A DNA stretch of 64,000 bases. Origin: Argopecten irradians (Eukaryota; Mollusca; Bivalvia; Pectinida; Pectinidae). This document shows, piece by piece, positions 1-64,000 of this stretch. The stretch's first letter is position 1, and each line of letters opens with the position of its first letter. Position numbers and translations under genes: made by a program. Below the pieces are notes generated by a model. The model was not told the DNA's origin and did no database searches. It saw nothing but the letters and a program-made list of their open reading frames with translations. Where the stretch lies: assembly GCF_041381155.1 (NCBI RefSeq), contig NC_091137.1, positions 13,821,765 to 13,885,764 on the forward strand. Direction: 5' to 3'.

Positions 1-211
1 AAATCTTTAAACGAATTCTTCTCAAGAACCAAAATGCCCAGGATACTCATATTGGGAGTGGAGCATGCTTGGATGAAGGGCTACCAAGTTTGTTCAAATG
101 AATGACCTTGACCTTCATTCAAGGTCACAGGGGTCAAATTGGCTAAAATATTTTAAACGACTTTTTAGGTCATCTGACCCAAAGGGTCAGGATGAGCTAT
201 TGTCATCATGC

Positions 212-279
212 ACCGTCCATCGTCGTGCGCCGTCCGCCGTCCGCCGTCCGCCGTCAGTCGTCCGCCGTCCGCCGTCCGT
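212..279 (+). repeat. CCGTCCG microsatellite inside the satellite array
   Basis: Short GC-rich run of CCGTC/CGCCGTC variants, followed directly by a TAAAC segment and the satellite unit. It is the only GC-rich block in array 1. A microsatellite next to a tandem core is typical of pearl-like bivalve elements (established for that class; assignment here is inferred). Confidence 0.8.
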
Positions 280-2616
280 AAACTTTTCATTCAAACGACT
301 TCTTCTCAATAACCGGAAGGCCCAGGGTACTCATATTTGGCCTGTAGGTTGCTGGGATGAAGAGCTACCAAGTTTGTTCAAATAAATGACCTTGACCTTC
401 ATTCAAGGTCACAGGGGTCAAAAAGGCTAAAATCTTTAAACGACTTCTTCTCAAGAACCAGAAGGCCCAGGGTACTGATATTGGGCCTGAAGTATGCTGG
501 GATGAAGGGCTACCAAGTTTGTTCAAATAAATGACCTTGACCTTCATTCAAGGTCACAGGGGTCAAATAGGCTAAAATCCTTTAAAAAAACTTCTTGTGA
601 ATAACTAAGAGGCCTAGAGACCTGATATTAGGCCTGTGGCATGCTGGGATGAAGGGCTACCAAGTTTGTTCAAATGAATGACCTTGACCTTCATTCAAGG
701 TCACAGGGGTCAAATAGGCTAAAATCTTTAAACGACTTCTTCTCAAGAACCAGAAGGCCCAGGGTACTGATATTGGGCCTGTAGCATGCTGGGATGAAGG
801 GCTACCAAGTTTGTTCAAATAAATGACCTTGACCTTCATTCAAGGTCACAGGGGTCAAATAGGCTAAAATCTTTAAACGACTTCTTGGAAATAACTAGGA
901 GGCCTGGAGACCTGATATTGGGTCTGTGACATGCTGGGATGAAGGGCTACCCAGTTTGTTCAAATGAATGACCTTGACCTTCATTCAAGGTCACAGGGGT
1001 CAAATAGGCTAAAATCTTTAAACGACTTCTTCTCAAGAACCAGAAGGCCCAGGGTACTGATATTGGGCCTGTGACATGCTGGGATGAAGGGCTACCAAGT
1101 TTGTTCAAATAAATGACCTTGACCTTCATTCAAGGTCACAGGGGTCAAATAGGCTAAAATCCTTTAAAAAACTTCTTGTGAATAACTAAGAGGCCTAGAG
1201 ACCTGATATTAGGCCTGTGGCATGCTGGGATGAAGGGCTACCAAGTTTGTTCAAATAAATGACCTTGACCTTCATTCAAGGTCACGAAGGTCAAATAGGC
1301 TAAAATCTTTAAACGACTTCTTCTCAAGAACCAGAAGGCCCAGGGTACTGATATTGGGCCTATGACATGCTGGGATGAAGGGCTACCAAGTTTGTTCAAA
1401 TAAATGACCTTGACCTTCATTCAAGGTCACAGGGGTCAAATAGGCTAAAATTCTTTAAAAAAATTCTTGTGAATAACTAAGAGGCCTAGAGACCTGATAT
1501 TAGGCCTGTTGCATGCTAGGATGAAGGGCTGCCAAGTTTGTTCAAATGAATGACCTTGACCTTCATTCAAGGTCACGGGGGTCAAATAGGCTTAAATCTT
1601 TAAACAACTTCTTCTCAAGAACCAGAAGGCCCAGGGTACTGATATTAGGCCTGTGACATGCTGGGATGAAGGGCTACCAAGTTTGTTCAAATAGATGACC
1701 TTGACCTTCATTCTAGGTCACGAGGGTCAAATAGGCTAAAATCTTTAAACGACTTCTTCTCAAGAACCAGAAGGCCCAGGGTACTGATATTGGGCCTATG
1801 ACATGCTGGGATGAAGGGCTACCAAGTTTGTTCAAATAAATGACCTTGACCTTCATTCAAGGTTACAGGGGTCAAATAGGCTAAAATCCTTAAAAAAACT
1901 TCTTGTGAATAACTAAGAGGCCTAGAGACCTGATATTAGGCCTGTTGCATGCTGGGATGAAGGGCTGCCAAGTTTGTTCAAATGAATGACCTTGACCTTC
2001 ATTCAAGGTCACGGGGGTCAAATAGGCTTAAATCTTTAAACGACTTCTTCTCAAGAACCAGAAGGCCCAGGGTACTGATATTAGGCCTGTGACATGCTGG
2101 GATGAAGGGCTACCAATTTTGTTCAAATAGATGACCTTGACCTTCATTCAAGGTCACGAGGGTCAAATAGGCTAAAATCTTTCAACCACTTCTTCTCAAG
2201 AACCAGAAGGCCCAGGGTACTGATATTGGGCCTGTGACATGCTGGGATGAAGGGCTACCAAGTTTGTTCAAATAAATGACCTTGACCTTCATTCAAGGTC
2301 ACAGGGGTCAAATAGGCTAAAATCATTTAAAAACTTGTGAATAACTAAGAGGCCTGGAGACCTGATATTAGGCCTGTGGTATGCTGGGATGAAGGGCTAC
2401 CAAGTTTGTTCAAATAGATGACCTTGACCTTCATTCAAGGTCCTGAGGGTCAAATAGGCTAAAATCTTTAAACGACTTCTTCTCAAGAACCAGAAGGCCC
2501 AGGGTACTGATATTGGGCATGTAGTATGCTGGGATGAAGGGCTACCAAGTTTGTTCAAATGAATTACCTTGACCTTCAATCAAGGTCACGGGTCAAATAG
2601 GCTAAAATCTTTAAAT

Positions 2617-2675
2617 GACTATGTTGTATTGTACTAATAGTCAGATGACCGTTAAGGCCCATGGGCCTCTTGTTT
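2617..2675 (+). repeat. Array-terminal module, copy 1 (GC palindrome)
   Basis: Non-satellite segment with GTACTAATAGTCAGATGACC followed by the perfect palindrome AGGCCCATGGGCCT at 2655-2668 and then CTTGTTT. It closes a run of satellite units. A similar module recurs at about 2957-3013 and 5721-5775, always in the same orientation. A short GC hairpin near one end resembles Helitron-type 3' ends, but I cannot prove the element class. Confidence 0.75.
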
Positions 2676-2956
2676 AGAATAAATAGGAGGTCTAGAGACC
2701 TGATATTGGGCCTTTGACATGCTGGGATAAAGGGCTATCAAGTTTGTTCAAATGAATGACCTTGATCTTCATTGAAGGTCACAGGGGTCAAAAGGCTTAA
2801 ATCTTTAAACAACTTCTGCTCAAGAACCAAAGGGCCCAGGATACTCATATTGGGCCTGCAGCACGCTAGGATGAAGGGCTACCAAGTTTGTTCAAATGAA
2901 TGACCTTGACCTTCATTCAAGGTCACAGGAGTCAAATATGCTAAAATATTTAAACG

Positions 2957-3013
2957 ACTACATTGTGTTGTGCTAATAGTCAGATGACTGTTAAGGCCCA
3001 GGGGCCTCATGTT
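2957..3013 (+). repeat. Array-terminal module, copy 2
   Basis: Same module as at 2617, with an imperfect palindrome AGGCCCAGGGGCCT at 2994-3007. It follows about two more satellite units and marks the exact end of array 1. The sequence beyond it is unrelated AT-rich DNA. Confidence 0.75.
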
Positions 3014-3466
3014 GTGATATTTATACCATGTACATTTGGCGTGCTTTGTTATTCTTTGTGTTTTCGTAACAGAATTTCAGGGTTTAGCTGACTGTTTGAT
3101 CGCGATCAATGTACCTCATATATTTGTTAACACTTTTCATATACAAGCATTTGAATATTGACAGGTATAGTTTACTTAAGGTTTTACAATATTTGTTTTG
3201 TTTCTATTCGGTGCTTTAATACACTTCATACATGTATAGCGTCTGTGATAATTTGTCATTCGTAATTATTTACTAAATTAAAGAAATTATTGCATTGTAT
3301 ATATTATAAACTACTATCCATGAAACAAGCATATGTGATTAAATGTATATGTATCTTAGTTTGTTAGAATTGTGATTTATTTGATCAAGTTTGATGTTGC
3401 ATAATTTATACAGAATTCATTATATATTCATATATATACACTTATATTTTCATATATATACACTTA
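3014..3466. other. AT-rich spacer between the two satellite arrays
   Basis: About 450 bp of AT-rich DNA with no satellite units and no credible open frame. It ends in TATATA-rich repeats, with the segment ATATATACACTTA occurring twice near 3435-3465, just before array 2 begins abruptly inside a unit. Confidence 0.7.
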
Positions 3467-4687
3467 AGTTTGTTCAAATGAATGACCTTGACCTTCATTT
3501 AAGGTCACAGGGGTCAAAAAGGCTTAAATCTTTCAACAACTTCTTGTGAATAACTAAGAGGCATAGAGACCTGATATTGGGCCTGTAACATGCACGGATA
3601 AAAGGGCTATCAAGTTTGTTTAAATGAATGACCTTGATCTTCATTCAAGGTCACAGGGGTCAAAAAGGCTAAAATCTTTAAACGACTTCTCAAGAATAAC
3701 TAGGAGGCCTAAAGACCTGATATTGGGCCTGTGACATACTGGGATGAAGGGCTACCAAGTTTGTTCAAATGAATGACCTTGATATTCATTCAAGGTCACA
3801 GAGGTCAAATAGGCTGAAATCTTTAAATGAATTCTTTTCAAGAACCGAAAGGCCAAGGATATTCATATTGAGCCTGCAGCATGCTGGGATGAAGGGCTAT
3901 CAAGTTTGTTCAAATAAATGACCTTGACCTTCATTCAAGGTCACAGGGGTCAAATAGGCTATTTTTTAAAACAACTTCTTGTGAATAACTAAGAGGCCTA
4001 GAGACCTGATATTGGGCCTGTGACATGCTTGGATGAAGGGCTTTCAAGTTATTTATAATCAATGACCTTGATCTTCATTCAAAGTAACAGGGGTCAAATA
4101 GGCTTAAATTCCTAAACGACTCCTTTTCAAGAACCAAAAGGCCCAGGATACTTATATTAGGCATGTAGCATGCTGGGATAAAGGGCTACCAAGTTTGTTC
4201 AAATGAATGACTTTTACCTTCATTCAAGGTCACAGGGGTCAAATAGGCTTAAATCTTTAAACGACTTCTTCTCAACAACCAAAAGGCCCAGGATACTCAT
4301 ATTGGGTTTGCAGCATGCTGGGATGAAGGGCTACCAAGTTTGTACAAATGAATGACCTTGATCTTCATTCAAGGTCACAGGGTTCAAATTGGCTAAAATA
4401 TTTTAAACAACTTTCTTCTCAAGAAAAAAAAAGGCCAAGGCAACTCATATTGGGCCTGCAGCATGCTATGATGAAGGACTACCAAGTTTGTTCAAATGAA
4501 TGACCTTGACCTTCATTCAAGGTCACAGGGGTCAAATAGGCTAAAATCTTTAAACGACTTCTTGAGAATAACTAGGAGGCCTAGAGACCTGATATTGAGC
4601 CTGTGACATGCTGGGATGAAGGGCTACCAAGTTTGTTCAAATGAATGACTTTTACCTTCATTCAAGGTCACAGGGGTCAAATAGGCT

Positions 4688-5548
4688 TAAATCTTTAAAC
4701 GACTTCTTCTCAACAACCAAAAGGCCCAGGATACTCATATTGGGTTTGCAGCATGCTTGGATGAAGGGTTACCAAGTTTGTACAAATGAATGACCTTGAT
4801 TTTCATTCAAGGTCACAGGGGTCAAATTGGCTAAAATATTTTAAACGACTTCTTGAGAATAACTAGGAGGTCTAGAGACCTAATATTGGGCCTGTCACAT
4901 GCTTGGATGAAGGGCTATCAAGTTTGTTCAAATGAATGACCTTGATCTTCATTGAAGGTCACAGGGGTCATATAGGCTTAAATCTTTAAACGACTTCTTC
5001 TTAAGAACTGAAATGCCCGGGATACTCATATTGGACATGCAGCATGCTATGATGAAGGACTACCAAGTTTGTTGAAATGAATGACCTTGACCTTCATTCA
5101 AGGTCACAGGGGTCAAATAGGCTTAAATCTTTAAACGACTTCTTCTCAACAACCAAAAGGCCCAGGATACTCATATTGGGTTTGCAGCATGCTTGGATGA
5201 AGGGTTACCAAGTTTGTACAAATGAATGACCTTGATTTTCATTCAAGGTCACAGGGGTCAAATTGGCTAAAATATTTTAAACGACTTCTTGAGAATAACT
5301 AGGAGGTCTAGAGACCTAATATTGGGCCTGTCACATGCTTGGATGAAGGGCTATCAAGTTTGTTCAAATGAATGACCTTGATCTTCATTGAAGGTCACAG
5401 GGGTCATATAGGCTTAAATCTTTAAACGACTTCTTCTTAAGAACTGAAATGCCCGGGATACTCATATTGGACATGCAGCATGCTATGATGAAGGACTACC
5501 AAGTTTGTTGAAATGAATGACCTTGACCTTCATTCAAGGTCACAGGGG
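4688..5548 (+). repeat. Recent 436-bp higher-order duplication within array 2
   Basis: Three consecutive satellite units are repeated almost without change. CTCAACAACCAAAAGGCCCA at about 4709 recurs 436 bases later at about 5145, and the similarity runs through the next two units with shared private variants (TTGTACAAATG, CCTTGATTTTC, GAACTGAAATGCCCGGG). This indicates unequal exchange or slippage of a three-unit block. Confidence 0.85.
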
Positions 5549-5720
5549 TTAAATAGATTAAAATATTGAAACGACTTCTTGAGAATAACTAGGAGGCCTA
5601 GAGACCTGATATTGGGCCTGTAGCATGCTGGGATGAAGGGCTACCAAGTTTGTTCAAATGAATGACCTTGATCTTCATTCAAGATCACAGGGGTCAAATA
5701 TGCTAAAATCTTTAAACGAC

Positions 5721-5775
5721 TACGTTGTATTGTGCTAATAGTCAGATGACCGTTAAGGCCCATTGACCTCTTGTT
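5721..5775 (+). repeat. Array-terminal module, copy 3
   Basis: Third occurrence of the CTAATAGTCAGATGACCGTTAAGGCCC module, here with a decayed palindrome AGGCCCATTGACCT at 5756-5769. It ends array 2 and is followed by a T-rich stretch and non-repeat DNA. Confidence 0.7.
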
Positions 5776-6015
5776 TTTTTGTTTTTGTTTTTCGTATTTC
5801 CAATTAATTTTATTCTTCACCAAATTAGAGGGATGCCAAGGGTCGGGACCCTCCATCCCTCTTACAGTCAGTTGGTGCTTATTGTAATCCTACTCTGCGG
5901 TTTGGAAGATTCGTATCGCCTTGCCTGTAAGCATGAGAAAGGGACCTGCATAGTCTTTAGCAATCGAAGCACAAACTCAGTGTCGCTTCTATCATTGATA
6001 TAGACCGAATTGTCT

Positions 6016-6140
6016 GTCTCTTAAAATGAGTTCCTTTCCTTTTTGTTGTCGTTTATTGATACATTTGTGCGAGCGTCGCTCATTAAAATGAGCGTTTCAA
6101 TAAACGACAACAAAACGAAAAGGAGCTCGTTTTAAGAGAC
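6016..6140. repeat. Foldback (snap-back) element, ~45-bp arms
   Basis: The left arm starts GTCTCTTAAAATGAG and the right arm ends in its complement CTCGTTTTAAGAGAC. Both arms contain GTTGTCGTTTATTG or its complement. The arms are separated by a short loop that itself contains the small hairpin GAGCGTCGCTC. This is the structure of a short MITE-like foldback; no coding capacity. Confidence 0.85.
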
Positions 6141-6239
6141 GGGTGCATGGTTAAGACTACAGTTGACAGGACATTTAAAACTAAACGAAGCATATGATAT
6201 CATTACTTAATATAAAAATAACATACATTTATATATTAT

Positions 6240-6520
6240 TAATAGTACAGTCATCATGTTGCAAAGCAGAAAGTTGATAAAACGAACTTTCTGCCTTACA
6301 AAGCAATAAATAAAAACTAAAGTCGTTCAGGTTTGGGGTGATAATGTAGCCAAGGTTTATTACTGTATCATCGTATTATGTAATGTTACATAATCATAGA
6401 TCGATGATATAATCATGACACAATATTGCAAAATATTATTGCATAACATATTTTTTTATAATTATGATTACAGTAAGTGGAAGAACCACATGTAATAAAC
6501 CAGGTAGTAATTTGTCCGTC
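6240..6520 (+). repeat. 280-bp hairpin-rich block, copy 1
   Basis: Almost identical to 7260-7540 in the same orientation. Inside are several short perfect inverted repeats: CAGAAAGT/ACTTTCTG, TATCATCG/CGATGATA and ATTATGTAA/TTACATAAT. The pair flanks about 740 bp of unrelated DNA like direct terminal repeats, but the ends are not TG...CA, so an LTR origin is not supported. Confidence 0.85.
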
Positions 6521-7259
6521 TAAGGGACCGATAACCTCGACTAATTAAGGACTAAAACTAAGTAATCTATTCTAAGCTATTCTACACATATAAAGGTACA
6601 AAGTTTAACACAACCTACACAATTAACGTAAATACCGGGCGGGAAGGGAAGGGAGAATTTTTGTTGAATTTCACTGCGAACAAGCGCGATCTGTTCTGCA
6701 CGGCCGAAAATTTGAAAGTGACGCTTTGCTTTGAATTTTCTTTATACATATCAGAGGTTGGAGCAAGTTTTTAAAACGATTGGATGCTACCTACCCTATC
6801 GTAGAGTTGTTGTGTCCCAAGGGGAATCACAACACGCTCTCCATTTGTTTACATATCTACGACGCATGGAAAAGCCCGAGAGACTCGAACGACAGTAAAC
6901 CACGTTAACGAGACCTTGCGAGACTTGGTAAAACATTGTTAATAAACACTAATTTCGTTAAAAAGGAAATATCTAGAAAGTGTGTACATGTAAAGCGAAT
7001 TCCTAAACTGTAATCTAAATTTAAAAGGGGGGCATGTACAACGAAAGATAATAAAATGAGGAGTCGCACCAAACCGGAAGTTACACACACAGCAGGACGT
7101 AAATATACACAGACGCGACACACGTGTGTAAGTACAGTACACTGCCGAAGAACAAGTGTGGTGTGTAGCGAGACAGGTATTGCATGTAATATTGTATACA
7201 TATTACAAATGATTCTTCCGCCTACAATTAATAAAATATTATCTAGATAATACATACAT
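6521..7259. other. DNA between the two 280-bp direct repeats, no gene seen
   Basis: Contains a GC-richer patch (about 6640-6900). The longest open frame, on the minus strand at 6905-7255 (116 codons), has no recognisable domain and no upstream promoter or splice context, so I do not call it a gene. Confidence 0.55.
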
Positions 7260-7540
7260 TAATAGTACAGTCGTCATGTTGCAAAAGCAGAAAGTTGATA
7301 AAACGAACTTTCTGCCTTACAAAGCAATAAATAAAAACTAAAGTCGTTCAGGTTTGGGTGATAATGTAGCCCAAGGTTTATTACTGTATCATCGTATTAT
7401 GTAATGTTACATAATTATAGATCGATGATATAATCATGACACAATATTGCAAAATATTATTGCATAACATATTTTTTATAATTATGATTACAGTAAGTGG
7501 AAGAACCACATGTAATAAACCAGGGTAGTAATTTGTCCAA
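7260..7540 (+). repeat. 280-bp hairpin-rich block, copy 2
   Basis: Second copy of the block at 6240-6520, differing by a handful of substitutions and single-base indels. Similarity stops at about AATTTGTCC in both copies. Confidence 0.85.
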
Positions 7541-7597
7541 AACACCCAAACCTGAGTTGGTAAGTATATAAAGTAAAATTACATATTTGTATAAAGT

Positions 7598-7628
<31 letters not shown>

Positions 7629-8119
7629 GGTTCAAAGGAGAGTAGGCACAGTGACCATTAATGAATTCAGTCTGTACTGCCTGTTACTGCAACGATAAGA
7701 CACATATAATTACAGGTCCATGGTATATACGTACACATATCCATCACGATATATCATACACAGTTCCACATGGTATAACACAAAATAAATCCAAAGTCAA
7801 TCCATGAAACAATATGAAGTTTCAATGATATAACCAGCAGCACGGAAGTCGACACCATAAATAATCACTGATTAACATTATGTTCTCCTGAACTCGGGTT
7901 TAAGAGGTCCATTGATGTCCATGTACTGTCTGTGATCGAACAGACCACGCACTGTTCAGAATGTTTGTACAAATATATTTGAGTCACTGTTATTACATGC
8001 GACACTACAGAGATGGGTCTTTCATGGCTGACCACAGACATATTTAAAAATTCAGAATTTTTTTCTTTATAGCTTCCCCAAGTGAAGTATGAGGTGTTGA
8101 CGATATGCGAGAGACGTGT
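7541..8119. other. Gene-free stretch with a 26-A tract
   Basis: Contains an uninterrupted run of A at 7603-7628. It could be the tail of an old retroposed copy, but I cannot identify a parent sequence or target duplications. Nothing else recognised. Confidence 0.5.
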
Positions 8120-9005
8120 CTATGTATTTCTTATATGACATCACATACGCCAATCCCTTGCGCTTGAATGATTTCATGTGGTAAGCCACACTCAAGCTGC
8201 AAAGGATGCTCCACCCCGCCTAAAGCTATGCCCAGAGTATTTTTGAATGATCTATCCTGAGATGTCCAAGGCACTCTCGAAGACGTGCGAGAGAGGAAAA
8301 TATCATAGCTAAGCAACCTACCATCCCCCTGGAGTATAGGGAACATAAAGACCGGTATCTTTAAGTTTTTTGAGGGACACAGCCTGAACAGCAAAAGGAG
8401 GGCTTGGGTGGGGCAGAGGGGAGAGGAAAGAATTAATGGAAAAGGTACAGAGAGTGACCTCTCTCTAAACTGAATAGTTTTTGACCAATGCACATGTGTA
8501 GGATCACTCCATTAGGACTAAAGGACACATTATGACGACTTAGATGTATGTTAGGATTAAAATCCTTCAAGGAGGGGGGGAAAAGGTTAGACTTCCTGAA
8601 GAAGGAGAAGAAGGCAACCAAGCAAGCAGCCCAAAAGCAAATATCACGAGGGGACTTAATATCAAGCTGGGGTAAGATTTGCATTAAAATAATGGGAGTA
8701 ATCGGAAGTCTTCTGGCAGGATGAGTCCCCCAACAATCTACGTGCTCCCTTTAGTACTCTACTTATATGGAAATTGTCAACAGGATTAGTTAACCCGACC
8801 TCAAGATGTAAAAGCCTTACAACCGACAGGTAATTTCTTATTGAGGAAATGTCTGTAACCTCATAGATAGGAAGGCAATGTACCGCCCTAAATTGATATA
8901 AGATATTGGGATAGGTTTTATACTATGATCACAACAAAATTTTAGATAGGTATCTAGGTAGGTATGGTAATGTTCGTCTGGTTGATGGCCGCCAAAGCAT
9001 TCGCA
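8120..9005 (-). pseudogene. Broken tyrosine recombinase (DIRS/Crypton-like YR) gene
   Basis: Reading the minus strand from about 9005 down to 8120 gives the segments of a tyrosine recombinase of the type found in many animal mobile elements. First come an N-terminal SAM-like region and a stretch with RNYLSVVRLLHLEVGL (about 8780-8848). Then comes FWAACLVAFFSFFRKSNL (about 8570-8640), in which the R of FRKSN would be the first catalytic Arg. WSKTIQFRERSLSVPFP follows near 8450-8490. Finally there is GHSFRRGG, the catalytic H-x-x-R box, at 8204-8233, before a GLPHEIIQAQG segment. The pieces lie in different frames, so at least four indels have occurred, and stops are present. Such proteins cut and rejoin DNA for element insertion; this copy cannot. 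The catalytic Tyr was not located. Family assignment rests on remembered motifs. Confidence 0.8.
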
Positions 9006-12000
9006 CGTAACAGGGACACTTGATCATCCAGCAAACGAGATATTTTCTAATTAAGGTTGTAAACGACCCAGCTTTAATAAATAAATTGGAAAGACAAACT
9101 GTATATCTAAATAGTTTATTATCAGAGTGATTTTAAATGTAGCCTGAGAAGGTTTTTGTGCAGCGTTGTTCAACACTTTCCCTGATCATTAAATCATCCG
9201 GGAATTCTTCATCAAATGTGGAGCCGCCTGTGCTCCTTCTGCACATGTACTTCCGATCCCTTAACCGGATCCGTCGAAAAAGTTTGTTTCACAGCTTTGA
9301 CAATGAGTTTGACCTGGCCTACACGGATCTTGACTTGCATAAGGCAAGATAATTGAACAAAAACGAAAATGCGAGAATAAAAGTTTGAATTTAGATTGAC
9401 TGATAATGTTCCAAATTTAAAATTGACGCACTAGTCCCGCATCATAGATTCCAAGATCAAATGTGTTGACAGGAATATTGCAACATTCTAAATGTTCCAT
9501 AAATATAGCAAAGAATAATAACAAGATTTTTTGTTTGATGACTGCATATTGTCATATCATTACAATAATATAAAAATAACATACATTTGTTTATATAATA
9601 GCGCATATATATATATATGCCATTCAAAAGGAAGTATGAGCACATGCTACAGTATCCGAAATGTGACATTAAGTTTCAGTGCATTCAGTACGAGAAAATA
9701 AGGGAAGAAAGACATTGCATTCGGTACTACCATTTGGTTGATTTAGGACTGAATATAGAAAGATGAAACGAAGAAGACAAATATCACACAATCCGCCTGA
9801 TATCCAGTGATTTCGCCCGTCTCGAAACTCGTCTCGAAGTATTAATTTTGTCTCGCCAAGGCTCGCAAAAATAAAACCTCTTAGACTCGTTTCATAAAAT
9901 CTCATGAAATGATCACTCATCTAAGATCCTACATGTATGAGCATGGGACATACTTAGTAGTCAACGTTAAAATGAGTTTCTTCCGAACAACATACAGATG
10001 CACATGTAAGCATGTATTCTGATGAATGTGGAGTTACTGGCTTGACTACTTGTTTCCTAGATACAATGGCATTATGTCGAAAACAGGCGGAATTGGAACA
10101 AGTAAATCAGGTTTCTGTTCTTCATGTTTTGAATAGGTTTGATTGGTAAAGTTAAAAGTCCTGTCAAGACATTAAAGGTAGGTTTCGCACAACCAAATAA
10201 ATATTTTTTGTAAAATCCGATAAACGGAAGAAAAGGTGAAAAAACATATTAAAAATACCTCACTTGTATTTCTTAATACGTATGAGATTGAACAAACGTG
10301 TCTTGAATATAGAATTAAAGGAAATCCTTGATTTATCACGATGTCAGGCTGACAGGATAGTATGCAAATGAAGCTGCGATGGATTGTGTTGTCGAAGTAA
10401 ACAATTATTTATTATCGCAACGTGTTAATTACAAAAGTAGAAAGTAGTAATGATGGAGGGAGAATACAACAGGACCTCAACATATATTTTTTCATTACAC
10501 ATGAAAGGATATTGAAATATTGCAATTTGGCGATGTTCTCTATTTGAGAGGAGTGACAGACATTATAATAAACTCCTGATTTGAAACCACTGAGGAAGGT
10601 TACAAAAACGTAATAGGTGAAACTTAAACAAAGTCTTTCAGAAAAACATCTACTCACGGATAGCTTTCGGTAGCTTCCTAATTGCCTTCTTCAGCCCTAA
10701 ATGATTGTTTTATGATCATTTCTTAACTTTAAAGAATTTCTTAATTTAAATTCTCCGCAGGAAAGCATTAGAGAAGTTAAAACCTATTTAGCTTCCCTTG
10801 ACTTCTGTAATGCTTTCATATAAATGTTATTATGTTAAGAAAACATTTAAAGTTGAGGAAGTTTTATCAAACTGGGGCCAGTTAGGAGCTAGACATTGTT
10901 CCAGATTCACAAGTTCAGTGTGTGAATGTCTGTAAGACGCAGAACCAGTCACACCGATCACCATTACTTCAGAGCAGTTCAATACAACTGGTCGCCTGTG
11001 TTTTATGTGTATCTGAGAAATCATGGACATTATGTTTTGAGGAATTTATTGCGAATGAGGGTAAGATTATGGCAGTATTAACTAAACAAAACAACCAAAA
11101 ACATGTGGACTGAGGTATGCAAGAACTATTCTATATGTGAGGGTATGTATATGCCAGCAGAACATTAATGTCTAAGCAAACCAAACTAAGGACGACATAT
11201 ATATTAATCAAGGCCTTATCTGCTCTTCGCCACCGATGATTTAGAGGATTACTATTTACTACAACTACGACTTTAACTACAATTATGCCGTACCGCAGGA
11301 TAAGTTGACATTTGATCTTTACCTGTGCAAAGGTTACGTTACGGTTTAAAAACAAATAACTTCATAATTTGACTTTTTCTTTCGTTGACTGTATTCTAAT
11401 GGGGTTCCATAAAGATTGCGTATACAGTTTTTTCCTTCAAAAACACACGAACTTGAAGTTTCAATATAAAGAGAACTTCAAAAGTTTTATGCCACTCTTT
11501 CTGAAGTGGTTTGAGAAACCCAAACAAAAGTGTAAGGTTGGCGTTTTGAAAATAGATTCAGATGGATACCATCATCGAATAGATTCAGCGATATAAATTA
11601 TAGAAATCATAGATATGGAAATCATTGTTTTTTACAAAAAATGATATGGAAATCATATAGCTCTGCTCCATGAGGAATATACTAGCACAATTTCATTGAT
11701 TATTATTTTTGTCTAAAGATGTAAACTAGTTAACATTTTCCCAACTGTGAAATGCTATTAAGAATTACAGAGTAGATTATACGGTATACACTGTCATATA
11801 ATTCCTATGTGTTAATATTTGTTCTTCCTTTACATATGTTGGTTTTCAGTAGATATATAACATCATATGACATATTTACAGCTGTCATTGGACAATCGGG
11901 CAGTTAATAGTAAACATAATAGCATAACCCAACTGGGGTTGGGTGCATTCATACGTCTGAAAAAAGGACCAGGTTTCACAAATAACCAAATGACAATAAG

Positions 12001-14870
12001 GGATACTCATATTTTTGTTATCACCAATATTACCGTTGGTAGTATTTAAAAAAACTGTTTAGGACAAATCGGGAATGAATAAATAAATAAAAAAAAAACC
12101 GGCTGTTGATGGTGATACCCTCCCAGATCTCAAATGAGGTTCCACTGATCCCGGAATACACATGACAGTGAACTCCGATAGTAGTTCTCTGGTTTCATAT
12201 CATTATTTCACATTTCTCAAATTATTGGTTGTGATGTCTTCATTGGCTGTTAATAATTTATATAGATCATTGCATCTTGTAAATAAAATATGATGAAAAA
12301 AAATATGTTTTCATTAAATTGCTTTAAGGTTGATGTTTTTACCATATGAAAAATGTTTCTTGTAGATTCTTTTTACATTAATTTTATGAAAGTGCCTATC
12401 TGGCAGCAATATTTTTGTGGTAGCAGTTGACAGACACAATGGCCATGGTATGAGATTTTTATTAAACAGAAAGCCTCCGTTTTATTACATGCATGATATT
12501 TAAAAAAAATGTATATGTCATAAAATTGGTGAATTCAATCTAGAGACTTTTATGCAGGCTTTACATTTGCATAAAGAAATCCAATAAAATGGGTTCGAGA
12601 TTATAGGATAAGAGGGTATCCGTATGTACGTCTAAGACGGAAAAACTCGATAGTATAGCAGCAGAAATTGATAGCCGCGATACGAGGTAAGATTGCTCAA
12701 AAGTTAAATATTATACCTTTGTCGAAATAGGCCCATTTCCGCTATCACGACATGGATATTTGGATTTAAACTGTGTTCAAGTAGAAAAATGTATGTAGAA
12801 GGGGGGGGGGGGGGGTGATTTTGGGTTAAAAATCCCAATTTTTTGTAATTTTGCAAAAAAAAAATTTTTTTATTACCATGGTGTTTATAGGCTAACAAAA
12901 TGAATGTGATGATTGTGTCTAATTGTTATTTAAAAAAACCCAACAACATTGGTTTAGTTAATTCTTTACACTGACATATTTTTTAGACAACCGATTTGGT
13001 AGATATTGTTTTAGTCTGTAGAGTGCATGGTCAAAAATAAATTCACACATTGTGTCAAATAGCGATCTTTGATTGACAATAGTCAGCACACGCCATATGA
13101 TTTTATTCTGTTTTCAACTTTTTTGTGAACCCCTTTGTCCAAAATTCTATATAAAAAGTTAGCCATACAATATTTTTGACATCTAAACAGACACGGTCCT
13201 TACGTAGGAATATATATTTCTTCACTGCAATGAACCTAGTTGAACCTACCGAGTATAATGTCGATATATTTAATATACATAAAATGTTATGTTAGAATTC
13301 AGTCTTATTTTTTAATTGCATGTTGGCTTTTATCTATCTGGATCAACTTGGTTCACTTGGTAATTTTAAATAATGTTGAAGGTCAAACATTTACAAATAT
13401 CAGCGTCTTACATTGTATGCTCTATTATTGGTGCAGGTAGGACAGAAAATAAACGTAGATAAATTGTGACAGCATGATGCACATGTATAACCAATGAAAT
13501 GGCGTCAGGTTCCAAGAATGGCCTGACAAATTGGTGTCATCGTGAGATTTTATGAAATATTCAACTTCTTGAAAATGATAAATAGTTTTTTGTTTGAATT
13601 AAACGACTTATCGATATTCAGGGCCATTTAGGGCCAAACTTCGCATTAAAAGACAAGAATAACTTTCAAAACACACACATGTATTACAGAAAAAAGTGCG
13701 TTCTGAAAAAAATATTATTATGGGCGTTTGAAAGATTGTAAAATAATTTTTCAGAATAATTAAAAATAAAATGGCAATCATATGTGAAATGGAAAACGCG
13801 ATAAAAGATCAAACAAAAATAGATATAAAAAGTGACAGTTCATGCTATAGTTGAAAAAATAATGGACTACATGCACATGTATTATACCAATGAAGGCGGC
13901 AATTGTAAGAAAACGGCCAAAATCCGTATACAGTGTACGTAATTAATGTATCATATTAAATTTCATTACAATGTTATCGAACAGTTGTAAGTATAATATA
14001 CATGTATGATTAAGTTTGATATTTTGGACATGCATTGGTGTGTTATACACGCGGTTCTATTTATCAGAAATCATTGTTTTAGTCATTGTAAGTTAAATGG
14101 GCCATTAACTATAAAAAATAGAGTGGCACTATTTATACGCTTTGAAATGATAACATTAAAGACAATTATGATGTAGATCATATTACTTAGAAAAAGCTTT
14201 AATAATAACTTTTGTTGTTAATGCTATAAAACAAGGCTAATCAAAGTAAAACCAGTGCATCTGTACCAGTGAAATATAGCTATTTTTTCATAACGATAAT
14301 GTATTTTAACGTTTGATCAGTGTGTTTCAGAAACAGGATAGAACCCCCGTGATATTGACAGGCTAGTGGTAAGACAAATTGCTGGTGACATACAGAGAAG
14401 ATGGATTGTTGAGACTTCGAATTTCTTGACGTTTATGGATCTTTCACCAATCGGTGAAGGAGCGCTATATAAAGTAACGAGTGATTGCTATGACGTACCT
14501 TCATATAGTACATCAAAGTCACTGACCATGACGATACTGATCTACTATATCCGCATGTACTTTAACTTTAACTAATTGGATACCGTCGCTCTAGATCTGT
14601 TACGTACACTAGGTCTGCTTTCATTGTTTAACTTTTAAGTACAAAGCACAACGATAACCAATGCTTGCTCACAAATGCAATTGAGTATACACCGTACATG
14701 TAAATATATATATAAGCTGACCAGGCCTCAAACATGTCACGCCCGACTGAAGTGTATTGTCTCTTAGTCCCTACATACGTCACGGTTGTAAACGGACCCG
14801 GACATATTCGGACATTGACAGGTCATAAAAGGCCAACGTCTGTCACCAACTGTCCAGTACGGAATAAGAA
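9006..14870. other. Long gene-poor region, no supported gene
   Basis: AT-rich DNA of nearly 6 kb on both strands with only short open frames (75 codons or fewer in most cases) that lack recognisable domains, splice context or promoter spacing. Simple tracts include (TA)n near 9606-9618, 15 consecutive G at 12801-12815 followed by A/T runs, and several A/T homopolymers. I see no tRNA, no element termini and no exon I can defend. Confidence 0.5.
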
Positions 14871-14875
14871 AAACT

Positions 14876-14955
14876 TATATAAATAAAGCTAGATACTGGA
14901 CGACATTACACTACAAACAAGACTGCTCTGAACGTGAACACATCTACAGAAACAG
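14876..14955 (+). promoter_or_regulatory. TATA box and inferred 5' UTR exon of the secreted precursor gene at 15672
   Basis: TATATAAATA lies at 14876-14885. About 30 bases downstream a short untranslated exon would begin near 14910 and end at 14955, where ACAG is followed by a GTACAT donor. The matching acceptor is TTTTCCTTACAG ending at 15669, three bases before the start codon, giving an intron of 714 bp (14956-15669). Upstream lies a CRE-like TACGTCACGG (about 14776). Transcription start and splicing are inferred from sequence only. Confidence 0.6.
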
Positions 14956-15671
14956 GTACATATAACTCAGTAGACTGAATTTATTTTATTTTATGTTGCT
15001 TCCACCACAAATGTTTGCTTAGCTCTGCTTCCTGCATACATTACATATGTAGTTAATGAAAGAAGCGCGGCGCAGATAGGCTCATTTGGCATTGTGAACT
15101 ATTTTCGGTACGGATACACATCAATGCGCGGTCCATAATTAATGCATTATACTATAACAGTATCAAAGAACATGTATTATATATACATAATGGAAAGCGG
15201 CGCAAATTAGGCTGAGCATTTAAATAACATAATTAGTATCAGTTTACGAAGCCAAATTTTCTGCACGACTAACCTAGCTGAATGAAAAGTTTTTGTCACT
15301 CCGTTAAATGATACATTATCATATATCATCTACTTACAATTGATAGTTATCCTTTTATTTTGATACTGCGGTAGGTATTGTGTTTTAATTCAGTCTGAGC
15401 CTGAAGACAGTGTTTTGGATGCATTAATAACTACTAAAAATAGACCATTTTGATCAATACAACTCGTTAAATTGACCCTAAATCATAAATGGAGCATATT
15501 CAGAAAACATACCATGCATTTTTATGACTAGCATTTTGGATTTTGCAAATTAACTGGGGTTTTTTTGTGAAACAAAGACAACAAATAGGTTCAAATACGA
15601 AAAGTTAGCCATGATAACCGGAGAATTATCTTTCACTTTTGATCTCATGATTGCCATTTTTCCTTACAGAT

Positions 15672-16178
15672 ATGACTACTTCTTTACTCCTTACGTTGTT
15701 GTGTGCTGTTTTGCTATTAGTGTTCGTAAATGGCCAGAGACGGGCAAGGTTGACCGGGGTACTAGACAATGACGTACAGTCCATTCTAGACCTTGGCCAG
15801 TTAGTAGGCCTAGGAAGTGCAACTCTGGGAAACGGACTTGGAGGTCTTGGAGGCATTGATGACCTCGGCGGACTAGGTGGTCCAGGAAATGTGTTAGGGC
15901 TTGGAGGTTTCGGAGGAATTGGTGGTATGGGGAGTTTAGGAGGATTTGGCGGTGTTCATATCGGAGGATTAGGAGGCATTGGAGGCCTCAGTGGATTAGG
16001 CGGTCTAGACGGTCTGGGCGGCACAGACATGAGGAGTCTGAGACGCGAGAGGAGGCGCAGGAGGAGGCTGAGGAGAAGGATCTGTCAACAGAATTGTGTG
16101 TTTAGGTACAGAACATGTGTTAGTACCGCGTCATACATGTGTCTGAGAACAGCACGTCAGTGTTTGTTCCTCTGCTAG
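15672..16178 (+). CDS. Secreted Gly/Leu-rich precursor with Arg-rich six-cysteine C-terminal domain (168 aa)
   Basis: Single coding exon. An upstream in-frame ATG at 15651 lies inside the inferred intron, so I chose the ATG at 15672, directly after the acceptor. Residues 1-21 form a signal peptide (hydrophobic core LLLTLLCAVLLLVFVNG). Residues 42-117 are a low-complexity GLGGxGG region. Residues 121-136 are an Arg run with many dibasic, furin-type sites (RRERRRRRR). The last 31 residues hold six Cys at 138, 142, 149, 157, 164 and 168, spaced C-x3-C-x6-C-x7-C-x6-C-x3-C. This mirror-symmetric pattern suggests two helices joined by disulfides. The C-terminal part is strongly basic (16 Arg, 1 Glu from 121 to 168). 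Function unknown. A processed cationic peptide (antimicrobial or signalling) or an extracellular-matrix protein would fit. The gene at 40722 shares the design. No canonical AATAAA is close downstream; ATTAAA occurs at 16689. Confidence 0.82.
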   Translation: MTTSLLLTLLCAVLLLVFVNGQRRARLTGVLDNDVQSILDLGQLVGLGSATLGNGLGGLGGIDDLGGLGGPGNVLGLGGFGGIGGMGSLGGFGGVHIGGLGGIGGLSGLGGLDGLGGTDMRSLRRERRRRRRLRRRICQQNCVFRYRTCVSTASYMCLRTARQCLFLC

Positions 16179-16804
16179 TACAACTATCGTCACACTGATA
16201 GACAGAGCTGTCACCATGAAGACATTTATAATACTTTTATACCATAAATCCAGAATATACACCATAGGGGTGATACCGAATGTTGTGTGCTGTTCGGATG
16301 TTAGAGACATAAAGTGTTTTATAAGCTTTGTTAACATATTACTTTTTGCTGATGTTCTCATTTCAATTGTTACACTGTTTTGTGAAATTTACATGTATTT
16401 TATATAAAATGTGTGAAAAACAAAGTTAATGCGTTATTTCAAACTATTTTAATGATTTCAAAGTCAATACACATGTTACAGGGATATTTAAATATTCACT
16501 ACACGTTACTGTTTGTTATTAGACCTGTGTTAACTAAGCTAAGCCAAGCAATATCATAAGTGCGAATTCATCACTATCAAAGGTGATCAGCAGTCGACAG
16601 GTTCCACCGCTCCGTGACAGCAATGTAATATTTCTACCACTAGGTACTTACTCACTGGTCATCGTGGTCATTCATTCCGACTTATCACATTAAAGATTTA
16701 TGTTCCCTTGGGGGTTGGTGGTCATTATGACGTTATGTGTTGGTGAGCAGGACGTCATAGTTTGCAGAGAAAACGACCTGAGTTTCGTCATAATCAATTC
16801 TGTC

Positions 16805-16974
16805 TTTGCATATTACAGAGTTAGCTCCCTGCGGGTAGGTATCTATTGTTACATCATTATATTGTGAGCGTAATTCACGTCGTTTTCTCCAAAAAGTATG
16901 ACGTTTTGCTCGTAAACACATGACTTCACAATCAATACCTACCCGCAAGGGCAGATAACTCTTTAATATGCAAA
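16805..16974. repeat. Foldback/MITE-like inverted repeat
   Basis: The left arm begins TTTGCATATTACAGAGTTAG and carries GCGGGTAGGTAT. The right arm ends with the complement (ATACCTACCCGC ... AATATGCAAA). Arms of about 45 bp flank a loop of about 85 bp. No coding capacity. Confidence 0.85.
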
Positions 16975-18134
16975 CATAGAATACCTTCTGAAAAGGGCGA
17001 TAATACAGTAATAGTGCAAGTCATATTTATAAATAACCGTTTATATAACAAATAGATATATTATTTTAAACTGCTGACAAGTGTTTTGCTACCAAATCTC
17101 AGTTGATTCTATACAAAGATGTATCCTGTAGACCCCCTGTATTATTATCTGTTTTGTGATACATGACGCCTGGTAACATTTCGGTTGGTTAAGGTTTTAC
17201 GTCTAGAGTCATTCAAGAATGATTTTTCCTGTATGCAATGGGGTACATGTGTAAATATCTGTATGTTTAAGGAGACTGCGGTATATTCGTGTTGTGTCTC
17301 CTTGTAATCAGGAAAATGGAAACGAAAACATTTTAATTTTGTAAAAAATCTCAAAAATACGTTCAACAAACCGAAGTAAGACGACATTCTGATTGACTGT
17401 TTGAATGCATAGGTTCTAATTCGAGTATTCGTATGCTGAAACATAGATTTGGGATGAATAATGGTCATTCGTGCTAGTTATGATTTTAACATTCATCTTT
17501 ACATGGTAATATCCGACAAACAAAAATCTATTTACTTTACCTTTTTAAACAGTTTCAGGTTATTAATTTATCGATTGTCAAATTTTCTTAAGCAATATGC
17601 TATGAGCTACTTTTAACGATAACAGTGATTTTATAGTGAAAATACACCTATTTGATTGCTTTGAAATGATGTTTATGATATGTCATATCTTACAAAATAT
17701 CGAAAGATCAAGTTCTTCGTGAAGCAGTTCGAGTGAAACCATTTGATGAAGTCTATTGGAACATTGTATGATCGTCATATCTGTATGACCGATGCAAAAA
17801 TACTTTGCGATACGCCTGGTTCTATTTCCATAATATTTAGTTTGCACTGACACGAACTCAATAACCATGCTTTCAAGTATAATAATTATCAGTGTATAAT
17901 GCTAGCACAACACGCGCGGTGATTCTATTGTTACGTGAATAGCCGATGGCGTAGCAACGTGAGGTCATGACCCCACTTTTGGCGGGAACATATGAATGAC
18001 TCGATTCTAATCAGCTGTTCAATCGAAGTCGTTGACGATGATGGGAGAGAAAAAATATGTGTATTTAAATAAAAAAAAATACGCAACTGCCGCGGGACAC
18101 AATGGTATTTATTTACTTGAAAAACTGTAAATGT

Positions 18135-18292
18135 AAGGAATATATGTTTATTTTGTTGAGGTTATGAGGGTATAATGATAATGGAGCCCGTGTAAATTTT
18201 ATGTAAGCCGGCTTCGCCAGGGTTACATAATATACACGTGCTCCATTATCATTATACCCTCATAACCTCAACAAAATAAACATCTATTCCTT
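18135..18292. repeat. Near-perfect foldback, ~60-bp arms
   Basis: AAGGAATATATGTTTATTTT and the following GAGGTTATGAGGGTATAATG...GGAGC are matched by the complement on the right (GCTCCATTATCATTATACCC...ATTCCTT). The loop of about 35 bp has a further hairpin, ATGTAA...TTACAT, around CCGGCTTCGCC. The arms are much better conserved than most foldbacks here, suggesting a recent insertion. Confidence 0.9.
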
Positions 18293-20287
18293 AAATACAT
18301 ATACGTTTTAGGGATTTTTCTTAACATCTGTATCTAATACATATATCCTCTCTTTTGCATTAACGATTTTTGAATGAAATATGACCTAGTTACTCTTATT
18401 TTTAAAATTCACCTTGATTACCATAACCTACCACACTTGCTCAAAAGCTGATTTATTAGCAACTCATATCCCAAAACAAAACTTGAACCACTATGGTTAT
18501 TAAGAAACGTATAAATTACGTAGAATTTTTGATGGTAATAATTTGTTCGATTATATCAATAAAAACTGTTAATTTACGTATTTATAAGTGCTGCAACCAT
18601 TTTAAGTTTGAATTAAAATGGTTAACGCCAGCGCGTAAGTGAACATGTTAAAAGGATATTTATTGGTAGGATTAAGGAGGTTCTGAGAAGAGAATAGCTA
18701 TATATTAAAAGAAATAAAAATAAGTATTATAGAAAGGACTATAAAAACATTCTCGGCAACAATCAATGCTTTTATAATTCGAGTCATGTATGGAAAATAT
18801 CTTTTTGTTCATACACTGTAAAACTGAGTTTTCACACTAACTATAACTCTATACCGATTCACTCTATCATATGAGCTTATTTTATGAAGCATTTTTTTAA
18901 AATTAATTTCTGCGGATACATAGAGTTCGTGGCATTTTCCAAAAAACTGTAAAAAAAACCAACAACAACAAAAACAATAGATCACCAATTGATTTTAAGA
19001 AACTAAGATTTGGGTGATTTTTTTTACTATATTTCGCATTTTAATACAAGAATGCAATTGTCTTAACGATCCCACTTTTCAAAAAAAAATCTTTGCCCGT
19101 GAATTTGTATAAGATGCAAAGAGTAACGTAACTTGACCTTTAAAGTAATTATATTTTGAATCGATTAATGTACATTCTTAAATCTGCCCAATTTAGAACG
19201 CAAGCATACCAGTGTCTGGTAACATATTTTCTCATGCGTTTTTAAGTGTTTCAGACGCAAATAGTAAATTGCAACCAGGTTTTAGTACATATCTAAATCT
19301 ATAATCCCTAGGGGATTGTCAAAATGTAGATTTTTAGCTCATTTTCTCACAATCAACCAAAATTCTGCACTTAATCCCAAATGTAACAGAGCCGGATAAC
19401 CTATTTTTTTCTAATGTTTACGATTTTGACTAATGTTGCATAGTGATTATATGAAATGAAGTCAAAAATTGACTTAGAACTCAAAAAAGCAACACCTTTG
19501 TCTCGCCTAAATCGACTAGATCATCGAAGACGTGGTTGATATATTACCTTTAATTCCTTCCAAATAGATTCGACACAGTAATGCATATGCAAAGAAATAC
19601 CACAAGTTTATTTAAGTATACATACAGAAACATTTATATGTTTTTCATAATGAAAATTTACGGATTTTCAAGAGTCATAACTCAATTTTGTTTATGACGT
19701 CACATGTAAATAGATAGCGACAACATTGATACTAATTACTTTGTAAGCATGTGTATGATCTATTTAAACCAACGTTATGCCGACATAAGTAACTGAAATA
19801 AGTGAAAGCAGTTAATCACGATCCATACCCGTAATACACATGCGACATAACTGATAACAAATCCACAGCTATCTGGTTCTTTTTTGACTGGGACCTTTTA
19901 AACTGGAGCCTGCTGTCTGACAATACACTGGTGAATGAGAGTGTTATTATATACGGATAAGAGGCTCTGTATTCGTTTCCTAGTTACAAAATGTATACAA
20001 ATAGCTTTAAAGGCAAACACATAATCTATACCTCATGTAAGTAGATATTGACGTCTTTGAAAAAAACAACACTTTTTAATGATATTTGATTACGTTAAAG
20101 TGTGTTACCATGTGCCATAGTTTGCATCATGTGACCGGAAGTAAACCAAAGTGGTAAGTACCTACCTCAAAGTTTATAACGTGCCAAGGAGCAAGCCGAG
20201 TGAGGGTCAATTTCTGTAACACTACATATCCCTCCGTAGGTCAATATTCAGAACGTTGGAATATTTGTTCTGTTTTGCAGGTACACG

Positions 20288-20352
20288 TATATAAACCTTC
20301 GGAAACCTTCCAAAGTCTCTGTAGTTTAAATCCAGGCCATAACAGCAGACAG
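20288..20352 (+). promoter_or_regulatory. TATA box and inferred 5' UTR exon of the sulfotransferase gene
   Basis: TATATAAA at 20288-20295 is followed about 30 bases later by a short putative exon ending GCAGACAG at 20352 with a strong GTAAGT donor. The likely acceptor is CTGGTTCCAG ending at 21192, 20 bases before the ATG at 21213. The intron would be 840 bp. The layout matches that of the two secreted precursor genes. Inferred, not proven. Confidence 0.55.
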
Positions 20353-21212
20353 GTAAGTTTCAACTTTTATCACATATTGATCGACTACCAAACCACAGCC
20401 TTACGGTAACAATCGGTAACTACAGTGGAATGTGTCGTGATTATTTACTTATTTTTTATACACAAATATTGTCCATGCATGTTGTTTTCTACCTGTGTAA
20501 CCGAAAATGGGTTACAATAAAATATACACGTATCACGTATATCTCGTAAAAGTTCACTGATACAATAGTTCAGTGTAGCATTAATATAATCAAAACTAAG
20601 TATGAATGTTCATGTGATCACATTTCATTGGCGAAATTACGTTGTCAATTTGACCTCAAAACCACATGAAGATGATCTTAAATAAAAAATGATCTTAATA
20701 AGAAGATTATGTTAAATTCAGATACCGAAAATGTAAATCAAGGTCAGGGTTAGGTAAATTATCCCTAGTTTACTTTGTTTGATATTTCTATGGTAAGATT
20801 GTCCTACAATTGATCTGAAATCACATGAAGATATTTTGTCTGTGTAAAATTTTAATGATTTGAGGGATTTCGTTTCAATCTATAGACTTCTAGCTTCACT
20901 TCTAGTTCACTGATTGTGCCACATGGTGTAGTGATACAGTAGTCAACTTCTTCGCGGTAATAAGGTCTACGGCCGGAACTATATGACGACCTGCCTTGCG
21001 TTATAGTAATTGCCACTTATTTTATCTATTCAAAACTGTTCATTAAGTGATAATAAGCTAATAATTTTTGGGATTATATTGTTTTACGGTTTCATTTAAA
21101 ACCTAAAATCCGTTTCGGTAACGGTATGTTTAGATACATATAGAACACAGATCATATCATTAGATGACATTAATCAACGTCTCTGGTTCCAGAACATATT
21201 TAGCACTTGACC

Positions 21213-24200
21213 ATGGAGTTCCGGGAGATCAAGGACAGGGGAGGAGAAATCTTCGCCGTGAAAACTTATGATGGTGTTAATTTCCCCCCAAACGTGCCGG
21301 GAAACGTCAAAGACCATATGGAAGCAGTGAAAAATTTAAAGTACAAGGAAGGCGATATATTTTTTGGTACATATCCAAAATGCGGTATGTGAACTTTTTC
21401 TAATAAGATTTCCCATATAGTGGAGCGGCTAAGGTCGATTTTTCAGCGAAATCGATCAAAGTTTGAAGAAAGCATGAAATTTTGCATATGGCTTCTTTGG
21501 TACATAAGGTTTCAGGAAAAATATGGACCCAACAAAAATCACGGCCCCTGTCGGTCGCCATATTGGTTTTCAAAATGGCTGCCAAAAATCACCTGAAAGA
21601 CCCATAACTCGCGTTCTATACCAGCTAGACCCAAACTTTAAAAGTCTATTTCCAAATTATTGATACCTAGGAAAATTCTGGTAGTGTTAAACTTCACGTA
21701 GAAGGACCACCATTTTGAATTTCAAGATGGCAACAAACTTTGCCAGCTATATACAATGCATCTAATTAGCTAAACTGACTTTAAGCAAATATAGAGAGAG
21801 TACTTATACTTTTGTAGTGTTTGGTACATAAATAATTTGATTCTTAATTTTATTTCAACATGACCGCCATTTTGAAATCCAAGATGGCCATTTAAATTCA
21901 AGTTGTTTTCATATTTTACTCTGTAAGTGATTGAGCAAAAAATCAAGCTAATACTCATAAAGTGTTGATATGATATGCCTTGAATTATATTGGAACAAAT
22001 TCCTGGATTGAAAGTCTACATGCTTCATCTTTCAGGGGATTTTTCGACTCCTCAACTAGAACATTTTCAATGTCGCAAGTCAACAGCGATTGACCAAATT
22101 ACTGCCCATTTGCAGATAACACCGACTCATTCCTTTCAAATCCCTCCTCACAGTGAAACTCCTATGGAAATGGCAAGTCTATAAACACTTCAGAACATCT
22201 AGACGCATTTCATTTTATGGTGTCTGAGAACAAATCCACCTTATGTATGTATGCATTCCTTTTTCAGGTCATACTGACGTCTGTCATTCCAATTTTCTTT
22301 TAACAAAATAGATAAAACTATTTTCTTTTAGTGGCCAGGGCTTTTCCCTCTTTTTTCGAGATGTCTGCAAATTTACTTAACACTTTCTCAGGACAACAGC
22401 TATATGTTTTTAATGAGCTGGGGTAGTGGAACGCACAAGAGTGCCCGGTGGCACAATCAACAGCTTGCACTATCGGTCCCACTTTTTGTCATAGGCAAGG
22501 TTCCGGATGACCAATAACCAATATCTGACTAAGTTACTTTGCTGTCTATATGGACCAAATGTTGTTTATACTATCATCTCCATTGTTTGCACTGAGTTTG
22601 AAGACTTACGGTTCTTCTGTTCTTCTGTTCTCCATCGCTGCAATTTATTTTCGCCTAGTCCTTGGTGCCGTATGCATGGTTTACTGTCGGTGGATATGTG
22701 GTTTAGGTTGATTTATTTTGCATATACTGCACCGCTAACATAGCGCTTTATCTCTGTTCTTTATTCAACACCATCATCTATCTTACCATCGCCATCTTCA
22801 TCTCCTGAGATTGGGAGTTCTACAAAGGTTCAGCTTCATTTTTAAAGCTACGTTATAGAGGAACTTATTACTATCTTCGCAAGGACTGTTTGATAGACGT
22901 ACCACAAGGTTCATGTCAGGCGAGGAAAACTTCCACGCTTTGGCGGCAAAACCTTGCTATGAACTAACTCGAAGTCCTTTCTTATGTGGAGTCTCCTGGA
23001 GTTGTTTGAGTCGTACAGGATTACATCGAACCAATTTCCCAGACATTTTATCTGATTATTGACAATAGAGGGAATATCTTCCCCTGAATCCACATCAAAT
23101 TTCCTGAGATGCGGTTGACGGCCGGGCATGGTTATGCAATATAAGTGCGACATCTCATCCATGAAGCCTCCTTTGGAGGACGAATCCCAAATGATATCCT
23201 TGCATTTAGTACTTCTGTCTGCAGGTAGCCTGATATTAAGAATCTCCATCACACAAAAAGATTCTCTAGGATGACTGCCTAAGTGATTTCGTTTAGATAT
23301 CTTTCTGATAAAATCCTTGCTGTGGTCAGAAAAAAGGTGTGATATCATCCATATACATTAAATAGTTTCAGTCATAATAAACCATTTGAAGCCTTGGATG
23401 CCTTCTTGCTTTAGCGAAAATATATTCGCTAGCCGTCATGAATATTTCCATTCTTTTGGCAAATAATATCTTACACTCCATATCTAAAAGGAGATGATCC
23501 TCAATTGTTTTTTGTTTACAGTTTGTATCTTTGGAAAATGACAGATGACATTAATGAGTCTCTATAGTATTTTTTATAAGGTTTTGGCAAATCTTGCATT
23601 TGTAGACAGTGTAAGTGAATATCTCCTTCAGGAAAGGTTATTTCCAAGGTACATGGTATAGACTATTTCTTTGTTTGTTTGTTTGTTTGTTTAATTAACG
23701 TCCTATTAACAGCTATGGTCATGTAAGGACGGCCTCCCATGTATGCGGTGTTTTGCGTGTATGTTTTGCGAGGTGCGTGTTTTGGGAGGCTGCGGTATAT
23801 TCATGTTGTGTCTTCTTGTATAGTGGAACTGTTGCCATTTTTATAGTGCTATATCACTGAAGCATGCCGCCGAAGACACCAAGCAACACACCCCACCCGG
23901 TCACATTATACTGACAACGGGCGAACCAGTCGTCCCGCTCCCTGTATGCTGAGCGCTAAGCAGGAGCAGAAACTACCACTTTTATAGACTTTGGTGTGTC
24001 TCGGCCAGGGGACAGAACCCAGAGCCTTCCTCACAGGGGCGAACGCTCAACTCAAGGCCAAAAGTGAGGCGGTGCCAAGGGAGGCATTAGGAAAGATTAA
24101 GTCAGTTAGGAAGAAGAGAAAAGATAAGAGCCTAAATTTTTTCGCCTTTTACGATCATGCAATTGGGGCAGCAGGTACAATTCTAACACCCTACCTGCAG

Positions 24201-27200
24201 GGCCGAGACTATTTCACAGAGCAATATGTGATAGTTTTCTAATTAAATATGAACTTACCTTTTGTGTTAAAATGTCTCTGCCAATGCCTCTTTTTAGAGT
24301 TAGAGCATTAACACTGAGTTCTTGTATGAGTGTTCTTTTCAGAATGACCAATATTGCTGTCGTGTAAAATTTGATTCTAGAACTATAGTTATATTTTAGG
24401 CATGAATGAAAAATGGATGTGAAACATGAATGTTTTTTTCAAGCTGCTGAACATTGAAAGAGTTAATAGTCCGATACGTGTCCGAAAGGATGAAATGATT
24501 TAAAGTTTACTCTTAAATAACCGAAGTGAAAGTCAACCACGCTGTGTTTATAAGGACGACGTCGGGGATCATAAACGACCCGCTTTATGGAAATTAACGT
24601 TTGCATTTGATTAATCTATTCAGACTGGTTCAGAGAACAGTGCTAAGTATAATAGTTACAGAGGTTAATACCATTTGAGACTCACGTTTTAAAGTAATGT
24701 TTAAAATTTATCAGCCGTTTCGGTTAGTTTATGTACCTATAATCTAGTACTGCCGGACATCTTGAATTTCAGATTGGCAGCCATTTGACTATTAAATGAA
24801 AATTGAATTATTTTTTATCAAATGCTAAAAAAAAAGAGAAAAAACTCACTTTAATTGCAGGTGTTTTATTTGTTTAAGGATGTACACCTCAAAATTTTCT
24901 TGCATTAAACTTTTTTTCTCATATCGATTTTTGAAAATAGGTGTTCATACCATACAAGAAAATGGAAGAAAAAACATATGTCGGTATGCTTATTTTTGAG
25001 CTATTGTCACTCAAAGATACCAAGTTGATAAAATCCTAGATTTTTTGGGATTTTTGCCGTTTTTACCATATACACAAGAGTTTAAAGCCATAATTTCTTA
25101 ATGAGATGTTTGATATGTATGGAAATTTGAAGAATTTATTTTCCTATAGTCTTCTTTAAAAATATACAAATTATGATTAATAAGACTCATATTTTTTCTC
25201 AGAATTACAACATATGCTACCCCGACCCTTAATTTTGAGCTACAAAATACACAATTTTCAGTCATTTTTGCCAAATTTAACACTTAATAGAAACAGTTGT
25301 GGCATCAAACATTTGGCTCTACTTAAAGAGGAAAAAAACACAATTTCAAAATGGCCGTCAAATGGGCCATTTCTTAAAATCCCTGTATAAAAAAACCTAC
25401 TGAAAATAGTAATGTAATTTTTTGACAAAATTTGCATTTGGCAATTTGCTACAAATATTGATAAAATATATTTGAAAATCTCATAACTTCTTTGATCTTT
25501 GTCGAAACGAGACTTCAACGGGACTGAAACTTCAGAAGAATACATCCTTAAATCAGCTTAGCCAATCATTATATTATTATAATATATATAGATATAGGTA
25601 CTTGAAGTAAATTTGGCGGCCATCTTGAAATGCAAAATGGTGGTCTTTCTACATAAAATTAAACACTACACGAATGATCCTAAGTATCACTAAAAATAAA
25701 TATCAATAATTTGGGTGTAGACGCTTAAGGATGTAGTCTTCATGCTTTCTTCAAACTTTGAACGATTTCATGTTTAGCCGCTCCACTAATTGTAAGATTT
25801 ATCATGTTATAACTTTCTCGACTCAAGTCCGTATTATTCCGTAATTCTTTTGTTTTACATGGATTAGAGATTAACGTCATATTGATAGACGGCCATTTTC
25901 AACGCCCTCCCGTGAATGCGGCATAGTGTGTGAGTGCAAACCTTGGTACGTGCTTTTGGAGACTGCAGCATGTTCATGTTGTGCCTCTTTGCAATATTGA
26001 AACTTTTGCCCTTTTTATTGACGTATGCCGCCAGAGACATAAAAACAAAGCACAGCCTAGTCTGTCACATTATACCGACCACAGGCAACCAAGTCGTCCC
26101 ACTCTCTTTACTCTGAGTTAAAGATTGCGTCTTGACCCCATATCATTATAATTATCATCACTCTATTTTTGTGATTCAGGAACACACTGGGGCTTTGATA
26201 TACTGTACATGTTACAAAACGGAAAAGCAGAATACAACACTGGTAATGTAGCTACTTTAGACTTTGAATCAGTCGACAAAATAGAAGCCATTAAGAGCCC
26301 AAGGATCCTCGTGTCACACTTTTACCCTCAGCATATTCCTCGTGCCATAGTAGATAAGAAATGTAAGATCGTCTACATCTACAGGAATCCCAAAGACACG
26401 GCCGTGTCGATGCATGCATTCTTAAAGCGGCTAAATATGGGCAGCATGAAAATTTACAACGGAACATGGGAACATTTCGTTGAATTATTTATCACACAAG
26501 ACTGTGAGTATATGTAAATGCATTTTCTATTGATATTTAGATCATTTTCGCGTTTTACACGTCGAATTTACATGAAGCCTATGATTGTATTGCCTTTTAG
26601 TGATTGTTTTTACCAACACTAAAGAGTACTATGATAACAAACTATAGCTTTACCGTTACTTTTCACAGGGGTAACAAAGGAATTTTACTAATTTACTCTG
26701 ATTTCTTATATTATCCAAAGGGCGACTGGTTATAGATAGAGTTATTTAGGGACGGTCTCGTCTGTATGGAATGAGCAGAAATTCAATGACGAACATAATA
26801 ACAATCATAGTCTTAAAAATATATGAACAGCGTTTAACCATTGACAATATACGCCGTATAGGAAAGCTTGAACTATTGACCTCGTGAATATTAAACGTCA
26901 TATAGTAACAATTGATATATAGTTTGTAATTGTATCAGAAAAAATGTACAAACAATTCACAATAACTGAATGGATGATAGCGAGAAGTATAGACACTTCT
27001 ACAGGTAGACGTGTATGGGAATTTAGTATTGCAGGAAACCTAATAATGATATTTTTAACTTTTTATTATATAGTGCATTACAATTCCTGGTTCGAGCATG
27101 TGAAGTCATGGGTGGACTTCAAGAAGAAAAACCCGGACGTACCTATTTTGATCTTATCGTTTGAGGATATGAAACTGGTTAGTATTTACATACTCAAATT

Positions 27201-29919
27201 AATATTTAGAAACCATCCGACTAAATGCTTTTCATAGACCACGGTGTTAAAGTTTGTAATGTATTATAAAACAAGTGAATCATCTTTAGTTACAATATTT
27301 TGTTTTATTACTAAAGTCTACGTTCTCATATAACTCTATACATAGCCATTATGAAATAAGGTTATTTTGCACAAAAGTTTAAAGTTGTATGGTCTATCAC
27401 TTTCGCTCTTTTTGTCATAGTTAAAACTGTTTAAGTATTATACACATTTTTCTCCGTTTCTCTGAGTTTTAATCTTTCTAATTTTACCACTTGTTATAAA
27501 GTTGCAGCACTGGAAGTATTTTTAATTATAAAATTGAAAAATCTTTTTAACGTGTACACGTGAAAAATAGGCTCGAAAGAGGCCGAATCATTCCGAACTC
27601 TTCCGAACATCGTCGCGACAATCTTGAAGTAAAACGAGAGTTGTGAAACCAAGAGAAAAGTCAACTATATGTTGTAAACATAAATTGTGGTCGACCTCAG
27701 CAGACTGGATCTACAAAGAAAATAATGCTCGCACATTACAATATTTGATACACTCATTATTGAATTACGGCAATGTGTGAATTAGATGTTTCAAATACTC
27801 GTTCTATGGACATATACCAGCACGATTTGCTCATATTAGCTAGAAGGAAAACGTAAACAAACACATGTGCGCTTACGCTAGTTACCTGGATCACCACGTG
27901 CAGGACGTGTGGACGTCAGTCACGTGATACGATTCGGAATTCCGACAAAACCCGAAGGTACTGAACAACGCGGTGATTGAAGGCGTTTTATTCAAAACCA
28001 CGAATATATGATCCCTAGATTTCGGCTCTCTTGTAGGCTGACATATGGTTTTGGGGAGCTAAATCATCAAGATACATGTCCATGTTCAAATATCAAATGT
28101 TAAAACGACATATCGTTTCAGTGAAAATTACAAGAAATACAACTTTAACAATCGCCTGAAATTACTTTTACTTTTAAAATTCATAATATAACGAACCCGG
28201 GACAAAACTCTATCCGAGGCTCAATCGTCTACGCTAATGTTTTACCGTTATTAATGTGTTGGATTCACAATTGTAGCGTTGCTTCGTGTTTTTCTTTCAA
28301 ATCATAGCTGGACGTCGTAACCTACCATATACTGAAATTGAATCCCAATTGTCCTTTATGAAATAAGGATATAATACTGAAATTCATAATCATTCTTCCT
28401 ACGGCGTTACTTGGTTTTATTGAAGTATTGTGTTATTAACATACTTTAATCACCCCAGTGCGTTTGTTTTTAATATATATATATATATATATGATAAATT
28501 TAAAGAAAAATCCTTACGGACGAAATCTATAAGAAATAAATATATATATATGCGTGTGGTTTCTATGGAAAATGATACGTTTAGTGAAGCCTGCCATTAT
28601 ATATTCGTCATTAAGTAGCATTTGATAATACAGATAATTTCGAATGTGCGTAGTTCAGGTTATTTGGTCATAATCACGTACAGCAATGTTCAGTGTAAAA
28701 CACTTATATATTGGCAATATTGAACGTAATTATGCAACATGGTAAAATTGGCTTTTCAGGACCTCCGAAAAAATGTTCAAAAAATGGCAGAATTTTTGGG
28801 ATCAAAGCAGAATCCAGAGTTCCTTGATGAAGTTGCAAGCAAATGTCAGTTCGGCGCCATGTCTAAAGCCAAAAGTACAAATTCGAAAGAGCTTTCGTTC
28901 AGTAAGGACGGCAGTAATCCTATCTACAGAAAAGGTAAACTTTTCTTCCTGATTTCAAAGTTTGTCCTCGCAAAATAATAATAAAAATCGATTTCACTAT
29001 AAGACTGTTTCATATGTGGATAAGGAGGATAGGAATATACCACTCGAGGGCCACTACATTTAGTAAAATCTGAGGCTTCTCTATCCGTCCTATCCACATA
29101 AGAAAGGTTTTTTTCTCTTGTACCTCAATGTTATCATTACATACATCCAATTATTTAGATTTTCTTCATTGAGTAGCTGTAAAACATACAGCTGCGATTC
29201 TATTTTTAAACCTGTAAATTGCGCGATATCTAAAGGATACCTGGCGTCTGACATTGGCGTTCGATTTTTACTGCGGAAACATACTTCTTGTTGAAGCCGT
29301 GAGGCTGTTTTGCATGCGTAGTAATACTGCCTAAGGTGACATTAATGTATTAAATGAGACGAGAGATCATGGTTTGTGTCTGTTATGATATCTGTCACAG
29401 AACTTTGCTAATAAACGTTTATTTCAATGAAAATGTTTGAATTAGGTCAGTGTATTTTGATGATTTTTCAATTGGTTTTTTTTTTCATTTTTTTTTCTTT
29501 TCTTTTTTTTTGAAAAAGCTACTTGAATGGAAATCTTTGCTATTACCCTTGGTGTAACATTGCTCTGTGTCTGTGTATTTGGCTGCATGCTATAGTGAGT
29601 TAACAGTCTATTATTACAACACGAACATACAACAGTCTCCTAAAATACGTGTGCACTTCACGCAGGCATCACATCGGAAGAGCATCCTTAAATGACATGG
29701 CTGTTAGTAGGATGTTAATATAACAAACGTGATGGTTTCATAAAGAATTAAACATTGTCTGGCATATAAGAATATATCATGGTTTACTTTTATACTTCTG
29801 TTTTAGGTGAGGTGGGAGACTGGAAGAACTGGTTTACTGACGCCCAGAACGAAATGTTTGATAAAATACTGGCGGAAAAGATGGCGGGAATCGACCTGGA
29901 AGTCACATATTCACTGTGA
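21213..29919 (+). CDS. Cytosolic sulfotransferase (SULT family), five coding exons, 295 aa
   Basis: Exons 21213-21384, 26180-26503, 27074-27177, 28760-28934 and 29807-29919 join in frame at GT-AG borders (intron phases 1, 1, 0, 1; total 888 nt including stop). The ATG sits in a good Kozak context (GACCATGG). The family moves sulfate from PAPS to hydroxyl or amine groups of small molecules in the cytosol. Motifs: TYPKCGTHW at residues 53-61 is the 5'-phosphosulfate loop, split by intron 1, with Cys where vertebrate enzymes usually have Ser. The likely catalytic His is 104 in SHF. YIYRNPKDTAVS (R126, S134) binds the 3'-phosphate. RKG at 257-259 followed by GDWKNWFT is the second PAPS motif. Length is normal for the family. 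No clear KTVE-type dimer motif was seen near the C-terminus. No breaks; probably functional. The substrate cannot be predicted. Confidence 0.93.
22911..23460 (-). pseudogene. Degenerate reverse transcriptase fragment
   Basis: On the minus strand a YMDDI motif (about 23341-23355) is preceded by MEIFMTASE and followed, after a frameshift, by SDHSKDFIRKISKR and then GEDIPSIVNNQIKCLGNWFD, a segment I associate with a mollusc retroelement reverse transcriptase. The longest open piece is 145 codons (22911-23348). Fingers, integrase/endonuclease and ends are missing, and the frame is broken at the YMDD box. It lies inside sulfotransferase intron 1 on the opposite strand and is not host coding sequence. 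Confidence 0.6.
23670..24080 (+). repeat. TGTT-headed dispersed repeat (SINE-like), best copy
   Basis: Starts with (TGTT)n at 23671-23693, then TTAATTAACGTCCTATTAAC, AAGGACGGCCTCCCATGTAT, a TTTGGGAGGCTGCGGTATAT segment, TATGCTGAGCGCTAAGCAGG and GGGACAGAACCCAGAGCCTT. Diverged copies occur at 25880-26135, about 30160-30260 and, reversed, 34355-34690. The family appears common in bivalve DNA by my recollection. I did not find pol III boxes, so the SINE label is tentative. Confidence 0.65.
24874..25551 (+). mobile_element. TTAA-flanked MITE, family 1, copy 1 (678 bp)
   Basis: TTAA followed by GGATGTACACCTCAAAATTT at the left and ...TACATCC followed by TTAA at the right. The terminal inverted repeat is short (GGATGTA), and the body is shared with copy 2 at 35193-36201 (for example ACCATATACACAAGAG, TCATATTTTTTCTCAGAAT, GTCGAAACGAGACTTCAACG). 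No transposase. It sits in the right arm of the 21418-25788 element; the left arm at about 21770-21790 keeps the unoccupied site. A TTAA target suggests mobilisation by a piggyBac- or Kolobok-type transposase. Confidence 0.82.
25880..26135 (+). repeat. Diverged copy of the TGTT-headed dispersed repeat
   Basis: GACGGCCATTTTCAACGCCC, TTTTGGAGACTGCAGCATGT, ATGCCGCCAGAGACA, TCACATTATACCGACC and CAAGTCGTCCCACTC align in order with the better copy at 23700-23960. It lacks the TGTT head. It ends about 45 bases before sulfotransferase exon 2. Confidence 0.65.
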
Positions 29920-30159
29920 CAAAATCCCATGGAATCAAATATGCATGATGTTTGAAAATACATTCATGTCATATTAAATTCTGCAGGGAAACTCATGAAC
30001 AAAACTAGATTACATGTACATAAATCATTAAAATGCTAGTACAAAACGTACTGATTATCACGTTTTACCGTTGAATTATTTTCGAATCTAACAAACCATA
30101 AGGCATATTTACATACTGGATTACGAATGTGAAATTTGCATTTGGTTTTTGTTAATTTA

Positions 30160-30260
30160 GTTTAACTTCCTTTTAATAGCCAAGATCAATTAAGGACGGT
30201 ATCCCATGTGTGCATTTCGTGTGAATGTCTATGGTTTGGTAAGCTGTGGTATATCGTGGT
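30160..30260 (+). repeat. Fragment of the TGTT-headed dispersed repeat
   Basis: ACTTCCTTTTAATAGCCAAG, TTAAGGACGGTATCCCATGT and GGTAAGCTGTGGTATAT match the 5' third of the copy at 23690. The remainder is lost in a T-rich stretch. It lies about 240 bases beyond the sulfotransferase stop codon. Confidence 0.5.
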
Positions 30261-30833
30261 TTTTTTTTTTTAATTTGTACTGGTGGATCCCGGATCTCTT
30301 CCCCCTTTTTTATAGATTATAGTAATAGGGTATGAATAGGATAATAGATTCAAATCAAACTTGAAGTTACATATGTAATATTGTCTGTAAGCGACTTTGA
30401 CGTGGTTCAGGAGACATACGATGGATAAAATATCATTACGATATGCAGACTGAAGGTAAATGAATTTTGATTACGCAGATTTTCATCAATGAATTATACT
30501 ATGACGGAGGTAAAACTGACTGGGACAACCAAAATCTAGATTATGACTAACATCCATATATAATTTCATTTCAACAATTTCATTTTTATTGACATGGATG
30601 TTATAGTCAAAAGGATCGAATAACAGGCAAAGCCTATATAAATTCTTTCCTTAAGTGGATAATAAGTTTAAATATAATTATATAACAACAATACATAGAA
30701 AAGGTAACTATTAGGTTATATATATAAATTACATAAATACATCTGATAATGTCTGAAATTGTGTATAGTTTTACATTTTTACTAATTATATGTTAGTTAG
30801 ATAGTTATTCATAAGTAAATAAAATAGTAAAGT

Positions 30834-31178
30834 TTAAAGTGAACAGTCGGGCAAGGATGGCTAAAGTCGGTAAAAATGGTGTGAATGTATCCAGTATAAT
30901 TTCTAATGAAATGGAAAAATAAAATCTCTCGTCAAAATTTGTCTGCGTACGAAAAAATTGATTTAAAGTATGGGAATTCTTAAACGTCCTCCCGGCTCAG
31001 TATGTCCGTGGTTACATTTCCACACAGCCTCGCTTTCAATGCTTTCAACTTTTCTTTACTTTAATGGTCAGAACTGGGAAACTTAGCGGAACTTGACCGT
31101 CGTGTTAATATGTGAGAACTTTTGGAAGGCCAATGAACGCATTTAGACTGGTTTTCTTTGCCCGACTATTCACTTTAA
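30834..31178. mobile_element. TTAA-flanked MITE, family 2 (345 bp)
   Basis: The left end is TTAA + AGTGAACAGTCGGGCAA and the right end is TTGCCCGACTATTCACT + TTAA, a 17-bp terminal inverted repeat with one mismatch. The interior has no coding frame. Unrelated in sequence to family 1 but with the same target rule. Confidence 0.8.
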
Positions 31179-31297
31179 AGAATCACAAACTTATTGTTTA
31201 AAAATTGGTTTACTAACACACAAACATAATTATTGTTCAACTGGATCCAATCGGAATCAATGTTTATACTATATTCAGACACGGTCAAAACAGAGAC

Positions 31298-33765
31298 TTA
31301 AATTTTATAAATATTAAATCGTTTAGACTTTCCAACAAATTGATGAATATATTTAAGCATTTGCTTATTTATATTTATATCACAACTATTGCATCCATAT
31401 AAAAATGTATCAACGCTATTGTGATTATGTGTATTATTGTATCTGTTGATGTTTTGGAATAATTCATTGCGAAAATTAATGTAAAGGGGACATTCCAAAA
31501 AATAATGAGAAACTGTCTCAGATGGTTCAGAATAACTGCATGATGGGTTATCAGTTGGATAATCATGATATTAATCAGACTTCAAATCACTACAACTATT
31601 TCTAAGTTGAGTAAGTATGATATTTGCCCTCCTTTCCCCTTCAGATTTAAAAGTATCTACGGATATCATATCAGTAACTTTATTTTTATCTAATAGATGA
31701 TTGAAACTTGAATGAGAAGGAGAGTTAAAAAGATTTTCATCTGAGGTATTAACTGTGCGGCACATGAATGGAAAGAAGCTATCATAGTAATTGTTAGTCC
31801 TATAAATTGGGGGATTAAACTGTCTTGTGTGACGAAGAGAGTAGTGATTATTGTTAGGATTATTAATAAAGGGTATTAGAATATCTTGTAAATACTGGGG
31901 GGATATATTGTACATTAATTTATACATCATGATATATTAATGTTTTTCTCTTCTGGCAGCCAGAGATTTCCAACCAAGTTTAGTATAAAGTTTATTATGA
32001 GAGGTGCCTGATCTTAAGCCTGTAATTATTCTTGCTGCTTCTAGTTGAATTGATTCTAAAAGTTCTGAAGATTTTTGAGTACAGTTATCCCAAACAATGT
32101 CTACGTATTCTAAAATTGGCCTAATAAATGCTGTGTATAAAGAAATAAATGTTTTTCGACTCACTTTAGTTTTTATATGACGGAGAATGTTGAGTCTTTT
32201 ATAAGCTTTTGTATATAAGTTTTGAATATGTTGATTCCATGTTGCATCATGTTGCCCTAAATGTGTATGAGATGAAGTGTCAGTAATTTGACTATTTTGG
32301 AAATTTATTGTGGAGTGATTTGCGTTTCGTTTCCTGGAAAATGTGACAGATTTAGTTTTGGTAGGGTTAAATTTTATGTCCCATACATGGGCCCATTCGC
32401 TATTGTTAGTGAGGTCGGCTGTTAATTATTGTGCCGCTTGTGCAGGGTCATTGTCTATAATCACATAGAGGGAGGTGTCATCTGCAAAGAGCTTAATATT
32501 AGTAGAGATATTTTCATTGATATCATTAATATAAAGAAGAAAGAGAAGTGGGCCAAGAATAGATCCTTGGGGTACCCCTGCATTAATAGTCTTGAATTGG
32601 GAATAATAACCTTCTGTACTTACTCTTTGCATTCTATCCGAAAGATAATTTTGAAACCAATTAAGCATATTTCCATTAATACCATACATTTTTTTTTTAA
32701 ATTTGAATAAAAGACCTTAGTGCCAAACTCGGTCAAACGCTTCGCTAATATTACAAAAAATAAACCTCAACTCTTTGTCTTGATCCATATAACAAATAAT
32801 TTCATTATAAATAAACAATTATTGATTTACAGTTGAATCTCCTGGTGTAAAGCCGGACTGATGTTGCCTGGTAATTATAGAGTTGTCAACAAGATAATTA
32901 TAAAGATATTTAAAAATGATTTTTTCTATCAATTTACTAAAACAAGATGTTATTGAAATTGGTCTATAGTTCAAAGCATCATTTGTAGAACCATTTCCTT
33001 TATAAATTGAATTTATATTATCTTGTTTCCAGCTAGAAGGTACTAACCCTGATTCTAGTGATTTATTAAACAATATTGATAAAGGAAGTACCAGAGAAGT
33101 ATTGAGCTTTTTAACTATTTTTGGAATAATGCCATCAGGACCAGCTGGCTTGTTTATATTAAGAGAATTAATTTGATCAATGACATCTTGTTGTGTAATT
33201 CTGATATTTGAAAGTGAGAATGGTGGTAGTTGTACATTTTCTATAGTTTGAGGAAGTTCAAGGTTTGGTGAAGATGTAGAAATGTTGACAAAATGTTTTT
33301 TTTAATATTTCAGCTTTGTCAACGGGATGGTGAAAGACTTGTTAGATTCATGAGGAGGGATTGAGGAAGACTTATTAGCAAAATTAGTTAAAGATTTGGC
33401 TATCTTCCACCATTTATCTGGAGGAACTTTATTTTCGCTAAGAGAGGTTTCAAGTTGTTCAATATACTTTGATTTTGCCTCGCGGATCAAGTCTACAATT
33501 TCATTTCTTACAACACGAAATCTATGCCATTCATGATGATTATTATTTATTTTTGCTCTTTTGTGTATTCTGTTTAGTTGTCTCATCTTCAATCTATTAG
33601 AGTTATTCATCCACGGTTTGTCATTTGGTCGAACCGTTATAACCTTAACAGGAATAATGTTGTTAATTTGATCCGTAGTGCAATTAATTATAGAAGTATT
33701 AAATAGTTCAGTGTCTTGATTTTGTGATAAATTAAGCCAATCAATTTCAGATATATACAAACCGT
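31298..33765 (-). pseudogene. 5'-truncated, frameshifted LINE (jockey/CR1-like non-LTR retrotransposon)
   Basis: Read on the minus strand from 33765 to 31298. First comes a linker region between endonuclease and reverse transcriptase with NDKPWMNNSNRLKMRQLNRI (about 33600-33660). Reverse transcriptase follows, with NYRPISITSCFSKLIEKI (about 32930-32990), INAGVPQGSILGPLLFLLYI, and the FADDTSLY active site (about 32470-32500). Next are thumb-like sequences through SRKTFISLYTAFIRPILEY (about 32105-32160), and a C-terminal region with a Cys/His-type motif ending ECPLYINFRNEL (about 31450-31500). The endonuclease domain is absent, as expected from incomplete reverse transcription. The coding sequence is split over at least six frames, so it is inactive. 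No target duplication or poly(A) tail was located. Confidence 0.9.
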
Positions 33766-34354
33766 GAATTGTTCATAACATCAATATTGAATCTGAAAAT
33801 ACAAACCACGAATTGTTCAGAAGTTTGACCTGTTCACAAGTGCCAATGTGTGATAGAGAGTGTGACGACTGGTTTGTGAGTTATTAATATACTCTAACTG
33901 GTAGGGTGCATTTGTTCAGTGTCGTCGGTGTCATGCTTCAGTGAGATAGCACTTTATAAATTACAAGAGGTACATCATTAAAAAGGAACACAACACGGAT
34001 ATACTACAATGATAAGTTGGTTCACAATATCCCAACGAACAGTAGCAGTCTCCGTCGTATTTTTCAATATGACCATAACAGTTATATCATTAAACCGATC
34101 CTACAATGCTATTTCAATCGGCTTTGGTTTCTGGTTAGATAAGGCAAAGTGAAACAGGGGACCACTTTGAAACATAACATGCATGATTATCTTACATCCG
34201 ACAACATACGCTCCATACCTACGGAACTGTTCTTGTTGCACCTATTGCATGATGCATGATCGTACAGGGCTACTAAATTGAGGATAATATCTTTTCTCAT
34301 CTTGCTTACTGACCTAATTATTTCTAATGTCATCCTTCACATGTTGAGTTAAGA

Positions 34355-34690
34355 TCTGCCCCTGTAAGGTAAGCTTTGGGTCTTCCCCTGGGCGAGACAC
34401 ACCAAAGTATAAAAGTGGTAATTTCTGCTAAGCGCCCAGCATAAAGGACGTGAGACGAACGTGGGCGTACTTGTTTTGTGTATTCGGCAGTATGTTTTAG
34501 TTTAATAGCACTGAAAAAATGGCAATAATTCCACTATTATAATAGTTCCACTATTACAAGGATACACATACACAACACTAATATATCCACAGCTTCCCAA
34601 AAACATACAAACAGTGATCCATCGCAACATTGAATATAAGGAATGCCATCCGTAAACGACCCTGGCTTTTAATAGGACGTTGAATCTAGA
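34355..34690 (-). repeat. Inverted copy of the TGTT-headed dispersed repeat
   Basis: Read in reverse complement: CGTCCTATTAAAAGCCAGGG, then GGAAGCTGTGGATATATTAG, then CTGGGCGCTTAGCAGAAATT and GTGTGTCTCGCCCAGGGGAA. These match the order of the plus-strand copy at 23700-24010 and lack the TGTT head. Confidence 0.65.
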
Positions 34691-34796
34691 AAACAATTGT
34701 CTCGCTGAGTAGTTCGTTACCTTACCATTATCGGTATGTATATAAAGTTTGTCATCATTATTCTTTACCTTTGCTCTGCGTATTAAGGTCCTGCAG

Positions 34797-34975
34797 CTGG
34801 ACTGAGTTTCACTAAAGGTCGTAAGTCTACACGTAAATGTAAACGTAGACGTAAGTTACGTCTAAAACGTGTTTCACTAAAGGTCGTAACTTTACGTGCA
34901 GCGAAGTTACGATTAATTTTACACGTAAATCTACGTCTACATTGGAGTACACGTAGAATTAAACGTAACCCACTT
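34797..34975. repeat. ACGT-rich repeat segment with internal duplications
   Basis: TTTCACTAAAGGTCGTAA occurs twice (about 34807 and 34872). Between and after them ACGT recurs about a dozen times within ACGTAAA, GACGTAAG and ACGTAGA contexts, many arranged as small inverted repeats. It is probably a fragment of a mobile element end, but no partner terminus was recognised. Confidence 0.55.
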
Positions 34976-35056
34976 CACAACAACATTACGCTAGTTTTCT
35001 GACTGAGAGAACATCGAATACATTTCCGGTTGAGTAGAAATCGATATTTTAGATAC

Positions 35057-37136
35057 TTAAAGCTGACAATGCAAGTTAAAAAGTATACATTTGAGATAAA
35101 AAATTTTTTTTTTTTAAATTCAGTATTTTTTTCAAAATTCGTTTCTGAGACAACCCCTTGCGTTTCTAAGGACGGGCAGTCGCCATTTTGTTTTAAGGTT
35201 GTACACCTCTGAGAAGTCAAAATTTTCTTGTACTAAACTTTTTTCTCATATAGATTTGTGGAAAGAGGAGTTCATACCATGAAAGAAAATGAAAGAAAAA
35301 GATATCTCCGTGTGCTCGTTTTTGAGCTACTGTCACTCAAAGATACCTAGTTGACAAAATATTGGATTTTGTGGGAATTTTGCCGTATTGACCATATACA
35401 CAAGAGATTAAAGCCATAATTTCCTAATGAGGTGTTTGATATGTATTAATGTTTGTAGAAGTTATTTTCCAGTAGTCTTCTTTTAAAATATACCAGTTTT
35501 GATAAATAAGACTAATATTTTTTCTCAGAATAACAATATATGCTACCCCTACCCCTTAATTTTGAGCTACAAAATGCATCATTTTCAGCCATTTTTGCAA
35601 AATTTAACCCTTTATAGAAAAAGTTCTGGTATTAAACTTTTGTTTATATTTTGCATATCAATAGGAAAAGGGTTGTTCTTTCAAAATCAGGCAGAAAAAT
35701 GGGGGGTCCGTGTGCTTACTTTTTTGCCCCACTTGAATATTTGTTATTTTTCAGTATTTTAGAGTAAAAAATAAAAGTGCTCAAATTACCATTAAATGTA
35801 AAAAAAAGTGGAAAAAGTGAATCATTACACACATTAATGTTCAATATTTTAATTACCACGAATCAAGTAAAGATTTACAGCAAAAATTAGCTCGATACAG
35901 CTACAAATGCTGGTGCAGTAATGATTTAAGTAAAAACAATTTCAGTAAAAAATGATAAAACTTTGGCTCTACTCAAAGCGAAAAAAGACACAATTTCAAA
36001 ATGGCCGCCAAATGGGTCATTTCTTAAAATCCCGTTATAAAAAAATCTGCTAAAGTTAGAACTGTAATTTTTTGACAAAATTTGCAACTGACAACTTGCT
36101 ACAGATATTGATAAATTGTATTTGAAAATCTTCTAACTTCTTTGATCTTTGTCGAAACGAGACTTCAACGGGACTGAAACCTCAGAAGAATACATCCTTA
36201 ACTCTGCTTGGATACATCACTGGGTACCGGCCCCTATATAAAGCGCGTGAACCACACACACGTGCGATCAGTCGAACGCTCCCCGTTCAAGGTGTAACAT
36301 ACTGTACTATATATATACCCAATACGTATTTACGTGTAACCTGAGGCCATGCCATAATAATAAAATGGTTAGTACTTTCAAAATATATAGATTTATACAG
36401 TTAAATTAAAAGTAATGAATGAATTCATACCTTCTTTCCACGTGCGAGATCCATTTTGATTATAACGTAAACAAACTCGGAAATTCTAATAGCAGATAAC
36501 ATTTGCAAACTAAAAATAAACACTGCACTCACCTGACAAGTGTTCATTGAAGTAATATTATCTCAACTAGATCCCAAAATATGTCAAAAACGAGCTAATA
36601 AAACACTTCAATATACATTAGATATTACACGCACATGTACAGGTGTGTGCCTTCGGTAGTTTCATATGGAAGCGTCACTTGTTCGGGACAGGTGGTCACG
36701 TGCACGTGGCCAGTCGAGTACATCGGGTACGAAAGTATACGTGGAGATATGTGGACGGATTATTATTAGGATTTCTATTCATTTGTGTGGAAAGTTAAAT
36801 TTGTGAAACATCTAAATGACAGCTTAGAAGAGTTGACGTTTGCTTGCTAAAACAAGCCCTACACATATTTACAGGTAAGGGGTTTTGTTTATGTATTAGT
36901 AGGTGATACACAGTGGACAACTTCTAGGTGTTTATGTACATGACTGAACGCACGTGTGTCGATTCACGCGCTTTATATAGGGGTCGGTAGGCGTCACGTA
37001 TCCAAGCAGAGTTCAAACAAAAATGGCGTCCGTCCGTCCATAGAAACGCAAGAGGCTGTCTCAGAAACAAAATTGGATTTTTTTTTTTTTTTTAAATCTC
37101 AAATGTACATTTTTTAACTTGCATTGTCAGCTTTAA
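35057..37136. mobile_element. TTAA-flanked element with ~210-bp terminal inverted repeats, carrying a nested MITE
   Basis: The left end TTAA + AGCTGACAATGCAAGTTAAA matches the complement ending at 37136 (TTTAACTTGCATTGTCAGCT + TTAA, near-identical). The arms continue through CTTGCGTTTCTA, GCCATTTTGTTT, ACTCTGCTTGGATAC and CCCCTATATAAAGCGCGTGA. The left arm is 35057-35192 plus 36202-36280, because a family 1 MITE interrupts it at 35193-36201. The right arm is 36943-37136 and uninterrupted. The central unique part (36281-36942) has no recognised gene. Each arm carries a TATATAAAG box pointing inward. Confidence 0.85.
35193..36201 (+). mobile_element. TTAA-flanked MITE, family 1, copy 2 (1009 bp)
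   Basis: Starts TTAA + GGTTGTACACCTCTGAGAAG and ends GAAGAATACATCC + TTAA. Aligns along its length with the 678-bp copy at 24874, with about 330 extra bases in the middle (about 35690-35960). No coding capacity. It lies in the left arm of the 35057-37136 element. Confidence 0.85.
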
Positions 37137-37726
37137 GCTGCTCATTTACAACACTGACCATTCAAACGGTCGTTTAATACGGATGCAATCACGTCAAACT
37201 AAAGGAAAAACCAAGTGACGGATCTCTGATCCGGATGCATATTCACCCAACTCTTAGAAAATGCAAAATAAAAAAAAAATAAAAAATATAAAAAATACCA
37301 AGTCCTATGCAGCTGTTATAAATGTTGATTTTTTTTTTCAGAACAATAATATTGTGATGGGACCAAAAATGGTTTAATATAAAACTATTTAGGAACATAT
37401 TCGCCTGTTTTGTATAGTGCATGTGCATATGTACCGTAGATGTATCGTTACTCTACCGAAGAATACATGCGGATGAAAGTTTTAACAAATATAGATTAAT
37501 TTAATAAAGATATAAATAAATCAAACTCTCTTGTTGAATGTTAGCCGGAAATGTGTTATTTATTATTGCATTGCATGATTTGTACATTTTATCATTCTAG
37601 CATTGATAGAAGTTTATATTATAGTAATCTGTCTTAAAATTATAGTTTACATAACATCGGAGACACGCAGCACCTTCCGCGGCTTATAGCCTCATATAGC
37701 CTTATTAATTAAAGCTGGTATATTTT

Positions 37727-37990
37727 TAAAGAAGAATACTGGAAAATGAATTCCACAAACATCCATAATACATATCACACACCTCATTAGGAAATTATGA
37801 CTTTAATCTCTTGTGTATATGGTCAAAACGGCAAAATTCCCATAAAATCCAATATTTTGTCAACTAAGTATCTTTGAGTGACAATAGCTCAAAAACGAGC
37901 ACACGGACATATGTTTTTTTCTTCCATTTTTTTATGGTATGAACTCCTATTTCCAAAAATCTAAATGAGAAAAAAAAAGTTTGATAAAAT
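37727..37990 (-). mobile_element. Partial inverted copy of the family 1 MITE
   Basis: The reverse complement matches the first part of copies 1 and 2: ACTTTTTTTTCTCATTTAG, GAGTTCATACCAT, GAGCTATTGTCACTCAAAGA, TACACAAGAGATTAAAGTCA and CCTAATGAGGTGTGTGATAT. Both TTAA ends are missing, so this is an old fragment. Confidence 0.75.
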
Positions 37991-38011
37991 AAAATTGTGG
38001 AAATAGTGGAA

Positions 38012-38243
38012 TATTCTACGGTGGCTGGGAGCGGACATGAAATAAAAAAAAATTATTGCGTGTGAACGCAATAGTATTGCGTGCGAACGCAAAAGTATTG
38101 CGTGTGAACGCAAAATTATTGCGTTCGCACGCAATAACTATTGCGTTCACACGCAATACTTTTGCGTTCGCACGCAATACTATTGCGTTCGTACGCAATA
38201 ATTTTATTTATTTCATGTCCGCTCCCAGTCACCGTAAAATAGT
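38012..38243. repeat. Large palindrome built from seven ~20-bp hairpin units
   Basis: Outer arms TATTCTACGGTGGCTGGGAG and its near-complement CTCCCAGTCACCGTAAAATA enclose 38055-38199. That core contains seven units of the form ATTGCGT-NNNN-ACGCAAT, each itself a hairpin with 7-bp arms. The 4-base spacers read GTGA, GCGA, GTGA in the first three units and TCGC, TCAC, TCGC, TCGT in the last four. The units therefore reverse direction at the centre of the large palindrome. Open frames crossing this block are artefacts of the repetition. Confidence 0.9.
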
Positions 38244-39485
38244 AGGATATTCCGATAAATCTCTGTCTTGACGGCAATGCGAATAAAGTATACATAATGT
38301 ACATGTAATTTCATAATTGTCCTCTTTTTAATAATAATTAACGATTTTTTAAATACATGTATACATGTAAATTCAGTCCTGCAAAAATAATTTTCAAATT
38401 CGCTCCTGACAATTTGATATAAAGAGAACGCATCGATTTTCATACAAATATTTTTTCATGTCAAATTAATGGCATGTTTTGATTTATACACGATAAACAT
38501 AAGAATATTAATCAAATAGACAATAAGCCGGATATAAAACACCCGCCAAATTAGATCGGGTACCAAGTCGCATCAGCCAATCAGACGCGATGATACAAAT
38601 TGATTTTCAGACGTAAGTTACGCAAAAACTTTAAACTTTTAAACTTTAGAGAAAAGTATATGTAGAAGACTTTATATTCCTCATCTGTGACCAAAAGACA
38701 GCGAGTCATAGACCATGCAACTTTAAAACACATTTCGATTTTCGAAGACCGATCCCTCTCCGGGGTTCGGGGAACTGACCTTTCTTGGAAGCGCCAAGAG
38801 ACCAATATTGAAAAATGTAATTGATTTCGAGATGGGAGCACATGTGGATGTACAGACACGAACTGGAGCTCTATGCAAGTCAGACAAAAGGAACTCCCTA
38901 AAGACAATTGGTACTTTCAGGAGGTCATTCGTCATGCTTTTCACCATACGTGTCCTCCAGTTCATGCAAAAATAACCCTAGACCTCTGACTAATAGAAAT
39001 AAGTGTAACACATGGAATAGAATTATAGTCAATCATTCAAAGGTAAAAAGCCAATTGAACTAAAGGATTATCTAGGGGCAATGCCATTTTGGGTAATACA
39101 TTTGAACACGTGCATAATTTTATAAATAACTCGAAGAAGTAGTCATACTTTCTTGTAATTGTAAAACAATATGAAAATAAGAAAACCAGTGTTCTCTTAA
39201 TACTTTAATGCGGAATCGATTGGGAAATAAACAAAATACATCTATGTAATACTTTTGAGACATATCATTCTCATATCTGATTTGTATTGTGATTGCTGAC
39301 GTTGGGATTTAAGGGAAGACATATATTGTTTGTTTAAATTTGCCTTAAGTGTTGACTACATAATCGATAGATGGCTTTCGGCAATAAGGAAAACCGGGTG
39401 ATTACTGGACTATCAACAGATACGTCTAATTAACGATAGATCATGGACTGTTATTGATTAGGCTCTGATCGAAAACAAAATCTCC

Positions 39486-39546
39486 TATTTAAGCAAATGT
39501 ACCTCGTTTTTGTTCCATAATCTTTTCAGATTTCAACCATAAGAAG
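39486..39546 (+). promoter_or_regulatory. TATA-like box and inferred 5' UTR exon of the secreted precursor gene at 40722
   Basis: TATTTAAG at 39486-39493 lies about 30 bases upstream of a short putative exon (about 39516-39546) that ends AGAAG before a strong GTAAGT donor. The acceptor is TTTTCCTACATACAG ending at 40714, seven bases before the ATG. Intron 39547-40714, 1168 bp. Inferred from spacing and splice signals only. Confidence 0.6.
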
Positions 39547-40721
39547 GTAAGTTTTCATTGTCTACTTTCAACTTGACTTATTGTCATTATTTTCAGTAGA
39601 TTTATAGATATTTGAAATTAACATTTGGTTACTTTTTCAGTGAGTTATGCTTATGCTTTATTTATTCTATCGGTTTAAATTGGTGATAAAATTAAACAGA
39701 AATGTAAACGAATATCGTCTTTTTAGGTCTAGTAGATATTTCTATATTAATGTACGATAAAAATGTTGTTTTTGCACACATATTTTCGCGTTCTTTACAG
39801 TCTTAAAAATTGAGGACAGACGCTCGATCTTACTAAAGAGAAAGTATACATTACGTGGAATGTGTTAGACTTTATGATGAAATATGTTAACAACATATTG
39901 TGACATACAAGGATATAATTGTTTCTGTAATATATATGTTTACCAGGATAATTCATCTGGGGAAGAAGATAGAATTGAAATCAAGCTACAATCATTAATG
40001 TCTATTATGCTAAATCAAACGTTACTATATTATATACAAAAATCACATTGTCTCTTTAAGTTACAATATTTTTTTAAAAGAAATCATACTTTTATCAAAA
40101 TTAATAGTTCTTGTTGTGTTTAATACATTCATACGTATGTTTAAAACGTTTTTTTTTACTTGCCTTTGTTATGAAATTCGAAGATATACCCAATCTTATT
40201 ACACATTCTAATTTAGACGCAATGTAATTAGATAAATATAGATATAATTTCTCAATGATTTTAGAATATTTGCCCTGCCAAAACACTTTTCTTGGAATGG
40301 TATGGCGAGCCCATATCGTATCAACTCAAAATAATAAAAATAAGAAATATTGAATAATTATGGAGAGAATGAAACAACATTCTTATCATGATGATAAATG
40401 CACATAATGCATTTTTATCATAAAGTTAAACGTACATTTTATTTTGGGTCACCGAAAAAAACACGACAGTAGTGATGTGATAAGCAATCCAAATGTTTCC
40501 CTGCGTTTTGAAGACATTTTCAGAATTTTCGCAAATAGTTTAACCACCTGATTTTATCAAATAAGGAAATTATCAACAAATTACCGCTATTCTATATCAA
40601 ACAGTATGTTTGACACCACAACCATAATTTAATGTATCTTTATCTTGATTAGATACTCATGATCATTTTCACTGATTTGCCGTATTAAATAAGACTTTGT
40701 TTTCCTACATACAGAGCTAAA

Positions 40722-41102
40722 ATGAAGGCCACTGTGTGCCTTCTGGTCGCCTTGGTTTGCTGTGTCACTTTTACGACAAAGACATATGGGGTATTACTTG
40801 ACAACCATGTCTTAGGAAGACCCATACATGGTGGACTTACACATGGATTTAGTGGACATGGAATTGTTGGACATGGGCTTGGTCTTGGACATGGTGGCCT
40901 TAGTGAATTTGACCTTTTTGACCCGGATCTGGATAACGGGATTTTCACAGATCTTGGAGGTTTAGGATGGGAAGTAAGAAGATGTCGCAGAACATGTTTA
41001 GTGACCAGACAGTATTGCTTACGCCGAGCTTTGTATGGCCGCGGGAGATGTAGACGCCAAGCCAGACGATGCATGAGGAGGTGCCGACGGAGATATCTAT
41101 AG
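40722..41102 (+). CDS. Secreted His/Gly-rich precursor with Arg-rich six-cysteine C-terminal domain (126 aa)
   Basis: Single coding exon right after a splice acceptor; start in AAAATGAAGG context. Residues 1-23 form a signal peptide (core VCLLVALVCCVTF). Residues 29-59 are rich in His and Gly (HGGLTHGFSGHGIVGHG). Residues 61-77 are acidic (SEFDLFDPDLDNG). The C-terminal 41 residues contain 18 Arg and no Asp or Glu. Its six Cys at 88, 92, 99, 110, 117 and 121 are spaced C-x3-C-x6-C-x10-C-x6-C-x3-C. The outer spacings equal those of the precursor at 15672; only the central gap differs (10 instead of 7). An acidic pro-region followed by a cationic disulfide-rich peptide is the usual design of an antimicrobial peptide precursor, but this is inference. 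The His-rich segment could bind metals. A poly(A) signal AATAAA lies at 41166. I do not recognise the family. Confidence 0.85.
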   Translation: MKATVCLLVALVCCVTFTTKTYGVLLDNHVLGRPIHGGLTHGFSGHGIVGHGLGLGHGGLSEFDLFDPDLDNGIFTDLGGLGWEVRRCRRTCLVTRQYCLRRALYGRGRCRRQARRCMRRCRRRYL

Positions 41103-41165
41103 ACTTCCACGGCAATGTTAATACAACGGAAGACAGTGCATCAGATATAGTTCAGGTTTTTACCG

Positions 41166-41171
41166 AATAAA
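41166..41171 (+). promoter_or_regulatory. Poly(A) signal of the secreted precursor gene
   Basis: AATAAA, 64 bases after the stop codon at 41100-41102, followed by AT-rich then T/G-containing sequence (TTTCTTTCTTTTGTGGG), as expected for a cleavage site. Confidence 0.65.
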
Positions 41172-41319
41172 ATATCTTTAAACTTTCTTTCTTTTGTGGG
41201 AAATTATACTTTCAGTCCATGTTAAAATACAATTGCAAGAGTGTATAGATGAGTATGGAATCGCAGACATCTTATCAGTAACGATATGTCTCAAATGCGG
41301 GAGGAAAAGAAATCTTTAT

Positions 41320-42122
41320 TTAAAGGGACATGAACCTAAATAAACTATGTAAATTTGAGTAAAATAGATATTTATACTTTACTATGTAATAAATATCAGT
41401 TATTGTGCAAATGTGTCAAACAAAATAATTATAATGGAAATTCCATCTTTCTGTATTTTGAACCGGCCCGTTCGAATTTTGTAACGATAGTATAGTAGTG
41501 TTGAACTTTAGTAACCTCTCACAATGCACTGCACAAATGTAAACAAAATGGTGGGTCAAAAACGTGGGTGAAGCGAACACAAACGAATTCTGATAGAAAA
41601 CAGTGTACGTCAAGAGTCAGTAACGTGCGCGATTGGGAAAGTAGGTAAATATAAATGGATCGCTGAAATGCAAGAGACGGGAGCAACTCCCCACTTTATA
41701 CTTGCGTGATGTACATATGTGCAATAAGTCCTCCCTTCGCGGTGCCCTGTCGAATGAAAAGTCTCGTTTGACTTTTGATTTATCATTCTTACGCTATAAA
41801 TACAAATAATCTTATAACATATGGCTTAAACTTCATTTTTCAACCATCGTAAATTAGAAAATAATCTTAAAATGTGGAAAACTAATATTTCTTGTCATGT
41901 CAGCAAGTTTGTTGTTCAGTATAACCTCGCTTTCGGCCAGCTTTCGTTTTGTGTTCCAATAATAGAATATGACGGTCTATTTTACTGATTTTTGAGGTAG
42001 GTATTCCCCCACGTTTTCCTATCGTTTTAGATAACCAATCATTGTAATAAAATATTCAATAAACATCTGAAAACCATATCTAAGCATACAGAACAACTTA
42101 TTTTAGGTTCATGTCCCTTTAA
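41320..42122. mobile_element. TTAA-flanked element, family 3 (803 bp)
   Basis: Left end TTAA + AGGGACATGAACCTAAATAA; right end TTATTTTAGGTTCATGTCCCT + TTAA. The terminal inverted repeat is about 20 bp with one mismatch. The interior is AT-rich with no transposase. It sits about 150 bases beyond the poly(A) signal of the gene at 40722. Confidence 0.85.
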
Positions 42123-42789
42123 GTGGTAAATTTTTACGATCAAAGCATTTTTATTGTTTCCTTGTAAATTATATTACCATCTTTATGCAGTGAAAAGTAT
42201 TCGATTATCATCAATAGTTCTGAAAAGTTTAAGGTCTCAACATTCCTTAATCTTCCCAAACAGTTTTTACTTATTTCCAGAAAAATCCGCGAAAAAGACA
42301 ATATTTATTCTTAATACACACATAACACGCCCACTGATTATACAGCAGACAACCATTTAAACACACTAAAACAACTTTCTAGTATTCCACCTATATTTAG
42401 ACTTTCAGCACGTCTTGAAGATCCAAAACAATGAACTCATTTTAATTTCTTTCTTTCGATAATTTGGTACTTAATTCTGTACATAATTCTAAGCCATAGA
42501 ATTTCATGAAATTAAAGAATATTGGTAACACAATTGTGATGGTTAGGACCGCAGCAACGACCTTATCTTTCACATTGCTTTGGTCGAATCCAGGAATAAA
42601 CTGAAAGGATTAGGTCACATGACCAACTGAGCGGATTATCGCTAGATTTGTGTATGTTATCGCTAGATGTAAACTTGATACGCGGTAACACCAATAAATC
42701 CTGACTGTCCTAATCAGCCAGAGGAGATATCCTCATGCTTACTTAGGTGGCATATAAAACACTTCATTATATGGTATGGTGTTAAGTAG

Positions 42790-42958
42790 AGGTTACACAA
42801 TGAGAGGTTGTTGAATATTCAATTTATTCTATACGAGCGAGTTATTTTTTAAAAGTTACAAAAGGCGCGAGCTTTAGCGAGTGTGTTTTATAACTTTAAA
42901 AAATAACTTACTAGTGTTGAATAAATTCAATATTCAACAACCACGAGTAGTGTAACCT
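42790..42958. repeat. Foldback element, ~65-bp imperfect arms
   Basis: AGGTTACACAATGAG, then GGTTGTTGAATATTCAATTT and AGTTATTTTTTAAAAGTTA, matched on the right by the complements ending GTGTAACCT at 42958. The loop is GC-richer (GGCGCGAGCTTTAGCGAGTG). No coding capacity. Confidence 0.85.
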
Positions 42959-44203
42959 GTTTCTCCACAATCATATTCGTTTTTAGCCGATAGAAATACG
43001 GCGTGGATACGGTAACATATATTTACCGAAATATGCAAATAAGGTGTAGTAATATTTTCATCAGCAAAAAGAGACTAATTAAAGGCCCAATATCCGTATC
43101 TTTCAAAGTTTTGTCATGATTTAGAAGAATGATGAAAAAATCCTGTTGTTAATCATGTAGAGACAGGACTAAATCGAAGTCAAGATGAGCGATTATGATT
43201 CGGAATATTTTAATAAAAATCAAATAAATATCAAACTTCGCTAGGTGGGTCCCACTTAGTCAAGCAAGCCGAAGTTAGCCGACATTGTAACGTCGTTGCC
43301 GATAACGTCATGTGACTACCGTAACTACGTAACGTCTGTCCGAACTCTTCCGAAACGGGTCATGAACTTTCCGATTTCCGTTCGGCAATAATCGTAACTA
43401 GTTCTATGGCGACCAGTTTAAAATGAAGGCATGTTTACATGTATCTACTTTCAACAACTACTGTACCAAAGTTATTAAAAAAACATTATATAAATATTTT
43501 TGATATATCTTAATTCCAACCACATCTACAAATACTATCAATATCGGAGTCGAATTTAACTTGAATTTTTGTTGATAGTTACGTATAGTGTGGCTTTGAT
43601 ATTCAAAAGTCATCGTTTGATAAAGAATCCATCGATATAAAATTATTCTAAATGGGGACATCTTTAGGGTTAAATAATACTCATTTAACGTCTTATTGGG
43701 TTCAAATCTTCATAGTTGCTTCCAGAAAATAAAACTCAATGTCGGACTACATGCATGCATACATGTAAAAGCATTTGTACGACACGGCATCGTCTATTTC
43801 CCGCCAGATAATCATCGAGCCATTACCATCAAGATCAAGTTCGTTTCATACTCCTTAAATCTACAAAACTCATCAGTGAAATACAATGTAGTTGTCCGCC
43901 ATGTTGTAATATTAGTACTTAAGGTCACTTTAACATGTATGGAAATTTCAAGTATTTTGACACAACGACCACGACTGAATAACATTGAATAACACCACTT
44001 ATTGTTGTAGAAATACACTAAATCAAATTGAAAGCTTAATAAATTATTCCATACCTCAGGGTCATGACAACGGAATCACTATCTAAAGGTCAATTCATGA
44101 ATGTACAAACCCGCGAATTGTCGCACGTCAAAACTAATGGCGTTATCGGCAATGTACGTGACAGCTACGCCACGTAATATTTATCTGCAATTTGCCATAT
44201 CCT
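42959..44203. other. Gene-free stretch before the segmental duplication
   Basis: No repeat partner or coding exon recognised. A GC-richer patch around 43255-43390 includes CGAACTCTTCCGAA, which is also found at about 27595-27606. Open frames are under 100 codons and lack domains. Confidence 0.45.
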
Positions 44204-44714
44204 AGGGATAGAGAATGAGAGAGAAATCTCTCACAGCTAAAACAGTCATATTGCTGTTAGTGGCGCAGAAAACACACGAGCCCTCCTTAGCATTATAAAC
44301 CAGTTAGGACGCGAATATTTTGTGCTATATGTACTAACTAAAGTATATAGTTTGCAATCGAACATTTAAACATCCGTATTTGGGGTGGGTTTTTTTAGCA
44401 AAAAAGGTGATGCTTTCTATAGCCTTGTAAAAAATATTAACAAAAAACGAATTACTTCAAAATAAAAAATAACAAATAAAGAATAATTATAAATCAAAAT
44501 TGACACGTATATAATTCGTGCTGGATAAATCTGCGTTTGATGTCATCCGAAGGGCACTGGATTTAAACATTATAGGTTGATACAATCTTTCATCTGATGA
44601 TCATAGCAAGAAAGCAAACACAGTCAATTAACTGAATACATAAATTATTTCCGGTTTTTTCCTACAAATTAATGTGAGCATTAGACGTTTTCTGGAAAAT
44701 GAAAAAATAGGTAG

Positions 44715-45700
44715 TAGATGCTAAATGTCTAGGATATAGGTTAATATATGTTTCATATCGTAAGTAGTTGATAAATGTCTAGGATATGGATCATATATCT
44801 TTTATACTATTATAGTAGTTGATAAATATCTAGGATATGGATTGATATATATTTCATACCGTTAGTTGTTGATAAATGTCTAGGATATGGGATGTATATA
44901 CTTTATACCGTTAGTAGTTGATAAATGTCAAGGACATATATTTATATATGTTTTATACCGTAAGTAGTTTCTAAATGTCTAGAATACGGATTGATTATAT
45001 ATATTTTATACCGTTAGTTGTTGATAAATGTCTAGGATATATATTGATACATGTTTTATACCGTAAGTAGTTGATAAATGTCGAGGATATGGATTGCTAT
45101 ATATTTTATACCGTTAGTAGTTGATAGATGTCTAGGATAAAGATTGATTAATGTTTTATACCGATAGTAGTTGATAGATGTATAGGATATGGATTGATAT
45201 ATATATTTATACCGTTAGTTGTTGATAAATATATAAATGTCTAGAATATGGAATGTATATACTTTATACCGTTAGTTGTTGATAAATGTCTAGAATATGG
45301 AATGTATATACTTTATACCGTTAGTAGTTGATAAATGTCAAGGACATATATATATATATATGTTTTATATCGTCAGTAGATGAATGATGTCTAGGATATC
45401 AATTGATATATTTTTTGAACTGTAAGAAGTTGATGAATGTCTAGGAAATAGATTGATATATATATTATAAAGTAAGTAGTTGATGAATGTCTATAACACG
45501 GGATATTATATATTTTATACCGTAAGTTGTTGATGAATGTCTATGATAGGGATCGTTTATGTTTCATACTGTTATAGTAGTTAATAAATGTCTAGGATAT
45601 GGATTGTATATGTTTTTTACCGTTAGCAGTTGATAAATGTCTAGAATACAAATTAATATATATATTATACTGTTATAGTAGTTGATTAATGTTTAATATA
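44715..45700 (+). repeat. ~50-bp minisatellite, copy A
   Basis: About 19-20 variants of GTTGATAAATGTCTAGGATA followed by TGGATTGATATAT and TTTATACCGTTAGTA. Unit length varies from about 48 to 62. Variants differ by TA-rich insertions and CTAGGATA/CTAGAATA/CAAGGACA changes. No palindromic repeat or unique spacers, so not a CRISPR-type structure. Confidence 0.92.
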
Positions 45701-45932
45701 CCTCTACTTTATTTACACTATATAAAAGTTACTTTGTTAAATTGACTAGCTCCCTGCTTTTTCCAAAAACCTCGCTCAGCTGTGTGCTAGTCATCGAACT
45801 AGCACACCCCTGGAAGCTAGCACACCCCTGCACTCGGATATTTCCGTTTAGCCAATCAAATTTGAGGTGGGCGGGGCTTATTTCCGAAGATGCCATCAAT
45901 CACTACGTGCAGTGAAGTTGGCGGAGCTTGCT

Positions 45933-45980
45933 GCGTCATCTACGTCATCTATGACGTCATCTACGTCAACTATAACGTCA
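45933..45980 (+). promoter_or_regulatory. Cluster of CRE/ATF-like sites upstream of Crypton-like gene, copy A
   Basis: Five ACGTCA/GCGTCA cores in 48 bases: GCGTCA, TACGTCA, the full palindrome TGACGTCA at 45952-45959, TACGTCA and AACGTCA. It lies 50-95 bases before the ATG at 46029. In animals TGACGTCA is bound by CREB/ATF proteins (established). Use as a promoter here is inference. Confidence 0.55.
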
Positions 45981-46028
45981 TCTATAATATTGATCGCGCC
46001 GCCTTCTTGCAGACAACAAATTGTAAAC

Positions 46029-46711
46029 ATGGCGCTGTCACGGTTTTCTGAACTGGACGAGGATGATTTGAAGTCTCTTCTGGAGGAAAATGACTCTGCT
46101 AGTACCAGAAGGACAGTAAAAGCAGCTGTTGCGGTCTTTATTCATTATTTGGAGGCAAGGGGCAAAACTTTGGATGTGATTGACAGCTGTCAAACTTCAG
46201 TCTCCGACTTAGACAGCTTTCTACGTAAATTTTATGCAGAAGTCAGGAGAGAAGATGGCAACCGTTATGCGAAAAAATCAATGGTCACGTTGCGATATGG
46301 CCTACAAAAACATTTCCAACGTACCCGAAACCAGGACATCATTAACGATAAATCATATGCGAAGTCAAACGAAATGTTCAAGGCAGTCCTCGTCCAGCTG
46401 CAGAAAGAAGGGGGGAAAGACTGTATGCCGAAGGAGGCAATTTCTCTAGAGGATTTACAAAAACTTTACAACACAGCATTTACTACAAATACATCAGATG
46501 GTCCAGAAAAAAGTGATGTTTGAATACCTGTACTATTTCTGTAATCGCGGCCGCGAGAATTTAAGGGAACTGAAAAATGGAGACTTCACTCTCGGAATGG
46601 ACTCTTCCGGCCGAGAGTATGTGTGTGTCGTCAGTAAACAAACGAAGAACCACAGAGGCGATGACATCCACGATGTCGATAATAAACAAGGGAGGATGTA
46701 TGACAAACCAG
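46029..46711 (+). pseudogene. Crypton-like tyrosine recombinase, first exon, copy A (2-bp deletion)
   Basis: The ATG at 46029 (AAACATGGCG) starts MALSRFSELDEDDLKSLLEE, typical of the KIAA1958/ZMYM-like proteins derived from Crypton elements. N-terminal core-binding region: LDSFLRKFYAEVRREDG and the SLVTLRYGLQKHF-like stretch. The recombinase domain begins with EYLYYFCNRGRENLREL, where the Arg of RGRE is the likely first catalytic residue. Relative to copy B, two bases are missing at about 46502-46504, so the frame breaks after TSDG and resumes in another frame to 46711. There CCAG is followed by a GTACGT donor. The remaining catalytic residues (H-x-x-R, Tyr) would be downstream and are not in this window. 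An upstream in-frame extension to 45867 has no ATG and is not used. Confidence 0.82.
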
Positions 46712-49700
46712 GTACGTTTATTACAGTCATGTATATTAGTAAACCTAACATAGAATCCGCCATCTTGAAATTTTAGAGTTATCCTCCCCTTGATCGGAGT
46801 AAAGACACTTCCGGTTTTCATTGCGCAATATAGAAACAGCTTACAACTACCTGCATTTTTGAGTAACTTTGAAACGATTTTCCCCGATTTGTGACACGTG
46901 TTGTTGGTAATACTGTTTGGACTGCATATCTTTTTTATATGTATGTGTTTTTTCTCGTAAATATTGGATAGTATCCCCACTTTTTCGTTCATTTTTTTAA
47001 GTGGGCGTGGCCGATATTAAAAGTTTTAGTGGAGGGTCAATTCGACTTCATGAGTCTTCCATCTTTCTCGAGACTGTATTAAAGCATGGTGAAATTAGCA
47101 TGTGATAATATCAACTGATCACTGTAAAAAATCAACGTTAAAAAAAAGAACTCTGTGGTTTCACTAGCAACTTGAAAATTATGATGTCCCTCTGCAAACT
47201 GTTTTGGCCTATTGATCAGTGCAATGGTCACTGGTTTTTGTTATACATGTAGTGCAAGTTGATGGTTACATTTAAAAGTAATTCATAAGTGCATGATCAC
47301 AAATACACTACAAAACAATTAATCAGCTTGTTACATTTACATACACATGGACTTCAAGTTGGTATATTTTACAAGGTTAACATCTGTAATAATTTTGTAA
47401 AAGTTAAATATAATTCTAAAACATATATTCCGAGCCGGTTGTGACTTTACACGACAAATGCTCCACATGCAATAATTATAAAAGCTGATTTCCATTTTGT
47501 TTGACACTCTTGTAAACAAAAAATCCAATGAAGCAAATAGGTCATCATTTTTTTATCAAAGGAGGAAGTCAAATAAACCAAGGAGTAAACATATATTTTT
47601 GAACATGTACATATACGAGCTGTTATCACTTATTTGTAGTATCTGATCGAACACGAATATATTAAGTCTTATATATATCAATCACAAATACGTGAACTAT
47701 ATATTTTATGATGGGTACGAGTTCGCCAAATTCCATGAGTACGGGTTAGCCATGATTGGTTGAGAGTTCGCCAAATGTGGGTACGAGTTTGTTTGGGTAC
47801 GAAATTGAATGGGTAAGGGATTACCATAATTCGATCCAAATTAGTAACTGACAACTTAGAACGCACTGTGGAAATGGACATGTACCTTTCATTGATTATA
47901 GGCAATTAATGGCTATTATAATATAGGATTCTTTCATGTCACTTGGAATTATATTTACTCAAAACCTAATACAACTTGTCAATATCTTGTAAGTGTCATC
48001 ATTCAAACAAATGAATACTGTGTAGTTGCTGTATTTGAAGTGGACACAGAGAGAATATACTGTAGATTAAGGATTTTTTTTCTCATTATAAACAGCACCC
48101 TTCAATCCAAAAGTCTAAATAGGATGACACTTGTGTATACATAGATTTCTTTTCTGCACCATAGGATCTGGAAATAAAACTGTTAAAACTTACCATCACT
48201 GTTTTGTCAATGTTTCTGCTACTTGGAATAGTTTGAAACAATTGTTTATGTGAAAACAAATCTTAAATGGATTATTTGACTTGTACTTTGAAATGTTTGC
48301 TTTCTTCTGAAAGACTTGGTAAATGATGATAGTCTTTTCATTCAAATCAGAAATATTTCATGCCATATCATGATCCCTTTAGGTAGATAAATGTATTATT
48401 ATTATTTATATTCAAAATGAAATACACATGCACTCTTTACACATACTTCATAGCACTTTATTTAGATATACATGTATGAATCCTTATGTGCACATAGTTT
48501 CAAATAAAACCAATTTGAATTGACCTACATGTAAATCTTAAAAAGTTGATAAGCTGATGACAACAAAAGGTAATCAGTGGTAGGTGTTGCTGTCTAAAAG
48601 AAGAGGACGCTGAAAGAATGTACATGTTTGTACTTATGTGCGTTTGCTTATGTGAATTGTATTCCACCGCTTTCATGAAGAAGTTAAACTGTTATCTCTT
48701 TCATTTTATGTGGTTATATATTAGAGCTGATTGTCAGCAATTAAGCAAATTATTATTTATTTATAATTTGATGATAACTATATACAAATGATAAATGCAT
48801 ATACATCAAACCATTCTGTGTTACAAATGCACTTTGATGATGCATGATACTGCAGCTATTGATGTAAAAATGCATGTAATAAAGGTTTTTTTTTTTTTTA
48901 CTTTTTAGAACATAGTACATTGTAACTATGCTAGAAATCCATCTATACATTAATCACATTTTAGCCAGAATGGTACCTTCAAACTTCAGAAAACACAGAA
49001 TCGGAGATCCTATATATAAAAAACTGGAAAGAAAACCTGACTTATATACACATGTTACATGTATTGTATATATTTTTATTTGTTGGATATAAATACATGT
49101 ACAATACACTCAGGTGCATCAAACTTCTTTAGTGATTGATATGCATGTAAATTTCTTGTGAAATTACTGATGCTAGCAAACTGCTCAAACCAAAAGAAAA
49201 CTATCTTCAAATCTTGATATTTGCAATTATTTTTTCAAGCTGACAGAAATCTTGTGTATCTAGCCTCACTGCATTGTCTCTTTAGTAAGGGATATGGCCA
49301 TGACAGCGACACATAGGAAAACTGCCAAAAAAATTACACTATGTGTATTATGTAACGAACATCATAAAAAATGATGATTGTATGAGAATTTGAAGACATA
49401 ATTGTTTGTTATTTGATTTGGAATACAGATGGAAAATACATTAGAAATTTATGAGAAAATGATTCTTTTAGGTACACTTTCAGACATAACCTATGATCTT
49501 TTTCTAATCAGTGACATTTTCCCACCCATTTCTTCCAGAAATGGTTAATTATTTTTCAGGTTAGTTTATAAGTGTTCAAGCCCTTGGTTTGAAGATTTTA
49601 TTGCTTTCAGCTGGCTGTGACATTGTCTTAGGACTAGTATAAACCAAAGTCTTAGAAGTAAACATACATGTACATTGTAATAACCAAATATGCATTATAT

Positions 49701-49733
49701 TTGTAGCGGGATTAGACTGGGGCGATCATCGGT

Positions 49734-49806
49734 GACCAGATAGCTCAGTTGGTAGAGCACTCGGCTAGTGTTCTGAGGGTCCCGGGTTCGAATCCCGGTC
49801 TGGCCG
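49734..49806 (+). tRNA. tRNA-like sequence, probably the head of a tRNA-derived repeat
   Basis: Box A-like TAGCTCAGTTGGTAGAGC and box B GGTTCGAATCC fold into D and T arms. The acceptor stem GACCAGA/TCTGGCC has one A-C mismatch at pair 2-71. The anticodon stem CTCGG/CTGAG needs an 8-base loop (CTAGTGTT). If read as AGT the anticodon would be Thr, but the loop is abnormal. TGTAGCGG (49702-49709) and CCGCTACA (49804-49811) flank it as an inverted repeat. These defects favour a retroposed or pseudo-tRNA over a working gene. Confidence 0.6.
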
Positions 49807-52496
49807 CTACATTTTCTCCTGTATATATACCAGGGATCAAATCTAGGTTGTGGGGAAAACTATGGTCCTTTTCAAAATTGGGAAAAGTTTATAATAGCTG
49901 CATTATCAGATATTTGACCATTCTCATTTTGGTAGAAATAATCATTTTGAAGTGTTATAACACCTAGAATGTTATTGCAGGATTCAGTAAACAGTTTTTT
50001 GATGCTGTGAAACAGCATTCTTAGGTACACTCGGCGAGCCTGTGCACATCAAAACAATGAAACCACTCTGCGATGAAATTTAAAAGTTGTTTTGTTCATT
50101 TCACGTAATACTTGATAGTATGAAAAAATAAAACCCCAATATTCAAAACCACAGACATAGAATTTGTACATACGTATACACCATGAATGGAGTGTTTTAA
50201 GTATTCAGTTGGGACTCTATGATATTTGTATTACTCCGAGAACACTGGTCTCCCGAAAATCACGAACAACGCCTTCTTCGCTGTCTTCCTCCGCGACAGA
50301 CTTTCGATGGATTTTGGATTGTGTATGTTTATTTAAATTTTACGTAATTCATGCTAATGATCGATTATTGTAATCAAATGTTAGGAAGGTAACTGCAAAA
50401 GAAAGTTCTTATAACGCTTATAAAGTTTTTTTGTGTTGGTTGTATTGACGAACTATATCTGAGATATTATTGCGCAGTAAAAGTTAATAGTTTTTAATAC
50501 GTACGTTTTCCTCCCTTGATCTGTCACTGGGAGTTCTGTCTTTTGTTTAAACATAAACATAAAATTACAAAATATAATGATGATATAGATCTATTTATGT
50601 ACGGGCAACTTAAAGTGACAAATAAACATATTGCCGTGTAATGTACGGTAGCCTTATGAAGACTTGCTAAAGTCCGATGTATTGCAGGGAGTTTTCATGA
50701 TGTTAGCGTTCTTATGAATTCAAAGGAAATTTGACTGTTATAACCAAATAATGTACCCTTTACTTGACACACGATAAATGTTCTGCACGATAATATCTCG
50801 CCAACCAGTTACTGTTAGGCTTACGAAGACTTGCTAAAGTCCGATACATTACATGAAGTTTTCTTGATGTTAACGGCTAGCGTTCTTGTGAATTTAAAAA
50901 GAAATCCGAGTGATATACGTAATGAAATAATGTACCTTTTTTTTGGCAAAAGTATCTGGCTATGATTTATTAGTCAAAAGTCGTCAAGGCAACCCATGTT
51001 AGTTTTCTAAAAAGGAAACCAAAACATATTCGGAAATGGTGATATTTCTAATGTTATATATTTCCGAAAATATTCTTCAATGTTAAGTGGATATCAAGAT
51101 ACGAAAAATGTTCACTTATTATTTTTTTGTCTTTGAAGAAACATTGATGAAATTGATAATTTAGTAATTAATAAAGAATTATAAAAAAATGATACTCAGA
51201 TTCTGAACGGTTTTATTAGAAACATATATACATATATGTATTTGTGTTTCTGGTTTCATTGGTGTTGAAATCGTTACTTCAAAAATAATTTAGAAATAAA
51301 ATATTACAGTTTTTTCAGGATAATAAGTTATTCGACTTATTGTTCTTGAAAAACTTCATATATCATAAAATAAATAGGGTATATCGTAAATATTTTTTGT
51401 TAAACTCTGAAATTCAACACTGCACACTTATATATAGTTTACTAAATTCTATCTTTAAATGAAAAACCAATTTCTTTATTCCTTTGTTTGAGTCCTTCAT
51501 TCACAGCATCTATGAGTGGCCTTGGCACTTTGATTATGCTCCATCATCATAGATATATGTAGCAGATGTATAATAAATATGAAGATATTTACAACCAAAG
51601 GCTTAAAATGTGATGAAAAATAAGACAAAGGGGGATTTTTGTCATAAAAAGTGTTCAGTTTTAGCTTCAAATAGGATTTTTTTTTTAAAGTTTAGAGGGG
51701 AATTCAATCCTTGAGGGGAACTAACCATAAACGGTTCTAAATCAGAGCTAGATTGATACCTGTATGTACATGTAATTGTTGTAAAAACAAAAACATACTC
51801 TTTTGAATGTTGTATACATCTACATTTGTACATGTTATGATGTACATACATGTAGTAACAACATTCATTTAATTATTTACATTAAGCATGTTTTCATATG
51901 GTTTATTAGAAGACAAATTCAGTCTACAGGTTCATATTTGTAGTCTGTTCCAATATGGTTATGATAGTGGGAAATGTTTATTTTAATTTACATACATACA
52001 ATTAAAGTACATAACACAAATTAACAAAATGTTGTTACGGTGACATTAAATACTTTATTCAGTTCAAAAACATAAGTTTTGTTAATAATAATTTATAGAG
52101 TGGTATATTTATGTCGATACTGTAGGATGTATACAAATCGTGAGACGTCAAACTCCTTCATGTGCTATGGTCGAAGACACAATATTTATTGACCTGAAAA
52201 CGGCTACTTTTAAGTGTTAGAATTAAATCACAGATGCTTACAAACAAACAGGATATGTAGACGTTATATCTGTACATTTAATACAGCTGTCAAATCACCG
52301 TCAACAGTAATGTATCTACGCGAAAGGTACGTGTATGTAACCAGTGTAATACCGCCATTATCACGTTACCGGGGACTTAGAGTCGGTAGTTTTTCTAGTG
52401 AATATGACTTGACAGTTAACTATGTTCTTTCACTTTGTTTAAACAACAGTTCAAAATCCAAACATAACATACATGTACCTCTAAAATTTCGTAATT
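49807..52496. other. AT-rich intergenic DNA, no supported gene
   Basis: Apart from the local duplication at 50640-50950, only short open frames without recognisable domains. The longest, 52214-52498 (94 codons), has no promoter or splice context I can defend. Confidence 0.5.
50640..50950 (+). repeat. Diverged tandem duplication, ~173-bp period
   Basis: GAAGACTTGCTAAAGTCCGA occurs at about 50658 and 50827. The flanking TTAGCGTTCTTATGAATT/TAGCGTTCTTGTGAATTT and AATAATGTACC segments recur in the same order. Two copies only. Confidence 0.7.
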
Positions 52497-53004
52497 AGGG
52501 ACTAGATGAATGAGAGAGAAATCTCTCACAGCTAAAACAGTCATATAGCTGTTAGTGGCGCAGAAAACACACGAGCCCTCCTTAGCATTATAAACCAGTT
52601 AGGACGCGAATATTTTGTGCTATATGTACTAACTAAAGTATATAGTTTGCAATCGAACATTTAAACATCCGTATTTGGGGTGGGTTTTTTTAGCAAAAAA
52701 GGTGATGCTTTCTATAGCCTTGTAAAAAATATTAACAAAAAACGAATTACTTCAAAATAAAAAATAACAAATAAAGAATAATTATAAATCAAAATTGACA
52801 CGTATATAATTCGTGCTGGATAAATCTGCGTTTGATGTCATCCGAAGGGCACTGGATTTAAAACATTATAGGTTGATACAATCTTTCATCTGATGATCAT
52901 AGCAAGAAAGCAAACACAGTCAATTAACTGAATACATAAATTATTTCCGTTTTTTTCCTACAACTTAATGTGAGCATTAGACGTTTTCTGGAAAATGAAA
53001 AAAT

Positions 53005-54085
53005 AGGTAGTAGATGCTAAATGTCTAGGATATAGATTAATATATGTTTCATATCGTAAGTAGTTGATAAATGTCTAGGATATGGATCATATATCTTTTA
53101 TACTATTATAGTAGTTGATAAATATCTAGGATATGGATTGATATATATTTCATACCGTTAGTTGTTGATAAATGTCTAGGATATGGGATGTATATACTTT
53201 ATACCGTTAGTAGTTGATAAATGTCAAGGACATATATTTATATATGTTTTATACCGTAAGTAGTTTCTAAATGTCTAGGATATATATTGATACATGTTTT
53301 ATACCGTAAGTAGTTAATAAATGTCTAGAATACGGATTGATATATATTTTATACCGTTAGTTGTTGATAAATGTCTAGGATATATATTGATACATGTTTT
53401 ATACCGTAAGTAGTTGATAAATGTCGAGGATATGGATTGCTATATATTTTATACCGTTAGTAGTTGATAAATGTCTAGGATATGGATTGCTATATATTTT
53501 ATACCGTTAGTAGTTGATAGATGTCTAGGATAAAGATTGATTAATGTTTTATACCGATAGTAGTTGATAGATGTATAGGATATGGATTGATATATATATT
53601 TATACCGATAGTAGTTGATAGATGTATAGGATATGGATTGATATATATATTTATACCGTTAGTTGTTGATAAATGTCTAGAATATGGAATGTATATACTT
53701 TATACCGTTAGTTGTTGATAAATGTCTAGAATATGGAATGTATATACTTTATACCGTTAGTAGTTGATAAATGTCAAGGACATATATATATATATATGTT
53801 TTATATCGTCAGTAGATGAATGATGTCTAGGATATCAATTGATATATTTTTTGAACTGTAAGAAGTTGATGAATGTCTAGGAAATAGATTGATATATATA
53901 TTATAAAGTAAGTAGTTGATGAATGTCTATAACACGGGATATTATATATTTTATACCGTAAGTTGTTGATGAATGTCTATGATAGGGATCGTTTATGTTT
54001 CATACCGTTAGCAGTTGATAAATGTCTAGAATACAAATTAATATATATATTATACTGTTATAGTAGTTGATTAATGTTTAATATA
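53005..54085 (+). repeat. ~50-bp minisatellite, copy B
   Basis: Same array as 44715-45700 but with unit gains and losses: two additional adjacent units near 53290-53350 and 53460-53510, and one unit missing near the 3' end (before TACCGTTAGCAG at about 54003). The net difference is about 90 bp. Confidence 0.92.
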
Positions 54086-54317
54086 CCTCTACTTTATTTA
54101 CACTATATAAAAGTTACTTTGTTAAATTGACTAGCTCCCTGCTTTTTCCAAAAACCTCGCTCAGCTGTGTGCTAGTCATCGAACTAGCACACCCCTGGAA
54201 GCTAGCACACCCCTGCACTCGGATATTTCCGTTTAGCCAATCAAATTTGAGGTGGGCGGGGCTTATTTCCGAAGATGCCATCAATCACTACGTGCAGTGA
54301 AGTTGGCGGAGCTTGCT

Positions 54318-54365
54318 GCGTCATCTACGTCATCTATGACGTCATCTACGTCAACTATAACGTCA
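54318..54365 (+). promoter_or_regulatory. Cluster of CRE/ATF-like sites, copy B
   Basis: Identical to the cluster at 45933-45980, with the full TGACGTCA at 54337-54344, upstream of the copy B ATG at 54414. Confidence 0.55.
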
Positions 54366-54413
54366 TCTATAATATTGATCGCGCCGCCTTCTTGCAGACA
54401 ACAAATTGTAAAC

Positions 54414-55007
54414 ATGGCGCTGTCACGGTTTTCTGAACTGGACGAGGATGATTTGAAGTCTCTTCTGGAGGAAAAGGACTCTGCTAGTACCAGAAGGACA
54501 GTAAAAGCAGCTGTTGCGGTCTTTATTCATTATTTGGAGGCAAGGGGCAAAACTTTGGATGTGATTGACAGCTGTCAAACTTCCGTCTCCGACTTAGACA
54601 GCCTACTACGTAAATTTTATGCTGAAGTCAGGAGAGAAGATGGCAACCGTTATGCGAAAAAATCAATGGTCACGTTGCGATATGGCCTACAAAAACATTT
54701 CCAACGTACCCGAAACCAGGACATTATTAACGATAAATCATATGCGAAGTCAAACGAAATGTTCAAGGCAGTCCTCGTCCAGCTGAAGAAAGAAGGGGGG
54801 AAAGACTGTGTGCCGAAGGAGCCAATTTCGCCAGAGGATTTACAAAAACTTTACAACACAGCATTTACTACAAATACATCAGATGGTCTCCAGAAAAAAG
54901 TGATGTTTGAATACCTGTACTATTTTTGTAATCGCGGCCGCGAGAATTTAAGGGAACTGAAAAAGGGAGACTTCACCCTCGGAATGGACTCTTCCGGCCG
55001 AGAGCAT
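54414..55007 (+). pseudogene. Crypton-like tyrosine recombinase, first exon, copy B (cut by LTR insertion)
   Basis: Same protein start as copy A with a handful of substitutions (for example EEKDSAS instead of EENDSAS), and without the 2-bp deletion. The frame is therefore open through TSDG into the YLYYFCNRGRENLREL box and up to SSGREH. There the 5' LTR of the retrotransposon begins at 55008. The following 128 bp seen in copy A, including the splice donor, are absent. Copy B was probably intact until that event. Confidence 0.85.
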
Positions 55008-55715
55008 TGTTATGTATGACACTAAATACATGTAGTTATGAGATAAGGGAGATAACTCCTATAGCTTTTTTTATCAATACATCCTATGAAGGTCATATCA
55101 TTGATTTAGGTTATAGAACTTTCTAGAATATAATCATGTATAAACAAATATGTTTGTAAACATGTTGATTTTAAGTAGAGATCTAGAATGATCTATTTCC
55201 AGAAAGTTATGTGTGTTTACTTGTTTACTGTTTTTAGTTAGATATTTCTAGAAGTAGAAGGTTCTCCAATATTCTTGAATTACGGTTTAGCTATATATAC
55301 TCCAGCTGTCCAAGGCTAATCAGAACTGTAATGAGACCTGTAATAAGACATATCAAGAATTGTACAGCGCCATATAAGATTCTATTGGGAGAGCTATTGT
55401 GACTTTATCTGTGGATTATTACAACACTTTGTGTGGATTTATTCATATTGCCTGGAACTTTACAAATCATCTGTGGACATTCAATTTTCCTTGTGGATTT
55501 GTGATTATTGTTAATTTGAAACCTGGAAGGATCAAGGATTATACCAGGACATTCGCATACAGATAAGTAACACTTTAAATCATCGTACTAGTCTTGTACC
55601 ACCACCAATTACTTTAGATATCGTAAACCATCTCTGTATAATATTGTATATATAATTAAATTGTGTTTTGAATTTAGCTGCTGGTTTCTCCTTTCTGTTA
55701 TTCGTTCATGTAACA
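55008..55715 (+). repeat. 5' LTR
   Basis: Begins TGTTATGTATGACAC and ends TTCATGTAACA. It contains a CCAAT (about 55266) and a TATA-like CTATATATAC at 55291-55300, so transcription would start near 55325. No canonical AATAAA was recognised. Confidence 0.93.
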
Positions 55716-55720
55716 GAAAT

Positions 55721-55738
55721 TGGGGGCTCGTCCGGGAT
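55721..55738 (+). promoter_or_regulatory. Primer binding site, tRNA-Pro type
   Basis: TGGGGGCTCGTCCGGGAT begins five bases after the 5' LTR. It equals the 18-base site known to pair with the 3' end of tRNA-Pro in murine gammaretroviruses (recalled, not searched). It would prime minus-strand DNA synthesis. Confidence 0.85.
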
Positions 55739-55842
55739 CGATATTCAATTTGTGAAATCTAACTTTGAAAAATTAATTAAGAAATTTTCAAAATTTGTGT
55801 ACAAACTTTGAGTTTACATTTGAAACCAACAGCTAGATAAAT

Positions 55843-56802
55843 ATGACTTCTATGCAGGTAGAACAGTTTGTTAAAGCGCCATCCCTGGAAGTTCTTTTGC
55901 AAGTTAGTAAGAAGGATTTACTATTATTGGGTAAACATTTAGGCCTTACTATCAAAACTAATTTGAGGAAAGCTGAAATTAGGAATGTAATTATAAGATA
56001 TTTTGTTGACAATGGCAAATTTGACTCTAGTGCATTAGATAGTATAGAGGAAACAGTCACTTCAGAAATCCAAATTAGACAAATGGAACTTGAACATGAA
56101 ATGAAAATGAAACAAATAGAGAATGAAATGAAAATGAAACAAATAGAGAAAGAAATGAGAGAAAGAGAAATAGAAAAGGAGTTAAGAGAAAAAGAAATAG
56201 ACAAAGAAAGAGAGTTAAGAGAAAAAGAAATGGAAAGAAAATTAAAAGAAAAAGAGATCGAGAGAGATCAGATGTTAGAACTAGAGAAGCAGAAAATTCA
56301 AGCTGAAACAGAACTTAGAATTAAAGAATTAGAGCTAGCTTCTCAAGACGGTTCAAGTAATCCAACTTTTAGGGGTTTACAAGGAAACAGAGGTTTTGAT
56401 GTCAGTAGAAATATTAGGTTAGTTCCTCCTTTTCAAGAGAAAGAAGTTGACAAGTATTTTCTACATTTTGAGAAAATAGCTGATAGTATGAAATGGCCTG
56501 AAGATAAGCTTACAATGCTTCTTCAGAGTGTCTTGATTGGTAAAGCTAGAGACATTTATTCTTCTTTATCTGTTGATTATATTTCAAATTACCAAGTAGT
56601 CAAGAAAGCTATTTTGAAAGCTTATGAGTTAGTTCCTGAGGCTTACCGCCAGAAATTTCGAAACTCGAGAAAGAGAGATGAACAAACTCATGTAGAATTT
56701 GCCAGAGAAAAGGAACAATTATTTAATAGGTGGTGTGATTCTAAAGAAATTGATGAGGATTTCGGTAAATTGAGGCAATTATTGTTGATAGAGGAGTTTT
56801 AA
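55843..56802 (+). CDS. gag: Gag of the LTR retrotransposon, N-terminal part (319 aa, prematurely ended)
   Basis: The capsid protein that would package element RNA. Residues 1-70 form a basic N-terminal domain. Residues about 75-170 are a long charged coiled coil of K/E/R/M heptads (EKEMREREIEKELREKEI). Residues about 195-315 resemble a capsid/SCAN-type domain (VPPFQEKEVDKYFLHFEKIA, KAILKAYELVPEAYRQKFR). SCAN domains of vertebrate transcription factors are thought to derive from Gmr1-like gag (established). The stop at 56800-56802 follows a run of four T, and gag-like sequence resumes in another frame immediately after, so this end is a frameshift rather than the natural C-terminus. The opposite-strand frame over the coiled coil is a shadow. 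Confidence 0.88.
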   Translation: MTSMQVEQFVKAPSLEVLLQVSKKDLLLLGKHLGLTIKTNLRKAEIRNVIIRYFVDNGKFDSSALDSIEETVTSEIQIRQMELEHEMKMKQIENEMKMKQIEKEMREREIEKELREKEIDKERELREKEMERKLKEKEIERDQMLELEKQKIQAETELRIKELELASQDGSSNPTFRGLQGNRGFDVSRNIRLVPPFQEKEVDKYFLHFEKIADSMKWPEDKLTMLLQSVLIGKARDIYSSLSVDYISNYQVVKKAILKAYELVPEAYRQKFRNSRKRDEQTHVEFAREKEQLFNRWCDSKEIDEDFGKLRQLLLIEEF

Positions 56803-56875
56803 ACGTTGTGTCCACACAAACATAAAAACTCATTTAGATGAGAGAAAAGTTGAAACACTTAGTGAAGCAGCTACA

Positions 56876-59800
56876 ATGGCTGATGATTACGCTCTCACCC
56901 ACAAAGGCTCATTTGTTAAAAACAGTTCTCAAGACAAAAACAGTACCACAGGTACTAGTAAATTTGGTCAGCCTAGGAACCCAACCTTTAGTGGCCCTTC
57001 CAACGACAAACCTAAATTAGGTGATAAAACTAAGTCTGCTTCTAAAACAGATGATAGGGTAGGTGTGGGGTCTCCTTCTGGTCTTGTTTGTAATTACTGC
57101 AAGAAAGTAGGACATATTATGTCTGAATGTTATTCTCTCCAGCGTAAGGAGCAAAGGCGTAAACAGTCAGTTCCTTCTGTGTTAGCTATGTCAAAGCCTA
57201 GTCAGAAACTTAGTGATATTGTGGAAGATTCTAAAGTGTCTGTTGAGATTAAGAGCTCAGAGTCTGATAGTGTCTTGGAGAAGTACTCTCCCTTCATTTC
57301 TGAAGGTTTTGTTTCACTTACTAGTGATATTACCAACTTGAAACCTGTGAAGATTTTGCGAGATACTGGGGCTTCTCATTCTTTGATATTAGATGGCGTA
57401 GTGCCTTTGTCTGAGGAGACCTCATCTGGTAGTAGTGTTTTGCTTCAAGGTGTAGAGTTAGGTTTTGTTAATGTGCCTCTCCATTGTGTTTATTTAAAGT
57501 CAGACTTGGTTACTGGGCCTGTCACCATTGGTGTTAGACCGGAACTTCCCATAGAGGGCGTGTCGCTCATTTTAGGCAATGACTTGGCTGGAGAGAAAGT
57601 TAGGGTAGATCCCTTAGTGTCCAGTATTCCAGATAAAACAGATGATGCTGAGACTATTCAACAGGAATTTCCTGGTATTTTCCCTTCTTGTGCTGTAACT
57701 CGTTCAATGAGTAAGAAGGTTTCTGATGTTGCAGTAGTTGAGGATCATTATAGTCCAGGGTTAGGTGACACTTTCTTGGCTCATGATATAGAGGATATCG
57801 GGGGCAAGTGTGATCTTTTGAGAAATCCTGTAGACTTTGATAGTGATGGAGTTGTTCCTAATAAGGGTACTTCTTTGTCTGACATGATGAGCAAATCATC
57901 TTTGTCTAGAGAGGAGCTTATAGTAGAACAGGAAAAAGATCCTGAAATCTCCTTACTGTGTAATCGGGCTTTGAGTGAGGAAGAGGCGGAGAAAGTCCCG
58001 GTTTGTTACTTCCGTAAGTCAGGCGTGTTGATGCGCAAGTGGCGCCCCCCTGATGTGTCTCCCGAGGAAGACTGGAAAGTTGTCAATCAAATAGTTGTCC
58101 CACCGAGGTATAGGCAAGATATTCTGAGTTTGTCTCATGACGTACCTATGGCAGGACATTTAGGTGTGACCAAGACTTATAACAGGATCTTAGATCACTT
58201 CTTTTGGCCCAAGTTGAAACGGGATGTGGCTGATTTTTGTAGGTCTTGTCATACTTGTCAGGTGGTAGGGAAACCTAATCAGAAAATCCCTGTTGCACCT
58301 TTGCACCCCATTCCAGCATTTGAGGAACCATTTAGTAGAGTCATTATAGACTGTGTAGGTCCTCTACCCAAAACTAAGTCTGGGAATGAGTATCTTTTAA
58401 CTATTATGTGTGCTTCCACACGCTTTCCTGAAGCCATTCCACTCAGAAATATTAAGGCCCCTAACATAGTCAAGGCTTTGGTTAAATTCTTTACATTGGT
58501 TGGTCTTCCAAAAGCTGTCCAATCGGACCAAGGTTCGAATTTCATGTCTGGTATTTTTCAACAAGTCATGTACCAGCTCCAGATCAAGCAGTATAAGTCT
58601 AGTGCTTATCATCCAGAGTCTCAGGGTGCTTTAGAACGTTTTCATCAGACATTGAAGAATATGATGAGATCTTATTGTTTTGAAAACAAAAGAGATTGGG
58701 ACGAAGGTATACACATGTTGTTGTTTGGCGTTAGAGAATTTGTACAAGAATCTCTTGGCTTCAGTCCCTTTGAACTTGTGTTTGGACACACTGTACGTGG
58801 TCCTTTGAAAATTTTGAAAGACAAAATTTTGGACGAAGATTCTAAAGTGAATCTCTTAGATTATGTGTGTAACTTTAAGCAAAGGTTGACAAGGGCATGT
58901 GAATTGGCAAAAGAAAATTTGGCCCTTACTCAAACCAAAATGAAAACATGGTATGATAAAGATGCCCGTGCAAGAAGTTTTGATCCAGGTGACAAAATTT
59001 TGGCTCTATTACCAATACCGGGTCAGCCTTTGCAAGCTAGATATTTTGGACCTTATATTGTTGAGAAAAAGGTTGATGATGTTAACTACATTGTACAAAC
59101 TCCAGGGAGGCGCAAGAAAACTCAATTATGTCATGTTAATATGCTTAAGAAATATGTAGATAGAGAAGAGAGCAAGACCTCTCAACCTATTGCTACTTTG
59201 GCCTCTGTACCATCACAAAGTGAAAGTACAGCTGATATTTGTAAATTAGACTTAGATGGTGGTGTACAAGATGTAGGTTTAGACTGTGGTGTTAAGTTAC
59301 GGAATTCAGATGTGCTCGCGAACTTGGACAAGAAACTGTGTCATCTATCAGAAAAGGAACGCAATGAACTGAAAGATTTGATACTTGAGTTTAAACATTT
59401 GTTTCCGGATACACCAGGCAAAACAGATGCTATCTATCATGACATGGATGTAGGCGATGCGCCACCTGTCAAGCAACATCCTTACCGTGTCAATCCTTTG
59501 AAAGAAGAACACTTAAAGAAAGAAATTCAATACATGTTGGACAATGATATTATTGAACCAAGCAAAAGTGAATGGAGCTCTCCATGTGTTCTGGTGCCAA
59601 AGCCAGACAAGACATACCGGTTCTGTACTGACTTCAGAAAAGTAAACTCTGTCAGTAAAACAGACTCTTATCCAATTCCAAGGATTGACTCGTGTATTGA
59701 CAAAGTTGGCAAAGCCAAGTACGTAAGCAAGTTTGACCTGTTGAAAGGATATTGGCAGGTGCCATTAACAGAAAGAGCTAAAGAAGTGTCGGCATTTGTA

Positions 59801-60088
59801 ACCTCGCAAGGTTTGTACCAGTACAAAGTTATGCCATTTGGTATGAAGAATGCCCCGGCAACATTTCAACGTCTTCTTAACAGCGTGATATCAGACCTGG
59901 AAGGCTGTGATGGATACATTGATGACGTCATCAACTACCACGACACGTGGGAAGACCATCTACGCGGGATTCGTGAATTCTTCGAAAGACTCACTACCAT
60001 GAAATTGACTGTAAACTTATTGAAATGTGAATTTTGTCATGCAACTGTTGAATTTTTTAGGCCATGTTGTAGGACAGGGGCAGGTTAA
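56876..60088 (+). CDS. pol: Pol of the LTR retrotransposon: zinc knuckle, protease, integrase, reverse transcriptase (1070 aa, broken)
   Basis: The frame is already open before this ATG, so the ATG may not be a true start. CCHC knuckle CNYCKKVGHIMSEC at 72-85. Aspartic protease DTGASHSLI at 163-171. Integrase from about 420: HHCC zinc finger (HLGVTKTYNRILDHFFWPKL, CRSCHTCQ), catalytic Asp in IIDCVGPL (about 492), Asp in QSDQGSNF (about 550) and Glu in GALERFHQ (about 587). It ends with the GPY/F-type module FGPYIVEKK. Reverse transcriptase from about 850: NDIIEPSKSEWSSPCVLVPK, FDLLKGYWQVPL, MPFGMKNAPATFQRLLN and the YIDD active site at 1014-1017. The frame is lost in a run of six T at 60053-60058, ending at 60088 with unrelated residues. 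Together with gag and the RNase H frame it would replicate and integrate the element; this copy cannot as it stands. Confidence 0.92.
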   Translation: MADDYALTHKGSFVKNSSQDKNSTTGTSKFGQPRNPTFSGPSNDKPKLGDKTKSASKTDDRVGVGSPSGLVCNYCKKVGHIMSECYSLQRKEQRRKQSVPSVLAMSKPSQKLSDIVEDSKVSVEIKSSESDSVLEKYSPFISEGFVSLTSDITNLKPVKILRDTGASHSLILDGVVPLSEETSSGSSVLLQGVELGFVNVPLHCVYLKSDLVTGPVTIGVRPELPIEGVSLILGNDLAGEKVRVDPLVSSIPDKTDDAETIQQEFPGIFPSCAVTRSMSKKVSDVAVVEDHYSPGLGDTFLAHDIEDIGGKCDLLRNPVDFDSDGVVPNKGTSLSDMMSKSSLSREELIVEQEKDPEISLLCNRALSEEEAEKVPVCYFRKSGVLMRKWRPPDVSPEEDWKVVNQIVVPPRYRQDILSLSHDVPMAGHLGVTKTYNRILDHFFWPKLKRDVADFCRSCHTCQVVGKPNQKIPVAPLHPIPAFEEPFSRVIIDCVGPLPKTKSGNEYLLTIMCASTRFPEAIPLRNIKAPNIVKALVKFFTLVGLPKAVQSDQGSNFMSGIFQQVMYQLQIKQYKSSAYHPESQGALERFHQTLKNMMRSYCFENKRDWDEGIHMLLFGVREFVQESLGFSPFELVFGHTVRGPLKILKDKILDEDSKVNLLDYVCNFKQRLTRACELAKENLALTQTKMKTWYDKDARARSFDPGDKILALLPIPGQPLQARYFGPYIVEKKVDDVNYIVQTPGRRKKTQLCHVNMLKKYVDREESKTSQPIATLASVPSQSESTADICKLDLDGGVQDVGLDCGVKLRNSDVLANLDKKLCHLSEKERNELKDLILEFKHLFPDTPGKTDAIYHDMDVGDAPPVKQHPYRVNPLKEEHLKKEIQYMLDNDIIEPSKSEWSSPCVLVPKPDKTYRFCTDFRKVNSVSKTDSYPIPRIDSCIDKVGKAKYVSKFDLLKGYWQVPLTERAKEVSAFVTSQGLYQYKVMPFGMKNAPATFQRLLNSVISDLEGCDGYIDDVINYHDTWEDHLRGIREFFERLTTMKLTVNLLKCEFCHATVEFFRPCCRTGAG

Positions 60089-60719
60089 ACCTGTTCAGGC
60101 CAAAGTAGAATCAATTATAGATTTTCCAGCTCCTGGAGGCAAGAGAGAGCTGATGAGGTTTCTTGGTATGGCTGGATACTACAGAAAATTTTGTCAAAAT
60201 TTCTCTGTTATAGCAGCTCCACTTACTGCTTTGTTAAAGAAAAATGTCAAATTTGTCTGGTCAGACGAATGTAAGTCTGCCTTTGAGAAATTGAAAGCCA
60301 TACTATCAAGCTCACCAGTTCTGACTGCTCCAGATTTTAATAAACAGTTTAAACTGTTTGTTGACGCCAGCGATGTAGGTGTTGGTGCTGTTTTGATGCA
60401 AGAAGGTACTGAACAAATTGACCATCCAATTTGTTATTTCTCGAAAAAGTTTGACAAACACCAGAGATATTATTCCACCATTGAGAAAGAATGTTTAGCA
60501 TTGATTTTGGCCTTGAACCAATTTGATGTGTATCTCTGCACTACAGTTGTGCCTGTGTTGGTCTTTACCGACCACAACCCTTTGACATTCATTGGGAAAA
60601 TGAAAAACAAAAATCAAAGAATTCTCAGGTGGAGTTTGACTTTGCAAGAGTACAATCTTGACATCAAACATATCAAAGGGAAAGACAATATTCTAGCTGA
60701 TGCTTTATCAAGGATTTAA
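60027..60719 (+). CDS. pol: RNase H part of pol, separated by a frameshift
   Basis: Continuation of pol in a second frame, overlapping the end of the first by about 60 bases; it has no ATG of its own at the left edge. It starts with the end of the reverse transcriptase connection (FLGMAGYYRKFCQNFSVIA), then RNase H with LFVDASDVGVGAVLMQE (first catalytic Asp), YSTIEKECLALILAL (Glu) and FTDHNPLTF (Asp). It ends ILADALSRI before the stop. This is the last domain of the element; ordinary Ty3/gypsy would have integrase here. Confidence 0.9.
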   Translation: MNFVMQLLNFLGHVVGQGQVKPVQAKVESIIDFPAPGGKRELMRFLGMAGYYRKFCQNFSVIAAPLTALLKKNVKFVWSDECKSAFEKLKAILSSSPVLTAPDFNKQFKLFVDASDVGVGAVLMQEGTEQIDHPICYFSKKFDKHQRYYSTIEKECLALILALNQFDVYLCTTVVPVLVFTDHNPLTFIGKMKNKNQRILRWSLTLQEYNLDIKHIKGKDNILADALSRI

Positions 60720-60773
60720 ATATTACTTGATATGTCAAGAAAGTTTCCTTTTCAAGAAAACTTTCTTTTCTTT

Positions 60774-60782
60774 AAGGAGGGG
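60774..60782 (+). promoter_or_regulatory. Polypurine tract
   Basis: AAGGAGGGG, two bases before the 3' LTR. It is the expected primer for plus-strand synthesis. A preceding hairpin (AAGAAAGTTTCC...CAAGAAAACTTTCTT, about 60737-60765) is also visible. Confidence 0.8.
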
Positions 60783-60784
60783 TG

Positions 60785-61493
60785 TGTTATGTATGACACT
60801 GAATACATGTAGTTATGAGATAAGGGAGATAACTCCTATAGTTTTTTTTTATCAATACATCCTATGAAGGTCATATCATTGATTTAGGTTATAGAACTTT
60901 CTAGAATATAATCATGTATAAACAAATATGTTTGTAAACATGTTGATTTTAAGTAGAGATCTAGAATGATCTATTTCCAGAAAGTTATGTGTGTTTACTT
61001 GTTTACTGTTTTTAGTTAGATATTTCTAGAAGTAGGAGGTTCTCCAATATTCTTGAATTACGGTTTAGCTATATATACTCCAGCTGCCCAAGGCTAATCA
61101 GAACTGTAATGAGACCTGTAATAAGACATATCAAGAATTGTACAGCGCCATATAAGATTCTATTGGGAGAGCTATTGTGACTTTATCTGTGGATTATTAC
61201 AACACTTTGTGTGGATTTATTCATATTGCCTGGAACTTTACAAATCATCTGTGGACATTCAATTTTCCTTGTGGATTTGTGATTATTGTTAATTTGAAAC
61301 CTGGAAGGATCAAGGATTATACCAGGACATTCGCATACAGATAAGTAACACTTTAAATCATCGTACTAGTCTTGTACCACCACCAATTACTTTAGATATC
61401 GTAAACCATCTCTGTATAATATTGTATATATAATTAAATTGTGTTTTGAATTTAGCTGCTGGTTTCTCCTTTCTGTTATTCGTTCATGTAACA
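60785..61493 (+). repeat. 3' LTR
   Basis: Same as the 5' LTR except for about four substitutions (for example ACACTGAATAC, AGTAGGAGG, GCTGCCCAAGG) and one extra T in a T run near 60842. Ends TTCATGTAACA, directly followed by copy B duplication sequence. Confidence 0.93.
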
Positions 61494-64000
61494 ACATCAA
61501 TCCACCATCTTGAAATTTTAGAGTTATCCTCCCCTTGATCGGAGTAAAGACACTTTCGGTTTTCATTGCGCAATATAGAAACAGCTTACAACTACCTGCA
61601 TTTTTGAGTAACTTTGAAACGATTTTCCCCGATTTGTGACACGTGTTGTTGGTAATACTGTTTGGACTGCATATCTTTTTTATATGTATGTGTTTTTTTC
61701 TCGTAAATATTGGATAGTATCCCCACTTTTTCGTTCATTTTTTAAGTGGGCGTGGCCGATATTAAAAGTTTTAGTGGAGGGTCAATTCGACTTCATGAGT
61801 CTTCCATCTTTCTCGAGACTGTATTAAAGAATGGTGGAGAAATTAGCATGTGATAATATCCACTGATCACTGTAAAAAATCAACGTTAAAAAAAAGAACT
61901 CTGTGGTTTCACTAGCAACTTGAAAATTATGATGTCCCTCTGCAAACTGTTTTGGCCTATTGATCAGTGCAATGGTCACTGGTTTTTGTTATACATGTAG
62001 TGCAAGTTGATGGTTACATTTAAAAGTAATTCATAAGTGCATGATCACAAATACACTACAAAACAATTAATCAGCTTGTTACATTTACATACACATGGAC
62101 TTCAAGTTGGTATATTTTACAAGGTTTAACATCTGTAATAATTTTGTTAAATATAATTAAAATTCCGAGCCGGTTGTACTTTACACGACAAATGCTCCAC
62201 ATGCAATAATTATAAAAGCTGATTTCCATTTTGTTTGACACTCTTGTAAACAAAAAAATCCAATGAAGCAAATAGGTCATCATTTTTTTATCAAAGGAGG
62301 AAGTCAAATAAACCAAGGAATAAACATATATTTTTGAACATGTACATATACGAGCTGTTATCACTTATTTGTAGTATCTGATCGAACACGAATATATTAA
62401 GTCTTATATATATCAATCACAAATACGTGAACTATATATTTTATGATGGGTACGAGTTCGCCAAATTCCATGAGTACGGGTTAGCCATGATTGGTTGAGA
62501 GTTCGCCAAATGTGGGTACGAGTTTGTTTGGGTACGAAATTGAATGGGTAAGGGATTACCATAATTCGATCCAAATTAGTAACTGACAACTTAGAACGCA
62601 CTGTGGAAATGGACATGTACCTTTCATTGATTATAGGCAATTAATGGCTATTATAATATAGGATTCTTTCATGTCACTTGGAATTATATTTACTCAAAAC
62701 CTAATACAACTTGTCAATATCTTGTAAGTGTCATCATTCAAACAAATGAATACTGTGTAGTTGCTGTATTTGAAGTGGACACAGAGAGAATATACTGTAG
62801 ATTAAGGATTTTTTTTCTCATTATAAACAGCACCCTTCAATCCAAAAGTCTAAATAGGATGACACTTGTGTATACATAGATTTCTTTTCTGCACCATAGG
62901 ATCTGGAAATAAAACTGTTAAAACTTACCATCACTGTTTTGTCAATGTTTCTGCTACTTGGAATAGTTTGAAACAATTGTTTATGTGAAAACAAATCTTA
63001 AATGGATTATTTGACTTGTACTTTGAAATGTTTGCTTTCTTCTGAAAGACTTGGTAAATGATGATAGTCTTTTCATTCAAATCAGAAATATTTCATGCCA
63101 TATCATGATCCCTTTAGGTAGATAAATGTATTATTATTATTTATATTCAAAATGAAATACACATGCACTCTTTACACATACTTCATAGCACTTTATTTAG
63201 ATATACATGTATGAATCCTTATGTGCACATAGTTTCAAATAAAACCAATTTGAATTGACCTACATGTAAATCTTAAAAAGTTGATAAGCTGATGACAACA
63301 AAAGGTAATCAGTGGTAGGTGTTGCTGTCTAAAAGAAGAGGACGCTGAAAGAATGTACATGTTTGTACTTATGTGCGTTTGCTTATGTGAATTGTATTCC
63401 ACCGCTTTCATGAAGAAGTTAAACTGTTATCTCTTTCATTTTATGTGGTTATATATTAGAGCTGATTGTCAGCAATTAAGCAAATTATTATTTATTTATA
63501 ATTTGATGATAACTATATACAAATGATAAATGCATATACATCAAACCATACTGTGTTACAAATGCACTTTGATGATGCATGATACTGCAGCTATTGATGT
63601 AAAAATGCATGTAATAAAGTTTTTTTTTTTTTACTTTTTAGAACATAGTACATTGTAACTATGCTAGAAATCCATCTATACATTAATCACATTTTAGCCA
63701 GAATGGTACCTTCAAACTTCAGAAAACACAGAATCGGAGATCCTATATATAAAAAACTGGAAAGAAAACCTGGCTTATATACACATGTTACATGTATTGT
63801 ATATATTTTTATTTGTTGGATATAAATACATGTACAATACACTCAGGTGCATCAAACTTCTTTAGTGATTGATATGCATGTAAATTTCTTGTGAAATTAC
63901 TGATGCTAGCAAACTGCTCAAACCAAAAGAAAACTATCTTCAAATCTTGATATTTGCAATTATTTTTTCAAGCTGACAGAAATCTTGTGTATCTAGCCTC

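What the first reader, a model, noticed from the sequence alone, without database searches (positions are those of the whole stretch)
15672..41102. Two secreted precursors share an undescribed mirror-symmetric, Arg-rich six-cysteine domain
The proteins at 15672-16178 and 40722-41102 both have a signal peptide, a low-complexity Gly-rich middle (Gly/Leu in one, His/Gly plus an acidic patch in the other) and a C-terminal basic domain. Their Cys spacings are C-x3-C-x6-C-x7-C-x6-C-x3-C and C-x3-C-x6-C-x10-C-x6-C-x3-C. The pattern reads the same in both directions and would fit two helices pinned by three disulfides, an extended relative of alpha-hairpinin folds (CX3C...CX3C). It does not match the defensin, mytilin, myticin or big-defensin spacings I know. 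Outside the Cys and Arg residues the two are very different, so the scaffold rather than the sequence is conserved.
Basis: partly seen in the sequence, partly recalled or inferred. Interest (0 to 1): 0.82.

Follow-up and report, generated by a model that had tools for sequence, protein, structure and literature searches.

The report
Clustered six-cysteine helical-hairpin defence-like peptides
Two odd secreted proteins in this probably bivalve genome belong to a local cluster of small arginine-rich genes built on one unusual six-cysteine scaffold, apparently a new family of disulfide-stapled helical hairpins that most likely act as antimicrobial peptides.

Summary
Within about 100 kb lie eight intact genes (two in the window, six downstream) with exactly C-x3-C-x6-C ... 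C-x6-C-x3-C; only the centre varies (2 to 10 residues). Two decayed copies lie there and one 7.6 Mb away. The pattern occurs 0 times in 30 Mb of simulated sequence. All eight show a signal peptide, a basic six-Cys domain and an acceptor-like site 2-19 nt before the ATG. Both window domains are predicted helix-turn-helix (pLDDT 86, 89); in an ideal-helix model the spacing fits nested C1-C6/C2-C5/C3-C4 far better than five other pairings. Best explanation: a lineage-restricted family of secreted cationic host-defence peptides. The arms are not wholly undescribed: the aphid peptide BCR3 has the same arms around a centre of 21-25 residues, unknown disulfides and reported antimicrobial or membrane activity. 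No relative was found in Pfam, solved structures or 5.8 billion proteins. Alpha-hairpinins and turgencins are alike in plan but fail membership. Not shown: expression, disulfides, activity. P1 and P2 are the most divergent; residue similarity to the downstream members is not significant, so their membership rests on framework, position and gene layout.

The parts
15656..15669 (+). acceptor-like 3' splice site (pyrimidine-rich tract ending in CAG) 2 nt before the ATG of P1; suggests a 5' UTR intron and a single coding exon
   Evidence: sequence; context; score 11, reached by 2.1% of 13820 ATGs of the region (scoring scheme my own). Inferred, no transcript.
15672..15734 (+). P1 signal peptide, residues 1-21 (ends ...FVNG)
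   Evidence: read from the translation; no signal-peptide predictor was available
15798..16025 (+). P1 Gly/Leu-rich middle (GLGG / GFGG repeats)
   Evidence: translation
16041..16079 (+). P1 polybasic run RRERRRRRRLRRR, possible furin-type release site just before the domain
   Evidence: translation; cleavage is inferred
16083..16175 (+). P1 six-Cys domain C-x3-C-x6-C-x7-C-x6-C-x3-C, ends at the stop codon
   Evidence: AF2 helices H2-23 and H26-38, pLDDT 89.3
15672..16178 (+). P1 coding sequence (168 aa)
   Evidence: the same protein is held in the protein database on a contig of 52978544 bases
40701..40714 (+). acceptor-like 3' splice site (pyrimidine-rich tract ending in CAG) 7 nt before the ATG of P2
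   Evidence: sequence; score 10, reached by 5.2% of 13820 ATGs. Inferred.
40722..40790 (+). P2 signal peptide, residues 1-23
   Evidence: read from the translation
40803..40973 (+). P2 His/Gly-rich middle with an acidic patch (net negative)
40983..41084 (+). P2 six-Cys domain C-x3-C-x6-C-x10-C-x6-C-x3-C
   Evidence: AF2 helices H2-18 and H23-41, pLDDT 86.3
41085..41099 (+). P2 basic C-terminal tail RRRYL
   Evidence: translation
40722..41102 (+). P2 coding sequence (126 aa)
41166..41171 (+). candidate poly-A signal AATAAA of P2

Best explanation
P1 and P2 are the long-precursor, most divergent members of a clustered gene family encoding secreted basic peptides. Each gene has a non-coding upstream exon and one coding exon (inferred). 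The product is secreted, and the C-terminal domain folds into two antiparallel helices joined by a ladder of three nested disulfides (C1-C6, C2-C5, C3-C4), with the turn free to change. The short members are little more than the cationic domain; five end in Gly and could be C-terminally amidated. P1 and P2 carry a Gly-rich, slightly acidic pro-region that would mask the charge until the domain is released; P1 has a polybasic run just before the domain. The most likely job is innate defence or control of symbionts: the stapled cationic hairpin binds and disrupts microbial surfaces, and everything except the scaffold diversifies with the microbes. Shown: family, cluster, spacing, sequence features. 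Predicted: helices. Inferred: disulfides, processing, amidation, antimicrobial action.
For: Nine distinct ORFs with the exact arms lie within C4:13.837-13.938 Mb, eight of them intact genes; 0 in the 100 kb before the window and only a minisatellite artefact in the last 90 kb fetched. 0 matches in 30 Mb simulated. Searches of the whole genome with five members (P1, P2, P5, P3, P6) find no credible relative outside this cluster except a decayed copy at C4:6.19 Mb. 8 of 8 acceptor-like scores are >=8, reached by 20% of the region's ATGs; 6 of 8 are >=10, reached by 5.2%. Net charge from residue 25 on is +7 to +14, and each domain has 0 or 1 acidic residue. 5 of 8 end in Gly. The signal region is more conserved than the mature region: pN 0.18-0.42 versus 0.41-0.59 over 10 pairs of five short members. 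Helix-turn-helix predicted for P1 and P2. Nested pairing misfit 0.23 versus 16.8 or more for five others. Hydrophobic stripe in 24 of 27 cells of nine domains (decayed P7 included), beyond all of 5000 shuffles, maximum 22. Aphid BCR3, with the same arms, is among peptides said to be antimicrobial or to permeabilise E. coli (passages of PMC9604261). Decayed copies are consistent with the gene turnover reported for mussel defence peptides (abstract start of PMC10138031).
Against: No expression, peptide or activity data. P1 and P2 are not significantly similar to the six downstream domains beyond Cys spacing and composition (p = 0.25 and 0.12, Cys-fixed shuffles). No sign of positive selection: pN is below pS in all 10 mature comparisons, and dS could not be computed in 7 of them. 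AF2 was run on two single short sequences without a scrambled control, and the poorest of the five models of each had mean pLDDT 60 and 65. Gly-rich secreted proteins with basic regions are also typical of shell matrix.
Confidence: 0.63

Rival explanations
1. P1 and P2 (perhaps not the short members) are shell, periostracum or byssus matrix proteins: the Gly-rich part forms the framework and the basic six-Cys domain binds acidic glycoproteins or mineral, as proposed for KRMP and shematrin.
For: KRMPs have a signal peptide, a basic region with six conserved Cys and a Gly/Tyr-rich region; shematrins are Gly-rich shell proteins (passages of PMC3191542; of PMC4498902). P1 is Gly/Leu repeat-rich and P2 ends RRRYL, which recalls the basic-Tyr ends of shematrins (recalled).
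Against: KRMP is Lys-rich with its Gly/Tyr part at the C-terminus; here Lys is absent from 7 of 8 domains and the Gly-rich part of P1 and P2 comes first. The six neighbours are 69-86 aa with at most short Gly-rich patches, clearest in P5.
Confidence: 0.2
2. The family are water-borne or paracrine signals built like the Aplysia pheromone attractin (a small disulfide-rich protein).
For: Attractin is a secreted 58-residue molluscan peptide with three intra-chain disulfides (passage of PMC3484142); its nested pairing and two-helix fold are recalled, not read here.
Against: High Arg content and strong divergence of mature parts within one genome suit defence better than a ligand with a receptor; the attractin sequence was not compared.
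Confidence: 0.07
3. The hairpins are protease inhibitors, as some alpha-hairpinins are, with an exposed Arg as bait.
For: Some alpha-hairpinins (VhT1, BWI-2c) are trypsin inhibitors (passage of PMC4695807). The residue just before Cys2 is Arg in all six short intact members.
Against: No Arg position is common to all nine domains (at most 6 of 9; P1 and P2 lack the one before Cys2), and the turn varies from 2 to 10 residues.
Confidence: 0.07
4. P1 and P2 are not paralogues of the downstream short genes; the framework arose twice by convergence in neighbouring genes.
For: Residue similarity to the six downstream domains is not significant; signal peptides differ. The same arms occur in aphid BCR3, in another phylum, so the spacing may have arisen more than once.
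Against: Same arms, same 100 kb of chromosome, same acceptor-before-ATG layout, shared hydrophobic stripe (P1 3 of 3, P2 2 of 3); framework absent from 30 Mb of simulated sequence.
Confidence: 0.15

Closest known systems
Aphid BCR3 (bacteriocyte-specific cysteine-rich peptide subfamily)
   Same: Printed consensus CX3CX6CX21-25CX6CX3C: the same two arms; signal peptide plus short mature peptide; lineage-restricted; said to be among BCRs that are antimicrobial or permeabilise E. coli (Table 3 and passages of PMC9604261)
Turgencins A and B (ascidian Synoicum turgens antimicrobial peptides)
   Same: Six Cys, none adjacent; outer C-x3-C on both sides; NMR-based nested C1-C6/C2-C5/C3-C4 pairing and helix-loop-helix; cationic; C-terminally amidated (abstract, section 2.2 and passages of 2.3 of PMC7024374)
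   Different: Spacings 3,4,8,2,3 and 3,4,7,2,3 instead of 3,6,n,6,3; no similarity to the family profile (58% and 78% of Cys-fixed shuffles score as high); Lys not Arg; other phylum
alpha-hairpinins (plant Lys/Arg-rich defence peptides)
   Same: C-x3-C ... C-x3-C, antiparallel helix-loop-helix, basic (passages of PMC4695807)
   Different: Four Cys and two disulfides, not six and three; no sequence match (in solved structures vicilin hairpinins appear at E 8.1-10, below an unrelated receptor at 0.59)
Mussel CRP-I
   Same: Secreted cationic six-Cys multigene family with conserved signal peptide, hypervariable mature part, a 5' UTR-only first exon and pseudogenes (passages of PMC10138031)
   Different: Array C(X3-6)C(X1-7)CC(X3-4)C(X3-5)C, knottin-like, ORF over three exons
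Mytilins
   Same: Bivalve cationic Cys-rich defence peptides
   Different: Eight Cys in C-X3-C-X3-C-X4-C-X11-C-X-C-X-C-X2-C, CS-alpha-beta fold (passages of PMC7168163)
KRMP (lysine-rich shell matrix proteins)
   Same: Signal peptide, basic region with six Cys, Gly-rich region (passages of PMC3191542)
   Different: Lys-rich, Gly/Tyr part C-terminal; Cys spacing not available to compare
Attractin (Aplysia pheromone)
   Same: Small secreted molluscan peptide with three disulfides; nested helical hairpin (recalled)
   Different: Not Arg-rich (recalled); sequence not compared here

Membership tests
aphid BCR3 | arms C-x3-C-x6-C and C-x6-C-x3-C | tested here: met
   8 of 8 intact genes; consensus from Table 3 of PMC9604261
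aphid BCR3 | centre of 21-25 residues | tested here: not met
   2 to 10 in 8 of 8
aphid BCR3 | sequence relationship | not tested
   BCR3 sequences are in a figure that is not held
alpha-hairpinin | C1XXXC2-(X)n-C3XXXC4 with two disulfides | tested here: not met
   Outer C-x3-C pairs are present, but 8 of 8 domains have two further Cys; definition from PMC4695807 passages
alpha-hairpinin | antiparallel helix-loop-helix | tested here: inconclusive
   Two helices and a turn predicted for P1 and P2 only; prediction, no experimental structure
alpha-hairpinin | Lys/Arg-rich | tested here: met
   4-13 Arg per domain of 26-34 residues, lowest in P1
alpha-hairpinin | recognisable sequence relationship | tested here: not met
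   no hairpinin family among Pfam matches up to E 10; vicilin hairpinins at E 8.1-10 in solved structures
turgencin | Cys spacing 3,4,7-8,2,3 | tested here: not met
turgencin | nested disulfides C1-C6/C2-C5/C3-C4 | not testable with these tools
   Only geometric compatibility shown
turgencin | C-terminal amidation | tested here: inconclusive
   5 of 8 precursors end in Gly, the substrate for amidation; not P1, P2 or P5
mussel CRP-I | C-C-CC-C-C array with adjacent Cys3-Cys4 | tested here: not met
   Cys3 and Cys4 are separated by 2-10 residues in 8 of 8; array
mytilin | eight-Cys CS-alpha-beta array | tested here: not met
   six Cys outside the signal peptide in each of 8; array
KRMP shell matrix | Lys-rich basic region followed by Gly/Tyr region | tested here: not met
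   Lys 0 in 7 of 8 domains; Gly-rich part N-terminal in P1 and P2
shematrin shell matrix | Gly-rich repeats with a basic-Tyr C-terminus (motif recalled) | tested here: inconclusive
   P1 Gly/Leu repeats without such an end; P2 ends RRRYL but carries a six-Cys domain
antimicrobial peptide (functional class) | kills or inhibits microbes | not testable with these tools
   no assay
attractin | sequence relationship and pheromone activity | not tested
   its sequence was not fetched

The most novel reading that the evidence does not exclude
A lineage-restricted animal peptide family whose main conserved information is a three-rung disulfide ladder between two helices, with two fixed 12-residue arms and a freely variable turn of 2 to 10 residues. 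The same arms turned up in aphid BCR3 with a centre of 21-25, perhaps by convergence, which would make it a recurrent, so far unnamed stapled-hairpin solution and predicts nested disulfides for BCR3 too. From one cluster the family supplies both nearly naked cationic effectors and Gly-rich long precursors (P1, P2) that could unite a structural, mucus- or shell-embedded part with a releasable defence domain.
Probability: 0.45. Interest if true: 0.75.

Novelty: new variant of a known kind. Interest (0 to 1): 0.6.

Why it matters
If real, it adds a defence-peptide scaffold to a group of animals that filter microbe-rich water, and shows a natural series in which the turn length varies while the disulfide ladder is held fixed: eight natural variants of one stapled hairpin, easy to synthesise and compare. 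Together with aphid BCR3, whose bonding pattern is listed as unknown, it makes one clear prediction testable in two phyla: nested C1-C6/C2-C5/C3-C4 bonds. It also shows that spacing-based scanning of a chromosome neighbourhood finds relatives that single-protein homology search misses: genome searches with P1 and P2 found no other member.

Tried and rejected
Homology: three searches of 5.8 billion proteins gave no relatives: P2 none of 76 candidates, P1 domain only itself among 21, six-member alignment A3 none of 1420. P2 did not return even itself, so that database does not hold every gene of this genome and its silence is weak evidence. Pfam: none for P1; best E 0.074 for P2 and 0.028 for a short member, none convincing. 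PDB sequence search: best E 0.57, 1.4 and 0.59. Foldseek against PDB: 0 matches for the P2 model, 49 with E 3.9-9.5 for the P1 model, none meaningful.

DNA similarity between the P1 and P2 loci: nothing above noise in blastn of 4.5 kb against 4.5 kb. The residue-level test of P1 and P2 against the downstream profile failed (p 0.25 and 0.12); I do not claim that sequence shows descent.

The P1 genome search also gave a hit on C3 at E 2.1e-5 (28% identity, residues 51-151, four stops inside); it lies over the Gly-rich stretch and was not counted. A hit on C16 at E 2.1 with a stop was not counted.

A wider pattern count gave 28 matches in 314 kb; 19 come from three ORFs of one minisatellite (C4:13998331-13999664, CPCVCYVGII units) and were dropped.

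dN/dS was uninformative: dS not computable in 7 of 10 mature pairs.

Literature: ten searches; no listed title or abstract start names this framework in a mollusc. Only searched for the spacing itself, in four written forms. Of its 8 papers I read the matching passages of six: five are unrelated, one (PMC9604261) prints the same arms for aphid BCR3. Two (PMC6240589, PMC9156745) were seen only as listings. Subscription papers are not held.

Genome queries did not complete: the P1 domain, P9 and P4; further members elsewhere may be missed.


Full report
WHAT WAS CHECKED. The two ORFs exist exactly as described. P1 (15672-16178, 168 aa) ends in C-x3-C-x6-C-x7-C-x6-C-x3-C and P2 (40722-41102, 126 aa) holds C-x3-C-x6-C-x10-C-x6-C-x3-C. 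A six-frame scan with a centre of 4-14 found only these two in the window, and 60 order-3 simulations gave none. Both ATGs follow acceptor-like splice sites, by 2 nt in P1 and 7 nt in P2, so each coding region is probably one exon behind a 5' UTR intron.

WHERE IT LIES. The window is C4:13821765-13885764 of an unnamed 846-Mb assembly in 1508 contigs. At least 150 C1q-domain matches (all 150 scored of 241 candidates) fit the C1q expansion known in bivalves (recalled). The species was not identified, and 'bivalve' remains a likely reading.

THE CLUSTER. I fetched 100 kb on each side and 50 kb more downstream. Nine distinct ORFs with the two exact arms occur in the 314 kb, all between 13.837 and 13.938 Mb: P1, P2 and seven downstream; a degraded copy lies at about 13.942 Mb. 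None lies in the 100 kb upstream. Nineteen further matches came from three ORFs of one minisatellite and were dropped. 30 Mb of simulated sequence gave 0. Eight are intact genes. With turn length in brackets they are P1 (7), P2 (10), P9 at L014:7076-7285 minus (2), P3 at L015:3141-3377 minus (5), P4 at L016:1015-1248 minus (5), P5 at L017:521-754 plus (8), P6 at L017:8767-9027 plus (9) and P8 at L019:1730-1939 plus (8). The ninth ORF, P7 (L018, about 7053-7313), keeps the framework, but its signal-like part lies in another frame. The copy at L019, about 5920-6160, is degraded, and one at C4:6192155 has a stop inside. Genome searches with P1, P2, P5, P3 and P6 found no credible relative outside this cluster except that one; two other hits (C3, E 2.1e-5 over the Gly-rich part with four stops; C16, E 2.1) are not credited. 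Queries with P9, P4 and the P1 domain did not complete.

SHARED FEATURES. Arms are identical in 8 of 8 intact genes, and only the centre changes. All eight have an acceptor-like site 2-19 nt before the ATG (P6 with AAG, the others CAG or TAG): 8 of 8 reach a score that 20% of 13820 ATGs of the region reach, and 6 of 8 a score that 5.2% reach (the scheme was set after seeing the sites). From residue 25 on each is net +7 to +14; domains hold 4-13 Arg, Lys is absent from 7 of 8, and acidic residues number 0 or 1. Five of eight precursors end in Gly, a possible amidation signal. In the five aligned short members the first 27 residues share 10-17 identities per pair, while the mature part outside Cys shares 5-13 of 33-45. 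Non-synonymous differences per site are 0.18-0.42 and 0.41-0.59; pN is below pS in all 10 mature pairs, and dS is not computable in 7 of them, so there is no evidence of positive selection.

HOW FAR P1 AND P2 BELONG. Between P1 and P2 the domain alignment scores above shuffles (p 0.0013; 0.029 with Cys fixed) and the first 60 residues weakly so (p 0.024), while the ungapped inter-cysteine test (p 0.18) and the 40 residues after the signal (p 0.51) do not. Against a profile of six downstream domains (P3-P6, P8 and decayed P7) neither is significant with Cys fixed (p 0.25 and 0.12). Their membership therefore rests on framework, place and gene layout, plus a hydrophobic stripe: arm-1 position 8 and arm-2 positions 4 and 8 are hydrophobic in 24 of 27 cells over nine domains (decayed P7 included), more than the best three columns in any of 5000 shuffles (maximum 22); P1 has 3 of 3 and P2 2 of 3.

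FOLD. AF2 on single sequences gives two helices and a turn for both window domains: P1 H2-23/H26-38, mean pLDDT 89.3, pTM 0.57; P2 H2-18/H23-41, 86.3, 0.56. The poorest of the five models had 60 and 65. As a separate check, two ideal antiparallel helices with Cys at 0, 4, 11 and 0, 7, 11 were fitted: nested C1-C6/C2-C5/C3-C4 gives Cb-Cb distances of 4.0, 4.0 and 3.5 A (misfit 0.23); the next best of the five other inter-helix pairings (1-5, 2-6, 3-4) gives 6.4, 6.5 and 2.1 A (misfit 16.8). Among 80 mirror spacings, 3-6 ranks second, tied with two others, against a median misfit of 26.

HOW IT MOST LIKELY WORKS. Secretion (signal peptide, read from sequence), oxidation into a stapled hairpin (predicted), and, for P1 and P2, masking of the charge by a Gly-rich and slightly acidic pro-region with release near the basic run (inferred), then binding to anionic microbial surfaces (inferred from charge, stripe, divergence, clustering and the likeness to known antimicrobial hairpins). 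I give the scaffold and family about 0.85 and the defence function about 0.63. The main rival is a shell or periostracal matrix role, chiefly for P1 and P2, since KRMPs also combine a six-Cys basic region with a Gly-rich region.

COMPARISON. The arms are in print for one other group: aphid BCR3, CX3CX6CX21-25CX6CX3C, bonding unknown, a secreted bacteriocyte peptide named among those with antimicrobial or membrane-permeabilising activity on E. coli, in a family called restricted to aphids (Table 3 and passages of PMC9604261). Its centre is far longer, and its sequence could not be compared, so I treat it as a parallel, not a relative. Closest in known fold are turgencins, ascidian antimicrobial peptides with NMR-supported nested disulfides and amidated ends, and plant alpha-hairpinins. 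Both fail membership: turgencin spacing differs and the sequences show no similarity to the family profile; alpha-hairpinins have four Cys. An amphioxus peptide, mBjAMP1, is called alpha-hairpinin-like in a title seen only in reference lists. Mytilins and CRP-I have different arrays. No Pfam family, solved structure or protein of the large database matched credibly. I file it as a new variant of a known kind: a three-rung helical-hairpin defence-like peptide family.

Noticed in passing
window 55843-60719 (+): LTR retroelement of Gypsy type whose integrase (PF17921, PF00665) lies before the reverse transcriptase and RNase H (PF00078, PF17917), the order recalled for Gmr1-like elements.
   Followed up: partly
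window 44203-46620 with 52496-55007; 46754-49267 with 61499-64000: Two copies of an element with a QRICH1-domain (PF25561) ORF and 50-bp tandem repeats, 91% and 98.8% alike over their two parts; the retroelement lies inside the second copy, which suggests a later insertion.
   Followed up: partly
window 293-5721: Satellite of about 145-bp units (also reported with period 436 bp) containing GACCTTGACCTTCATTCAAGGTCAC.
   Followed up: no
window 26209-27237 (+): Two ORFs with sulfotransferase matches (PF00685; the second just under the cut-off), probably exons of one gene between P1 and P2.
   Followed up: no
window 49734-49806 (+): A tRNA gene match, the only Rfam match over threshold in the window.
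   Followed up: no
L025, C4:13998331-13999664 (-): Minisatellite whose frame reads as CPCVCYVGII repeats and imitates Cys frameworks; a warning for pattern scans.
   Followed up: yes
window 38049-38201: Short tandem array of about 21-bp units (TATTGCGTGCGAACGCAATAC), nearly palindromic.
   Followed up: no
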